Shown piece by piece: positions 1 to 64,000 of a stretch of DNA of 64,000 nucleotides. Under the pieces are notes generated by a model. That model searched no databases. It was not told the DNA's origin and saw only the letters and a list, made by a program, of their open reading frames with translations. The position numbers and the translations under genes are program-made. Position 1 is the stretch's first letter. Every line of letters begins with the position of its first letter. This stretch comes from Branchiostoma floridae (lineage: Eukaryota > Chordata > Leptocardii > Amphioxiformes > Branchiostomatidae), in contig NC_049990.1 of NCBI RefSeq assembly GCF_000003815.2, positions 495,827 through 559,826 on the forward strand. Reading direction: 5' to 3'.

Positions 1-528
1 AACTGTGCAAAGTTCGTAACATTTCACGACCAACTCTATCAACTTTCTGTGTTTAAAAACAATCATTTAAGTCTTTTTCCCATGTATCGCGCCTGTACTT
101 ATATACAATGTAACAACGCTGTTCTGAGCAATATCGCAGTCTAATAAGTAATATTCATTGTAACAAATTCGTTCGTGTCGCTTGAACTCCGCAGCAAATG
201 TAACATCAGAACGTGGCTTGAATAACGTGAAGGTGAACAATAAAATGATGAGTGGCGAAACAATATCCTTGTCTGATGCTTCCATTTCGTCAAACTTTCT
301 TGAGTCTTTAAGGTGGTACTTTAAGTATTCATAAGTTAGAAAAGATTTGACGTAACAATAAGTATAAAGTTAAAACAATAAGTACATTAAAATATATATA
401 CAAGAAGAATATCATTAGTAGAATAAACAATGATAGGTATATAAGTTAAATTCCGAGGGTAAATTTCAAACGCTTACTAGGTAGGTGGTTTAGACAGACT
501 GTGGGGAGGGGGGTATAAAGAGTAAGGA
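1..528. other. AT-rich flank, no gene seen
   Basis: Sequence is AT-rich with scattered stops in all frames. I recognise no exon, RNA gene or transposon end here. Confidence 0.5.
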
Positions 529-1255
529 AACCCACTCGACATTTAATGGTCGGTCCCTTAACAGAAAGGGGGGATTCGTGACGTGTTAGACGGGTCAGGA
601 GTAGGGGTCGATCAATAACTATGTCGTTTATGGACAGCAAAGACACGTTTGCATTCACCCACTCGACATGCAATGGACGGTCCCTTAACAGAAAGGGGGG
701 ATTCGTGACGTGTTAGACGGGTCAGGGGTTAGGAGTAGGGGTCGATCAATAAATATGTCGTTTATGGACAGCAAAGACACGTTTGCATTCACCCACTCGA
801 CATTGCAATGGACGGTCCCTTAACGGAAGGGGGGATTCATAAGCTGTTAGTCGAGTTAGGGGTTAGGAGTAGGGGTCGATCATTAACTATATCGTTTATG
901 GACAGCAAATACACGTTTGCATTCACCCACTCGACATGCAATGGTCTGTCCCTTAACAGAAAGGGGGGATTCATGAGGTGTTAGTTAGGAGTAGGGGTGC
1001 AAAGACATGTTTGCATTCACCACCTATGATACAATGGTCGGTCCCTTCACGGAAAGGGATGGTTCATGTGGTGTTAGGTGGGTCAGGGTTGCAAGTAGGG
1101 TTTGATCAACTACTGAGTATAACGATTATGACATTGAGAAAAACAACAACTAAGATGAATAAGATATGGACAAAAATGCTGCACAGTAACGACACAAGTT
1201 TACATCCATCCTCCCATACGCAATGGTCGGTCCCTTAACGGAAAGGGGGAAATGC
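529..1255. repeat. Tandem satellite, about 135-bp unit, six copies
   Basis: The phrase AATGGTCGGTCCCTTAAC (or close variants) followed by a G-run and GGATTC recurs near 544, 673, 807, 942, 1034 and 1223. The first three spacings are 129-135 bp; the last two are irregular (92 and 189), so the array decays to the right. No coding frame persists through it. Confidence 0.85.
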
Positions 1256-2296
1256 TATAAAAAAAGAAAGAAGAATGAAAAAGCTTAACTTAGAAAATTT
1301 GATGTTGATTACCAAAAACAAACATCAGCAGTAATTCATCAACAGTATTTAGCGGCCATGTCCATTGATAAACTGTAGTTAGATTACATTAGCTACATGT
1401 AGCTACATTAGTACATAGATCTACACCAAACTTTGTGTAGTTAACAACAGGGTGCGGGTAGCATACAAAACAAACAAGTAAGCTATAAAAACATTCAGAA
1501 TAATCAAAGGTACCCCATGGGTATGGCCGTATGCCCTGCAAAGTTTGCTGCACTCCACTGCATTCTCCTACGCAAAGGCGAAACAGAGTCGTCAGAGGGA
1601 CTCCATCTGTTTTCATAGGCTTTGCCGCGATTGTCAACCCTGAGTGTGAGGGTGCTCCACTGGTCCTACCTACAACACTAGAAGTGAGAAAAACGACCCG
1701 ACTGTCATGTCGTAATATGGCTTAAGAGTTTGTAGATGTACCAACTAGTGTTTGTTTGTTTGTGTTAACAAGTAGTGTGACATAGATTCACATCACAAAA
1801 GAACATTTTAGCGTCATCAACTGGTAAAGGCGTTTCTACACCTGTTTTATCCCCCTCACATTGTGATGATTTCAAATAAATAAACGAAGAATCGAGGAGT
1901 TCAGAGTACATAATTACATTTCAGAAGGGAGATAGTCATCAAGTATGGTAGGGGCAGCTTCATCATGCAATTTTCAACACGGTTTTCTGACTTTCGTGTG
2001 CAGGGTTTAAGGGGGGGGGGGGTAGTAATCGATGATTGCAATATAACCACCACTTAAGTACATTGTCCTGTTTTCTAGGTCGACTTTTTCCCACCCATGG
2101 TATCTGTTTTCCAAATGGAGCGAGGCATAAGATATTCTTTGGTATACCGTGATTGTTGATTTGTTGAAAGTAACTTGATTTTAGCGGTCGTTATTCATTG
2201 ATAATTTAGGTCGTTATTCATTGATTTTAGAGGTCGTTATTTATTGATAATTGTCAAAAGCACATTTCCAACCCATACTATAATGTTTGCACATAA
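1256..2296. other. Intergenic, nothing recognised
   Basis: Two overlapping open frames occur near 1390-1725 but neither resembles a known family or has splice context. The rest is AT-rich filler with a G homopolymer near 2010. Confidence 0.4.
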
Positions 2297-3547
2297 TACA
2301 CTCGGCACAAAAAGTTTGGAATATCAACTTTGGTATGTCATATTTCCGTTATTTATGCATCAATTTCAATGTATTATATATCAATAGAAAGCTTGTGTGA
2401 TTTTCTTTCCTATGGTATCAAACTTATTATGATTGTAAACACATGAATCGAGTACAAGACCTGCTTACATGAGTGGGTCACGAAAAAAAAGTGCCCAAAT
2501 TCCCCTGCTTCTGTTCAACACTGTATCGTCCTGTTGATATTGGCACGTGTGTCACTGGTTCAATCAATCCTTTTTTCACCTCACATTTGGTATACGGAAC
2601 ATACAAGGTTTTAGCACACTTAGAGTAGAGTATATCCCTTTCGATAGTCGGATGGACATCAAAGCGCGGATGCGGCAAGGAGAACCGCACGCTGACGCGA
2701 CAAGAGTAACTTTCGGCATTTGGTGGTGGAGGAAGCGTCATGGTGTGGGGCGGTATAACCGCCATAGGAAAAACAAGACTCGTCATCATTCCAGGCACCT
2801 TCAATGTGGTGAGATATAGGGACACCATCCTCCATCCAGCAACAATATCCTACCTCTTCAATATTGGACCAAATGCCATTCTGCAAGATTACAACACCAG
2901 GCCACACAGAGAAAGGGCCATTGGATTGAGTACAGTCTTAGGGAATAGCCTTCCTACGGCTTATGGCTAGCACTCGATTGATCACCTCTTGCCATGGTTC
3001 AGATTTTTGGCTTGAATAAAGAGTAGCAGTAGCTTTGATTGACATGTCCTGTTTATTCTACTTGCCTTCATTCACAAGTCAATACCGTCGGAAGAAAATG
3101 AGCAGAATGTAGTGATTGACTTTAGTAGGGTAATTTTGGCACTTTATCTTTAAGACCCCCTGTACGTAAGCAGGCCTGGTGCTCGTTCCATGAATTTACA
3201 CTCATAAAATACTCTACTAAGATATGCTAAAAAGAAACTTGGATGCTCTGTATACCAAACGTTAGGTGAAAAAGGGATTGATTGAATCATTGTTACCCGC
3301 GGCCATAACAACCGGACGATAGAGTTTTGAACAAAAACGTGGGGATTTGGGCACTTTTTTTTCGTGACCCACTCACGTTAGCAGGCCTAGTGTATGTTCC
3401 ATGAGTTAACAATGATAATGAGTTTCATACCATTGGAAAGAAAATCATGCAAGCTTTCTACTGATATATAATATATTGAAATTGATGCAGAAACAGCAGA
3501 AATATGATCAACCGAAGTTGATATTCCAAACTTTTTGTGCTGAGTGT
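2297..3547 (+). mobile_element. Decayed Tc1/mariner-like DNA transposon
   Basis: The ends form an inverted repeat of over 200 bp: CACTCGGCACAAAAAGTTTG at the left (from about 2299) matches the reverse complement of the right end (CACTCAGCACAAAAAGTTTG, ending about 3545), and the outermost bases are TA, as expected for this superfamily. Deeper, the phrase around 2479-2510 (GGTCACG followed by an A-run and GTGCCCAAAT) is inverted at about 3345-3372. Inside, 2640-2970 encodes Tc1-type transposase pieces in more than one frame, including GGGSVMVWGGIT and an acidic-residue region reading ILQDYNTRPHRERA, equivalent to the usual second catalytic aspartate motif. Frameshifts and the short open frames mean it is not active. 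Confidence 0.85.
2740..2970 (+). pseudogene. Tc1-like transposase fragment
   Basis: About 76 residues begin MVWGGITAIGKT and continue through RYRDTILHP and a DYNTRPHRERA motif, the C-terminal half of a Tc1-family DDE transposase. The preceding part (KARMRQGEPHADA) lies in another frame, so at least one frameshift separates the halves. The N-terminal helix-turn-helix is not recognisable. It lies between the terminal inverted repeats of its element. Confidence 0.8.
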
Positions 3548-4137
3548 AGATTGTATTAAACAGTTTTTGTCCATCTTGATCATGTAACGTTATGTATTAT
3601 TGTCTTGTTTATTGTTGTCCTTTGATATGGGCCAAGAGCCTGAAAAACGGAAATATACGGAAATGTAGGCCTGTTATTGTTATTGTGATGACAGTACGAA
3701 TCTGATCATTTCCAAGCAGATGCGCGGCTTGTTTCTCACTTGACCCAGTGATCATATATGGTTAAAGTCTGGGGACATGGGGAGGCTGGATTTCCCGTGA
3801 CACCGCAAGGTCTTCTTCCGCCCTCTTGCGATTTAATATCAAACTGCACCCCTTCTATCGCTCAGCCGCTTTACCCCCTGTAACTACTTTCCCGTTGTGC
3901 AAGACCCGCGGCACATGACAGCCCCCTGTTGTACCATCTCTTCAACTTTATTCCGCTAGATAGAATACAGTTTCTGTATCTCTAATTCCAAGTTATCTTT
4001 ATGTCTCAAATATCTGTAAGGTTATCTAAAAACCGACTGGGTTAAGGTGTCGCGGAGGAGTTTGTAAACGTTGCCTGTGAGGCGGCCGACCCTTCCGCAC
4101 CACGCGGTGTATATTGCATGAGCTGTTGCAAGAGAAG
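3548..4137. other. Intergenic, nothing recognised
   Basis: No exon or repeat family recognised between the Tc1-like element and the foldback element. The sequence becomes GC-richer after 3780. Confidence 0.4.
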
Positions 4138-5240
4138 GCGTGATACTAGCCGCAGAGACGACTGTTGGCCTATTATCGCTTATACTACTAACGCTCCCGG
4201 CCAACAGTCGCAGACTTCAACATTGAACGGAATCAAAAAATCGCCGAATAAACGAGCCGCTGCACTAATCCTCGGATCTCTGGGTGTCCCTCACTTCCTA
4301 ACAGCCTTACCTAGCCAGCCGGAGCGTTTTCCGGCTCAAAAACCCCCTTCGCTAGCCGCGCCGGGACTAAATGCACTCCGATCGCACTGTTTATACACAC
4401 CGAGTGGCGGCCATATTGGAAATACCGGCTAAGCCGGCGCGCCGAATCAGCCGCGCGAATAAGAGACTACTTTTCTGATAAGCCATTCCTATGTGGGGAA
4501 AGTTGGAAAGTTCCCTGAAATTTCAAATCAACTATATTCAAGCAGAATAACAAACTGGAAAGGGCTTTGGATATTTTTTCAATGAGTTCAATATGTTTTT
4601 GNNNNNNNNNNNNNNNNNNNNNNNNNNNNNNNNNNNNNNNNNNNNNNNNNNNNNNNNNNNNNNNNNNNNNNNNNNNNNNNNNNNNNNNNNNNNNNNNNNN
4701 NATATTCCTTTTTCAAACAAGTCACTAACATTAAAACATGAAACACTTTTGTCTCAAAATCACAATGGAATATTATCAAAAACATATTGAACTCATTGAA
4801 AAAATATCCAAAGCCCTTTCCAGTTTGTTATTCTGCTTGAATATAGTTGATTTGAAATTTCAGGGAACTTTCCAACTTTCCCCACATAGGAATGGCTTAT
4901 CAGAAAAGTAGTCTCTTATTCGCGCGGCTGATTCGGCGCGCCGGCTTAGCCGGTATTTCCAATATGGCCGCCACTCGGTGTGTATAAACAGTGCGATCGG
5001 AGTGCATTTAGTCCCGGCGCGGCTAGCGAAGGGGGTTTTTGAGCCGGAAAACGCTCCGGCTGGCTAGGTAAGGCTGTTAGGAAGTGAGGGACACCCAGAG
5101 ATCCGAGGATTAGTGCAGCGGCTCGTTTATTCGGCGATTTTTTGATTCCGTTCAATGTTGAAGTCTGCGACTGTTGGCCGGGAGCGTTAGTAGTATAAGC
5201 GATAATAGGCCAACAGTCGTCTCTGCGGCTAGCGTGATAC
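4138..5240. mobile_element. Foldback (Mutator-like?) transposon with 9-bp target duplication
   Basis: A direct repeat GCGTGATAC occurs at 4138-4146 and again at 5232-5240. Between them the element starts TAGCCGCAGAGACGACTGTT and ends with its exact complement. The left arm 4147-4601 pairs without any length change with 4777-5231, giving terminal inverted repeats of at least 455 bp; a 95-residue translation is identical from both arms. The centre is a 100-N gap (4602-4701). Very long terminal repeats with a 9-bp duplication resemble Mutator-like foldback elements. No transposase is visible, so it is non-autonomous or its core is in the gap. Near-perfect arms imply recent insertion or arm conversion. 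Confidence 0.9.
4159..4211. repeat. Sub-terminal palindrome inside foldback arm
   Basis: GACTGTTGGCC near the outer end is followed about 30 bases later by GGCCAACAGTC, so each arm can itself form a stem-loop. The mirrored copy is at 5167-5219. Confidence 0.8.
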
Positions 5241-5840
5241 CTGTTACTGCTGTTATCACCTGGAAACTTCGTCATTCCGCCCGTTTACAGGTAACGTCTT
5301 GCGTTGATTTCTGTTGTGAGACGTCTTGAAGAATGTAGGATGGTAAGAAGACACTTTTGTTCGCGATTGTTGGGGGAAATTGGAAAGAAACAGCGTCTAA
5401 ATCCGGATGGTGTTGGCATTCCTTAGGTGAAGACCACATGGCAGGGAAAGTGTGCTGTGTTTGTGTGGCAGAATCGTTTGGTTTGAAGCGTGTTGTTTGT
5501 TAACGCCGATGATCCATGGTTGTCAGCAGTGCTCTGTGTCATCACCGATAGTTTCTGTCATGTTTGACTCACCAGCTAAGTATAGAAATCTGTTCGTTTG
5601 GAGAGAAAAATATGCCGACGTCAGGGATACGTATGGGGGAGGGGGGCGACAACATAAACCACCTTTTCAACCTGTTTTGGATTCCTCCTTGCCTTTTTGT
5701 GGCAATAAAATTAAGCTGCGCATTAAGTAAATCAAACAGACCCGATTTTCGAAAGTTGATTAGCGTAATTGACGTGATAATTGGTTAATTAAGGGACAGA
5801 TAACGCCCATTGTGGTGCAAATTTCGCCGGTCCCTCGTGG
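5241..5840. other. Region upstream of p53-family promoter
   Basis: No gene recognised. The stretch lies between the foldback element and the CpG-rich block that holds the p53-family regulatory motifs. Confidence 0.4.
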
Positions 5841-5842
5841 CA

Positions 5843-5850
5843 TGACGTCA
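5843..5850. promoter_or_regulatory. CRE palindrome TGACGTCA
   Basis: A perfect CREB/ATF octamer, 800 bp upstream of the first coding exon of the p53-family gene and within 75 bp of the kappaB-like and p53 motifs. Promoter role is inferred from clustering. Confidence 0.55.
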
Positions 5851-5855
5851 CGCCC

Positions 5856-5866
5856 GGGGATTCCCC
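5856..5866. promoter_or_regulatory. kappaB-like palindrome GGGGATTCCCC
   Basis: A perfect 11-bp Rel/NF-kappaB consensus, six bases downstream of the CRE. Binding is not shown by sequence alone. Confidence 0.5.
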
Positions 5867-5903
5867 TGCTCGGGTCGGGTAGAGAAAAACACAAGAGGTC
5901 TGC

Positions 5904-5923
5904 AGACATGTCCGGACTTGTTC
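5904..5923. promoter_or_regulatory. Perfect full p53 response element
   Basis: Two abutting decamers, AGACATGTCC and GGACTTGTTC, each match RRRCWWGYYY at all ten positions with no spacer. This is the canonical tetramer site, about 740 bp upstream of the first coding exon of a p53-family gene, so autoregulation is the obvious hypothesis. Chance occurrence of two perfect abutting half-sites at this place is low, but occupancy is untested. Confidence 0.75.
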
Positions 5924-5957
5924 CTGTGTCTTACTCAAGTTACTGGGACACTTCTTA

Positions 5958-6060
5958 GCGGGAACCATGGCCGGGAAAGGTGGGAAAGAACATCTGAAGG
6001 AGTCGTTGTTATGTAGCAATGTTAAACTGTTGTTGTTGATATCCTTGTTTAATGTGTAAT
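5958..6060 (+). other. Short ORF with strong Kozak context in presumptive 5' leader
   Basis: GCGGGAA (E2F-like core, 5958-5964) is followed by ACCATGG. The ATG at 5967 opens a frame of about 30 codons starting MAGKGGKEHLKE and ending at a TAA near 6057. It could be an upstream ORF or an alternative first exon of the p53-family gene; no convincing donor is seen. Confidence 0.3.
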
Positions 6061-6640
6061 ATTTCGCTAGACGTGAACTCTTGGTGCTGAGTGTCTCTTG
6101 GTACAGTAGTTTTCAATGAGAAGACTCCAGGTAAAATGTCTCTTGGTGTGTCAACGTGACGTCGATTCGAATAATCTGTGAAAGATGGCGTCTAGCTGGC
6201 GTCGTGTGCTCTTGAACTGTTGATTCTTAAGACGAAAAAATCAGAATAAATTAGTATTAGGTCTGTCCAACTCTCCTGGCTTTGTCAAGAAATTTGGAAT
6301 GAAAATTATGACAAGACTTCTGATTGTTATGTCTGTTGGGTATCCCTCCAAAATCCAGCTGGCTCAGAGCTGGATGACTGAAAACACAAGGAAGTAAAGT
6401 GTCTTTCCCAGGGGCAGTATGGTGAGTATTGAACCCAGGTTCCAAGTCTGGTACCCTGGTTACCAGAGAACAGCGCTCAGCGGCTACAAGTCTTCCCGAG
6501 CCGACAGCTACATGCCCTGTAAATCGGAATTAGCCAGCCCGGGAGTTGCGCTGTACACTGTGATTACCAGGGTAAGTCGAGCGCTACACCGCCCACCAAA
6601 AAACACAGAACTAAACAGAAATGTCTTTGTCACGTTTCAG

Positions 6641-6745
6641 ACTCGCCATGGAGGATTCTCTGCCTTTCCCCGACCTTGACAACGACACGACAACGACCTT
6701 CGCACAACTGTGGAACGACTCGTCGATAACTGAGGCAGATTTTGG
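6641..6745 (+). CDS. p53/p63/p73: p53-family exon with start codon
   Basis: Acceptor tttcag, seven untranslated bases, then ATG at 6648. Encodes MEDSLPFPDLDND and FAQLWND, the transactivation motif. Donor gtaggt is chosen because the next candidate would include an in-frame TAG. Confidence 0.85.
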
Positions 6746-9700
6746 GTAGGTATGACGAAAGGGAACGACGCATTCATGATTTTTTTTCATGACTGTACTT
6801 AGAATCTTTGTGTTGGTTTTATGTTCATGGTTTTGGTGATGACTGCTTCACCATGAACTTAACAACCGTCGCAAAGATTTTTGTTTCTATACAGTACAGT
6901 GGTGAGTGTGAACTGTGATTATCTCTCCAGTTTGTCCCGACTGCAAAATGAAAAACTTCAAACAGTAGTACTGAAAATTGAGTGTATTTGTAGGAACTGA
7001 ATTTGAAGCAAGGTGTTATCTACTATAGCCTACTACTAGTGTAGTTTCTGATTTCTGTGTAAAGAGCTTTTAGCAGGAATTGGATGGTTTAATCGTGTGC
7101 TTTATTCTACAGTTGATTTCTGTGTTAATGGCGTTTATCAGGAATTGTTTTCAGAATGCTTTATCTTATAGTGTCTTGTATCTTGTGATGACTTTGTGCA
7201 AGCTCGCTTGAGTGAGTGAGTGTATCAGGAATTGTAGTTAGAATGCTGTGCTTTGTTCTACAGTTGATTCTGTGTTAAAGTTGTACATCAGGAATTGTTG
7301 TTAGAATGCCGTGTGCTTGACTCCGTAGTGTATTTTATCAGGGATTGTTGTTCAAATGCCGTGTACTTGACTCCTTAGTGTATTTAATCAGGGATTGTTG
7401 TTCGATTGCCGTGTACTTGACTCCGTACTGTATTTTATCAGGAATTGTTGTTCGAATGCCGTGTGCTTTATTTGATAGTGTATTTTATCAGGGATTGTTG
7501 TTAGAATGCCGTGTACTTGACTCCGTAGTGTCCAGCCGTTTGAAGCAAGCCTGCTTCCCTTTTCCAGTGACATGGGGGAGTTTTTCCAGCAGATGGAAGG
7601 GAACGTACGGAACGTCAGTAACGATCACAGCTACAGCCAGCATTCCGTAAGCAATCCTGGAATGTCTGAATCTCTTTTTACACAACCAGTGGTTTATTCA
7701 TACTGACGTTTCGGTGACCGTCTGTCACCTTCTTCAGGGCAATTCTGACTGGTTCACATTGTACTGCAGGACAGGTGTCGCTGCTCACAGTTCAGATGCG
7801 GTCACAAAAAGTATTTACATATGTACAGTCAAATTTATGCAAATTATTTACAATGTTGTCCCAAACCCAAACCCAAAACGTCCATAACTGTTGTCAATGA
7901 ACCATTGGTTGTGTAAAAAGAGTCTCTTTAGTCAGTGATGTACCAACCTGATGAAACTATTCATGAATCCTGGAATGTCTGTTTGTGTGGACTAGGCCAG
8001 ACTTTACGTTGTATGATGGCTATGGCCGAGGAAAAAAATGTGTTTCCTATTTCAGGCATGGCAAGGTTTGGTTTATCAGGCCCTGTTCATAATGCAAAAA
8101 ATCAACGTTTCTATCTATTTGACCTGACAGCAAATGGTTTGCATTTTGCGTTTACAAGCAAACCATTCCAGCTCCTTGAAAAGGCATGAAGGGCTCGAAA
8201 TACTGGGTGCACCCAAAATTGGAGCTGTGCACCCAATTGTTTTCTGTGGGTGCACAGGGTGCACCCAAATATTTCTCACATTTATGTATGTAAAGATATT
8301 AAAGTATACTAATATACATCATATTCTTGACATCTAAGTGTTAGAAAGATAATAAAAATGTCTGCCATGGTACTTTTTTAAGAATTTGAAGCTTGTAATT
8401 AAGTTTTATTATTAGGTTATTACTTGAATTTAAGTGGTGCACCTAATCCCAGAAATGAATTTCGAGCCCTGGCATGGTAATGTGACCTGATGCATCTTTT
8501 CTGTACCCTACAGGACCAGTCTGATCAGGGGTCAGAAACTACAGCGATGGAGGGTCAGCAGACGGACAGGGTAGGTCTGGGGTGTTGTTTGTTTTTTTGC
8601 TTGCTTGTTTGCTTGTTTATTATCAGAAGGCAAAGGTAAGTCTGCGGTGTTGTTTGTTTACTTGTTTATTAGCAGCAGGACATATAGTAGATCTGCGGTG
8701 TTGTTTGTTTGCTTATTTACTTGTTTATTTTAGCCTGTGCCAGTGGCCCCTCAGCGACCTCTAACCATTCCCCCCTCCTGTACCCCAAAGTGACCTCCAG
8801 CCTGCCAACCTGTCAGTGACCTCTAACCTTTACCCCCTCCTGTACCCCCAGGTGACCTCCAGCGTGACCTCCGGCCCCTCAGCGACCTCCTCAGACGTCC
8901 CGTCCACCACAGTGTACCCGGGACCCTACAGCTTCCAGGTGGCCTTCCCCCCTCAGACGCTCAAACCCAAGTCTAAGAAGCTGGCCTGGACCTGGTCGGA
9001 ACCCTGCAAGATGCTGTATGCTGACTTCAACAAGGTGAAACTCCTTAGTCTGGACTTTAAGTCTTAAAGATTTTGGGACTGGCTAAATCCTAGATACTAC
9101 ATAAGCAAATGTTTCATGAATGTGATGATGTGAGAGTAATATCCTGATGTAGAGGCCTTTTTGATTTGAAACTTCATTGTTCTGCACAGGGAAGGTGTTT
9201 GTTGAACTTCTGTCTGGATTGTCTCCAGTTTTTCTACTTGAAAATTAAATGTCAGATATGTCCCTTCAACTTAATGACAATGTTTAACTCCTCTAAAGAA
9301 GTTCCCCTCCCATCTCTAGTTGTTATATTTAAGAATCTCTCTACCGTCTCCGGATCTGTCCCTTCAAATTAAAGACAATGTTAAACTCCTCTAAAGAAGT
9401 ACCCCTCCCATCTCCAGTTGTTGTAATGAAGACTTTCTCTCCCATCTCCAGTCGTAATTAAGACTCTCTTTCCCATCTCCAGATCTGCCCCTTCAACTTT
9501 AAGACAATGTTAAACCAACTCCCATCTAAAGTTGTTTTTATTAAGACTTTCTCTCCCGTCTCCAGTTGTTGTACTTAAGACTTTCTCTCCCATCTGCAGA
9601 TCTGTCCCTTCAACTTTAAGACGGTGCGCCCCCCTCCCGCTGGCTGCCTGATCCGCGCCATGCCTGTGTACCTGAAACACGAGCACATCGGCCTGCCCGT

Positions 9701-12700
9701 TAAGCGCTGCCCCACGCACCGCGAGAACGACTTCAACAACGCGGACCCGCCGGCACACTTCCTGCACTGCCAGGGGAAAGCTGTGGAGTACCGCGAGGAT
9801 CCCACCACGGGGAGGCACTCCGTCATCATCCCCTACGAGCATCCGCAAGGTTCGTTCTTAGCTTCCCGACAACGTTCTGATTGTTTTAACGAGCTTAACT
9901 ACAGAAGCTATGGATGCTTGCAAGATTTACTTCCTGTTTTAGACATCCCGTATGAACATCGGCAAGGTTTGTTGTTGTTGTAGCTTCCCAAGAAGGTTCT
10001 GTTTTCAGGGCGGTTTGTTGTTTTAACTCAAGCTTACTTTGAGAAGCCGTGGATGGATCCATGTCAGATTCTGTATGTGGGTAGGGGTCAGGAAAACAAA
10101 GGTCAAGTTCAATAAGCAGCTTTCCTAACAGCTTCTTATGGTACTGCAGCAGGACTTGTGTTTTTGAGATTTTGTGTTTTGGACATGCCATGGTCCTGAT
10201 TGAGTGTGAGGCATGTTTATTGTTTGTTGCTTTAAGCTTCTTTTTCATATCGTTATCTCTCTTTCGCATTAGTTGATTAGTTCATGTGTTGCAGTAGAGA
10301 CATTTGTTTATTGTTTGTTTATTATTTGTTTGTTTACAGCGGGTACGGAGTGGTCGACCGTCCTGTACAAGTTCATGTGTCTGAGTGGAGACATTTGTTT
10401 ATTGTTTGTTTGTTTGTTTGTTTATTGTTTGTTTACAGCTGGTACGGAGTGGTCGACCGTCCTGTACAAGTTCATGTGTTGCGGTAGAGACATTTGTTTA
10501 TTGTTTGTTTATTTTTTGTGCTACAGCGGGTACAGAGTGGTCAACCATCTTGTACAAGTTCTTGTGCGGCAGTGGAGACAGTTGTTTATTGTTTGTTTGT
10601 TTGTTTGTGGTTTACAGCCGGTACAGAGTGGNNNNNNNNNNNNNNNNNNNNNNNNNNNNNNNNNNNNNNNNNNNNNNNNNNNNNNNNNNNNNNNNNNNNN
10701 NNNNNNNNNNNNNNNNNNNNNNNNNNNNNNNNNNNNNNNNNNNNNNNNNNNNNNNNNNNNNNNNNNNNNNNNNNNNNNNNNNNNNNNNNNNNNNNNNNNN
10801 NNNNNNNNNNNNNNNNNNNNNNNNNNNNNNNNNNNNNNNNNNNNNNNNNNNNNNNNNNNNNNNNNNNNNNNNNNNNNNNNNNNNNNNNNNNNNNNNNNNN
10901 NNNNNNNNNNNNNNNNNNNNNNNNNNNNNNNNNNNNNNNNNNNNNNNNNNNNNNNNNNNNNNNNNNNNNNNNNNNNNNNNNNNNNNNNNNNNNNNNNNNN
11001 AAGGGGTTTACTGTAGGGGGCTATCTGAGGGGGGCATCCTGAGGGGGGGGGGGGTTCTGTTCTATCAAACCCATATGACAAACCATACTAGCATGTTCTT
11101 ATCCTAATTCATACCGGTAATTTTTTTATTATTCATATTGTATCATTGTCACATTCTATGTATTTCTTTATTATTTATCAATTGTAATCAATTTTTTTAA
11201 GTATAGAGGGGGAGGGTTAGTATAAGCTTTACATGCCTTTTCTACCCTCCTGCACCTGTTTTATCTATTGTTAATCACATCGTGTATCATGTACTTGTGC
11301 ATATAAGTAAACAATATACGACTATGTGTTCCTTTTCCCCCAGTGGCGCAGTCTTGGGTCGTCAGGCCGTGAATATCAAGATCTGCTCCTGTCCCGGACG
11401 AGACCGAGAACAAGACGAGGACGCGCTCCTTCCGCAGCCCGCACCTGGGTCGAAGAAACGGCTGATGACAGGTAACGTCTGAGAAACATCCGAGGAGATT
11501 TTCAATGTCTTGTTCCTTTGTGAAGGCACTTCAAGAAAATGGTGACAGGTGGCCACTAGAGTACCTGGGATTTTTAGTGCTGGGAAAGATAATCTAAAGC
11601 ACCACCGAAATGCAAAACAGAAAAAATATATAACTGCAAAAATGGTCACATGTACAGGTTTTGCTCAGGAAATACAAATGTTCAGTCCATTTCACACAAA
11701 CCCTCAGGCATGTCACTGATTTATCTTCCTGAGTCTTGAAGTCTCCCTGACAATGTGACACGCCTTTCTTCTCCCAGACTCCAAGACGTCTCAGAAGAAA
11801 CGTAAGAAGACCAGCGTCACCAGCAGTAGCAACGGCGTGGCGCATGACGGGGAGGTTTTTAATGTTCACTGGCAGGTAAGATTACACAAACAAACAAATA
11901 GACAAAAAACAAGAAAACAATATTGGGTCAGGCAGACAAAATATTTCAGCAAAACAAGAGTCCAACAGTTGCAGAAGAAGAAAGTGAAATGAACTGAATT
12001 GAAAATTGAATGTTTGAGGAACATGTGATATGACTTGGCACTAAGTGCAGTAATTTTTTGTATCATTTGAATTTTCCAGAGGTTTTGTTTATTGGTATTG
12101 TTCCATGTTTATTTTATGCAGAGAACCAGAGTTTATTTTGTATGGACATTCCATGTTTATTTTGTGCAGAGGCTCTGTTTATTTTAAGCAGAGCTCCCAA
12201 GTTTATCTTGTGCAGAGGCTCTGTGTTTATTTTAAGCTGAGTATGCGAGCTTATTTTGTACGGAGGTTCCATGTTTATTTTGTCCGTTTCAGATCCGCGG
12301 CAGAAAGAACTATGAGACACTGCTGCGGGTGAAGGAAGCTCTGGAGGTGCAACACCGGTGTGAGACTGACCCGCAGGTCACAGCACTGTGAGTGGAGTCT
12401 TTCTTGAGGGTTTGCATGGGGGGGTCCTGAAAACACTTATGCTAAATTCAGGAGGCTCACAAATGTGTTATGCTAAAAGTGAGAAACGCAATTAATTACT
12501 CAAAATTTGGCCACTTCACATTGAGTTGTAGGGAAAAGATTATCATAGGAAAGTAGAGCTGGTTGGCTTCGTCTTACATGGAAGGGCCATGAAGGCTGGC
12601 TTCCTGTCTCCTGCACAAAACATCAAAACAGATCCTGAATTGGAGGACAGGATTTTCTTAGCTAACATGTCATAGTTTTATCTGCTGAGATTTTCACTAG

Positions 12701-13548
12701 GATCCTTTTTTTAGGTATAAGGCCATGTTGATTTGATTATATGGATGACATTCTCTGGGAACTCCAAAACTGATGCGAGCGAGCGAATAAAAAAAAAGTT
12801 TGGCCCAAAAAAAAAAGTTGCCTTCAGTATGAAATCTAAGTGGTTAGGAAGGTTGAACATAGGACTAACAACACATAGTATGGTATACCAGCTGTTAGGT
12901 GTAGGGACCAGTACATCTTACCGGTGCAAAACGTTTTTTTCTTCTTGGACGAGGACCGATCCGAAAAAAACAGACCTGAAAAAAATCAGTGGAACGGGTT
13001 TCGCCAATTAGAAAATGGACAATACCAACAATAGATTTTTTTCTTTCTGTCCTTTCACATCTTATTCTTTCACTTTAGATTTATTTTGGCATTCTACGGC
13101 ATTAGCTATCTGTTTTCTGATGCTTTTTTTCAATCTACGACATATATGTGCTCATTTTACAGCTGCTTTGCGCAATTTACTGTGTGGTTGAAAACTTTTT
13201 TTTTTTTGGAAACGGCCGAAAATTGATGCGAGCGCGGATGTCATCCATATAATCAAATCAACATGGCCTAACAATGAAATGATCCTACATAAGAAAAAAA
13301 TGCTCTCCCACATTTAGCATGTTTTATTGTATGGATGAAAACACAAATGATGAATGAAAACTGTTTATACCTCCAGTCTTAGAACTGAAGAGGAGCAGCC
13401 AGAACAGCAACAGCCCCGCCCACCCACAGAGCCGACGCCCGACAACCCCCCAGCCAATCAGAGCCCAGCGGTGACCAGGCAGGCACAGAGCACGCAGGTC
13501 AGGTACACTCTGCGCCGGACCGTCTCCAAACCCAAAACCTGGGAGTGA
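6648..13548 (+). CDS. p53/p63/p73: p53/p63/p73-family transcription factor (gene, nine recognised exons plus a gap)
   Basis: Sequence-specific tetrameric transcription factor of DNA-damage and developmental responses, nuclear. Coding exons: 6648-6745, 7568-7646, 8514-8570, 8852-9034, 9600-9849, one starting in a repeat array near 10340-10631 and lost in the gap, 11344-11471, 11778-11875, 12293-12387, 13377-13548. The N-terminus has an MDM2-type FxxLW motif (FAQLW). The DNA-binding domain runs from VYPGPYSFQVAF through VKRCPTH (zinc Cys and His) to CSCPGRDR; the second zinc cysteine pair should be in the gap. A basic stretch (SQKKRKK) precedes the tetramerisation helix (IRGRKNYETLL). The protein ends after a proline-rich tail (KPKTWE) with no SAM domain. 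The position of human R273 is lysine (NIKICSC). Expected length is about 420 residues once the missing exon is counted. Junction phases agree except across the gap. Confidence 0.93.
7080..7535. repeat. Minisatellite, about 50-bp unit, in p53-family intron
   Basis: The unit contains TTTATCAGGAATTGTTGTT, GAATGCCGTGTACTTGACTC and a TAGTGTA junction. About eight copies, the right-hand ones more alike. It ends 33 bp before an exon. Confidence 0.85.
7568..7646 (+). CDS. p53/p63/p73: p53-family exon, acidic N-terminal region
   Basis: Acceptor ttccag and donor gtaagc. Encodes DMGEFFQQMEGN and continues to SYSQHS. Phase joins the previous exon exactly (one base completes a glycine). Confidence 0.8.
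7680..7925. repeat. Probable dispersed repeat fragment
   Basis: Contains GACGTTTCGGTGACCGTCTG and CACCTTCTTCAGGGCAA, phrases of a kind I associate with 3' ends of common invertebrate retroelements. Family not identified. Confidence 0.35.
8190..8470. mobile_element. Short hAT-like MITE (AGGGCTCGAAAT family), copy 1
   Basis: Begins AGGGCTCGAAATAC and ends with the inverted ATTTCGAGCCCT. Flanks GGCATGA and GGCATGG look like a decayed target duplication. It holds repeats of GGTGCACCCAAA. A related copy sits at 43327-43778. Confidence 0.75.
8514..8570 (+). CDS. p53/p63/p73: p53-family exon, 19 codons
   Basis: Acceptor ctacag, donor gtaggt, 57 nt in phase 0. Encodes DQSDQGSETTAMEG and QQTDR, a low-complexity linker before the DNA-binding domain. 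Assigned by phase fit and position. Confidence 0.7.
8852..9034 (+). CDS. p53/p63/p73: p53-family exon, start of DNA-binding domain
   Basis: Acceptor ccccag, donor gtgaaa, 61 codons in phase 0. Encodes VYPGPYSFQVAFPPQ and KKLAWTWSEPCKMLYADFNK, typical of the p53-family core-domain N-terminus. About 90 bp upstream an imperfect copy of the acceptor region repeats (8750-8850). Confidence 0.95.
9245..9599. repeat. Decoy-acceptor repeats before p53-family exon
   Basis: The motif cccatctccagATCTGTCCC plus the exon's first bases (CTTCAACTTTAAGAC) appears in degraded form near 9252, 9352 and 9482 before the authentic exon at 9600. Units alternate with (GACTTTCTCTCCCATCTCCAG) phrases. Confidence 0.8.
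9600..9849 (+). CDS. p53/p63/p73: p53-family exon, core of DNA-binding domain
   Basis: Acceptor ctgcag, donor gttcgt. Encodes ICPFNFKTVRPPPAGC, IRAMPVYLKHEHIG, VKRCPTHREND with the first two zinc ligands, then TGRHSVIIPYEHPQ. Ends with one base of the next codon. Confidence 0.97.
10278..10631 (+). repeat. Tandem copies of a p53-family exon start, running into a gap
   Basis: Unit of about 90-100 bp: gttcatgtg, gtagagacatttg, a GTTT-rich tract, tttacag, then exon bases CGGGTACGGAGTGG to TACAAGTTC. Exon-start copies begin at 10340, 10439, 10528 and about 10619. Translation of each is AGTEWSTVLYKFMC, the expected continuation of the DNA-binding domain. None of the visible copies has a donor; the complete exon with the remaining zinc cysteines is presumably inside the 369-N gap. 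Confidence 0.85.
10340..10382 (+). CDS. p53/p63/p73: p53-family exon, first partial copy (complete copy missing)
   Basis: After acceptor tttacag, CG completes the previous codon and the frame reads AGTEWSTVLYKFMC. The exon should continue with the CNSSCMGGMNRRP-like zinc segment, which is not in the assembled sequence. Confidence 0.6.
10632..11000. other. Assembly gap (369 N)
   Basis: Run of N. Sits in a tandem array, the usual reason for assembly collapse, and hides an essential part of the p53-family DNA-binding domain. Confidence 1.
11344..11471 (+). CDS. p53/p63/p73: p53-family exon, end of DNA-binding domain
   Basis: Acceptor cccccag, donor gtaacg. Encodes GAVLGRQAVNIKICSC followed by PGRDREQDED. 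The DNA-contact arginine R273 of human p53 aligns to the K in NIKIC; R280 and R282 equivalents are kept. Confidence 0.95.
11778..11875 (+). CDS. p53/p63/p73: p53-family exon, basic linker
   Basis: Acceptor tcccag, donor gtaaga. Encodes DSKTSQKKRKKTSV, a likely nuclear localisation signal, and ends GEVFNVHWQ, the beta strand that starts the tetramerisation domain. Confidence 0.92.
12085..12292. repeat. Short tandem repeats before tetramerisation exon
   Basis: About six 25-30-bp units built on TTCCATGTTTATTTTGTGC AGAG lead directly into the acceptor gtttcag. Confidence 0.75.
12293..12387 (+). CDS. p53/p63/p73: p53-family exon, tetramerisation helix
   Basis: Acceptor gtttcag, donor gtgagt. Encodes IRGRKNYETLLRVKEALEVQ and then HRCETDPQVTAL, matching the p53-family oligomerisation helix. 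Confidence 0.95.
12718..13271. mobile_element. DNA transposon with ~33-bp inverted ends in p53-family intron
   Basis: AGGCCATGTTGATTTGATTA followed by TATGGATGACAT at the left is exactly inverted at 13237-13269. Internal sequence carries a GACCTGAAAAAAATCAGTGG phrase shared with repeats at 21074 and 53256. No transposase; family not named. Confidence 0.8.
13377..13548 (+). CDS. p53/p63/p73: p53-family terminal exon
   Basis: Acceptor ctccag; first base completes a leucine. Encodes LRTEEEQPEQQQPRPP, ANQSPAVTRQAQSTQ and ends SKPKTWE then TGA. No SAM domain, so the architecture is p53-like rather than p63/p73 alpha-like. Its 3' end and stop are duplicated downstream. Confidence 0.9.
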
Positions 13549-14920
13549 ACGACCTCTGCTGACCTCCGACACGTCCTTATAAGGAAAAAAGGACAAAAAA
13601 AAAGTAGCGAGTGGCTACGAACCAATCAGCAGTCGAGTCAGGCCCACAGTAACAACCAATGGGAGCCATGCTGTCACTTATGTACCAAATGTACAGGGTT
13701 TGTTCTGGTTACCCTGGTAACAGTTTACCCACTCTGCAGGTTACCATGGTAACAGTAAGCCTACTCTGCTTAGACTTCTGGTTACCGTGGTAACACTTAA
13801 CTAACACTGGGAGGAAAGCAGTATGTCTCAACTCTGGGGAACCAATGGTGTGGCGCCACCTCATGCTGGTTGCTATGGGTTACAGCCAATGAGAGCCCAG
13901 ATGAGAAATCCCTCTGTATTCTTGTACTAGTTGTAGGTTGCAAAGACCAATATAGAATATTGATAACCTACTAGTATATCATTATCAATTATTTACCTTT
14001 GTAGTTTAGAGGTATTGTTGATAACGTCGTTGATCATTTTGTAATTAAGTCCTCAAAAGGAAGTCGAATTTCAGGAATAGAAGTTTTCTTTATTTATGTT
14101 TTACTCCAACTGACATTTATTTTACCTTGGAGGAAAATTGTTAACTTTTGTTTTGTTTTCTCTTCATGAAGTGAAGTGGAATATTCCTCATGTTGTCTGA
14201 TGTCTCCAAACCCAAAACCTGGGAGTGAACGACCTCCGCTGACCTTCCACATGTCCTTATAAGGAAAAAAGGACAAAAAAAAGTAGCGAGTGGCTACGAA
14301 CCAATCAGCAGTCGAGTCAGGCCCACAGTACCAACCAATGGGAGCCCTTCTGTCACTTATGTACCAGATGTACAGGGTTCTTGCACTGTTCTGGTCACCC
14401 TGGTAACAGTTTACCCATTATGCAGGTTACCATGGTAACAGTAAGCCTACTCTGCTTGGACTTCTGGTTACCCTGGTAACACTTAACTAACACTGGGTGG
14501 ATAGCAGTATGTCTCAACTCTGGAGAACCAATGGTGTGGCGCCACCTCATGCTGGTTGCTACGGGTTACAGCCAATGAGAGCCCAGATGAGAAATCCCTC
14601 AGTGTTGTAGGACCAATATAGAATATTGATAACCTACTAGTATATCATTATCAATTATTTACCTTTGTAGTTTAGAGGTATTATTGATAACGTTGTTGAT
14701 CATTTTGTATCTTCATGAACATAGTTTACAGGACATATTCTTACATAGTGTAAGGTGAGCCAAGAAAGATAGAAAGTCCTAAAAAGGAAGTCAAATTTCA
14801 GGAATAGAAGTTTTCTTTATGTTTTACTCCAACTGACATTTATTTTACCTTGGAGGAAAATTGTTAACTTTTATTTTGTTTTCATGAAGTGAAGTGGAAT
14901 ATTCCTCATGTTGTCTGATG
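13522..14920 (+). repeat. 680-720-bp tandem duplication of stop codon and 3' UTR
   Basis: Copy 1 (13522-14201) and copy 2 (14202-14920) both start GTCTCCAAACCCAAAACCTG GGAGTGA. Differences are scattered substitutions, one loss around 14605 and an added segment around 14707-14795 in copy 2. The unit starts inside coding sequence, so the last eight codons and the stop are duplicated. Confidence 0.92.
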
Positions 14921-15153
14921 ATTTTTACATTTTGTTTGTACACATGTACTTGACAGTCTTTTATTTATACTACCTTGTTGTATTGTGACCAAGGCTTTTT
15001 GTTAAAATATGATTTCTGCGTCAAAGTTTGAAAAATGTATCTTACAAAGTAAGGCTGTAAACTGTACTATGATACTAGCTTTTCCACATATTGTTAAGTT
15101 TAAGTTGAAGATACAAGTTTCTATGTTCATTGTAAGATAGTCTTTATGATATT

Positions 15154-15159
15154 AATAAA
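15154..15159 (+). terminator. Polyadenylation signal AATAAA, p53-family gene
   Basis: Canonical hexamer in an AT-rich 3' UTR about 1.6 kb after the stop; cleavage expected around 15175-15185. Confidence 0.7.
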
Positions 15160-15540
15160 GTTACTTCCAAGTTTTACGGGTTGTCTTCTATGTGTTTGTT
15201 TGCCATGGAAATTTAATTTTATGAATGTGGTATGGAAAAACATCAGAGAACATTGAAAGTTTGGAACAATAAAGACAGCATAACTTGCACACTTTTCTCT
15301 CATCTGATAAAAAATGGCAGTTCCAGAAACTTGCAGTATGAAAAGTTGTCTCAGTCAAGAAACTTTTATGCTGCTGCAAGTCTTCATTCTTGAGGGGAAA
15401 ATGAAACTTTGCAACTGCCCAACACAAATGTCTGCAAACGTTTTATCTTAGGATAGATGCGATAACATAATATAGAGAGAGTATCAAGATAATTTTAACA
15501 GACCAGCAGGCAACAATAAGTGAGAGAAACGTCAATGAAT

Positions 15541-15605
15541 GTTAGACATCAAGGTAATAAGATATGCCAAATAGCAGTTACTCTAGCAACTGGATATGTT
15601 TTTAT
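15541..15605. repeat. Dispersed repeat (GTTAGACATCNAGGTAATAAG family)
   Basis: The phrase GACATCAAGGTAATAAGATA then GCAACTGGATATG recurs at 23392-23510 and, inverted, at 28640-28705. Confidence 0.6.
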
Positions 15606-15812
15606 CACCAAACTAATGATTTCATTTCATGATTGTTAAAAAGCACTATGTACATATAGTCAAAATAACTTATCGCACATACCAGTACACTTTTTTTGGG
15701 GCAGCAGCAAATTATACATTGAAAACATGGACATGCTGACATGTCGCACACTTAGTGGGTAATCAGGTATGTAACATGGTGACCTTTGACCTGTAGATAG
15801 GGAGGAAGCAAG

Positions 15813-15862
15813 ATGGCGCATGTGACTGGCGATTGGAACCCGCTGGGCCAGGTGTTTTACAG
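15813..15862 (+). CDS. VPS16: VPS16 exon 1
   Basis: ATG at 15813 in GCAAGATGG context. Encodes [17 protein letters not shown], the conserved VPS16 N-terminus. Donor gtcagg. Confidence 0.92.
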
Positions 15863-18800
15863 GTCAGGTATTTCTACACGGCTACGTCACGGGCACAAGC
15901 TGCATGTGAACTTGAGAAGTAGTATCTTAGCTTGTAGGAGAGGTGCTGGAGCTGTTGTTATGTTGCGGGAAAAAAGGTTTTCAGACGGCCTACTTCGGCC
16001 CAAGGCAGACCCACCCTCCCGAACAGATCATCTACAGTGTATGAGACCATGTCTAGGGGAGAAATAGACGTTAAACAAGGACCAGAACAACGGATTTCAC
16101 AGTTGTACAAACAACACAGCACCTGGAAATATATCTTGATAGATAAAGTAAAATATAAGTAAGTGCATGCAACATACTCACTGACTCTAATACTCTGGAA
16201 CTAACGTTACTATTAAGGCCGCCGACTTCGACCGTAGTTGGCATGGTATCAAGGTACTAAAGATGGAAGAATGAATGTGTGTGTGTGTCTGTGTGCATGT
16301 GTGTGTGTGCGAGTCCGTGTGCGTGCGCGAATGTGTGTGCTTGTGTATGTGTGTGTGTGTGAATGTGTGTGTGTGTGTGTGAGTGTATAAATGTGTGTGT
16401 GTGTGTGTTTTGTGGGTTATTATTATCATGACAAATTATCTACACTAGTAATCTGTTACATGCAGGAAGTGCTTTGCCCCACCCTTATTGATCAGTAACT
16501 GTTTTATATTGTCAGGGTAATCTAGTATCTACACTTGTGAATCTCTTATTTCTACATGTAGATATCAGGTATATATTCCCCCACCCGATGATCAGTTTAT
16601 ACTGTTCTGAAAGCTGAATTTCCCGTTTCTGACACCAGGAAGCAGGAGATCTACTCCATGGGATGGCGCGACATCGACCTGGACAAGTTCGTGGTCGCCG
16701 CGGCGCCGTACGGCGGGCCGATCGCGCTGATACGGGACGAGACTAAGCTGGTGCGCGTACAAGGCAGCATCCGCCCTGTTATCTACATCTACACTTCCTC
16801 TGGCAGGGAGATCTCATCTATACGGGTAAGGGGAGGGAGGGAGGGAGTTTGGGGGAGTGAGTGAGTGAGTGAGTGAGTGAGTGAGTGAGAGACAAAGCTG
16901 GTGCGCGTACAGGGCAGCATTCGCCCTGCCATCTACATCTACACCTCCTCTGGCAGGGAGATCTCGTCTATACGGGTAAGGGGAGCGAGTGAGTGAGAGA
17001 CGAAGCTGGTGCGCGTACAAGACAGCATCCTCTGACAAGGATAAAATTCTGATGGGCCAGGGATGCTGTGGCCTAGTGGAACAGTAGTGATGTGATGAAC
17101 TCTGACCTGTTTCCATATTTGCCCAGTGGAACAGTGGTCATATGATGAACTTTAACCTGTTTCCTTATTGCACAGTGGAACAGCGGCCATGTGATGAACT
17201 CTGACCTGTTTCCTTATTTGTCCAGTGGCCATGTGATGAACTCTGACCTTATTCCTTATTTGCCCAGTAGAACAGTGGCCATGTGATGACCTCTGACCTT
17301 ACTCCTTATTTGCACAGTGGAACAGTGGCCATGTGATGACCTCTGACCTGTTTCCTTATTTGATGTGGCCATGTGATGAACTCTGAACTCTGACCTGTTT
17401 CCTTATTTGTCCAGTGGAACAGTGGCCATGTGATCCACCTGGGCTGGTCCTGCAGCGAGGAGCTGCTGTGTGTGCAGGAGGATGGCAGCGTTCTCGTCTA
17501 CGACATCTTCGGGCAGTTCAAACGTACCTTCAGCATGGGCACCGTGAGTCGACTCGGTTTATGTCTATGTTTTTTTTTTATAAAGAGGTCTAGAACCCTG
17601 GCTACTTGTGTTGTTGATATCTATCTGTTTTATTTGCCGGGACTTTATTTCGTTGTAGAAGAAAAAATCAGTTTTTACAATGTTTTTGCATTGAGAAAAT
17701 TCTATAGTGCATGTTGAAGTAGTACATGAATTTGCATTGTCAGGAATTTGCAGCGGAGACGTCACATTGAAAACTGATGTTTTTTGCCGTTTCCCTCTGC
17801 AGGAAGCGAAGGAGATGAAGGTGCGAGACTGCCGCATCTTCAACAGCCACCAGGGCACGGGGCTGGCGGTCATGACCAGCTCATACCGCATCTTCATGGT
17901 CAACAACGTGGACGAGCCCCGCATTCGCAGGATGGCCGACGTGCCAGGTAGGGGAACAGCAAGGGGAGATCCTGGGGGTACAAGAACATTGGTGGGAGAT
18001 ACCGAGGGTATGGGAACAGTGGTGGGAGATCCCGAGGGAAAAGGAACGGTGGTTGGAGATCCCGAAGGTGTTGGAACAGTGGTGGAAGATCTGAAGGATA
18101 GGAGAACAGTGGTGGGAGATCTGAAGGGTAGGGGAACAGTGGTGGGAGATCCCGAGAGTGTGGGAACAGTGGTAGGAGATCCCGAGGGAACGGGAACAGC
18201 GGTGGGAGATCCAAAGGGTATGGGAACAGTGGTGGGAGATCCCGAAGGTGTGGGAACAGTGGTGGGAGATCCCCAGGGTATGGGAACAGTGGTGGGAGAC
18301 CCGAGGGTATGGGAACAGTGGTGGGAGATCCTGAGGGTATGGGAACAGTGGTGGGAGACCCAATGTTAACTGCAAAATGCATTTTAGAGCTTATGTTGCA
18401 CATTTTAAGCAAGAAAAAAAAGAGAAATTAGTCTTGTGTGTGATTTTCCGTCCCTGCCAGGTCTGGACGCCCCTCCCAGCAGCTGGGTGGTGATCTCCCA
18501 GGACCGACAGTCCCGCGTGCTGCTGGCGCGGGAAAACGATCTGTACCTGCTGGACCACGGCGGGCAGTACTCCAGACAGGTGGGTCTATTTGTCCATTCT
18601 GTTGATGCATGTTTCCCATGGTACCAGAAACCAGACGGGCAAAGGGTCGGGAGGTGAGAGGAAGTACAGTTCAGAGTTAGAAGAATTAGTCATTTATCAA
18701 CCTTGGCTGCCAGACATTCCTGCAGAGGTAGAGGCACACACAGAGATGGCCGCGTGTTTATTTGTTTACTTGTTTATCTGTTGTCCCCAGCTTGCCCCAG

Positions 18801-21800
18801 TAAGCCAGCAGGTCGAAGCGTACACAGAGATGACCGTGTGTTTGTTTGTTTGTTTACTTGTTTATTTGTTGTCCCCAGCTTGCCCCAGTAAGTCAGCAGG
18901 TACAAGCGTACACAGAAATGGCCGTGTGTTTGTTTGTTTACTTGTTTACTTGTTGTCTCCAGCTTGCCCCAGTAAGCCAGCAGGTCGAAGCGTACACAGA
19001 AATGGCGGTCTCCTTCAACAACAAGTACCTGGCGCTGTTCACCAACACGGGGCTGCTGTGGATAGGGTCATCCGATCTGGAGGTGCGTCGTTTTGTTTGT
19101 TTGTTTGTTTGTTTGTTTGTTTGTTCGTTTGACATAACTGTTGAAAGCTTCTTTCCTAAAACTACATCTTTATGGGACTTCCTCATGATTGCTTCCCTGA
19201 GGGGTAAAGCCTTAATGTTTTTGAGTTAAAAGTGAACAAACATTTGTCATCACAATACAGTACAGTAACACAAAACATTGGAGTGGTTCTTAGATCTTTG
19301 TTTTGTGCTAAAGCTGAGGTAAATGAAAACGAAAAAAGTGCCTTTAGGCATGACACCAGTTTTGTACGGAAGTTACAAGCTGTAAGACTGGACTGTAAGG
19401 TTTGATCCACTCACACTGGGAAGGGCCCCCGTACTCTTTTTTATACATTTTAGTATAATGGTGGGATCTTTAAATGTTAATGTGCTTGACGTGTGGCTCT
19501 CCTCAGAGATGGGCCTCCAGCTTTTAACTTTATGTCTGGTCCAATTTTCCTGGGTTGAATGAGAAAATAGGTGTTAAGTGCTTTCTGAAGGTCACAACAT
19601 TTGGGCCTGCTTAGGATTTGAACCCAGTACCTTTAGATTTTAATTCAGGATCCGGGAGTCCAGCATTCCATCTACATGTAAAACATTTAAAAAACACAGT
19701 GGATGGATGTCAACAATATTAGACTTGGGATGTTTACAACGTTAGACTCGTCAGCAGGCTATCCTTACCTTAGATCACAAGGAAGTAGGTTAGTCACGAC
19801 TTTGACAAGAATTTTATTAGCTCTCTTGTTCTAATGGATGCGCTGAAGCTACAACCAGCCTTTGGTGTAACACATTGATATTGTACACAGTATCATACAT
19901 TTTGTGAATGTTTCTAGTGTTGAGGTTTTGTGTCTTTGATCCCCCAGAGAGCGTACTGTGAGTTTGATACCAAGTGTCCGCAAAGACCCAAACAACTGGC
20001 ATGGTGAGTACTCACTACATGTATATATGGTTTCCTTTAGTCAGTATTGACCATGGTAAAATCCTAATTGATATCAGCCTTACAGCATTGGCTGTGGCTA
20101 AACAGTCCTATATGAGAATCACACCTGTCTCACCTGTCCATTGTTCCACAGGTGTGGTACAGGTGCTATAGTAGGTTACTGGGAGAACATACTGCTGATG
20201 GTGGGCCCAGGGAAGGACTATGTGAAGTATAACGTAGACAGTACTGTGCACCTGTCTCACCTGTCACACCTGTCTCACCTGTCCATTGTTCCACAGGTGT
20301 GGTACAGGTGCTATAGTAGGTTACTGGGAGAACATACTGCTGATAGTGGGCCCAGGGAAGGACTATGTAAAGTATAACGTAGACAGTACTGTACATCTGT
20401 CCCACCTGTCTCACCTGTCACACCTGTCACACCTGTCCATTGTTCCACAGGTGTGGTACAGGTGCTATAGTAGGTTACTGGGAGAACATACTGCTGATCG
20501 TAGGCCCAGGGAAGGACTATGTGAAGTATAACGTGGACAGTACTGTACACCTGTCTCACCTGTGTCACCTGTCACACCTGTCCCACCTGTCTCACCTGTC
20601 ACACCTGTCACACCTGTCCTTTGTTCCACAGGTGTGGTACAGGTGCTATAGTAGGTTACTGGGAGAACATACTGCTGATGGTGGGCCCAGGGAAGGACTA
20701 CGTTAAGTATAACGTAGACAGTACTGTCTCACCTGTCACACCTGTCTCACCTGTCTTACCTGTCCTTTGTTCCACAGGTGTGGTACAGGTGCTATAGTAG
20801 GTTACTGGGAGAACATACTGCTGATGGTGGGCCCAGGGAAGGACTATGTGAAGTATAACGTGGACAGTACTGTACACCTTGTCCCAGAGCTGGACGGACT
20901 CCGCATCCTCAGTAACTACAGCCACGAGTTTCTGCACAAAGTTCCCAGTGAGTAAAACCAGACTTGTTGAACTTCTTGTGTGTGTGTATGTCCGTGCAAG
21001 GTCACAGCATTTAAACCCACTAGGGATTTGAACCAAGAACCTTTGGATTCCAAGCCAACAACCCTAAACACTAGGAATGGGTACCAGTACAAAACCATTT
21101 TTTCTTGTGGGACCGGTAAAGAAAAACGGACCTGAAAAAAATCAGTGGACTGGATGTAGGACTGATTTGAAAATGAACAGATTATATTGGCAGGCATTCA
21201 TGTGTTTTGGAGCTTATGGTAAAAGGAAAGATCAAGAGCGAAGTAGAGGAGAGTTGATGGCCATTTTTCCAGAGCTTCTATGGTCAGTTAGTGTTGTTTA
21301 CATGAAGGTCAATTCCTGGCTGTGCAGAGAGAGTAGTTGCCCCACCCATTATACATAGAAGAATGATTTGCAGCACTATTCCAATGCTCTGTAGGTTTTT
21401 TAATGGTTTCAGTTTCTAGACTTAAAATAATAAAACATTGTAGACTTCTAAAGTGGCAGATCTAAGCATTGCAGTGTTGAGTCTGTATTATATAATAATA
21501 ATAATATATCATTTACACCCTCTTCTTCGGTCAGTGTTGTGAAGTGTGTGTTTAAGATGGGTCCATCGAGCCAGGTGCCATGCTGTATGAAGCCTCCAGA
21601 GAGTTCCAGGTGTGCTATATTATATTATATACAGGTGCGGTTAGATGCTGGAATCATTGTTAGACCTTCCCCCGAGTAACTTAAGGTGTAATGAAATTAA
21701 CACATTTGGCAAGAGGATACATTCTTAGCAGCTACCTGCACCTACACTGGTCCATGTACTGGGTTTATATGGCAAGATTAGTATGTGTGGATAAGTTTGT

Positions 21801-24800
21801 TTGTTTGTGTGTTTATTTACAGAATGGGAGTCCGAAGAGTACTAGTATGTGTGGATGGCAGATGAGTATGTGTGGATGGGTTATGTTTGTTTGTTTATTT
21901 GTTTGTTAACAGAACGGGAGTCCGAAGGCAGACGAGTACATCCGGATGATCCAGGACCGGCTGCAGGTGGCGGTGGACCAGTGCATCCAGGCGGCAGGGT
22001 GTGAGCACGAACCGACGACGCAGAGAATGCTACTCAGGGTAGGTACAGCCTTGGTACAGCCTTGGTACAACCACGCAGAGGATGTTACTCAGGGTAGGTA
22101 CAACCATGGTACAACCATGGTACAACCATGCTATAACCTCAGTACAACCACACGCAGGCGGCGGGGTGCGAGCACGAACCGACTACACAGAGAATGCTGC
22201 TCAGGGTAGGTACAACCATGGTACAACCTCAGTACAACCATGGTACAACCACACACAGGCGGCGGGGTGCAAGCACGAACCGACCATGCAGAGGATGTTA
22301 CTCAGGGTAGGTACAACCTAGGTATAACCATGGTACAACCTCAGTACAACCAGGGTACAACCATCCAGGTGGCGGGGTGCGAGCACGAACCGACCACCCA
22401 GAAGATGTTACTCAGGGTAGGTACAACCATGGTACAACCTCCGTACAACCTCAGTACAACCACACAGAGGATGCTGCTCGGGGTAGGTACAACCATGGTA
22501 CAACCTTGGTACAACCATCCAGGTGGCGGGGTGCGAGCACGAACCAACGACGCACAGGATGTTACTCTGTAGTTGTCTTTTTTTCAGCTTATGCATGTAT
22601 GACACATGTTAGTTTAGACTGAGATTGTTCATTTTTTACTGTTAATTGTTGTCGATTATGTCTTGATTACTTTCCCTCCCTCCCTCAGACCGTGTCATTC
22701 AGGAAGTGTTTCCTGAGCAACATGATTGATTATTTATTGATTATTGATTCTTTTCCAGGCAGCATCATTTGGAAAGTGTTTCCTGAGCGACATGAACCCG
22801 GAACCGTTTGTGCGGATGTGCAGAATGTTGCGAGTGCTGAACTCGGTCCGAGACTTCACCATCGGGATCCCGCTCTCCTGTGCACAGCATCCTTGTTCAT
22901 AGATACTTACAACACATAAATACACACATAGATACCTGGTCACAGTATCTTTCTTTTTAATGTACTTACTTCCTCACACACATAATACATACATACATGC
23001 ACACATAGATACTCACAGGCCGAGACTTCACTATAGGGATCCCGCTCTCCTGCGCACAGTATCCTTCATAAATACACCACAAATCACAAATACACATAAA
23101 TACACACACAAATACACACACAAATACTTATAATTCATAATACAAACATAGATACCCATAAATACACTTATAAATGCACCTTTGACCCTTTACTGATGTC
23201 ACACTTCCATTCTGGATGTGTGACTTAGTAATTGGGTCATTTCAACTTGAGAAGGATCAGAGGACTGATAGAAAGCTTGTTTGTAAGCGCCTTATTTTGT
23301 GTACGGATATAAAGTCTTAAAATTGTAACATGAGCACCCATAAGTACATACATAATTCATAAATGCTCCCATAAGTACATACTTTGTCAATGAATGTTGG
23401 ACATCCAAGTAATAAGATACACCAAACAATAGTTACTCAAGCAAGTCGGGATATGATTGTCCAAAATTATTATCCAGTTGCTTGAGTAACTATTATTTGC
23501 CATAACTGATTGATAGTTTTGTTCAGTTTGTGTTAAAACCACATGATGTCCACCTTAACCCCCACCCAGACTGGAGCAGCTATCCATGCCAGTACTGACA
23601 GACAGGTGAGGAGATCTTGTCTTTTCTTGGTTCCTTCTGTAGATGTTCAGTACTGACAGATCATGTCTTCTCTGTGGCCCTACTGGAGAAGCTGACAGTT
23701 TTTTTTTTAACTGTGGTAGAAATGATTCAGGCAAAGTTGAACTGTGACAGCTAAACACAAAAATTAAACTGACACAAATTTTTGACTGACCAACTCCATT
23801 CTTTAAGTTGTAGATAAATGAGGAATCCACCGTTTCTGTGACGTCACTTTATGCAGACAGAAGAGATATTGAAAGCATTTTGTCCACTTATAGTGCACAT
23901 CCAGTCTCCTGTGCCTTCAGTTTTTCTGCCTCTGGAAAATGATCACCTCTGCTATACATACCCATAATGACGATACCGTACCCTTGTTACCAAAGGTATT
24001 TAGTTAGTTGTGCCACTAAAAAAGCTCTTAGCTTGAGTACGGCACCACTGCGCATGTATTTTGTATCTTGAGTTTTTATGCCCCACAGACTGGTCCTGAG
24101 AAGACAGTACCCGCTGGCTATCCGCATCTGCCAGTACCTGAAGATGCCGGATGCTGAGGGTGTCAGCCGCATCCTGGCACACTGGGCCTGTTATAAGGTA
24201 TGCACAAACAAACAAACAAACAAATAAACAACTAAACAAACAACCTGGTCTATAGGACCACACATCCTCATGCACTGGATCTGTAATAAGGTATGGACAA
24301 ACAACATACATCAGAGTTAAAGTGAAGTAAACTTAGTGTTACAATGTTAACTATCTCTCTCCCAGCTTTCAGGTGAAGTGTTGAAAGTTTCATGTGGAAT
24401 GCCAACTGTCTGTCCAGTTAAGGGTGAAGTAAAAGTGAGTGTTCAGAGTAAGAACACTGTCCAGTAAAGGATCTGATATAAAAGCTCCTTGGTAAAACTC
24501 TTAGTGTTGAGAGTCAGAACGTCACATGTACAATGTCGACAGTCCCAGCTTTAAGGTGAAGTGTTGAAAGTTTAATGTGCAATGCCAGTTGTCTGTCCAG
24601 TTAACGGTGAAGTAAAAGTGAGTGTTGAGAGTAAGAACACTGTCCAGTTAAGGGGCTGATATAGAAGCTCCTTGGTAAACTCTTAGTGTTGAGAGTAAGA
24701 ACGTCAACCATCCCCCCCCCCCAGGTGCAGCAGACACCACGTGACGATGGNNNNNNNNNNNNNNNNNNNNNNNNNNNNNNNNNNNNNNNNNNNNNNNNNN

Positions 24801-27800
24801 NNNNNNNNNNNNNNNNNNNNNNNNNNNNNNNNNNNNNNNNNNNNNNNNNNNNNNNNNNNNNNNNNNNNNNNNNNNNNNNNNNNNNNNNNNNNNNNNNNNN
24901 NNNNNNNNNNNNNNNNNNNNNNNNNNNNNNNNNNNNNNNNNNNNNNNNNNNNNNNNNNNNNNNNNNNNNNNNNNNNNNNNNNNNNNNNNNNNNNNNNNNN
25001 NNNNNNNNNNNNNNNNNNNNNNNNNNNNNNNNNNNNNNNNNNNNNNNNNNNNNNNNNNNNNNNNNNNNNNNNNNNNNNNNNNNNNNNNNNNNNNNNNNNN
25101 NNNNNNNNNNNNNNNNNNNNNNNNNNNNNNNNNNNNNNNNNNNNNNNNNNNNNNNNNNNNNNNNNNNNNNNNNNNNNNNNNNNNNNNNNNNNNNNNNNNN
25201 NNNNNNNNNNNNNNNNNNNNNNNNNNNNNNNNNNNNNNNNNNNNNNNNNNNNNNNNNNNNNNNNNNNNNNNNNNNNNNNNNNNNNNNNNNNNNNNNNNNN
25301 NNNNNNNNNNNNNNNNNNNNNNNNNNNNNNNNNNNNNNNNNNNNNNNNNNNTAAATAATGTGACTTTGATGTATTTTTCTTCAAAATTTGCTGTATGTCA
25401 GGACCTCAGTCATTTTGTTATGGTCCAGTTAACTTTTAGTTAGTACCCTTTACCCCTATCTGACCCCCTACATGAAATCTGACCCCCTACATGAAATCTG
25501 ACCCCCTACATGAAATTTGACCCCTACATGTAACCTGACCCTTGCCTGTAACCCGACCCCAGCTGCTGGAATACGAGCCCAAGTCTGCGGAGCAGGTTCC
25601 TCTGCTGATGAAGATGGGGCGAGACCAGCTGGCCCTGGCCAAGGCTGTGGACAGCGGGGACACTGATCTGGGTAATTTTACATTGTCAGACTCCAGTCTT
25701 AATAATAATTATAAATTGTAATAATTGCAGGAATAAGCAATCCACTGCTTCAATCTGTAATGTCATAGTTAATAATGTATTTTCTTTAGAAATGTTAATT
25801 TCAAGACATGGACTTGAGAATTTGGTTAAGTCTAAGACTGTTTCCTCTGCCCCCCTCCCCACAGTCTACACTGTAGTGATGCATCTCAAGGAGAAGTTGA
25901 CCTTGGGCGACTTCCTCATGACGATCCGGAACCTTCCAACGGCGCAGAGCCTCTACCTGCAGGTGTGTTTGTTTGTTTTTATTTATTTTAGTTTCCTTCT
26001 TGACAGGCTGGGATGGAACAAACGGACTCCAAAGCCAGAGATATGGATGTAAATATTTGTGTAAATACAAGACTTAGTGTCAAACTTCTGCATATTTAAG
26101 AACTCAACACAATTACGGAGAAGAGTAAAGGGGTGACCCAGTGTGCTTGACCAAAACGTAAGCTGTAGTGAAGCCACATTGCACTACCACTATAGCAACT
26201 TTATGCTTCACCTCTGTTGAGGATGACTGCCGTTGTTAACCATTCACCTTTGACCTTTCACCTATTACCCTTTACCTTTCACCTTTCAGTACTGTAAGGA
26301 GCAGAACCGAGAGATGTTGCAGGACCTGTACTACCAGGAGGACAACTTCCAGGAGTCGGCAAACTGTCGCGTCATGGACAGCTACAACGAAACGGTAAGT
26401 AAACAAACAAATAAACAACAAATAACACTTCCAGGAGTCCACAATAAACAAACAAATAAACAACAAATAACACTTCCAGGAGTCGGCAAACTGTCGCGTC
26501 ATGGACAGCTACAACGAAACGGTAAATAAACAAACAAATAAACAACAAATAAGACTTCCAGGAGTCGGCCAACTACCGCGTCATGGACAGCTACAACGAA
26601 ACGGTAAATAAACAAACAAATAAACAACAAATAAGACTTCCAGGAGTTGGCAAACTGCCGCGTCATGGACAGCTACAACGAAACAGTAAATAAACAAACA
26701 AATAAACAACAAATAACACTTTCAGGAGTCGGCAAACTTTCGTGTCATGGACAGCTACAACGAAACGGTAAATAAACAAACAAATAAACAACAAATAACA
26801 CTTTCAGGAGTCGGCAAACTTTCGTGTCATGGACAGCTACAACGAAACGGTAAATAAACAAACAAATAAACAACAAATAACACTTCCAAGAGTCCACAAT
26901 AAACAAATAAACAACAAATAACATTTCCAGGAGTCCGCAAACTGTCGTGTCATGGACAGCTAAAACGAAACGGTAAATAAACAAACAAATAAACAACAAA
27001 TAACACTTCCAGGAGTCGGCCAACTGTCGTGTCATGGACAGCTACAACGAAACGGTAAATAGACAAACAAATAAACAACAAATATCACTTCCAGGTGTCG
27101 ACGAACAGCAGTTCGGTCTCGGGTACTTCGGGCACACACAGATTTGTACACTCAGTCATTTACAGTAACTGTAAATGCATTTGAGTTTGTGGGGATTTAA
27201 TTTCACGGTAGCAGGAAAAAGGACTTTTCGCGGTGGTTTTAAGTTCGGGGTAGCAACAGGCACTATAGTCTCTTTCTGCTATTAAAGAAGAATTGCGGTG
27301 GTTTTAAATTCGCAGTGAAGCAACCACAGCGAAAACCACGAACATTAAGCCACTGCGAAAGTTTCTGCATTTACAGTATTTGGTTTACAGTAATCTACGG
27401 ATCCATCTAATTATGCATATGCTGTTGATATGTGGTGCATTGCATACAGATGCCTAGTACCAACATGTAGAACTTGATATACTGTAAATGCAAGTGTTTG
27501 AATAAAAACATTTTTAGTCAATTTTCAAACAACGCTGTCATGACTGAAAAAAAAAAATATCGTAATAAGACAGGACAGAAAGATTATTAGTCCAATAATT
27601 TGAAATGCATTTTGTGTGTGATGGTCTTTAAATGTGTTAACGGGCTTGTCCCGACATACCTGGATACCACCTTTGTACACAACCACCTGTTACACAGCCA
27701 TAACACCAGACAAGCCTCTTTGCTCCATAAACCCAATTACACAAACACAGCCGGCCACCGCACATTTGCATACAGAGGAGCAACATATTACAATACACTT

Positions 27801-30800
27801 TCGGCGGACATTAGACATGCACCAACTCTACGGCAGTTTAAAGCTGCCCTAAGACACACTCCTCCGCACATTGACCTCTGACCTCCACCGTTGACGTTTT
27901 TGGTTGACATCGACAACTGTTCTTGGTAAAGACGCTTCGGTTTATTTGTATATATTGTTTGTTGTCCTCTGGTTGTCTTACTGAATGTAACACGTTTCGT
28001 TTTTGTTATTTATGTAGTGGGCCCCCTTGGAAATCAACTTCAAACAAGTTGAAGGGGCTACCCACATGTCTGGAGATGAATAAATAAATAAAAAAATAAA
28101 GAGCTTTGTTAGAGCATTAGAGTTGAACGGTTGACGAAGGAAGCCTCTGACCTGACATGTTGTTTATTTGTTTGTTTGTTTCCAGAGGATGGACGAGCGA
28201 CTGCGAGCCTTACAGCAGGCCCAGGAGGCGTACACCAAGGCCAGGAACGAGTTCGCTGCGAAGGTCCGTCCAACGATTATCAGCGCCCGATAATCATGAT
28301 TATTTCACTGCACATTATTTATACACCACATACAACTCAAGTCGATATTGGCTTGTTTTTCAGTCTGTCATGAAATTAACATGTTTAAAAATGACTCATT
28401 TGCATTAACTGTGTCTTAGCCTTGCTATCCTTTGAAATCCTAATTGTCTTCAGTTTGACTTTGGCTTAGCTTTGTTTTCTTTGGAATCCAAATTGTCTTC
28501 AGTCTGAATTGTCTTACAACCTTTCCTATTGGACATCTGAAATTGTCTTCATTCATAGTTAGAGTATAAAAGACCTGTTTCTTCCAGATCTCTTCAGTGT
28601 CACTGACGAAGGATAGTGGATTCTATCCGAAACGTCTGACCGTTTCAAAACCATATCCAGTTGCTTGAGTAAATATTTTTGGCGTATCTTATTACCTGGA
28701 TGTCTAACCTACATCGACGTAACATGTTTAAAGTTTAGATATCAAAACAGCAGTAGTATTGATTACTCTAACACTGCAAACTGAATCACCACTCCATACA
28801 TGTTGATCAAATCTAGCCTGGTTTAATCATGCTTCTGTACAGCCCGCCCAACATTGCTGCGGGAGGGGCCAGTTACAGCCCCAAACAGCAGAGTTTGTGT
28901 TACACAGACTAGATCACATCCAAATGTAACAGATTTGATTGTCTTCAGCAGCAACGGTTTTATTCTTGTTTTTTCTTACATAATCCGAAATTGAAATGGT
29001 ATTTAGAAACTGTATTTCACTAGCTTATTCAGTAGAAAGATGGTCCCCCTGTGTTAAGAGAGGCTGTACCTGGACCTGTCCTTACAGGACACCATCTCAC
29101 ACAAACAAACAAACAAGCAAACAAACAACTTTCCCCAGGTAACAGAGGAGCAGGTGAGACTGCTGAAGTACCAGATGAGGTTGGAAGAGGAGCTGAAGCG
29201 ACCATATTTGGACCTGTCCTTACACAAACAAACAAACAAACAACTTTCCCCAGGTGACAGAGGAGCAGGTGAGACTGCTGAAGTACCAGATGAGGTTGGA
29301 GGAGGAGCTGAAGCGACCATATTTGGACCTGTCCTTACACAAACAAACAAACAAACAAACAACTTTCCCCAGGTGACAGAGGAGCAGGTGAGACTGCTGA
29401 AGTACCAGATGAGGTTGGAGGAGGAGCTGAAGCGACCATATTTGGACCTGTCCTTACACGACACCATCTCACAACTCACCACCGAGGGAAACCACAAGCT
29501 GGCCGAGCAGCTTCGCAAGGAGTTCAAGGTGCCGGATAAGAGGTACGGACAGGTTCTTAAGGTGCCGGATAAGAGGTACGGACAGGTTCTTAAGGTGCCG
29601 GATAAGAGGTACGGACAGGTTCTTAAGGTGCCGGATAAGAGGTACGGACAGGTTCTTAAGGTGCCGGATAAGAGGTACGGACAGGTTCTTAAGGTGCCGG
29701 ATAAGAGGTACGGACAGGTAATCTTAAGTGGGATAGTGTCTAAGGTGCCGGATAAGAGGTACGGACAGGTTCTTAAGGTGCCGGATAAGAGGTACGGACA
29801 GGTTCTTAAGGTGCCGGATAAGAGGTACGGACAGGTTCTTAAGGTGCCGGATAAGAGGTACGGACAGGTTCTTAAGGTGCCGGATAAGAGGTACGGACAG
29901 GTTCTTAAGGTGCCGGATAAGAGGTACGGACAGGTTCTTAAGGTGCCGGGTAAGAGGTACGGACAGGTTCTTAAGATGCCAAGGATATTAGCAGTTTCTT
30001 CTTCTCTAGCCTCCTTCCTTCTATATAAAGTACCCCAGCTGGAAAATTCTGACATGGTTTAACTGTGACCCTCTCCCCATAACCCCTGCCCTGTTCCCTT
30101 CAACCCCACCCCAGAGTTTCACATCCGTAAGAAAGTTTGTGACTGTCACCCCAGGTTCCCTCCTTGTGACCTGACTTGTGAAACCCTATTACCACACCCT
30201 GTTAGAAAGTTTGTGACCTAACCTCCCTGTCCCCTGGTTCCCTTCCTTGTGACATGACCTCAGAACTTTGCCCTATGACCCCCATGTGTAAGAAGTTTGT
30301 GACTCAACCTCTCTTTCACCAGATTGCCTTCCCTATGACCTGACCTGTGAACTTTCCCCTATGACCCCCATGTGTAAGAAGTTTGTGACTCAACCTCTCT
30401 TTCACCAGATTGCCTTCCCTATGACCTGACCTGTGAACTTTCCCCTATGACCCCCATGTGTAAGAAGTTTGTGACTCAACCTCTCTTTCACCAGATTGCC
30501 TTCCCTATGACCTGACCTGTGAACTTTCCCCTATGACCCCCATGTGTAAGAAGTTTGTGACTCAACCTCTCTTTCACCAGATTGCCTTCTCTATGACCTG
30601 ACCTGTGAACTTTCGCCTATGACCCCCATGTGTGAGTAAGTTCATGACCTCTGTGTCCCCAGGTTCTGGTGGCTGAAGATCCAGGCTCTAGCGGAGGGCA
30701 GTGATTGGGCGGAGCTGGACCGCTTCGCTAAGAGCAAGAAGTCCCCCATTGGGTATGAGGTAAGACCTGACGATTACAATGTCCCCCATTGGATATGAGG

Positions 30801-32920
30801 TAAGACCTGACGATTACAAAGTCCCCCATTGGATATGAGGTAAGACCTGCGGATAACAAAGTCCCCCATTGGATATGAGGTAAGACCTGCAGATAACAAA
30901 GTCCCCCATTGGGTATGAGGTAAGACCTGAGGATTACAAAGTCCCCCATTGGGTATGAGGTAAGACCTGCGAGTAATAAAGTCCCCCATTGGATATGAGG
31001 TAAGACCTGCAGATAACAAAGTCCCCCATTGGGTATGAGGTAAGACCTGCAGATAACAAAGTCCCCCATTGGGTATGAGGTAAGACCTGCAGATAACAAA
31101 GTCCCCCATTGGGTATGAGGTAAGACCTGCGGATAACAAAGTCCCCCATTGGGTATGAGGTAAGACCTGCAGATAACAAAGTCCCCCATTGGCTATGAGG
31201 TAAGACCTGCAGATAACAAAGTCCCCCATTGGGTATGAGGTAAGACCTGCGGATAACAAAGTCCCCCATTGGGTATGAGGTAAGACCTGCAGATAACAAA
31301 GTCCCCCATTGGGTATGAGGTAAGACCTGCGGATAACAAAGTCCCCCATTGGCTATCTCAGGTAAGACTTGCAGATAGCAAAGTCCCCCATTGGATATAA
31401 GGTAAGACCTTGGATAACAAACTTTAAGTCTCCCATTGGCTATGAGGTAAGACCTGCGGATAACAAAGTCCCCCATTGGGTATGAGGTAAGACTTGCAGA
31501 TAACAAAGTCCCCCATTGGATATAAGGTAAGACCTGCGGGTAATAAAGTCCACCATTGGCTATGAGGTAAGACTTGCAGATAGCAAAGTCCCCCATTGGA
31601 TATAAGGTAAGACCTGCGGGTAATAAAGTCCACCATATTGGCTATGATGTGGATAACGAAGCACCAACCTTCCCTCGATCAAGACGGGGCCCAATATTGG
31701 CTGCCAGCACCTTTGACCTATTATTGACATCACACCTCTGATCTGGATGTCTGACTTAGGCTTTGGGTCATTTCAACTTGATAAGGAGCAGAGGATTGAT
31801 CAAAAGCTTGTTGGAAAGCGCTTTATTTTGTGTACGGATATAGAGTTAAAATTGTAGCATAATATTGACTACTGTCACAGATGAACTTACATCCAAGTAA
31901 ATGATTGATGTATTGATTGTTTAACTCCGTTTGCAGCCCTTCATCGATGTGTGTCTGAAGCACCAGAACAGATACGAGGCTAACAAGTACGTCGGGCGGA
32001 TCGCCGACCCCGCCAAGGTCAAGGCTTACATCAAGATCGGGTGGGTCTCTTGCCTTTCCTTCGTTTGGTTCTTTGTTTAGTAACCTGGATTAAGCTATGG
32101 AGATTCTTCACGTTTGTTTGTTTAGTAACCTGGAACATTCAGCCGAGATACCTTGAAGATACCTAGGTGAAGTAGGCTGCGCCTGTGTAGTCACCATCCT
32201 GACGTTCGTGGTATCTCTTCTTACTCCAACATAAGTCCAACCTTGATTTAAAAGCGTTGACAGACTCTGCCTCTACAACCTTAACCGGCAGTGAGTTCCA
32301 AAGCTGTACAGTCCTAACCGCAAACGACTGACGACGCACCAAGGACTTTGCCAGTGGCACTGTAAGCTTGAATCGATGCCCTCTAGTCGACTGATGTTGT
32401 GAGATAGTTGACATGTTTGTTTGTTTGTTTGTTTAGTAACCTGGAGCAGGCAGCAGAGACAGCGATGCAGCAGAGGAGTGAGGAGGATCTGAACCTGGTG
32501 CTGAGTAAGAGATTGTTGACATGTTTGTTTGTTTGTTTGTTTGTTTGTTAGTAACCTGGAGCAGGCAGCAGAGACAGCGATGCAGCAGAGGAGTGAGGAG
32601 GATCTGAACCTGGTGCTGAGTAAGAGATTGTTGACATGTTTGTTTGTTTGTTTGTTTGTTTAGTAACCTGGAGCAGGCAGCAGAGACAGCGATGCAGCAG
32701 AGGAGTGAGGAAGATCTGAACCTGGTGCTGAGTAAGAGATTGTTGACATGTTTGTTTGTTTGTTTGTTTGTTTAGTAACCTGGAGCAGGCGGCAGAGACA
32801 GCGATGCAGCAGAGAAGTGAGGAGGATCTGAACCTGGTGCTGAGTAAGTGCACCTCCTCACATCGTGTCCTGGCTGAGAAGATCAGCACCATGAAGGCAC
32901 AGCTCTCCAGCAAGAAATAA
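15813..32920 (+). CDS. VPS16: VPS16, core subunit of HOPS/CORVET tethering complexes (gene, 22 exons seen)
   Basis: VPS16 scaffolds the class C Vps core, binds VPS33 and acts in endosome-lysosome and autophagosome fusion on the cytosolic membrane face. Exons: 15813-15862, 16639-16825, 17415-17543, 17803-17947, 18461-18579, 18963-19082, 19948-20003, 20778-20947, 21535-21609, 21913-22038, 22759-22886, 23570-23605, 24089-24197, 24725-24750 (into gap), 25563-25671, 25865-25962, 26290-26394, 28186-28263, 29373-29542, 30663-30759, 31937-32040, 32776-32920. The N-terminal beta-propeller spans roughly the first nine exons, the C-terminal alpha-solenoid from [12 protein letters not shown] onward; [10 protein letters not shown] and [10 protein letters not shown] are family hallmarks. 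Expected length is about 830 residues. Exon 9 has a frame break, about 38 residues fall in a gap, and intron 11 is U12-type. Many exon borders are tandemly duplicated. Confidence 0.96.
16272..16415. repeat. GT-rich microsatellite
   Basis: Imperfect (GT)n of about 140 bp in intron 1 of VPS16. The open frame on the other strand is only translated CA repeat. Confidence 0.95.
16639..16825 (+). CDS. VPS16: VPS16 exon 2
   Basis: Acceptor accag, donor gtaagg. Encodes [34 protein letters not shown] and ends SGREISSIR. Confidence 0.97.
16826..17040 (+). repeat. Tandem copies of exon 2 3' end and donor
   Basis: After the true donor, a (GAGT)n tract leads into a second copy of the last 85 exon bases with donor (16890-16981), then a truncated third copy (16997-17033). 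The second copy keeps an intact CGG|gtaagg junction. Confidence 0.9.
17066..17414 (+). repeat. Seven decoy copies of exon 3 acceptor and first codons
   Basis: Units of about 50 bp read ttatttgcccag TGGAACAGTGGCCATGTGAT then GAACTCTGACCTGTTTCC. The authentic exon begins at 17415 with the same TGGAACAGTGGCCATGTGAT and then departs. Confidence 0.9.
17415..17543 (+). CDS. VPS16: VPS16 exon 3
   Basis: 43 codons, phase 0. Encodes [20 protein letters not shown] and [19 protein letters not shown]. Donor gtgagt. Confidence 0.97.
17803..17947 (+). CDS. VPS16: VPS16 exon 4
   Basis: Acceptor ctgcag, donor gtaggg. Encodes [20 protein letters not shown] and [19 protein letters not shown], propeller region. 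Confidence 0.97.
17948..18362 (+). repeat. 30-bp minisatellite directly after exon 4 donor
   Basis: About 14 copies of GGGAACAGTGGTGGGAGATC CCGAGGGTAT. Because 30 is a multiple of three, a frame stays open on both strands through the array; these frames are not genes. Confidence 0.95.
18461..18579 (+). CDS. VPS16: VPS16 exon 5
   Basis: Acceptor tgccag, donor gtgggt. Encodes [20 protein letters not shown] and [16 protein letters not shown]. Confidence 0.97.
18692..18962 (+). repeat. Three decoy copies of exon 6 acceptor and start
   Basis: About 90-bp units: exon start [14 protein letters not shown], then a GTTT-rich tract, then ttgtccccag or ttgtctccag. Copies start near 18726 (truncated), 18791 and 18880; the full exon follows at 18963. 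Confidence 0.92.
18963..19082 (+). CDS. VPS16: VPS16 exon 6
   Basis: 40 codons, phase 0. Encodes [20 protein letters not shown] and [17 protein letters not shown]. Donor gtgcgt, followed by (GTTT)n. Confidence 0.97.
19560..19690. repeat. Dispersed repeat copy (GGTCACAACATTTG family)
   Basis: Shares GGTCACA..ATTT, GGATTTGAACC and CCTTTRGATT phrases with 20996-21070 in the same orientation. Family not named; tRNA-like or LINE-tail origin possible. Confidence 0.45.
19948..20003 (+). CDS. VPS16: VPS16 exon 7
   Basis: Acceptor cccccag, donor gtgagt. Encodes [19 protein letters not shown], the last codon split with exon 8. Confidence 0.96.
20152..20777 (+). repeat. Four truncated copies of exon 8 with acceptor
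   Basis: Copies start at 20152, 20297, 20451 and 20632, each after ttgttccacag. Each carries exon 8 to DSTVHL, then breaks into CACCTGTC repeats without a donor. Copies are about 95 percent alike; one differs as ILLIV against ILLMV. The full exon follows at 20778. Confidence 0.95.
20778..20947 (+). CDS. VPS16: VPS16 exon 8 (complete copy)
   Basis: Encodes [40 protein letters not shown] and HEFLHKVP. Donor gtgagt. The fifth and only complete copy of the array. Confidence 0.96.
20996..21073. repeat. Dispersed repeat copy (GGTCACAACATTTG family)
   Basis: Second copy of the repeat described at 19560-19690, ending AACCCTAAACACTAG. Confidence 0.45.
21074..21340. mobile_element. hAT-like repeat (GGGTACCAGTAC family)
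   Basis: Shares AACGGACCTGAAAAAAATCA GTGGAC and CAGATTATA phrases with 53256-53525. Ends not well defined here. Confidence 0.5.
21535..21609 (+). CDS. VPS16: VPS16 exon 9, frame broken
   Basis: Acceptor ggtcag, donor gtgtgc. The 3' part read in the frame set by exon 10 gives [12 protein letters not shown], a good family match. The 5' part matches (VFKMG, as in the usual IFKIASM) only in another frame, and the frame inherited from exon 8 meets TGA after two codons. Length is 75 nt where 77 would restore phase, so two single-base losses, or sequencing error, are likely. Confidence 0.75.
21820..21912 (+). repeat. Partial decoy of exon 10 acceptor
   Basis: Tatttacag AATGGGAGTCCGAAGAG at 21822 copies the start of exon 10 and ends in a GTTT tract that forms the real polypyrimidine tract. 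Confidence 0.8.
21913..22038 (+). CDS. VPS16: VPS16 exon 10
   Basis: 42 codons, phase 0. Encodes [20 protein letters not shown] and [19 protein letters not shown]. Donor gtaggt. Confidence 0.97.
22039..22570 (+). repeat. Five to six copies of exon 10 3' end and donor
   Basis: Units carry GGCGGGGTGCGAGCACGAAC and ATGCTGCTCAGGgtaggt, separated by runs of GTACAACCATG. Most donors in the array are intact CAGG|gtaggt. Confidence 0.92.
22690..22758 (+). repeat. Partial decoy of exon 11 acceptor and start
   Basis: After ccctcag, ACCGTGTCATTCAGGAAGTG TTTCCTGAGCAACATGA mimics the exon 11 start (GCAGCATCATTTGGAAAGTG), followed by an AT-rich tract and the true acceptor. Confidence 0.75.
22759..22886 (+). 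CDS. VPS16: VPS16 exon 11
   Basis: Encodes [38 protein letters not shown] and two bases of a glutamine codon. It ends before GCATCCTT, a U12-type donor with C at +2. Joining to exon 12 gives a gap-free alignment to vertebrate VPS16. Confidence 0.93.
22887..22894 (+). other. U12-type donor, GC variant (VPS16 intron 11)
   Basis: GCATCCTT differs from the U12 consensus GTATCCTT only at +2. Paired with branch-like CACCTTAAC at 23551-23559 and AG acceptor at 23569. Confidence 0.75.
23018..23066 (+). repeat. Duplicate of exon 11 3' end with perfect U12 donor
   Basis: GGCCGAGACTTCACTATAGG through CTCTCCTGCGCACA repeats the exon end, then GTATCCTT at 23059-23066. It sits in a ~130-bp duplicated unit that includes ATAGATAC/ACACATAAATACA repeats. 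Confidence 0.85.
23392..23512. repeat. Palindromic dispersed repeat
   Basis: ATAGTTACTCAAGCAAGTCG is inverted about 50 bases later as CAGTTGCTTGAGTAACTATT. Same family as 15541 and 28640. Confidence 0.6.
23551..23559 (+). other. U12 branch-point motif CACCTTAAC
   Basis: Seven of nine match to TTCCTTAAC, about 11 bases before the acceptor, the spacing typical of minor-class introns. Confidence 0.75.
23570..23605 (+). CDS. VPS16: VPS16 exon 12 (36 nt)
   Basis: Encodes [12 protein letters not shown], aligning without gap to the vertebrate KQLTIQVLLDR segment. Acceptor acccag after U12 branch motif; donor gtgagg. Confidence 0.9.
24089..24197 (+). CDS. VPS16: VPS16 exon 13
   Basis: Encodes [20 protein letters not shown] and [14 protein letters not shown], the start of the alpha-solenoid. 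Donor gtatgc. A degraded copy of its 3' end with gtatgg lies at 24262-24300. Confidence 0.97.
24725..24750 (+). CDS. VPS16: VPS16 exon 14, start only
   Basis: After a C-run and cccag, encodes VQQTPRDD, the expected continuation, then enters the gap. Roughly 38 residues up to exon 15 are missing. Confidence 0.85.
24751..25351. other. Assembly gap (601 N)
   Basis: Run of N covering the rest of VPS16 exon 14 and perhaps another exon. Confidence 1.
25450..25562. repeat. Short minisatellite before exon 15
   Basis: Five units of TGACCCCCTACATGAAATC, ending TGTAACCCGACCCCAG, which is itself the exon 15 acceptor. Confidence 0.85.
25563..25671 (+). CDS. VPS16: VPS16 exon 15
   Basis: Encodes [20 protein letters not shown] and [14 protein letters not shown]. 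Donor gtaatt. Confidence 0.97.
25865..25962 (+). CDS. VPS16: VPS16 exon 16
   Basis: Encodes [20 protein letters not shown] and [11 protein letters not shown]. Acceptor cccacag, donor gtgtgt. Confidence 0.97.
26290..26394 (+). CDS. VPS16: VPS16 exon 17
   Basis: 35 codons, phase 0. Encodes [20 protein letters not shown] and [15 protein letters not shown]. Donor gtaagt. Confidence 0.97.
26395..27094 (+). repeat. 84-bp array: in-frame 14-codon mini-exons after exon 17
   Basis: About seven copies of a unit consisting of gtaaataaacaaacaaataa, acaacaaataacacttccag, and exon bases encoding [14 protein letters not shown]. Each mini-exon is 42 nt, bounded by a plausible acceptor (acttccag) and donor (ACG|gtaaat), and phase 0 at both sides. 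A few copies are altered (TAAAACG for TACAACG near 26961; truncated unit near 26890-26930). Confidence 0.93.
27168..27378. mobile_element. MITE, TACTGTAAATGCA family, copy 1
   Basis: Starts ACTGTAAATGCATTTGAG and ends GTTTCTGCATTTACAGTA, with internal mirrored GCGGTGGTTTTAAGTTCG phrases. Related copies at 33340 and 33554; a partial end at 27479. Confidence 0.85.
27597..28100 (+). mobile_element. 5'-truncated non-LTR retrotransposon fragment (CR1-like)
   Basis: The frame 27606-27881 encodes [48 protein letters not shown] and LRQFKAAL, typical of the extreme C-terminus of CR1/Jockey-type reverse transcriptases. A 3' UTR ends in ATGAATAAATAAATAAA. It lies in VPS16 intron 17, sense orientation. 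Confidence 0.85.
28186..28263 (+). CDS. VPS16: VPS16 exon 18
   Basis: 26 codons, phase 0. Encodes [20 protein letters not shown] and NEFAAK. Acceptor tttccag preceded by GTTT repeats; donor gtccgt. Confidence 0.96.
28590..28710. repeat. Dispersed repeat (GATAGTGGATTCTATCCGAAACG)
   Basis: Contains CACTGACGAAGGATAGTGGA, CCGAAACGTCTGACCG and the inverted GTTGCTTGAGTAA...ATTACCTGGATGTCTAAC phrase of the 15541 family. Confidence 0.5.
29040..29372 (+). repeat. Two partial copies of exon 19 start, plus a degraded third
   Basis: Copies begin at 29139 and 29254 after actttccccag, run to YLDLSLH, then break into (CAAA)n and the next acceptor. A more degraded piece with GGACCTGTCCTTACAGGACA CCATCTCAC lies at 29065-29100. 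Confidence 0.93.
29373..29542 (+). CDS. VPS16: VPS16 exon 19 (complete copy)
   Basis: Encodes [39 protein letters not shown] and [10 protein letters not shown]. Donor gtacgg lies in the first unit of the downstream 33-bp array. Confidence 0.95.
29526..29985 (+). repeat. 33-bp minisatellite built on the exon 19 donor
   Basis: Thirteen near-identical units of AAGGTGCCGGATAAGAGgta then CGGACAGGTTCTT, interrupted once (29718-29742). Each unit holds KVPDKR and a gtacgg donor. The unit is 11 codons and has no stop, so retention of any part would add in-frame [11 protein letters not shown] repeats. Confidence 0.97.
30100..30650. repeat. Minisatellite, ~85-bp unit, VPS16 intron 19
   Basis: Five units of TTCACCAGATTGCCTTCCC, TATGACCTGACCTGTGAAC and CCCCCATGTGTAAGAAGTTT. 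The middle units are identical. Confidence 0.92.
30663..30759 (+). CDS. VPS16: VPS16 exon 20
   Basis: Encodes [20 protein letters not shown] and [12 protein letters not shown], a strongly conserved family block. Donor gtaaga. Confidence 0.97.
30740..31645 (+). repeat. 40-bp minisatellite built on the exon 20 donor, ~22 copies
   Basis: Unit: AAGTCCCCCATTGGGTATGA Ggtaagacctgcagataaca. Each unit keeps SPIGYE and a gtaaga donor. Period 40 is not a multiple of three, so the long opposite-strand frames cycle through three readings of the same repeat. Confidence 0.97.
31937..32040 (+). CDS. VPS16: VPS16 exon 21
   Basis: Encodes [20 protein letters not shown] and [12 protein letters not shown]. Acceptor ttgcag, donor gtgggt. 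Confidence 0.97.
32076..32775 (+). repeat. Copies of the terminal exon start in VPS16 intron 21
   Basis: Three good copies begin at 32437, 32552 and 32664 (GTTT-rich tract, ttag, TAACCTGGAGCAGGCAGCAG to GTGCTGAGTAAG). Two degraded acceptor pieces lie at 32076 and 32127. Confidence 0.94.
32160..32405 (-). mobile_element. Non-LTR reverse transcriptase C-terminal fragment, antisense
   Basis: Encodes [20 protein letters not shown] and [20 protein letters not shown], then SRLDLCW, typical of non-LTR retrotransposon reverse transcriptase ends. Inserted between degraded repeat copies in VPS16 intron 21. Confidence 0.85.
32776..32920 (+). CDS. VPS16: VPS16 exon 22 (terminal)
   Basis: Encodes [37 protein letters not shown] and AQLSSKK, then TAA. 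Fourth and complete member of the tandem array. Confidence 0.96.
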
Positions 32921-33339
32921 CGTCTTAAAGGCGCAACAAAATAGATAACATACAAGAAAACAAAATTATGGGCTGAATGATAAATATTAACTTGAAAGTT
33001 CATCTGGGCTCAGCCTGGTAGTTGTCATTCTTAAGTAAAGTTGAACAGTTACTGTAATTTCCAGTTAACACAAAATATGACGTTTTCCAACTCGTCTTTG
33101 TCAAGGGCTGGACAATGCACTGTTTCTGTGTCGCCACGTTTTGTATATAGATCATGTGACTCTTTGAGCAGTGGATCATAAACTCAGTATGATCATAGAT
33201 GAGGTAATTTTGACACATCTTAATGTTTCATCGGATGTTGTCCTTGACAAAGTTGAAAATTTGGATAAGGGCAATTTTTGTTGGGAATAACAATTCAACT
33301 CAACATAAACTTTAAAGTTAACATGTTAGTTAATACGTA

Positions 33340-33526
33340 TACAGTAAATGCTTTTAAGTTTGCAGGGATTTAATTTGGTGGTAGTTTTAAGTTCCCGGTA
33401 GCACCATGCACTGTAATCGCTTACTGCAATGGAAAAATGTTCACAGTGGTTTTAAGTTCACGGTGAAGCGGCTACTGCGAAAACGACGAACTTTAGACCA
33501 CCACGAAAGTATATGCATTTACAGTA
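33340..33526. mobile_element. MITE, TACTGTAAATGCA family, copy 2
   Basis: TACAGTAAATGC at left, GCATTTACAGTA at right, internal GGGATTTAATTT and GTGGTTTTAAGTTC phrases as in copy 1. Confidence 0.85.
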
Positions 33527-33553
33527 TAGCCCAATGATATCCACAACACCAAG

Positions 33554-33703
33554 TACTGTGAATGCAGAAATGTTTGCGGTGGATTCAAATTGTTCCCAGT
33601 TTTTGCGGTGACCACTTAACCGCGAACTTAAAACCACAGCGGCAAGTCCTTTTCCCCGCTAACACGAAATTAAATCCCTGCGAAATTAAATGCATTTACA
33701 GTA
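33554..33703. mobile_element. MITE, TACTGTAAATGCA family, copy 3
   Basis: TACTGTGAATGCAG at left and TGCATTTACAGTA at right, with CGAAATTAAATCCCTGCG inside, in opposite orientation to copy 2. Confidence 0.85.
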
Positions 33704-34852
33704 CATGAATATCAGTCTATATATCAAATGAGCCCATTCCTCAATCAGAAACTTTAATTGATAAACTATGTAAATGGAAAAAACATGCCAGGACACAACA
33801 ACGAAATGTAAAGCTTTGAAATTCTTCATACTTTATTCTAGTCGTCGCATTCCATGAATATTTTGCTATGATGTGGCTGTGAGATCGTCAGAACGCATGG
33901 AACGCATCAACTGTAATGATCACAATCGTGTCAAATTCACACATGCAGTCGGCTATTTACATGTTTTCTCATGATTTAAATTATGTATAATACAAGAATC
34001 TTTTTTGCAATATACAGGAACATGTATGGACAATATCACAGACAAATAGGAAATAAAAATGACACTTGCATGGCGTTCGTAAAGTAAAGAACAATTACGT
34101 GCTTTTTATACAAAATGCAAATATTGCTCAATCTGAGTAAAAAAAAAGAGTTTCGGACCAACATTATGGAGTTTTCATCTACATAATTTCCATGTTTGTT
34201 ACTAAATTATTTTATATCAGCATCATAAAAAAGGCACCATGGAAAGAAAATTACAGCAAGATCCTTACATTTGTCAACTAATGGACAAATAAGGCATCCA
34301 ATAAACTTGGACAATTATGTAATGATAGCAAAATTGTCAAATTGAATGTCCACGTGTTCAAAGCTAGGAAAACTTGTTTCCTGTGTACAAATAAAAGTTT
34401 AACACAATGAAAATGGTTGTTGTTTAAAGTACAATAAATGGATCTGCTCGTTATACATTCATTAATTTGGTAGAACACTTAATTAAGATACCAGTTAAGC
34501 GAAGGTACCTTTATCATCATACATGTATCTCAGTTCTCGTGTTTCAAATTAGAAAATGTAGCCAAATTTTCCTGCTTTACTAAACTACGCTACACTACGG
34601 TGTACATTGTCCATAGACAATGTTCTGATACTATAATATATACAACGTACTTACAAACAGTAGCAAGTTCAAATGTGGCACACTTTTATATGGCTTTCCA
34701 TGCAATAAAATGTTGCACAAAGTAAGGAATAACATTCAAATTGCCATTTGTGACCATTCATGGAATGTGAAAAAAAGTTATACAGCCGCACCTTCGGACT
34801 TATAACACAGTTTTCTGTGTCACATACTTGTTATCACTAATATCATTCTTTA

Positions 34853-35145
34853 CGGTGCAGTCATACGTGCGTAGTATATAATTATTCACGTCCGTATTAG
34901 GTGCATATGGAATTATTAGCCTCTACCCGGCTCTACTGGTCACTGGAAAAATAGTAGAAATTGGACAAATATGTCAGATAAGATGCCAGCTGGTTGTAAA
35001 CCATACACCTCGGTCAGCTAACTCCTCTGGCATGTTATGTGTCTATATTTGTCCAGTTTTTACTAGTTTTCCAGCGACCAGTGGAGCCTGGTAGAGGCTA
35101 ATAATTCCATACAGACTTGAATATATGCACATGTGACCGCACCCT
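34853..35145. mobile_element. Foldback MITE (TAGCCTCTACC family)
   Basis: TATGGAATTATTAGCCTCTA CC at 34906 is exactly inverted at 35090-35111, and weaker pairing (GGTGCAGTCATACGTGC against GCACATGTGACCGCACC) extends to both sides. The phrase GGAGCCTGGTAGAGGCTA recurs at 62725-62745. Confidence 0.8.
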
Positions 35146-36014
35146 TGGTACAGAGTATTCACATCTTTTCATTTCAATCTAAAACAAAGGCTTCTTTCTT
35201 CGTTAAAGTCAATGTGGCTTATATGTCACATTTGTGCATGTGTCCGTTTTCTGGTTTCAAAACTGGAACGTATAACATTACTTCCTACATAAAACAATCA
35301 TACAAGAGGTTTTTTCCTTTTTTGGCAAAAACTGTAGCATTATTGCACCAGTGTTGATAAAGTTTCACAAAACCATCAAAAAAAGCTTGTCAACCTGATA
35401 ATTATATAAGGTAATTAACAAATATGAAACCATTCTTTATTCTAAAATCAGGTTTTTCTTCAATTCTAAGCAGACATTTGTGTTCATTGCACTACAAATG
35501 TGCTACATGTTGCTACTGTTTCTAGATGTATCATTTTGCAAGCCTGGAAATGATCTCATGGTTTACCATTAGCGGCTGTCTGACTACATGTGTAACAGTT
35601 ACTACAGTACTAGTGTGTTAACATGTGTTCACTGTCAGCGTCACTGGCAGAAGAAGTCAACACCAGGACATGAGATGTAGCTGAAATGAACAACCTAGTG
35701 ACGTTTGTTTCATCCCTGTAGACCTTTTGCAAACCAAGCTGCACCACAAAAACTATGCTTGTGTTGTTGAACTTGAATGTCAAAAGCTTTCCAGTAAAGG
35801 TGAAATATTGCTTTGAAACAAAAAAAGGCTCATTGTATGCAAGAAACACTTGAAGGGAAAAAATGTGACCTTGTAAAAGTAAGCAGCTTTGTAACAATCC
35901 ACGTTCTTGGCCATGGTTACGGCCGTGGAAATTTTTCCACAGTTTTCAGTATGATACACTAATTAACAAAATCTACTCAATAACTGATATTTCTTCTCTG
36001 CATTTCTATTGTTT

Positions 36015-36332
36015 CTTATCACTTCAACCTCTGCTGTTCCAGCACTGCTGGAAAAAACAACCAATGATCTACTCAAAAGTCTGTTTCAGGAAACTTCTAC
36101 GATTGCCTGGACTACTGGCTACTTCTGAATCTGAAAAGCATTTCATTTTTGTTCGCTTGTTGTTGATGTTCTTCTTATCACTTCAACCTCTGCTGTTCCA
36201 GCACTGCTGGAAAAAACAACCAATGATCTACTCAAAAGTCTGTTTCAGGAAACTTCTACGATTGCCTGGACTACTGGCTACTTCTGAATCTGAAAAGCAT
36301 TTCATTTTTGTTCGCTTGTTGTTGATGTTCTA
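36015..36332. repeat. Perfect 159-bp tandem duplication
   Basis: CTTATCACTTCAACCTCTGC to GTTGTTGATGTTCTT occurs at 36015-36173 and again at 36174-36332. I see no difference between the copies. Confidence 0.93.
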
Positions 36333-36960
36333 TTTAGAGTGCCCTATTTTGAACAATGATGACCATTGATGTAAAACATTCTCCAAATTGCAGTTTGAAC
36401 AACTACAACATAGACAGGCTACATGGACTGAAGCTTGGTTCAACAGTGGATCCGACATTGTCAAAAAAACAATTTATCCAACTTTTCAGCTGTGGGGTTA
36501 AAACTGTCTTCAAACATTTTTTTACACTTTACAGTTCTTTTTAATACAAGGCCGTTTGACCACTTCTTTGCAATGAACTGAATTGATGGATGGTGGAAAT
36601 TATCATGCTAGAAGATAGCAGTGAGCACTGTTTTCAAGGCCTGAACTTTTGACCATTGTGTAAACAGTTGTCATCAAGACAGTGCCATAGTTTGGCAGTA
36701 CAAATCCTTTTTATTGTCATTTATGTATACATCTTATTTCATTTATGTATGCATCTTATTTCATTTATGTAAGCATCTTAAGGGTGGTCCCTTCTGTTAG
36801 TTTAACTGATTTTCAAGGGAGCCCTTTAATGCAATGCAGACAAGCCAAAAGCAACACTTGAAACACTTTAACCAAACATTACCGGATCCACAGCTGAACC
36901 ATTCTGCACTAACCTCTACCGACACAGAGTTACTACGGTTACAGCTAGTCACCCGTCGGG

Positions 36961-37230
36961 TCATACATGGCTGCTGTCTTTCCCGGGAACTCCCGTACTC
37001 ATAGTGAGCATCACGCGCGCCCGGGTCCGGAGCTCGTGGTCTCCCAGCCCAAGGTCACCCTCAGCGCCATCCTCCTCCGCGGGGGCCTTCGGCAGGGTGG
37101 GCGTGGCGTTGGTAGGCGTGGTCACGACGGTTGCCGTGAGGTCGTTGCCGGAGTTGGCGCGGCCGTATGAGAGCTCGCTGCCGTCCAGGATCAGGTCTGT
37201 GTCGCTGTCTTCCTGGATGTTGTGCTGGTT
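36961..37230 (-). CDS. SLC9A6/7/9: Na+/H+ exchanger terminal exon
   Basis: Encodes [36 protein letters not shown] and ends GKDSSHV, then stop. The QAYEN, DSDLIL and FGDHEL landmarks of NHE6-class tails are recognisable. Acceptor cctcag. Confidence 0.93.
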   Translation of the reverse strand, partial: NQHNIQEDSDTDLILDGSELSYGRANSGNDLTATVVTTPTNATPTLPKAPAEEDGAEGDLGLGDHELRTRARVMLTMSTGVPGKDSSHV

Positions 37231-38387
37231 CTGAGGAGGAAGAGGCAAACGTAAAAGCAGGAAGAGACAAGCGATGTTCAGTGTAGCACTGATGTAATCT
37301 CCAACCAGATCCACAGTGCGTAATGTATACTAGTAGCATCAAACCTGTTTGACTCCCTTGGCCGGCTACACTCCTTGGCTAGCTTTGATACTATCTTATG
37401 GCACCGTAGGATCTGCTTGGATAGCATTGATGCTCAATTTGTTTGTTCTTCTTTAGTCACATAAGTGTAGCATTGTTGCCAACTGCAATGGTAATTTCAT
37501 GGTAATTTTGGCTATTCTAGTCCCCTCCCCCCCCCCCCCCAAAAAAAAACTGACAACCCAGCCAAGGCTTGAACCATCAGTGGGGCCAGTGCAGCGTTGA
37601 TGCTGCTTTAGTGTGGCATTGGTGCTGCTTTAGTGTGGCATTGGTGCTGCTTTAGTGTGGCATTGGTGCTGCTTTAGTGTGGCATTGATGCTGCTTTAGT
37701 GTGGCATTGATGCTGCTTTAGTGTGGCATTGATGCTGCTTTAGTGTGGCATTGGTGCTGCTTTAGTGTGGCATTGGTGCTGCTTTAGTGTGGCATTGATG
37801 CTGCTTTAGTGTGGCATTGATGCTGCTTTAGTGTGGCATTGATGCTGCTTTAGTGTGGCATTGGTGCTGCTTTAGTGTGGCATTGGTGCTGCTTTAGTGT
37901 GGCATTGGTGCTGCTTTAGTGTGGCATTGATGCTGCTTTAGTGTGGCATTGGTGCTGCTTTAGTGTGGCATTGATGCTGCTTTAGTGTGGCATTGATGCT
38001 GCTTTAGTGTGGCATTGGTGCTGCTTTAGTGTGGCATTGGTGCTGCTTTAGTGTGGCATTGATGCTGCTTTAGTGTGGCATTGGTGCTGCTTTAGTGTGG
38101 CATTGGTGCTGCTTTAGTGTGGCATTGGTGCCAGTTGCCATGGTCAATTCAAAGTAATCATGGCTGCCCATTGGCAAGTTTCTCTCCTAAACTGTCAACC
38201 CTGAGGAGGAAGAGACAAATTTGTGTACTTGTAAGACATCTTATAATTACCTCGTAAGCCTGTGTACTTGTAAGACATCTCGCCAGCGGAAGACAGCAGG
38301 CTGGGAGGGTCTCGGTGAGGGGGGGTCCTGCGTGTGTCAGGGTCGGCTTCAGGTAACTGGACAGAGTTAAGGACAACATGTGCAGGT

Positions 38388-38418
<31 letters not shown>

Positions 38419-41400
38419 GCTAAACACAGGAGTTCCTATCGCACTTGGCCCAAAAACTTGAAATTTCATCAATCATACCCCAGTTATTACGGGATCAACA
38501 GTTACTGTTCAGTACAAAAGGTCAGTGCAAGCTAGAAAAAAAAATGAAAGTGATCTCGATCCAGTTTGTTGGGTCTTGGGCTACACACAGGAATTCCTAC
38601 TACATGCACATCTACACTTGTTCTGAAAACCTGAAATTTCATCAATCATATCTCAGTTATTACTGGATCAACAGTTACTGTTTAGTACAAATAGGTCAGT
38701 GGAAGAGTTGTTTGACAACAGATCATTTTCTGTTTTTCATGATGATCATTTCTTATGTCCATTATGACTGTCCAAGATTCTCTCCCTAAACTGAGCCAAT
38801 GTAAGGCTTAAACCAATAAGGGGGGACAATGCTGTCGTGGCATTGGCAAAATGAGGGTCCTGTGTTCGAGGAGGTGCTTCGAGCATGTTACAACAGCCTC
38901 ATTACTCAGAAGGTACCTACCGGTACTGTAATAATGCAACAAGATAAACAACAAGGTGAATAATATTGACCTTATACAATGTCCTTAGGGCAGTGTCGCA
39001 TTGATGCTACAAGTTTAGTGCAGCATTGGTGCCGACTGCCACGGTAATTTCACGGTAATTTCTGTCATGGAAAGGATACTTGTGGTCGAAGTTGTACCAG
39101 ACTCTGAAGAGCCAAGCCGACTCGTACCGCATCCCTCTTCTTCTGGAGTCCACCTGCGCATCACCCTGTGCACCATGGGAAACAGGCAGGTCAGAGGGGA
39201 ATGTGGTAAATAGGACCATGGGAACACAGATTTGTAGTCAGGGTCATGGTAAGGACAAACCATCAAAAATGTTTCTTAAATTTTTTTCTCCATTTTTAAG
39301 TGAAAGAAAACACCAAAAAATGGTTACAATTCAGGTCTACAATATATACAAATAGCATGTAGTATAAGTTTGCAGCTCTTTATCAAAAATCCTTCTGTGT
39401 AGATGAAATTGTCTCAATTCAAACTACTCTATTGCCCAGTGTTGAATTTATCAAATCATATACATTTGTACACATAACACAGTGGACTACCGGTACTTAT
39501 ACATACATAGACATAAGATTCATGTACTAAACAACATTTCCATAACAATATACTGTTCATATCTTACGTGCATCAAATGGCTAGTTCTATCTACTGGGAG
39601 GTACTATTAATATTGTATCTACTGTTGATATAGAAAAGGGGAGGGCCATTAGCTTGTATGAGTTTTTTTGGAAAATGCGGGGGGGGGGGGGCGTTTCCTT
39701 TTTAATAGTTTACCTTCATCAGCTGCCAGTCATGTCAGCACCAAACCTCTCATCATTTGGGAACAACCAAAACATGCAGTACCACAGCTCCCCCTGTCAG
39801 ATGCAGACTGCATTGCAGCCAACTTCTGGCGCAATGCAATACCACCACACCCCCTATCTAATGCAATGTCAGCTGCAATATGCACATATTTGTCACTGGG
39901 CAGAAAAAGTGCAAAAAAAGCTGCCTCAATCAGTTTTATAAAACATTGCACAGCCTAATTTTAGATTTTGGTTGAGGCAACGAGCTGAGCAACAGATTTT
40001 TTTCTTCAATTTCAGAGTGAAATATGAACCTGAAATCGGGCCCTGTGATTGGTCAATTTTCCCTTCCATGCTGTCAATCATGATATCATGCCTTGTGATT
40101 GGCCACTTTTCTCTTGCCCTGCTGTCAATCACATCATCTTGCAATGTGATTGGTCACTTTTCCCTTTCAAACTACCGTTCCACACCCCGGGGTCAGGGGT
40201 TGCCCCTCTGCTGCAGTTCCCAGCAGAGTCACCAGGTGGAGCTGCTGCGAGGTCTGCATGAAAACCGCCTCTTGGCCAGACACAAACAACAGGCCAAGGA
40301 AGCAGCTCAAACAAACCCTCCAAAAAGGCAGCAAAAATACATCACAAAAATGTAAAATTTCTTCATTTTCTTAAACTGGTTTCATCATTACCATCCAGCA
40401 ATTAGTTCCAACTAAACTTCTATAAAAAATATACTAGTATGTTGTCTGTTAAACATTTGAATACAAAATCCGTTAGATTACAAAATGTCATACGTCAGTT
40501 GCAAAATCATGCAGAAAAACTAACTAACTAGGTAAATAAATTTCACAAACTTCAACAGATTTCAGCAAAAGTTTCAGAAAATTCTACGTTAGCAAAGGAA
40601 AAAAAACAACTAAAAACAGCCAAAAAAAATGACAAAAGATTGACCAGGAAAGTTAAAGAGCAGTTATGTTAGTTCAGGAATCTAAAATTTGTGCATGCAA
40701 AAAAAAAAGCTGTGCAGAGTTTTGTCAGCTCCAGACGTTTGTAAAACATCAAGATATCTTCAAAACATCCTCAAGATGTCTTAAAAATGTCATTAGATGT
40801 CTTCAAATAACATTTTCAAGACGTCTTCAAAATGCCAAGATTTCTTCAAAACATCTTCAAGATGTCTTCAAATAATGCATCTTAAAGATATTTCAAGATG
40901 TCTTCAAAAGTTCAAGATGTCTTCAAAAGTCTTTGATATTTCTTCAAGATGCAGTTAAGACGTCTTGCAGGAGCGGAGGGTTTGAGAAGTTCCGCTTACC
41001 TCGTCCTCAAGATACGCACAAAGGTATCTGTACTCCGGGCCGTCCCTGGGGGGGTCCCCGTCGCCCAGGGGGGGTGGAAGGAGCTTCGGACAAGGAAAAG
41101 GTGAACATAAATACAGGGTCTGAACAGGGGGGTCTGTAGCCTCGCGTGTGGGGGGTGCCTCATGGGGGGGGTGCTAGTGTGAAGGGGGGGACTGGTGGGG
41201 GCACTGAGACATGGTGCACAGACACTGATTTCTTTGTAAACTATTAAAGTAAAGTATTAATCCTAACATGAAAGTTCCCATGTGAGGAAAGAACAAGACG
41301 AGGGGCGCTACAGGCTTTCTGTCATGTTTGACCCGTGTGCCTGAGGTTATGTGCTGGTGTGCTATTCTAGCTGAAGAAGACGGAAGAAACTGAAGTTTGG

Positions 41401-44400
41401 GTCCATTTTGCTGCAGCGTTGCACCTACAGCACAGTACTTGTCCTGTGTTACGAAGGTTCCCTTTAGATAACCTGATCTTTTAAAGGCAGCTGGTCTATG
41501 ACTGAAGTGTACTGAAGCTGTGGAATACTGCAGTTGGTTTTATGTTTGCTATTCCTGTGGTGAGCGCACACACTAATCACAACACCAAGACAGCGTTACT
41601 ACTTACCATTTCTAAAGGAAGCAAGTGTTTATGTACACATCGGTCTATACCAAATGCTTCTGCATGCAGAAAAAGTGACACTTGGAACCAAAAAGTGTCA
41701 AAAGTGTACTATCAACCCTTGAACACAGCCTCTACCTTTGGCAGTGAAAACCCTACAAAAGATCCCCTCTGTTGAGATGGAACAGAAAAACAGGAGGTTG
41801 TGAGCCAAGTGAGAAAGACCATCTACATTGTAAGAAAGGGCCTTTTAACCTTTAACTTCAAATCACCGTTGACCCACAACTGGAGTCACATGACTGTGAG
41901 GTCACATGACAAATGCAGCGGGTCAGTCTTTCTGAAGAAGACTACAGATAACTGGAGTCACAGTCAAATGTCCAAACTAGTGCTAGATACATCCATTGTA
42001 TGCAGCCTGAAAACTTGTTTGCAGCGAGGAAAAAGGTGTAATGACATGATGTTGAGGCAAAAGTTGTGAAGAATCGAACGCTCGTGTCCGCTAGCCTGAC
42101 CACTCGGCCATAAGATGCCATGTAACACCTGTACCCTGTCCTGACCAGTTCAGGCCAGTCCTGACCACCCTGAGGGAAAAGTGCACCTTACATCGTTTCT
42201 AACCGTTTTCACCATGGGTCAGTGCCACCACCAGTGCAACAATCACATATACCAAGGGACAGTGGAGTACCCCCTAAACCCAGGGGGTGTTTGACAGAGG
42301 GGGAGGGGGTGTCTGAGTTAGAAAAGCAGAAGAAGTCTTGCCTGAGGTGTGGACACTACCACCGTGCTATCCTTACGGCTCCCACCAGCGCCCGAGTGCA
42401 TGCTGCCATCCAGAGAGTGCTTCACATGGGACACACACAGTCATGAGCAGGTCATAGGTTAGTAACAGGTCATAGGTTAGTAACAGTTCACAGGTTAGTA
42501 ACAGATCACAGGTTAGTAACAGGTCACAGGTCAAGGTCAGGTCACAGGTTAGTAACAGGTCAAAAGTCCAAGTCAGGTCACAGGTTAGTAACAGGTCACA
42601 GGTCACAGGTCATATGTCACAGTCAGGTCACCGGCAAGTAACAGGTCAAGGTCAGGTCACAGGTCAAGGTCAGGTCACAGTTAGTAAAAGTAACAGGTTA
42701 GTAATATCTAGTGACTGGGTAGGTAACATCTAGTTCACTAGTTTGTAAAGGTCAATGACAAACAGGTATCCTCACTGGCTGGGACTTGTATCAAGCTTTT
42801 TGCAAAATATTTTTGACATTTATGAAAAGTGGAATAACAATTATATTACTCAGTGAGTGAATTTGAAAGTCAGTTTTCAGACATGTTCAAAGCCTTGCAT
42901 TATACCTTGTTACTGGATAACCACTGTCATTTGGAAAGAGGGACCAGAAGAGTATGTTGTATATTTCAACATCTTTTATCATTCTAATTCACAAAATAAC
43001 AGTTTTAAATTTCAAGTTTAGAGTACCACGGTAAATCGTTAGTTTACAGCTACAAAAAATTTACAAACTTTCATGAGCAAAAAGTTGAGGTGAAACCTTT
43101 CTTTTGTGTTTATCTCAAAAGAATAACTTTAACCTTGCCAACCTTTCCCAGTGGGTGAGGATGCCTGTCATGTTGACATCACCGTAAGGTTGTTAGTCGA
43201 CTCTCAAACAAACCAAAAGAGATCACATATAAAGGTGCAGAAATGATATGTGTGCAGTCAAAAGGATATGATCATGCGATGATTGGGACTATGATAAGGA
43301 CTATAGCGACGCTATGTGATACTTCTCAGGGCTCGAAATACTAGGGGCACAATCATGCACTTTCGTACAGTCACAATTGGAGCTGTACCTCAAACTTTAA
43401 GTTGTGGGTGCACAGAGATATTTGTGTGGGGTTGACAATGTAGGTTAAGGCAATCTTGTACAATCTTCTAAAACACAATACTGTGTAATACTATCCATAT
43501 CACCCAAGGTACCAGCCCGACCTAAGGTAGGATCGCCAGATGGTCAAAGGGTGATCAGACCCGGCAAAGGGCCTGGATTTTTGTGGTAACAGTTGCTTTA
43601 AGTTGGCTTTTCAACTTTAAACTCAAACTCTGAAAAGAGACAGTTAGCTTTGTGATCAGGTTTTGCTGGAATTCTATTCTATTCTATATAATGTGCAGTT
43701 TCAATCTGCTCTGTGCAACTAGAGTCTTGCGTTAGGTGAAACTGTGCACACAATTCCAAAGGTGCATTTCGAGCCCTGATTTCTAATGGATACTGAAATG
43801 TGATCAACCAGAATTATGGACTGTTATTGGTGGAAACATAAAGAGAAGTGGAAAAAGTGGAAGATACCAGGTGTGGGGAAAATCAAAATGAAATGTAACA
43901 TTTTACAAAAATCTACGAAAATTTATCATACTTGCACAAATACATATAACAGATATACAGTGATATTTATATTGTAATTCAATGTAACTACAAACTAGTC
44001 TAGATACTATCACTTATTACATTCAACATCATTCCATGCTTTTTTCCATGCATTAAAACTGATAGTTCCGGCTTGCTCTCTATCAAACCTTACAAGAATG
44101 TCTACTCTATGTCAACATTATCATCTTCAACACTACATGTATCTAAACGAGCTGGAATATGGAAGACTGTTTTGGAAGACTTTTGATTGGAAAACGTGGA
44201 ACTTTTAAGGAACAGCAGTTCCAATTTCTCATTCAAGAAAAATTTCAAGTAAAAAAAAAAAGAAATTGTTCTAATAAAGTCAACATTATCGTAAATTAGC
44301 AAGGAAGTTGGAGGACGTCTTTGGAAGACTTTTGATTGGAAGACATGGCACGTTTAGGTCAACTGCAGTTCCAATTTCTCAAGTAAGAGAATTTTCAAGT

Positions 44401-47400
44401 ATGAATAAGAAAAGATACTGAAAAGTAATTCTGAAATTCTACTAATAAAGTCAACTTAATTATACATTAACAAGGAAATTGGAAGAGTGTTCCAAAAGAC
44501 TTAATATTGGAAGACATGGAACATTTAGATAACATCAGTTCTAATTTGTCCTTCAAGAAAATTTTGAAGTAAAGAAAAAAGATACTGAAGAATTGTTTTG
44601 CTGCAAATCTACCAATAAAGTCTATGCTATCATAAAGTAAGAAAATTGGAAGACTGTTCCAGAAGACTTTTGATTGGAAGACATGGAACTTTCAGGTATA
44701 AAGCAGTTACAATTTCTCCTCCAGGATAATTCTTAAGTGAAGAAAAAAGAAGAGTAGTTTTGCCGATGATGTTTTATCAGGTGAGGACTGGATCTTACCG
44801 TGTCGACGGCCTCAAAGGGCTGGGTCATTTCCTGGTCTTCGTCTACCCCCACCCTGCGGAAAAATGGGGACATGTTAGCTTCTAATAAACAAACAAACAA
44901 ACAAACAAACAAACAAACACAAGGGCTGGGTCAGCTCCTGGTCCTCGTCTACCCCCACCCTGCGGACACATGGGGACAAGTCAGCTTCTCATGAACAAAC
45001 AAACAAACAAACAAACAAACAAACAAACAAACACAAGGGCTGGGTCAGCTCCTGGTCTTCATCTACCCCCACCCCAAGAATGCAAGCAAAGTACTTGTAA
45101 AGTACAAGAACAATCAAACTTTCATTTCCGTTGTGTAAGTCATACAAACAAAGCAACTCTACTGTCAGAGGTAACTAGACAAGCCAACGTTGCCATGGGA
45201 ACGCACCTGATTTTGAGCCAGGTCAGCATCTGGAGGGTCAGGCTGCCACAGAACAGCACCGTAACCATGACGATCATCAGTGTGGTCGTGAACATCAGCT
45301 GTCTCGCCTCCGACGACGTGCTGCGGATCGCCAGCGCGAACGCCACCGCACCCCGTAACCCTGGAAACAACAGAAGTTACCATGGCGACGGTTAGAAGGG
45401 GGTAATTTGACACTGAAACTGCTGTCCCTTGTGCTGAATGACATTCAAACTGACACTGCTGTCCCTGTCTCTGGTGCTGAATGACATTCACACTGACACT
45501 GCTGTCCCTGGTGCTGAATGACATTCACACTGACACTGCTGTCCCTGGTGCTGAATGACATTCACACTGACACTGCTGTCCCTGGTGCTGAATGACATTT
45601 CCACTGACACTGCTGTCTCTGGTGCTGAATGACATTCACACTGACACTGCTGTCTCTGGTGCTGAATGACATTCACACTGACACTGCTGTCTCTGGTGCT
45701 GAATGACATTCACACTGACACTGCTGTCCCTGGTGCTGAATGACATTCACACTGAAACGTGCAACATTTACACTAACCTGAAAACATCATCATATTCTGG
45801 AAGTTGAAGTTGATTTTCTGATGTCGCCCCAGGTTTAGCAGCAGGGTCAAAGGGTAAATGTTACACATCCTGCCCAGTCCGATGGCAAGCTGGGGCAAAG
45901 GTCAAGGAACATGCCAATTGTCTTGTGGGGGGAGACAAGATATAAATTCCTCTACTTTGTTACTATGAAGTTTGAACTCATTTGACAGAATTTTGTTACT
46001 TATATACATGCAAACACCAAACTTATGTACTTAGAATACTGACTTTACAAAGAATATTGTTTTTGATTACTATTCTGTCCATGTCAAATCCTCAATTCTA
46101 TTTGTACTGTCTTTGTCTTTGTCAGCAGGGCTAGCCATTCATAATATTATTGATAGTCTAGTTAGGCTAGGTCTGAACAGTCACATTGGTGAATTGTTAA
46201 ATGAATGAATGAACGAATGAATGAATTAAAAAATTTCAGGCTGTCCTAAAGCTTTCAACTTACTGTATTAAAAGCGATAACAAATTCAGTCATCAACCAA
46301 ACTATCAATCAATCGATCAATTAATCAACCTATTGATTGGTTGCATTAGCTGGTGTGTTACGCCAATGGGTAGTTATATTGGCTATATGGATACAGATAC
46401 AGAATCAATGGATCAATTAATCGACCACTGTAAGGATACGAAAGCGGCTGAGATGAACCCGCCCTTCCACTGGTGGTGCTGGAAGGTGAAGACGGACACG
46501 CCCATGTAGGAGAAGATGAAGTTCTCAGCCAGGAAGTTAAGGAGCTCGAACAGCTGCTTGGTGCGCGCCTTGGACTCCTCCGACAGGTTGTTGTAGGTGT
46601 AGTGGGCCTGGGTGATGCCGCAGAACAGAACAGCCACAATTCCTGCAGAGAGGTAAATAAGGGGTGATGCCGCAGAATAGAACAGCCACAATCTCTGCAG
46701 AGATACCGCAGAATGAAAAAGCCACTATTTGTCCAGAAGGAAGTGTTCTCCCCAAGAGCGCCCTGCTGTAGCACCCCCTGTAATATCTGCTATAGCACCC
46801 CCTACTCACCAGTCATGCCCAAAGCTTCTGCCATTTGGAAGGTGCTATAATATAAAACATTAGGTAGAACATACACATCTCAAGAAGAGAGTATTCTCCT
46901 CAAGACCCCCCTGCAGCCCCCCCTGTAGTACCCCCCCCCTACTCACCCGTCATGCCCAGTGCTTCTGCCATGAGGAAGGTGCTGTAAGACATCAGGAAGA
47001 ACATACACGTCTCCAGAAGGGGGTGTTCATCCCAAGACCCCCCTGTACACCCCCCCCTGTAGTACCCCCCCTACTCACCAGTCATGCCCAGTGCCTCTGC
47101 CATGAGGAAGGTGCTGTAAGACATCAGGAAGAACATACACGTCTCCAGAAGGGGGTGTTCATCCCAAGACCCCCCTGCAGCCCCTCCCCCTGTAGTACCC
47201 CCCCTGCAGTACCCCCCTACTCACCTGTCATGCCCAGTGCCTCTGCCATGAGGAAGGTGCTGTAAGACATCAGGAAGAACATACACGTCTCCAGAAGGGG
47301 GTGTTCATCCCAAGACCCCCCTGCAGCCCCTCCCCCTGTAGTACCCCCCCTGCAGTACCCCCCTACTCACCTGTCATGCCCAGTGCTTCTGCCATGAGGA

Positions 47401-50400
47401 AGGTGCTGTAAGACATCAGGAAGAACGTGCACGTCTCCAGTAAGGGGTGTTCATCCCAAGACCCCCCTGCAGACCCCCCGCCCCTTGTAGTACCCCCCTA
47501 CTCACCAGTCATGCCCAGTGCCTCTGCCATGAGGAAGGTACTGTAAGACATCAGGAAGAACATACACGTCTCCAGAAGGGGGTGTTCTCTGATCTTGGTG
47601 AATTTGGTAAGGTGAGGGAGGGAGTTAAGGAGAATGGACTGAAGTGAACAGAGACTCTAATTCAACAATATAACCTCTGCTAACAAAGCCACATTCTTAT
47701 AAGAACATACCTAGATGAAACAAAGGAACAAATAGAATTGTACCGCTACAAAACAAGTTTTTTTTTTGTAACTACTTCCCAATTTTTACATTTATCTCTG
47801 CAATAATGTGTATGTGGCTTTGAATGGCACAATTTATAGGTTTGTGAGCAAAACATGTATAATTTTGTTCTTGGGGCTTAATTTTTTTTTTAAGTCAAAA
47901 AAGGCAATTCCGAGAAGCAACAAATAAAATTGGTGTTGCCTAACAACTGATAAACAAACAAACAAACAAACAAGCGGCTGTGAGTAAGGATATGACAGCG
48001 GTGAAGCAGCCCATGACGGCTCCTATCCCGAAGGATCCTGCGAAGATGCCCAGGAAGTTCCCGAAGGCCGTCAGGAAGGCGATGCCGTCGAACGCCTTGG
48101 TCGTCTTCCCGTAGCCTTCCACCGTTCTGTGTTAAACAAAGGGGAAAATAAACAAACAATTAACGCATGGTCATCTTACCGTAGCCTTCCACCGTTCTGT
48201 GTTACACAGGAGGAAAAAGAAACAAACGATTAACCAAGGATTGATGTATTCAAACCAGGGCTCTAGCCAGCGTCCGTTTTTCCGTCAATTGACGGAAATT
48301 TGCTGCATGTGACGGAAAATTTTTAAAACCAATCCGTCAACCTTGATGGACAAAAATCTTTGGTGGAAGCTGCAGGGGGCTTGGGGATGCCGTAAAAGCC
48401 ACACACTGTTTGTTTTACTATTGTTATGATTGTTGACAATGTGTGTCGGCGCCCTTTCGCATATGATAATCTCATTAAAAACCCGTTTTTCAAGGTCTCA
48501 GTTCAGTCTCTCTAACTCATGGAACAGTGTTTTCGCGACAATGGGAATTGGCTGACGGAAAAAAATTTTGAGCTGGCTAGAGCCCTGATTCAAACAGTCG
48601 TACTTTTCTTAAAACCAAGTACAGTACTTAGGAGCATGTTTACTAGATAGCTTCAAACAACATTTGCAGATAGATGTGCAAAGGTTTGGTGTGATAAGTC
48701 GTTCAGTGTAATATAACCAGCTGCTGCCACGCCACTTGCCTCCAAAGCTGGTGTTTTATGCCAAAGGGGAGTTATACTGGCTACACAAAGACACAAAATG
48801 AAACTGTGCATTTTTCACTGGTCATAAGGAGAAGGACAGTCACAATTACTGTGACTTATTCTTCCACCAGTCTTTAGAGGAGATTGAAATATGTAGAAAA
48901 GAAAGATAAATGTTCCATCCAATGCTTATATGACTTTTGTAATATAATATAAAAATCAATTAAATGATATCATTATATATGACAAGATAATTGATATGTT
49001 TTAAGCTATGTATAAGAGGCACAATTTAGGCCTGACTGCAATGTACGTATCTTTTATCAAACGGCTTACCGGTCGCAAAGACACTCTACCCACTCCTGAA
49101 ACTTTGCTGTACATCTAGATAGATAAAATGAGCATGAAGTGGTTGGACTTACGAGGACAGAATGATGGCCACGGCGTCGTTCATGACGCTCTCTCCGAAC
49201 ACAAGCGCGTACAGGTCCACATCCACGTGCATGTCGTGAAAGATGGCCAGCACCGTCACTGCAACACAGACAAGGGAACTCATTAACGAGGGGAACTCAT
49301 TAACGAGGGGGAACTCATTAACGAGGGGAACTCATTAACGGGGGGAACTCATTAACAAGGGGAACTCATTAGAACACGAGCGCGTATAGGTCCACATCTA
49401 CATGCATGTCGTGAAAGATGGCCAGCATCGTCACTGCAACACAGACAAGGGGACTCATTAACGAGGGAACTCATTAACGAGGGGGAACTCATTAACGAGG
49501 GGAACTCATTAACGGGGGGAACTCATTAACAAGGGGAACTCATTAGAACACGAGCGCGTATAGGTCCACATCTACGTGCATGTCGTGGAAGATGGCCAGC
49601 ATCGTCACTGCAACACAGACAAGGGGAACTCATTAACGAGGGGAACTCATTAACGAGGGGAACTCATTAATCAGGGGAACTCATTAATGAGGAGACTCAT
49701 TAGAACACGAGCGCGTACAGGTCCACGTCTACGTGCATGTCGTGGAAGATGGCCAGCATCGTCACTGCAACACAGACAAGGGGATTTAATAACAGAAAGT
49801 ACAGTAAGCACATCATTACTGGACAGCTATCAACAACATTCACAGTCAGAAGTGAAAAGGTTGGGCGTGACGGGTCCTTTAGGGTAATATAACCAGCAGA
49901 CATTGACTGACCAATCACAGACATCATGTGACACTGACTGACCAATCACAGACATCATATGACATTGACTGGCCAATCACAGACATCATGTGACATTGCC
50001 TGACCAATCACAGACATCATGTGACATTGCCTGACCAATCACAGACATCACGTGACATTGCCTGACCAATCACAGACATCATGTGACATTGACTGACCAA
50101 TCACAGACATCATGTGACATTGACTGACCAATCACAGGCATCGTGTGACATTGCCTGACCAATCACAGACATCATGTGACATTGCCTGACCAATCACAGA
50201 CATCATGTGACATTGCCTGACTAATCACAGACATCATGTGACATTGCCTGACCAATCACAGACATCATGTGACATTGACTGACCAATCACAGACATCATG
50301 TGACACTGACTGACCAATCACAGACATCATATGACATTGACTGACCAATCACAGACATCATGTGGCATTGACTGACCAATCACAGAGATCGTGTGACCTG

Positions 50401-53400
50401 GACTGACCAATCACAGACAACTCACCAGGGTCAGTGGCTGAGATGACAGCACCAAAGAAGAGGCAGTCGACGAATGAGAAATCTATCTCTGCGGCTGCAC
50501 CAATCAGCACGAAGGCATACATCACAGACCTGGGAGGGGAGAATTTGCATTATGATCATGCACATCACATTACAGTGATATCATGTAATTGATTCATTAA
50601 TACCAAAACTAACAAGCATAATTTAGATAAACAAGGGTATATGTATGCAAAAATACAATCTAGAGGTCGAAGAGTAGACATTTATTTTGACTTATTTTTC
50701 CCCAAACTATCACACTATGTTGTCATCTTTTCCAGTTAATATTTCCTATGCACCACTATTTTCTCCTTAATCACATCCAGGACTGATAGTGATAAGATGT
50801 GCCATGCCCATATTAGGCAGTGCCAGCCCCTGGGGGGTTATGGGAAGTGTTCCAGGAATTGCCAATGTTCTGCAGTGCAGCAGATTCCGGGACACATGCC
50901 AGGAAACATGCCAGGAAACATGCAGGCTTGGTGGGGGGGATGGAAGGGAATCTCGATTTCTGTCACTTCCACTTTGATAGATTTTTCAATGTGCAAGATT
51001 TTGATATTTTTTTTCTACTTTTTACAGTCATGGCATCAAGCACTGGTCAACACAGAAACATTGAGTGAATGATAAAATATTTCCATTTCTGGAAGTGGAA
51101 GTACGGAAAAAAATGTAGTCTAAATTTCGGGCAAATTAAAAGTTGGTTCGGCAAGTAGATTCGGCAAGTAGATTCTTAATGTATTTTCCCAATAGGACTA
51201 GACTTGGTGAATTTTAGAAAACTTGTCCAGCCCTGTGCACTATACGTGTGTGTAGCAGTAAGGAAGATGATGATGATGATGACTCACCCGACGATGAAAG
51301 TGGACACGGCCGTTCCCAGGAACGCATAGGTCAGGATTCCGCCGATGTTGCGGAAAAAATGTCTCTGTAACGCAGGGAGAAGTGTAGTCAGTAAGCATGC
51401 TTTTAGCCAAGTTGGCGTTTACGCGTCATTTGGATGCACTAAAATAACAGGAAATTCGACGCACTACACACCCTTACACTGGGGAGCAGATCCTCTGACA
51501 AGCATCAAATTCTGATTGACCAGGAATGCTAATGAGTCAATTGTGGTCAGTCTTCTACTGTGATCTCTCTGACAGTAATTTTGCCCCTCAGGATACCTTA
51601 TAATGCACCATTTTAACTTAAAATTCTCAACAACTCCTACAATAGTCAAGCCATATCACTTGCTTAAAAGTAGCTAAAGGTATCTCCACGACAATGTCAT
51701 TTATAGAAAAAAAGTCAGGCTTGTTTGGAATCATCCAAGACAATGACCTTCACCCTATGCCCTTGACCCCATGCCCTTGACCTTGACCCCATGCCCTTGA
51801 CCAATGACCTTGACCCCATGCCCTTGACCCCATGCCCTTGACCCCACGATCTCCCTACCTTCTTCAGCGAGTAGCCTGCGTGGAAGATGATAGGCGGCAG
51901 CAGGATGTTGAAGAATATTTCTGGGTCAAAGGTCGCCTGCGGAAGGGAAACACAACAGTGGGCATAAAATACTGCAAGCATCTCATGTCAAACATGTACC
52001 GAAAATTATACCACTTTAGGGTTCTCTCGTCTCGGGTGGGTCGTTAAATGGAGGTCCCGTGTTTGAGGAGAGCCACACCTCCCGCACATTAAAGAACCCA
52101 CCATACTTATCGAAAAGAGTAGGGGTCCTTCCCGGTTTGAGAGGATCAACCCTACAGTTCTATGGCCGCACCTGGGGCAATGACTGTCGTATTGAGGTCA
52201 CCTGAGTTTGTGCCGAATGCCAGCCGCTCCAGACCCTTGTTATTTAACCCTGTCTATTGTAAGTTGGTGTTTAACATCTGAAGCTGATTTAGAGGTGATG
52301 CGCCTAACTTGGGGGCCCAAACATGCATCACTTCTTCTTCCTTACATCACAAGCTACCTGCCACTAAAAAATGGAAGTTCTGCTGCAGTACCAAGGTCAC
52401 AAACCTGGGGGCACAAAGCCAACTTGACCTTTGTCCAACCCCTATCCACATACCAAATATCATCGTAATCCATCAAGAGGTTCTTGAGTTATGCTGACTA
52501 CAAAAATCCAGACACATTGACACATACAGACACGCAGACACAGACACACGAAAAACAATATCTCCATTTTCATGGCAGTAACAACTTTAAGTATAATGTC
52601 CAAACCTTGCATGTACTTTGAACTTTGAACTGTGCACAAACCTTGCTGAGTTCAGGGTTCACGACCTGCACCTGGTGCTCCTGGTACGGGCCCTGGTTGG
52701 AGAACAGGTATTCTCCCGCGCTCACGTTCAGCACGATGTTGGCGGGAGGCTCCCCATCGATGCTGCTGACCGGGACGATTTGCGAAACCGGCTTCTGCGG
52801 AACGACTTCATTACTTGTGTAGCGAATGATGACTCCGACGATCAGGCCTACAACAAAGTAATAATTACAGAATATGCTTTATTAATGGTGATTATGAATA
52901 AACAAACTTGCTGGGGGAACAAGAGTGGAATTGAGCATAAAAGTTCACTTGTGTTGGTAGGTACTAATAACTTAGTACGGCCTCCGGTGATACGGGATAC
53001 ACAGTGTTATATTCTATAATATGTAGTGCAAACATATGACTACATGAGATGTATAACAATGTGTGTACATGGAAGGTTCTAAAATCATTGATTTCTGCTC
53101 TGTATGGAGATTTCAGAGTAAAAGATATATCTATTGGCATTTCTTTCATTTGTATAATTGTAATCTAATGTTATACCTGTTATTGCTATTTCTGTGAACA
53201 TCTCTGTTAACTACACATCTATCAGCAATGAAGTCATGTCTTATACTGGTATCTACACTAGGGGTGTACTGTTACAAAACCGTTTTTTCTTTGTGGAGTT
53301 GTCCAGAAAAAACGGACCTGAAGAAATCAGTGGACCGGATGTTGGACCGATTCGAAAATGAGCAGATTATACCGCCAGGCGTCCAAGAAAATAACAAGAA

Positions 53401-55006
53401 CGAATTAGAGGGAGTTGATGGTCATTTTACCAAGTTTCTACAGTCTACAGTCAAACTTGGTCTAAAACAGAAGCAGTATTTTGTTTACAAGAACATAGTA
53501 TTTTCTGTAGTACCCAACCCTAGTAATCTACACCCATGTTCATTCAGCTTATTGTCAAATACTGTGTATTTTACAACCTGACGAGAAATGACCGAGTAAA
53601 ATCTGCAAGGAAATCTATTTCTAGTTACTAGTATTCTGCTTTCTTTTTATATTTATCAACCTTAACAAAAATCCCCTCCCCCAGCAGGGATGGACCAGCC
53701 CATCAAACATGGCCGCCTGAGGTCAGGTTACCTGTCATGTGACATCTACTCATGCAGTAAACTCACATCCAGCACTGGGCAGGTGCAATATTACACCAGT
53801 ATATCCATAATAAACAATCTTAAAGAACTGTTGGTGTATTGGTATTTATTTTAATTTTGGCACCAAAATTATGCTAAAGGTATTTTTATGCATCATGAAA
53901 ATTTGACAGACAGACATGCAGACAACTTTGGGGGAAATGACCATGAACATTATATACTCATAATACTGTACAACACAACACCAACACCCAGTGTTATAAT
54001 GTTACCATCCTATACATATTCATGGCTGTAGGATGCTGTGTGTAAGTTATGTGTGGACACACACACGCACTGCCGGGTGTTGTGGGGCTGTGAGGGAATG
54101 TGGGGTACAGTCTGGGGACATTCACCCCGACCTGCGGCGCAGCGGCATCAGTATGCACGGCAGTGTCGGCACGAGCTGCCGAACACAATTCACAAACAGG
54201 CCGGTCAACCCGCCAGCAAAACCGCACGGAGATGGAAAATTAAGGCTGGTGTGTGGTTTTATGCCTTCTCTATCTGTGCACTTAGTTTTAGTTCTGTCCA
54301 ACTTTGCTAAGGAACACGAAGTAAAATTTATATGAAACCGGGGCGCGGGGTGGCAAAAATTATACCTCCTCACACAGACACCTGTCACGCGCGCCCCTCC
54401 CCCTTTTGAAAAGGGCCGGGCGGCTTTCGCGTTTTGTCTGCAATTTTTTCCAAACAATATTGAAAATGTTTTCTTACAAACGTCTGAAAATGTACCTCGC
54501 TATTCATGGACCAGGTTTCAGACATTATTTCTGACCCGATCGTTTTGTTTTGACATTTTGTATGAATGAAACACCGTGCAGCGTTCTGCAAAGCCAGCCC
54601 AGATAAATAAATTTTATCACGCTGCTCACACAAGACTTCCGGAACGTTTATATTTGCGTATGTCTCCGTTCTGATTGTCCTTACCGTACAGCAGGGCCAG
54701 GCCCGTCTCATGTAGGTAGCGGAACCTTCTGTGTTTGAACAGCCAGATCGTCAGGATAGTCAACACCAGCAGGAACAGAAACATCATCAGGTTCAGACTG
54801 TCCAACTTGTGGTCATCCTCCGCCGCTCTCTCCGAGTCCTTCTCGGTCGGCATGACGGGGATGGCCGGCTGTGGCGTCGTCTTGGGCCCGTCCTGGGAAT
54901 GTGCGGCGGGTAGAACCATCATCAGCCCCGCCAGCAGGAGCCAGGACAGCCGGAGAACCCGCGGGAACGGACTGGGGGAGGATTTTCCACACATCACGGC
55001 CGCCAT
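36961..55006 (-). CDS. SLC9A6/7/9: Organellar Na+(K+)/H+ exchanger of the NHE6/7/9 class (gene, 16 exons)
   Basis: Electroneutral cation/proton antiporter of endosomes and Golgi that sets luminal pH. Exons in order: 54685-55006, 52642-52847, 51859-51936, 51288-51364, 50426-50529, 49153-49258, 47994-48126, 47506-47611, 46440-46642, 45778-45889, 45207-45360, 44799-44853, 41000-41083, 39080-39165, 38251-38356, 36961-37230. All phases agree and the spliced frame is 2202 nt (733 residues). A signal peptide ([17 protein letters not shown]) and first helix are followed by an NVS glycosylation sequon, then [45 protein letters not shown] and [12 protein letters not shown], all landmark transport motifs, and the class-specific tail [19 protein letters not shown]. 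Three introns are U12-type. One small exon (41000-41083) is less certain. I cannot assign it to NHE6, 7 or 9; a pre-duplication orthologue is likely. Confidence 0.96.
37597..38135. repeat. 23-bp minisatellite, ~25 copies, with A/G variant units
   Basis: Unit TTGRTGCTGCTTTAGTGTGG CAT. All units are identical except R, which in order reads A GGG AAA GG AAA GGG A G AA GG A GGG. Lies in the intron before the terminal exon. Confidence 0.97.
38251..38356 (-). CDS. SLC9A6/7/9: Na+/H+ exchanger exon 15
   Basis: Acceptor tgtccag preceded by the U12 branch motif GTCCTTAAC. Encodes [20 protein letters not shown] and [12 protein letters not shown]. Donor gtaatt; a partial copy of its end follows at 38216-38250. 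Confidence 0.94.
38366..38374 (-). other. U12 branch-point motif GTCCTTAAC
   Basis: Eight of nine match to TTCCTTAAC about ten bases before the exon 15 acceptor; pairs with the U12 donor at 39072-39079. Confidence 0.85.
39072..39079 (-). other. U12-type donor GTATCCTT (exchanger intron 14)
   Basis: Minus-strand GTATCCTT follows FDHN codon bases. Splicing here to 38356 yields FDHNYLKP, an exact family match. Confidence 0.9.
39080..39165 (-). CDS. SLC9A6/7/9: Na+/H+ exchanger exon 14
   Basis: Encodes [20 protein letters not shown] and RVWYNFDH, the latter a signature of NHE6/7/9. Acceptor tgcacag; an alternative acceptor 12 bases in would drop GDAQ. Confidence 0.93.
39660..40360. other. Unassigned open frames in exchanger intron
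   Basis: Several overlapping frames on both strands (one ends [20 protein letters not shown]) and three tandem GTGATTGGYCACTTTTCYCTT units at 40033-40165. I recognise no family; a transposon remnant is possible. Confidence 0.35.
40745..40960. repeat. Short-period repeat (CTTCAAGATGT)
   Basis: Imperfect 11-22-bp units of TCTTCAAGATGTCTTCAAAA end about 40 bp from exchanger exon 13. Confidence 0.85.
41000..41083 (-). CDS. SLC9A6/7/9: Na+/H+ exchanger exon 13 (probable)
   Basis: 28 codons in phase 0 with a good donor (gtaagc) and a weak acceptor (tccgaag). Encodes [14 protein letters not shown] and [12 protein letters not shown]. Chosen because it is open, phase-compatible and lies in the variable cytosolic segment between DQEMTQP and ESAWLF; it could be alternative. 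Confidence 0.6.
42436..42700. repeat. Array of AGGTCA/AGGTTA half-sites
   Basis: Repeats of AGGTTAGTAACAGGTCACA and AGGTCAAGGTC contain more than fifteen AGGTYA hexamers, several as AGGTCAcAGGTCA (direct repeat with one spacer), the layout recognised by nuclear-receptor dimers. Confidence 0.8.
43327..43778. mobile_element. hAT-like MITE (AGGGCTCGAAAT family), copy 2
   Basis: CAGGGCTCGAAATACTAGGG at left, GCATTTCGAGCCCTG at right, internal TTGTGGGTGCACAGAG as in copy 1 (8190-8470). Target duplication not evident. Confidence 0.75.
44100..44760. repeat. Diverged tandem repeat, ~175-bp unit, four copies
   Basis: Each unit has AAGACTTTTGATTGGAAGAC, GCAGTTCCAATTTCTC, TTTTCAAGTAAGAAAA and AATAAAGTCAACATTATC. 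Confidence 0.85.
44799..44853 (-). CDS. SLC9A6/7/9: Na+/H+ exchanger exon 12
   Basis: Encodes [25 protein letters not shown] is the start of the cytosolic tail in this class. Acceptor ccgcag, donor gtaaga. Confidence 0.92.
44880..45080 (-). repeat. Two partial copies of exon 12 start
   Basis: The exon bases for [11 protein letters not shown] with acceptor-like ccgcag recur at 44923-44966 and 45038-45077, separated by (CAAA)n tracts. Confidence 0.9.
45207..45360 (-). CDS. SLC9A6/7/9: Na+/H+ exchanger exon 11
   Basis: Encodes [20 protein letters not shown] and [13 protein letters not shown] is the conserved arginine-containing transport motif. Acceptor ttccag, donor gtgcgt. Confidence 0.97.
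45400..45772. repeat. 37-bp minisatellite, about ten copies
   Basis: Unit ACACTGCTGTCCCTGGTGCT GAATGACATTCACACTG, ending just before the exon 10 donor. Confidence 0.95.
45778..45889 (-). CDS. SLC9A6/7/9: Na+/H+ exchanger exon 10
   Basis: Acceptor gccccag preceded by a perfect U12 branch TTCCTTGAC. Encodes [20 protein letters not shown] and FQNMMMFS. Donor gttagt. Confidence 0.96.
45901..45909 (-). other. U12 branch-point motif TTCCTTGAC
   Basis: Full match to TTCCTTRAC, about 12 bases before the exon 10 acceptor; pairs with donor at 46432-46439. Confidence 0.9.
46432..46439 (-). other. U12-type donor GTATCCTT (exchanger intron 9)
   Basis: Immediately follows the AAF codons of exon 9. Reading through would give VSLQWSIN and a stop. 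Confidence 0.92.
46440..46642 (-). CDS. SLC9A6/7/9: Na+/H+ exchanger exon 9
   Basis: Encodes [40 protein letters not shown] and [15 protein letters not shown]. Acceptor ctgcag. Degraded copies of its start lie at 46655-46725. Confidence 0.97.
46808..47505 (-). repeat. Five partial copies of exon 8 3' part and donor
   Basis: Copies near 46808, 46947, 47079, 47223 and 47371 (unit about 140 bp) carry [24 protein letters not shown] and an intact gtgagtag donor, then a C/G-rich spacer. They start inside the exon (ACACCCCCTTCTGG) and lack its U12 acceptor. The leftmost copy is most diverged. Confidence 0.94.
47506..47611 (-). CDS. SLC9A6/7/9: Na+/H+ exchanger exon 8
   Basis: Begins after an AC acceptor (CCCTCAC) of an AT-AC intron. 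Encodes [20 protein letters not shown] and [15 protein letters not shown]. Donor gtgagt. Confidence 0.95.
47612..47632 (-). other. U12 branch CTCCTTAAC and AC acceptor
   Basis: CTCCTTAAC (47624-47632) lies 12-13 bases before the terminal CAC of the intron. Match to TTCCTTAAC is eight of nine. Confidence 0.9.
47986..47993 (-). other. AT-AC U12-type donor ATATCCTT (exchanger intron 7)
   Basis: Perfect ATATCCTT directly after GCTGTC of exon 7. With the AC acceptor at 47612 the junction gives FTAV|LTKF, matching the family. Confidence 0.95.
47994..48126 (-). CDS. SLC9A6/7/9: Na+/H+ exchanger exon 7
   Basis: Encodes [20 protein letters not shown] and [16 protein letters not shown]. Acceptor acacag. 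A short copy of its start with acceptor lies at 48162-48205. Confidence 0.95.
48248..48595. mobile_element. hAT-like MITE with perfect 8-bp target duplication
   Basis: Direct repeats ATTCAAAC (48248-48255 and 48588-48595) flank a 332-bp element with ends CAGGGCTCTAGCCAGC and GCTGGCTAGAGCCCTG. Eight-base duplication and CAGGG ends are typical of hAT. Internal palindrome TCCGTCAATTGACGGA. Confidence 0.93.
49153..49258 (-). CDS. SLC9A6/7/9: Na+/H+ exchanger exon 6
   Basis: Encodes [20 protein letters not shown] and [15 protein letters not shown], containing the NDA-type ion-site region. Acceptor ttgcag, donor gtaagt. Confidence 0.97.
49259..49772 (-). repeat. Three partial copies of exon 6 start, with 17-bp satellites between
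   Basis: Copies of ttgcag TGACGATGCTGGCCATCTTT to CTCGTGTTC appear near 49371-49433, 49552-49606 and 49704-49764. Spacers are runs of AACTCATTAACGAGGGG. Confidence 0.94.
49900..50420. repeat. 31-bp minisatellite, ~16 copies, each with a CCAAT motif
   Basis: Unit GACCAATCACAGACATCATG TGACATTGACT. The array abuts the exon 5 donor. Confidence 0.95.
50426..50529 (-). CDS. SLC9A6/7/9: Na+/H+ exchanger exon 5
   Basis: Encodes [20 protein letters not shown] and [14 protein letters not shown]. Acceptor tcccag, donor gtgagt. Confidence 0.97.
51288..51364 (-). CDS. SLC9A6/7/9: Na+/H+ exchanger exon 4
   Basis: Encodes [20 protein letters not shown] and STFIVG. Acceptor gttacag, donor gtgagt. Confidence 0.97.
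51745..51850. repeat. Short repeats of CCATGCCCTTGACC
   Basis: Six or more imperfect 12-19-bp units immediately beyond the exon 3 donor. Confidence 0.85.
51859..51936 (-). CDS. SLC9A6/7/9: Na+/H+ exchanger exon 3
   Basis: 26 codons, phase 0: [20 protein letters not shown] and GYSLKK, the highly conserved transport/inhibitor segment. Donor gtaggg. Confidence 0.98.
52030..52275. repeat. Dispersed repeat fragment
   Basis: CGCACATTAAAGAACCCACC ATACTTATCGAAAAGAGTAG is a phrase I associate with widespread invertebrate retroelement tails. Family not named. Confidence 0.4.
52642..52847 (-). CDS. SLC9A6/7/9: Na+/H+ exchanger exon 2
   Basis: Encodes [15 protein letters not shown], a luminal loop with the sequon NVS ([13 protein letters not shown]) and [12 protein letters not shown]. 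Acceptor ttgtag, donor gtttgt. Confidence 0.94.
53251..53533. mobile_element. hAT-like MITE with apparent 8-bp duplication
   Basis: ATCTACAC occurs at 53251-53258 and 53526-53533. Ends TAGGGGTGTAC and GTACCCAACCCTAG are inverted. Shares AACGGACCTGAAGAAATCAG with 12895-13019 and 21074-21190. Confidence 0.8.
54685..55006 (-). CDS. SLC9A6/7/9: Na+/H+ exchanger exon 1
   Basis: ATG at 55006. Encodes [20 protein letters not shown], signal-like [16 protein letters not shown] and the first helix [18 protein letters not shown]. The start lies inside GTAAGATGGCGGC, a YY1-like motif. Donor gtaagg. Confidence 0.94.
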
Positions 55007-55371
55007 CTTACTTCCCTCTAACCGCGCGGCATCATGGGGGATGGAGAGACGTCACCTGGACCGCAAGGAGCAGACAAACTTTTTCAGACTGGAAGTGAAA
55101 GTTGTTCTGCGTCTTCTGGGGGCCACAGACATCTTCAAGGCGGTACTTGTGTGGTCAGAAAGACATTTTCTGCCTTCAGTGGTGGAGGAAAGGCAAGCTC
55201 GCAGTTCGTTCGATATGATTCTGCCCTTGCAAACGTGTTGAGAGAGAGAGCAACATCACCACGCCCCCCTCCCCACTAACCTGGAAACCTAGAAAACATC
55301 ACCAAGTGTAGAGACTGGTCACCCAAAGCCAAACCTCCTTGGTTAAGACGTTGTTTAAGACACTGTCTAAG
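55007..55371. promoter_or_regulatory. Shared head-to-head promoter of exchanger and ASCC1
   Basis: Only 365 bp separate the two start codons on opposite strands. The block is GC-rich near the exchanger, with a YY1-like GCCGCCATCTT (54999-55009), ETS-like CTTCC and an ACGTCAC near 55048. No TATA box. Confidence 0.7.
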
Positions 55372-55780
55372 ATGGATGTCCTCCGCCCTGAGCTCCTCTG
55401 GATCGACGGCAGATGCTACAGGAAGAATTTCCTGTCAGACTCCCCGCTGGAGACCGGTCCAGATGACATGGAGGATGAGGATGAAGAAGATGATGTTGCC
55501 ATGACTACCGGATGCAGGGACATGTATGCTGATGAGTCATGTGACATCGTGCCGCTCCAGAAGACAGATAGGGGGTACAAGTTGACCCTTGACCTTCCCA
55601 GCGACCTCTACAAGTTCATCATCGGCAAGAAAGGGGAGACGAAGAAACGTCTTGAGCGGGAGACGAAGACTCAGGTGCAGATTCCCAAGGTCGGGGCGGG
55701 CGGAGAGGTCGTGATCACCGGGACAGACAGACAGGGGGTGATGTCCGCCATGAGGAGGGTTCAGATACTGGCGGACTCAG
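55372..55780 (+). CDS. ASCC1: ASCC1 exon 1
   Basis: Encodes MDVLRPELLWIDGRCYRKNF, an acidic linker (EDEDEEDD) and the KH domain LYKFIIGKKGETKKRLERE. Donor gtatta after a split codon. Confidence 0.97.
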
Positions 55781-58700
55781 GTATTAAAGAAGGAGTTTAG
55801 GGGGTGTCTGTATGCAGGGTGGGGGGGGGTTGTGTGCTGGNNNNNNNNNNNNNNNNNNNNNNNNNNNNNNNNNNNNNNNNNNNNNNNNNNNNNNNNNNNN
55901 NNNNNNNNNNNNNNNNNNNNNNNNNNNNNNNNNNNNNNNNNNNNNNNNNNNNNNNNNNNNNNNNNNNNNNNNNNNNNNNNNNNNNNNNNNNNNNNNNNNN
56001 NNNNNNNNNNNNNNNNNNNNNNNNNNNNNNNNNNNNNNNNNNNNNNNNNNNNNNNNNNNNNNNNNNNNNNNNNNNNNNNNNNNNNNNNNNNNNNNNNNNN
56101 NNNNNNNNNNNNNNNNNNNNNNNNNNNNNNNNNNNNNNNNNNNNNNNNNNNNNNNNNNNNNNNNNNNNNNNNNNNNNNNNNNNNNNNNNNNNNNNNNNNN
56201 NNNNNNNNNNNNNNNNNNNNNNNNNNNNNNNNNNNNNNNNNNNNNNNNNNNNNNNNNNNNNNNNNNNNNNNNNNNNNNNNNNNNNNNNNNNNNNNNNNNN
56301 NNNNNNNNNNNNNNNNNNNNNNNNNNNNNNNNNNNNNNNNNNNNNNNNNNNNNNNNNNNNNNNNNNNNNNNNNNNNNNNNNNNNNNNNNNNNNNNNNNNN
56401 NNNNNNNNNNNNNNNNNNNNNGTGTGTGCGTGTCTGGCATCACTGGGACAAACCCATTGCTGTTTTCCAGGAAAACAAACCCATTGCTGTTCTCCAGGAA
56501 ACAAACCCATTGCTGTTTTCCTGGAAACAAACCCATTGCTGTTCTCCAGCAAACAAACCCATTGCTTTCTTCCAGGAAAACAAACTCATTGCTGTTCTCC
56601 AGCAAACAAACCCATTGCTTTCTTCCAGAAAAACAAACTCATTGCAGTTCTCCAAGAATACAAAAAAATTGTTGATGTTTTCCAAAAAAACAAACGCAAA
56701 ATTGATGTTTCCTATTTTCCAGGAAGAGCCAAGCTGCCCTTCACCCACTTCCTGTCGTTTCCCCTGATGGCCACGCCCATCAAGAAAGGCTTCCAGGAGT
56801 TCAAGTCCAACGTGCTGTCAGAGTGTGGGCAAGACCAAGGTCAGTGTATAAAGCACTGGTCTACAGGTACTTTCGGTGCCGCTGAAGTGTCACCTTCCAC
56901 CATTGATATCTTTTCATCATACCATTACTCCCTCCCTCACTCACTCACTCACTCACCATTACTAGTAGGTTCTCCTCTCACTGACATCATTATAGTTACA
57001 CTGTTCAAATACTGGCCTCAGTGTTATTCTACAGTGACAGCTTCTTTCCATCAACTGCAAAATTATGGAACTCAAGTTGTTGAAGAGGTTCATCAGTCAC
57101 GTATGTTTAACTTACTATCAATTTTCTTAGAACAATGACTGTTTACTAAAGGTAGAGAACGTACCTCCAAATTTTCGATGTCTGTCAGTACATCTTGGAC
57201 GCGGAGAATGGTCTAGTCTCTATCTCAGGTTGTTGTTGTTTTCTATTCCATTACCCCAGGTATAGATGCCAGTATATTCCAGAACCCGGACAAACTCCAC
57301 CTGACCCTGACGACCCTCGTCCTGCTGACCGATAAGGAAGTGGCGGCGGCGGAGCGCGTCTTGAAGGAGTGTCGTGATGACATCATCGCTCCGCTCCTCG
57401 AGGGAAGCCCGCTTCAGGTCGACGTACGTGGGGTCGAGTACATGAACGATGACCCGGCCGCGGTGGACGTTCTGTACGCACAGGTCCGTGTGTGTTCTAT
57501 TCTATTCTCTTCTATTCTGTTCTGTTCTATTCTATTCTGTTATATTCTATTCTATTCTGTTGTATTCTATTCTATCTATTCTATTCCATTCCATTCTATT
57601 CTATTCTATCCTATTTATCAATTGTTTGGCTGTTCAGCACACACGGCCAGGGTTGCCCAACTAGCCTGTGGCTATTACAGAGGGCTAGCCCTGCTGATAG
57701 ACAAGGACCATACAAATTGAATTTGGATAATTCTAATCTATTCTATATTTACTGACTGACTATATTTACGGACCAAACTTGCTTTAGAGGCTCCCAGTTA
57801 GGTATCAGGTGCATGGTAGTGCAGCCTTTGATTTAGAATGACTCCTGTGGTCTGGATCATAGATGAAACTTTTGAATACTTTCAAGAAAACTGACAAATT
57901 CTGCTTCTGTGCTGTTTTTATGTCAGTGCAGACCAGGGCTCTAGCCAGCTCGAATTTTTTTTCCGTCAGCCAATTCCCATTGTAGCGAAAACCGCAAAAA
58001 CACTATTCCAGGAGCTAGAAAGACTGAACTGAGACCTTGAAAGACTAGTTTTTAATGAGATTATCGTATGCGAAAGGGCGCCGACACACATCGTCAACAA
58101 TAAAAACAATAGCAAAACAAACAGTGTGTGGCTTTTACTGCCGTGGACGGCGTCCCCAATCAGCATGTAGCTTCCACCAAGGATTTTTGTCCGTCAAGGT
58201 TGACGGATTGGTTTTAAAATTTTTCCGTCAGACGCAGCAAATTTCCGTCAATTGACGGAAAAACGGACGCTGGCTAGACCCCTGATAAGCTGTCTGTAAC
58301 TTATGATCCACTGTTCATCAGGACACGTTTGCTATCTGCACGATGTGATGAGTCAGAAGCAGTGGATTGTTTATTCCTTGATGATGACTGGAGTTGATCT
58401 GTCAAACATTTTGGTCCAATTATTTATGTCAGCAATTTCATTAGATAAAATTTGTCAAATTTGATCTTGAATTTTGTCTGTATTCTCGCTGGATCAAAGA
58501 TGAAACTTCTGAATACTTCTGAAATTTCAAAGGTGAACTTTCAAGTAGAGGACTATGACAAATTTGGCTTCTGTGCTGTTTATGTCAGTGCAGACTGCCC
58601 TAATCATCTCCTCTCATCTGAAGCCCCAGACTGTAACCTGATATGTCCGTTCTGTCCTGAGTCCCAGACTGTAACCTGATATGTCCGTTCTGTCCTGAGT

Positions 58701-59195
58701 CCCAGACTGTAACCTGATATGTCCGTTCTGTCCTGAGTCCCAGACTGTAACCTGATATGTCCGTTCTGTCCTGAGTCCCAGACTGTAACCTGATATGTCC
58801 GTTCTGTCCTGACGTTTGTTTCTCATGTTGCACAGGTGCATCTGCAAGACGGATCAGACAAGCTGCAGACCATCGCTGACGGGATCGTGGAGAAGTTCGT
58901 TAGCGCGGGACTAACGGAGCGAGAGTACGACCGCGTCAAACTCCACGCCACCGCCATGAATACGCTATTCCGCAGAGACCCGAGCGCCAGCCCCGACAAA
59001 ACCGACAGAAAGGCTGCTGGGAAGGGGCGGCCGCTCAAGGACAGGGAGTCTTTCGATGCTCGTAACGTCTTGGAGATCTTCGGGGACTTTCACTTTGGCA
59101 AGACGGATTTGAACTCGATACACCTGTCCGAGAGGTTTTCCTCGGACAGTAAGACGGGATATTATAACTGCGCAGCGTTTGTAGAACTCACATGA
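55372..59195 (+). CDS. ASCC1: ASCC1, activating signal cointegrator 1 complex subunit 1 (gene, four exons)
   Basis: Nuclear subunit of the ASC-1 complex (with TRIP4, ASCC2 and ASCC3), acting in transcription coactivation and control of the ASCC3 helicase in alkylation-damage response. Exons 55372-55780, 56723-56839, 57260-57483, 58836-59195 join in phase to 1110 nt (369 residues), close to the usual 350-400. N-terminal MDVLRPELLWIDGR is the family signature; a KH domain (about residues 70-135) has the GxxG loop IIGKKGE. The C-terminal two thirds is a 2H phosphoesterase-like domain with HLT (KLHLTL) and HAT (VKLHATAMNTLF) as the two H-x-T motifs. Start chosen as the conserved methionine. The exchanger is divergently transcribed upstream. 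Confidence 0.96.
55841..56421. other. Assembly gap (581 N)
   Basis: Run of N in ASCC1 intron 1. The protein appears complete without it. Confidence 1.
56440..56722 (+). repeat. 27-bp acceptor-like array before ASCC1 exon 2
   Basis: About nine units of GTTTTCCAGGAAACAAACCC ATTGCT; most contain a ttctccag or ttttccag GAA, like the real acceptor ttttccag|GAAGAGCC. Confidence 0.9.
56723..56839 (+). CDS. ASCC1: ASCC1 exon 2
   Basis: Encodes RAKLPFTHFLSFPLMATPIK and FQEFKSNVLSECGQDQ. FTHFLSF is conserved in the family. Donor gtcagt. Confidence 0.96.
57260..57483 (+). CDS. ASCC1: ASCC1 exon 3
   Basis: Encodes IDASIFQNPDKLHLTLTTLV and VRGVEYMNDDPAAVDVLYAQ, containing the first H-x-T motif. Acceptor cccag, donor gtccgt. 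Confidence 0.97.
57490..57620. repeat. TTCTA pentanucleotide microsatellite
   Basis: Imperfect (TTCTA)n of about 125 bp beginning seven bases after the exon 3 donor. Confidence 0.95.
57934..58285. mobile_element. hAT-like MITE, second copy, opposite orientation
   Basis: Starts CAGGGCTCTAGCCAGC and ends GCTGGCTAGACCCCTG. Its interior is the reverse complement of the 48256-48587 element (for example the phrase GGGCGCCGACACACATYGTC). No target duplication remains. Confidence 0.9.
58610..58825. repeat. 38-bp minisatellite before ASCC1 exon 4
   Basis: Five units of CCCAGACTGTAACCTGATAT GTCCGTTCTGTCCTGAGT. They are nearly identical. Confidence 0.95.
58836..59195 (+). CDS. ASCC1: ASCC1 exon 4 (terminal)
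   Basis: Encodes VHLQDGSDKLQTIADGIVEK, DRVKLHATAMNTLFRRD (second H-x-T motif) and ends GYYNCAAFVELT, then TGA. Acceptor tgcacag. Confidence 0.97.
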   Translation: MHLQDGSDKLQTIADGIVEKFVSAGLTEREYDRVKLHATAMNTLFRRDPSASPDKTDRKAAGKGRPLKDRESFDARNVLEIFGDFHFGKTDLNSIHLSERFSSDSKTGYYNCAAFVELT

Positions 59196-59357
59196 TTCAG
59201 GGTCATTTGAACTTCGAAGTTTATACTTTCTTGTCAATTAACCTTGTAGTCCTTATTTGGACTGAATTGTATCGATTTCACCATACTCTTGCCTCGTTAA
59301 ACACTGTGATTAATTGAAATATGAACAGCATAGAAACGACATGACATAATGTACATA

Positions 59358-59363
59358 ATTAAA
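59358..59363 (+). terminator. Possible ASCC1 polyadenylation signal ATTAAA
   Basis: Common variant hexamer 163 bp after the ASCC1 stop. No AATAAA is nearer. Confidence 0.35.
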
Positions 59364-59446
59364 TCAAAACATTTGAACTTCAGAAATAAGGCGTCAAGCG
59401 CCAGGAACATCTCTGCATTATTGAGTTGGTATAATGTTTTATTTAT

Positions 59447-59749
59447 GATAAGGCCATACTCCTACACATTGACATCCAACAGCCAAACCGCCTGCCTGGA
59501 TGTAACCTGCTCTTTCAACCGTCACTCTTAGTTCCTGTGGACGTCCCCCCAAACCAGCTGTCTTAGCCAATCAGAGAATAGGCCGTTCAGTTTTCAAAAG
59601 GGGTCTCGCATATGTAAGGGTAAGTTCATTAATATTTATGCACAGGGCGGTCAGGACTAAGGGAGACAGTTGAAAGAGCAGGGTACATCCAGACAGGCGG
59701 TTTGGCTGTTGGATGTCACTGGCAGTGTGTAGGAGGATGGATAAGGCCA
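59447..59749. mobile_element. Foldback MITE with 10-bp target duplication
   Basis: Direct repeats GATAAGGCCA (59447-59456, 59740-59749) flank inverted arms of about 80 bp sharing GACATCCAACAGCCAAACCG, TGGATGTAACCTGCTCTTTC. The spacer is about 120 bp. Long arms and a 9-10-bp duplication again suggest Mutator-like mobilisation. Confidence 0.88.
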
Positions 59750-59989
59750 GATGAATGGTATCAACTTTATGAATATGAACTTACTTAAAGACCCTTAAAC
59801 CCAATCTTAAATTGTACCACATAATCTTCCAATAGATATCAAAGTTTTGTTACACACGACAGAGTTTTCTTCTTTGATATCTGCCAACACTTCAGTAATA
59901 TGCTAACAGCTGTAATGCTGCTTCTGGCTGCCAGGGGGCACTGCAGTGGGAAGAAAAAAGCAGTCCCAAAGGTGGCTAACTTCTACTTT

Positions 59990-60090
59990 CCAAGCAGAGG
60001 TTGAGTCGCGTAGATATAGTAGTAGTCGGAGCGCCGGTGTAATTTTTCAGACTACTACTATATCTACACAACTCAACCTCTGCCTGGAGA
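59990..60090. repeat. Hairpin repeat
   Basis: GCAGAGGTTGAGTCGCGTAG ATATAGTAGTAG is inverted as CTACTACTATATCTACACAA CTCAACCTCTGC with a 20-odd-base loop. Possibly a very short MITE. Confidence 0.8.
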
Positions 60091-60439
60091 GTATCAATGT
60101 CCCTCAAACTGTAGCAATGATAGAGGATATGCTGAATGATGTGTTGATACCCATGGATATCAGAATAAAGCACTAAATTTAAATCTGAAACAATGTGCAT
60201 GTACAATCTCTTTTATTATACCGTCTTCTTCATGTACATTTTTTTTTCATTTCACAGTTTGCAGGATTTGGAAGCTTGAGCATGCCAAAGACTCTAAAAT
60301 AATGTAACGTTAGACACTTCTTTGTCTGCTGAGAGGAAGTTTTTTCAACCTCCTTGCTTTTATCAACCTTGCTGAGAGGAAGACTGGAAGAGTTTGGAAG
60401 CTAAGCACACTACACTACAAGTGGACCAGCCTCCTGCTG

Positions 60440-60525
60440 TGGGTGTTCGGAATTACCGGTCCGGTCCGGACCGCGGAATTACCGGTCCGGTCTGTTTGGG
60501 GGGCGGAAAAACCGGTCCGATCTGT
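60440..60525. repeat. ACCGGTCCGGTC repeats
   Basis: GGAATTACCGGTCCGGTC occurs twice in tandem, then a variant AAAACCGGTCCGATC. CpG-dense and self-complementary (ACCGGT). Confidence 0.75.
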
Positions 60526-62640
60526 TATGCGTGTATCAACGCCCCCTGGCAGGAAATAGCAGAATTGCAATTGGTATGCTGTGTTCCCGTATATCACAAC
60601 ATGAAGCGCATTGATTGGATGCATGGGGTCCGCATGCTAATGTCACTGTTTACGTCAGATCGATTGGCGACGGTTAACATAAACATTGCACTGGTGGAGA
60701 GTTTGCCATGCCCGATACGCTGAACGGAACCTACTGCCAACAACACTCAAAGCAGTAAAACCGACACTTTTGAACACTAACGTTACCGTAGATTACGCTT
60801 AGCGTAATCGTGCACACGCCATAAATCCGATCGTAATTACGGCCGTATTTACGGAACGGTATCACGTGAAGAGCGGTCGGTAATATTCAGAATATTCATG
60901 TATGCTTTGAATACCGTGTAACGTTACACGGAATATTCATGAAACACCATTAATTATCAATCAAACAGCCTGATTTACGGCAGAAATTTAACAGCGTTTG
61001 GCCGGAAGGGCGGGGTTCTACCACGTGCGCAACGTAACTAGACTGTGTTTTTTTTTTTTTAAGTAAAATCGCTAGCCGATGTTTTGCTATTTTCCTAACA
61101 CGAAAGGGCAATCCTCATCACCATGTTTTCTTGGAAATATTTCTTCAAACAAAAATATGTGTATTTAAACAATACTGAGATAAATGCAACCGTTGCAACG
61201 TCAATATAAATCGCCTGTACATGTTCGCAGAAAATCTAACGTTACCGGACAACACAAGTCACCGGCAACTTTGATATTGCCGCTGGGCGTGATCAAGATC
61301 GGGAACATGCACTGGTCAGCGCGCGATCGGAAAGCCACCTTCGAATTTTGATAGGAATATCTGTGCACGGTAAATACCTATCTGGAATGGTGCAACCATG
61401 TATTTTAGAACTACTACGTACTACGCTTTCTATTAGATATGACCAAAGATCTTATATACGCTATAGAGTTTATAGGCACTTTTCTCAATGGTATGACACG
61501 AGCTGTCGACATGTACACGCCGTAAATACTACGACGTCACGGCCTTGTATACGGGTTTTGTGTGGGGTTCAGAAAGTGAGGAATGTTGTCAAACTTTGTG
61601 GTTTTGAGCGGAAATATGGGACCTACATTATTGAAATAGAAACCAATAGATATTTTGTGCGGGTGAATATGTTTAGTAGATGTTCAGATACCGGTAGAAT
61701 TGTAGCAAAAATGGGTTTGACCCGGGCCCTCCCGCCGCGCCGCCCAATTTGATTGACACATGCGGGCGGGCGCGGCTTCTTTGAGTTTGACCAAGGAGGT
61801 TAATCGCATTGCTTTGACGGCACACTTTCAAAGAACGGCCATGCACATATTAATACAACTATCAGCACGGAGCTTGTTTTTCCACAGTGTTTGATTTTGT
61901 TTCTTGGTTTACTTTATTTCATAGCGATATTTAGTACCGATGAATATCTTTTAGATATTTTGGAATAACATGTACCGTGAACCCACATCGTTAAGTTCAA
62001 CAGGCGTGCACAAATTGTTAGACATATTCAGTTGTGATTTATACTGGTATGTGGTGCCACCGCGACTTAAGATGACTAAGGCATGGAGTTTCTTCTTACA
62101 TTTAGCGATGTACCTACCGTATTTCCACATTTGGAATAGATGATGGTCGATCTGGCAGCTGCACAATGATGATGGAAAGCTCTCGTATGAACTTACCTTC
62201 CAGGTTTTAAACGTTTTAAGATGTCCTGTAGTGTACATGTGTATTCTCCAAATTAAAGGAGATTTAAAAGTTTCTCACCGATAATTTTGGAAAGTTCGCA
62301 ACTGCAGTGTAGTTGTAGATTATAAAATCAATAAACAATGTTTAAAATGGGGGTAGATCGCCACGACTATTAACAGCGATATTTATTACAATCGGAAGAT
62401 TATATGCTGTTTTTTGTTGTTGTTTTGGGGCTCATTCATACAACCCCCTCTCGACATTTCTTGTAGTATGAATCGGAAATACAAATTTTTTGAAATATTT
62501 GGACGATGAACTTCTGTAATGCTATTTTTTTTATATCAAGATTTTGAAATCAAGAGGTCATGATAGTTATTGCCTCATGTCGGTGTCAGGACATCAGAAT
62601 CTAGGATCGCTGCAAGGTTAACTGCAAGGTTAACTGTATT
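60526..62640. other. Intergenic, CpG-bearing, no gene recognised
   Basis: A 134-codon frame at 61348-61752 and others lack recognisable domains. GC-rich patches near 61240-61340 and 61730-61800 could be part of an unassigned promoter. Confidence 0.4.
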
Positions 62641-62748
62641 CCAGGCCATTCCTCTGGCCGGCTGACTCCCCTAGCGTACCATTGACTCTATTTGTCCATT
62701 TTCTACAATTAAACTACCGATCCGCGGAGCCTGGTAGAGGCTAGGTCT
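62640..62748. repeat. Half of the TAGCCTCTACC foldback family
   Basis: TTTGTCCATTTTCTACAATT and GGAGCCTGGTAGAGGCTA match the right arm of the 34853-35145 element. Confidence 0.6.
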
Positions 62749-63024
62749 TGTTGGCGGAGCTGCACCCCCGACGATCAGCAGTGTGCAAGGGATGGAACCC
62801 CGAATCCCTTTATTCTGACTTAGAAATGTAGCTACCTAATAATAGTATGTCTTAAATTAATACATAGAAGTAAGTGTAATGTTAGTTACGACTTCACAAG
62901 TTTGAACAGGTACGGTTAGTTAGTTACGTACGCCAACTCAACATTGAACAGACAAATACGATCAAAAAATACATTAAAAACACATGAATGCCCTGTATTG
63001 ATTTCGTCGGTCGACTATCCGACG

Positions 63025-63135
63025 ATCAGGAGCGGCCGTCAGCGATGTTCCGTCCCAAGAGCTCCGTCAGGAACAGGTAGGTCTTGTTGGGCCCCTCGGC
63101 ACCCTCGACGACCAGCATCATCATTTCAAGCAAAG
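63025..63135 (-). other. Coding-like island, unassigned
   Basis: On the minus strand a GC3-rich frame reads MLVVEGAEGPNKTYLFLTEL LGRNIADGRS and stops. Codon use looks host-like, but no acceptor or neighbouring exon is visible and I do not recognise the peptide. Could be a terminal exon of a gene further right, or a fragment. Confidence 0.25.
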
Positions 63136-64000
63136 TCGTCGAATGAAAACATAGTTTTGTATCGTCTCGTAAAGTAGTTGTGATATCAATAACTAATTAA
63201 ACAAGGACCATCATCTTAACTAGAAATACATGGGCATATGGTTACATTATACAATGTAAATTGTATAGTGTATTATACAATGTATATTAAATTTCAAAGA
63301 AGAAAAAAATATCCGAAAAGTCCGCCTCTAGAAAAGTAGCTATGATATCAATCAATTCCTAACAAAGGAGCATCAGCTTATCTATAGAAATATAAGTTAT
63401 GACCGGGCATAATATGGTTTTACAATTTCACCTTGTATATGATAAATAACCAACTCAGGCAAATCTTATATTTCCACTTGCAAAGAAAAAAGGTTATACT
63501 CAGTGAGACATTTGTAATGGGTATATTAGTCTCCGATTTCTAACGTAATGTGGGAAGTTCTACACGATCCTGAAAAGCTATCCCTCGGCAGTTTGTGGAG
63601 TTCTGTCGGCCTGATCAAAGGGTACCGATATGCTAAGTAGGTTAGGGATATCATTACAGAGGAAACCGCACGACTGCCAATCACAATCACAACCATAGTA
63701 ACAGCCAGGCTGTGGCATTGTCGGTCTGTGGATGGGATTTGCAATTGAATTAAAATACAAGTGCTATTTACTTTTGGAAATGAATCAAGCCAAGAGCTCC
63801 AAAGAACCAAGGACGTTACATCAACAAAGAACGAACCACTGTATTTACGATTCTCTATAGTATTATTATCATTTTTATATTCTACGCACTCGATGTGTAA
63901 CGAAATCAGCACGAGTCTGCGACAGTCACAGACTCGCGGCGCTCCGTGTAAGACGCCAGGCACCCCCGGACTGTCACTCTTGTTTCAACATTTTCCCACG
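63136..64000. other. Intergenic, nothing recognised
   Basis: The 145-codon minus-strand frame at 63526-63963 has no recognisable domain. The last 100 bp are GC-rich. Confidence 0.4.

What the first reader, a model, noticed from the sequence alone, without database searches (positions are those of the whole stretch)
9245..58825. Exon-border tandem arrays at many junctions in all four genes
At least fifteen arrays have a repeat unit that spans a splice site and part of the adjoining exon, with only one complete exon per array. Both acceptor-side (p53-family, VPS16 exons 3, 6, 8, 19, 22, exchanger exons 6, 12, ASCC1 exon 2) and donor-side (VPS16 exons 2, 10, 17, 19, 20, exchanger exon 8) cases occur. 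I recall amphioxus Adh minisatellites of this sort being called mirage minisatellites; the density here suggests a genome-wide process seeded at splice junctions. Random tandem duplication would hit introns at large, not junctions.
Basis: partly seen in the sequence, partly recalled or inferred. Interest (0 to 1): 0.9.

Follow-up and report, generated by a model that had tools for sequence, protein, structure and literature searches.

The report
Amphioxus splice-border ("mirage") repeat arrays
In this stretch of amphioxus genome many genes carry tandem repeats that copy the edge of an exon together with its splice site, more often than random duplication of small pieces would give, and the extra copies look like recent offshoots of working exons.

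Summary
The window is Branchiostoma floridae (p53-family, VPS16, SLC9A6-type exchanger, ASCC1). I mapped 92 splice junctions. p53 has two (exons 5, 6), and five more were found: 20 of 36 genic arrays.

Whether this beats chance depends on the null. Repeat units dropped at random into array-collapsed genes: 6.5 expected. Uncurated TRF arrays: 13 of 38 against 5.7, P=0.0016. Whole arrays shifted: 19 touch a junction against 16.9 (not enriched), but 19 against 8.2 hold exactly one and none holds a whole exon.

The kind is known: amphioxus "mirages". Added here: local statistics; AAAC/TTTG tracts, of which all six outside arrays lie within 32 bp of a junction; 76 of 78 decoy splice sites intact; decoy exon pieces that differ from the real exon mainly at third codon positions (99 of 131), beyond simple neutral decay.

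Most likely: microhomology duplication from short repeats beside exons, with arrays renewed from the functional copy. The genome-wide claim is untested; the own-genome search did not complete.

The parts
8751..8863 (+). p53 exon 4 acceptor (8852): diverged duplicate, offset 62, 12 exonic bp
   Evidence: by-eye view
9255..9622 (+). p53 exon 5 acceptor (9600) array, unit ~98/117, 23 exonic bp
10279..10631 (+). p53 exon 6 acceptor array, unit ~88-99, with TTTG/TTTA tracts; the true last copy lies in the N gap 10632-11000
16739..17030 (+). VPS16 exon 2 donor (16825) array, offset 150
17071..17434 (+). VPS16 exon 3 acceptor (17415) array, unit 50
18738..19006 (+). VPS16 exon 6 acceptor (18963) array, unit ~84, TTTG tract
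20119..20879 (+). VPS16 exon 8 acceptor (20778) array, unit 145-154, 102 exonic bp, 9-bp satellite on the intron side
21795..21927 (+). VPS16 exon 10 acceptor (21913) duplicate, offset 90, TTTG tract
21984..22567 (+). VPS16 exon 10 donor (22038) array, unit ~101 with nested 11-mer
22848..23066 (+). VPS16 exon 11 donor (22886) duplicate, offset 172
26345..27100 (+). VPS16 exon 17 donor (26394) array, unit 82, AAAC-type tract; decoys carry AG before and GT after the exon piece
29071..29473 (+). VPS16 exon 19 acceptor (29373) array, unit 115-119, AAAC tract
29526..29980 (+). VPS16 exon 19 donor (29542) array, 33-bp unit, 12 decoy donors
30739..31636 (+). VPS16 exon 20 donor (30759) array, 40-bp unit, 20 decoy donors
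32112..32848 (+). VPS16 exon 22 acceptor (32776) array, unit ~112, TTTG tract; a predicted isoform (P0001) reads into a decoy copy
44815..45074 (-). exchanger exon 12 acceptor (44853) array, unit ~110, TTTG (sense) tract
46610..46703 (-). exchanger exon 9 acceptor (46642) duplicate, offset 52
46798..47587 (-). exchanger exon 8 donor (47506) array, unit ~146, nested 14-mer
48098..48234 (-). exchanger exon 7 acceptor (48126) duplicate, offset 70
49197..49784 (-). exchanger exon 6 acceptor (49258) array, unit ~174, nested 17-mer
17947..18363 (+). intronic array, 30-bp unit, starting at the exon 4 donor of VPS16 (counted as not spanning)
25458..25560 (+). intronic array, 19-bp unit, ending 3 bp before VPS16 exon 15
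49899..50419 (-). intronic array, 31-bp unit, 7 bp from the exchanger exon 5 donor
56448..56664 (+). ASCC1 intron array ending 59 bp before exon 2 (56723): not junction-spanning
19092..19125 (+). TTTG tract outside arrays beside the VPS16 exon 6 donor (others: 11886-11898, 24204-24224, 25966-25978, 28167-28181, 47952-47973)

Best explanation
These are mirage minisatellites, in unusual local density. Step 1 (inferred): a short tandem tract on the intron side of an exon, AAAC/TTTG or another 9-17-mer, mispairs with a few matching bases inside the neighbouring exon during replication or break repair, and the piece between the two, which contains the splice site, is duplicated in tandem. Step 2 (inferred): unequal exchange between alleles grows and trims the array; the copy next to the exon body stays the functional one, and former functional copies become decoys. 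Step 3 (shown): only one exon body remains per array, decoys keep splice dinucleotides, and their exonic pieces differ from the real exon mostly by synonymous changes, as expected if they were functional until recently or are often renewed from functional copies. Step 4 (inferred): splicing chooses the copy joined to the exon body by position and exon definition, with occasional leakage into decoys.
For: Unit-level enrichment: 20 of 36 against 6.5, and with uncurated TRF 13 of 38 against 5.7, P=0.0016; arrays spanning or within 25 bp 28 of 36 against 10.0. Tracts: the six pure AAAC/TTTG tracts outside arrays lie 10-32 bp from a junction, where 8.7% of non-array intron bases lie within 32 bp (threshold chosen after seeing the data); most other microsatellite types are not so placed; 7 of 20 junction arrays and 0 of 16 others hold a TTTR/YAAA tract. 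Seams read by eye: the exon piece runs straight into the tract in p53 exon 6, VPS16 exons 6, 17, 19 and exchanger exon 12; in VPS16 exon 8 the exonic end ACACCTTGTCC resembles the 9-mer satellite ACACCTGTC. Decoys: 76 of 78 keep AG or GT/GC and 52 of 78 score at least as high as the real site (32 of the 52 come from two arrays). Coding signature: differences at codon positions 1, 2, 3 = 16, 16, 99; distinct changes 66 synonymous of 106 scorable, 0.62 against 0.28 under a neutral spectrum, 0 of 1000 simulations as high; changes private to one decoy in arrays with 3 or more decoys 0.47 against 0.26, 0 of 1000; per base 2.6%, 2.4%, 12.9% at the three positions and 18.5% in the adjoining intron. 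Independent assembly: isoform X3 P0001, on a 22-Mb contig, ends [16 protein letters not shown] and matches a decoy copy of exon 22.
Against: No coverage peak at junctions in base-level counts. Whole-array shift gives no excess of arrays touching a junction, 19 against 16.9. Among arrays of 90% or more match only 6 of 15 span, against 2.5, P=0.02, and short-unit arrays show no clear excess, 2 of 13 against 0.8. 13 of 20 junction arrays have no AAAC/TTTG-type tract. Decoys also carry 38 amino-acid changes and 2 stops among 108 distinct changes, so many do decay. Unit lengths and array limits of the 36 were set by hand. Microhomology was judged by eye, without a control.
Confidence: 0.55

Rival explanations
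1. Uniform tandem duplication plus purifying selection: duplications strike anywhere in genes; those inside or around whole exons are purged, those ending just inside an exon survive because splicing uses one copy. Dense exons do the rest.
For: No array holds a whole exon (0 of 36; 8.7 expected on shifting); whole arrays touch junctions no more often than shifted ones; exon bases are covered less (9.1%) than introns (29.7%).
Against: The unit-level null already excludes purely exonic and whole-exon units and still gives 6.5 against 20 and 5.7 against 13. Purging cannot explain why arrays that avoid exons also hug them: 8 of the 16 others lie within 25 bp.
Confidence: 0.2
2. The splice site or its transcription-coupled process itself (polymerase pausing, R-loops, nucleosomes on exons) is the hotspot, without need of a tract.
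For: Both donors and acceptors are hit, and 13 of 20 junction arrays lack an AAAC/TTTG-type tract.
Against: 7 of 20 junction arrays but 0 of 16 others carry the tract, and several seams run into it (by eye). No data on transcription or chromatin here.
Confidence: 0.17
3. Decoys are functional alternative exon edges, kept by selection for alternative protein ends or in-frame inserts.
For: Third-position bias of decoy differences; a predicted isoform that ends in a decoy copy.
Against: 24 amino-acid changes and 2 stops among 49 private changes in arrays with 3 or more decoys; most decoys are dead ends; no transcript was seen here.
Confidence: 0.05
4. Assembly artefact: alleles of a highly heterozygous animal laid end to end.
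For: Three of four N gaps lie beside arrays; some pairs are only two copies.
Against: Up to about 22 copies of 40 bp; both donor and acceptor sides; a model from another, long-contig assembly ends in a decoy copy.
Confidence: 0.03

Closest known systems
Mirage minisatellites of amphioxus: globin genes BflGb6 and BflGb9 (PMC3087553)
   Same: Tandem copies of intron-exon borders, 5' or 3' side, one authentic copy, many units with AG/GT; units 81-100% alike with concerted evolution; copy number differs between two haplotypes (passages read).
   Different: One or two arrays per gene reported there; here 20 in about 50 kb and tested against chance. The authors stress intron gain; no new intron was identified here.
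Lancelet PGBD5 repeats (PMC3902484)
   Same: 60- and 108-bp tandem repeats overlapping 5' and 3' splice sites, proteins still normal (passage read).
   Different: Few, imperfect copies in one gene.
Adh3 minisatellites of amphioxus (paper not held; known through PMC3087553)
   Same: The case for which the name was coined, 10-72 bp units, somatic instability, according to the citing passage.
   Different: Instability could not be tested here.
Intron gain by tandem duplication of proto-splice sites (idea of Rogers, cited in PMC3087553; PMC4974935 seen only as a search listing)
   Same: Duplicated AG/GT sites give raw material; decoys of VPS16 exon 17 carry AG before and GT after an exon piece.
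   Different: No intron position created by an array was shown here.

Membership tests
mirage minisatellite | tandem unit spans an exon-intron border and part of the exon | tested here: met
   20 of 36 genic arrays; for p53 exon 6 only decoy copies are visible
mirage minisatellite | a single complete exon, the other copies partial | tested here: met
   0 of 36 arrays contain two junctions
mirage minisatellite | either the 5' or the 3' border may be duplicated | tested here: met
   13 acceptor and 7 donor arrays, counted from the list with p53 exon 6 added
mirage minisatellite | normal splicing in spite of the copies | tested here: inconclusive
   Database proteins (e.g. P0002, P0010) carry each exon once, but P0001 ends in a decoy copy; no RNA data
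mirage minisatellite | length instability, between haplotypes and in the soma | not testable with these tools
   one assembly only
mirage minisatellite | amphioxus | tested here: met
   B. floridae proteins match exon by exon
whole-exon tandem duplication (alternative exon clusters) | unit holds a whole exon with both splice sites | tested here: not met
   0 of 36
introner-like dispersed intron elements | the same sequence at many loci | not tested
   genome search did not complete; within the window only the AAAC/TTTG tract recurs

The most novel reading that the evidence does not exclude
Amphioxus exon edges are continually copied into the neighbouring intron: a short tandem tract beside a junction repeatedly pairs with the exon, and unequal exchange between alleles moves functional edges into decoy positions and decoys back into use. 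Decoys would then be a reservoir of recently proven splice sites, present at a sizeable share of junctions genome-wide (about one in five here), which would explain their coding signature.
Probability: 0.35. Interest if true: 0.8.

Novelty: new member of a known kind. Interest (0 to 1): 0.6.

Why it matters
If the excess holds genome-wide, amphioxus offers a natural experiment on how the spliceosome picks one site among up to about 20 equally good neighbours, and on how splice-border duplication feeds intron gain. The coding signature in decoys suggests turnover faster than neutral decay, which long reads from families can measure directly. It also warns that gene models in this animal can pick decoy copies.

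Tried and rejected
Base-coverage test: arrays cover 29.7% of intron, 9.1% of exon and 6.4% of intergenic bases and there is no peak at junctions. Taken alone this speaks against junction seeding; I do not rest on it because array growth adds intron bases while the junction stays single, so the duplicated unit is the fairer count. Whole-array shifts are told as the conservative control.

Splice-site function of the TTTG tract in RNA: not favoured, because the tract occurs in both orientations relative to the gene.

ASCC1 exon 2 as a junction array: rejected (59 bp short). The curated list dropped 4 intergenic clusters and 2 microsatellites (16276-16408, 57493-57575) from the 42, set units by hand and lengthened some arrays by TRF limits; TRF-only arrays such as 8601-8719, 28408-28507 and 40040-40166, none of which spans a junction, are left out of it and are included. 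In one search the line labelled 'drop 6' in fact drops 7 arrays (36 to 29). In some searches short exon pieces, e.g. p53 exon 4 with 12 bp, give uncertain decoys; one search uses 13 arrays with 29 or more exonic bp. The intron phase control was not clean (0.139, 0.244, 0.175 by distance mod 3) and I lean on the simulations instead. Exon numbers printed are by listed order, so VPS16 numbers after exon 13 and p53 numbers after exon 5 are one lower there than in this report., 47 literature searches found no genome-wide test.
Full report
What the window is. Proteins assembled from the window's reading frames match Branchiostoma entries: VPS16, a sodium/hydrogen exchanger of the SLC9A6 type, a p53-family protein, and ASCC1 by comparison with solved human-type structures. 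Exon by exon the B. floridae entries P0008, P0124 and P0241 fit best, and P0008 even contains an intron-derived stretch found in this window. Genes: p53 + 6648-13548, VPS16 + 15813-32920, exchanger - 55006-36964, ASCC1 + 55372-59194. N gaps lie at 4602-4701, 10632-11000, 24751-25351 and 55841-56421.

Exon borders. Spliced comparison gave 92 junctions. Three are not GT or AG: VPS16 exon 11 has a GC donor, and intron 7 of the exchanger has AT...AC ends. VPS16 exon 14 and p53 exon 6 are in gaps. VPS16 exon 9 does not read in one frame in this assembly, so its borders are the least certain.

Arrays. TRF lists 122 rows. An ungapped offset scan of offsets 15-500 gave 42 clusters and none in one simulated sequence of the same dinucleotide make-up. 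I dropped 4 intergenic clusters and 2 microsatellites, leaving 36 genic arrays, with units set by hand. 20 of these have a unit that spans a junction: 13 acceptors and 7 donors.

Chance. (a) Each array is shrunk to one unit, genes are collapsed accordingly, and units are dropped at random, leaving out purely exonic places and places with two junctions: 6.5 of 36 expected, 20 seen, none of 200,000 simulations as high (first run). Subsets: without p53 exon 6, 19 of 35 against 6.3; TRF-reported only, 15 of 29 against 4.7; match 90% or more, 6 of 15 against 2.5 (P=0.02); units of 50 bp or more, 18 of 23 against 5.7; under 50 bp, 2 of 13 against 0.8 (P=0.18); p53 3 of 5 against 0.8 (P=0.028); VPS16 12 of 16 against 3.4; exchanger 5 of 13 against 2.2 (P=0.044); ASCC1 0 of 2. 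(b) The same with TRF arrays and no hand curation: 13 of 38 against 5.7, P=0.0016 with the best-scoring period (five thresholds, P 0.0006-0.0016). (c) Whole arrays shifted: 19 touch a junction against 16.9 (P=0.25), 19 hold exactly one against 8.2 (P=0.0008), none holds two or more against 8.7, and total junctions covered are fewer, 19 against 27.0. (d) Base coverage: 29.7% of intron, 9.1% of exon, 6.4% of intergenic bases, 13 of 92 junctions, no peak at the junction. I read this as a real bias of duplication towards exon edges together with loss of whole-exon duplications. The window came to me because of the pattern, so P values are somewhat flattered.

Arrays that do not span a junction hug exons too: 8 of the 16 lie within 25 bp, making 28 of 36 against 10.0 expected.

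A tract beside junctions. Pure AAAC/TTTG tracts of 12 bp or more: 22 in introns, 1 intergenic. The 6 outside arrays lie 10, 12, 17, 17, 26 and 32 bp from a junction, five at donors and one at an acceptor; 8.7% of non-array intron bases are within 32 bp, a limit set after seeing the data. AC, C and most other microsatellites are not so placed. With a looser TTTR pattern 5 of 6 lie within 30 bp, P=2.1e-5, the sixth at 94 bp. The tract occurs in both orientations relative to the gene. 7 of 20 junction arrays and 0 of 16 others contain such a tract (one-sided P about 0.009 by my own arithmetic). In five of those seven the exon-derived piece runs straight into the tract, by eye. Other arrays have nested short satellites of 9-17 bp on the intron side; in VPS16 exon 8 the exonic limit resembles the satellite unit (by eye). 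This suggests microhomology-driven duplication between a short tandem tract and the exon, which would enclose the splice site because the tract is so near.

Decoy splice sites. In 19 arrays, 78 decoy sites were found; 76 keep AG or GT/GC, and 52 score at least as well as the real site on a matrix built from this window's junctions, the real sites included; 32 of the 52 are from the exon 19 and exon 20 donor arrays of VPS16. So the sequence of the site alone does not tell the real copy from decoys; position and exon definition presumably do (inference).

Coding signature of decoys. In 13 arrays, differences between real and decoy exon pieces fall at codon positions 1, 2, 3 as 16, 16, 99 of 131, a change shared by several decoys being counted for each. 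Counting distinct changes in 19 arrays: 15, 18, 75 of 108; of 106 scorable, 66 synonymous, 38 amino-acid changes and 2 stops, 0.62 synonymous against 0.28 under a neutral spectrum, 0 of 1000 simulations. Part of this would come from the constrained real copy, so the telling class is changes private to one decoy in arrays with 3 or more decoys: 23 synonymous of 49, 0.47 against 0.26, 0 of 1000; columns 8, 8, 27. Per base: 2.6%, 2.4%, 12.9%, and 18.5% in the adjoining intron. Decoys that simply decayed after birth should show no codon bias in private changes. The remaining readings are that decoys are often renewed from functional copies of other alleles, or alternate with them; or, less likely, that they are used. 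The mixture with clear amino-acid changes and stops fits renewal better than lasting function.

Decoy use. Isoform X3 P0001 (B. floridae x B. japonicum, 22.2-Mb contig) ends [22 protein letters not shown]; residues 784-818 match a decoy copy of exon 22 here at 100%. It is a predicted model; its RNA support is not visible to me. It does show that the array is present in another assembly. B. lanceolatum P0007 ends IVDMFVYLFICLF, which by eye reads like the same intron sequence after a shorter exon piece.

What is known. [quoted passage not shown] PMC3902484 (passage) adds PGBD5 and cites troponin C. The Adh paper is not held. PMC2632668 and PMC2206037 (passages) mention tandem repeats and intronic partial exons in other amphioxus genes without the name. 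Searches of the held library showed me no genome-wide test of arrays against junctions and no report of the tract; most subscription papers are not held.

Limits. One window of one assembly; the own-genome search was busy. No long reads, no RNA.

Noticed in passing
47612-47993 (- strand): Intron 7 of the exchanger has AT...AC ends with ATATCCTTA at the donor and TTCTCCTTAAC near the acceptor, as in U12-type introns (motif recalled). An older B. floridae protein model (P0124) mis-splices it.
   Followed up: partly
4315-5063: The same 67-aa frame lies on both strands on either side of the 100-N gap at 4602-4701: an inverted repeat, perhaps an assembly palindrome.
   Followed up: no
10632-11000, 24751-25351, 55841-56421: Three of the four N gaps lie 1-45 bp from a tandem array, so arrays seem to break the assembly and hide p53 exon 6 and VPS16 exon 14.
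   Followed up: partly
21535-21609: VPS16 exon 9 does not read in one frame here although database proteins are intact: allele or assembly error.
   Followed up: no
55006-55372: Exchanger and ASCC1 start head to head, start codons about 366 bp apart: a likely shared promoter.
   Followed up: no
29058-30062: A 334-aa frame stays open through the exon 19 acceptor and donor arrays of VPS16, so retention of the 33-bp array would insert in-frame 11-residue repeats.
   Followed up: no
whole window: Tandem arrays cover 29.7% of intron but 6.4% of intergenic bases, an excess in transcribed DNA that I did not test further.
   Followed up: partly
36013-36331: A 159-bp intergenic sequence stands twice in tandem with 100% match.
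   Followed up: no
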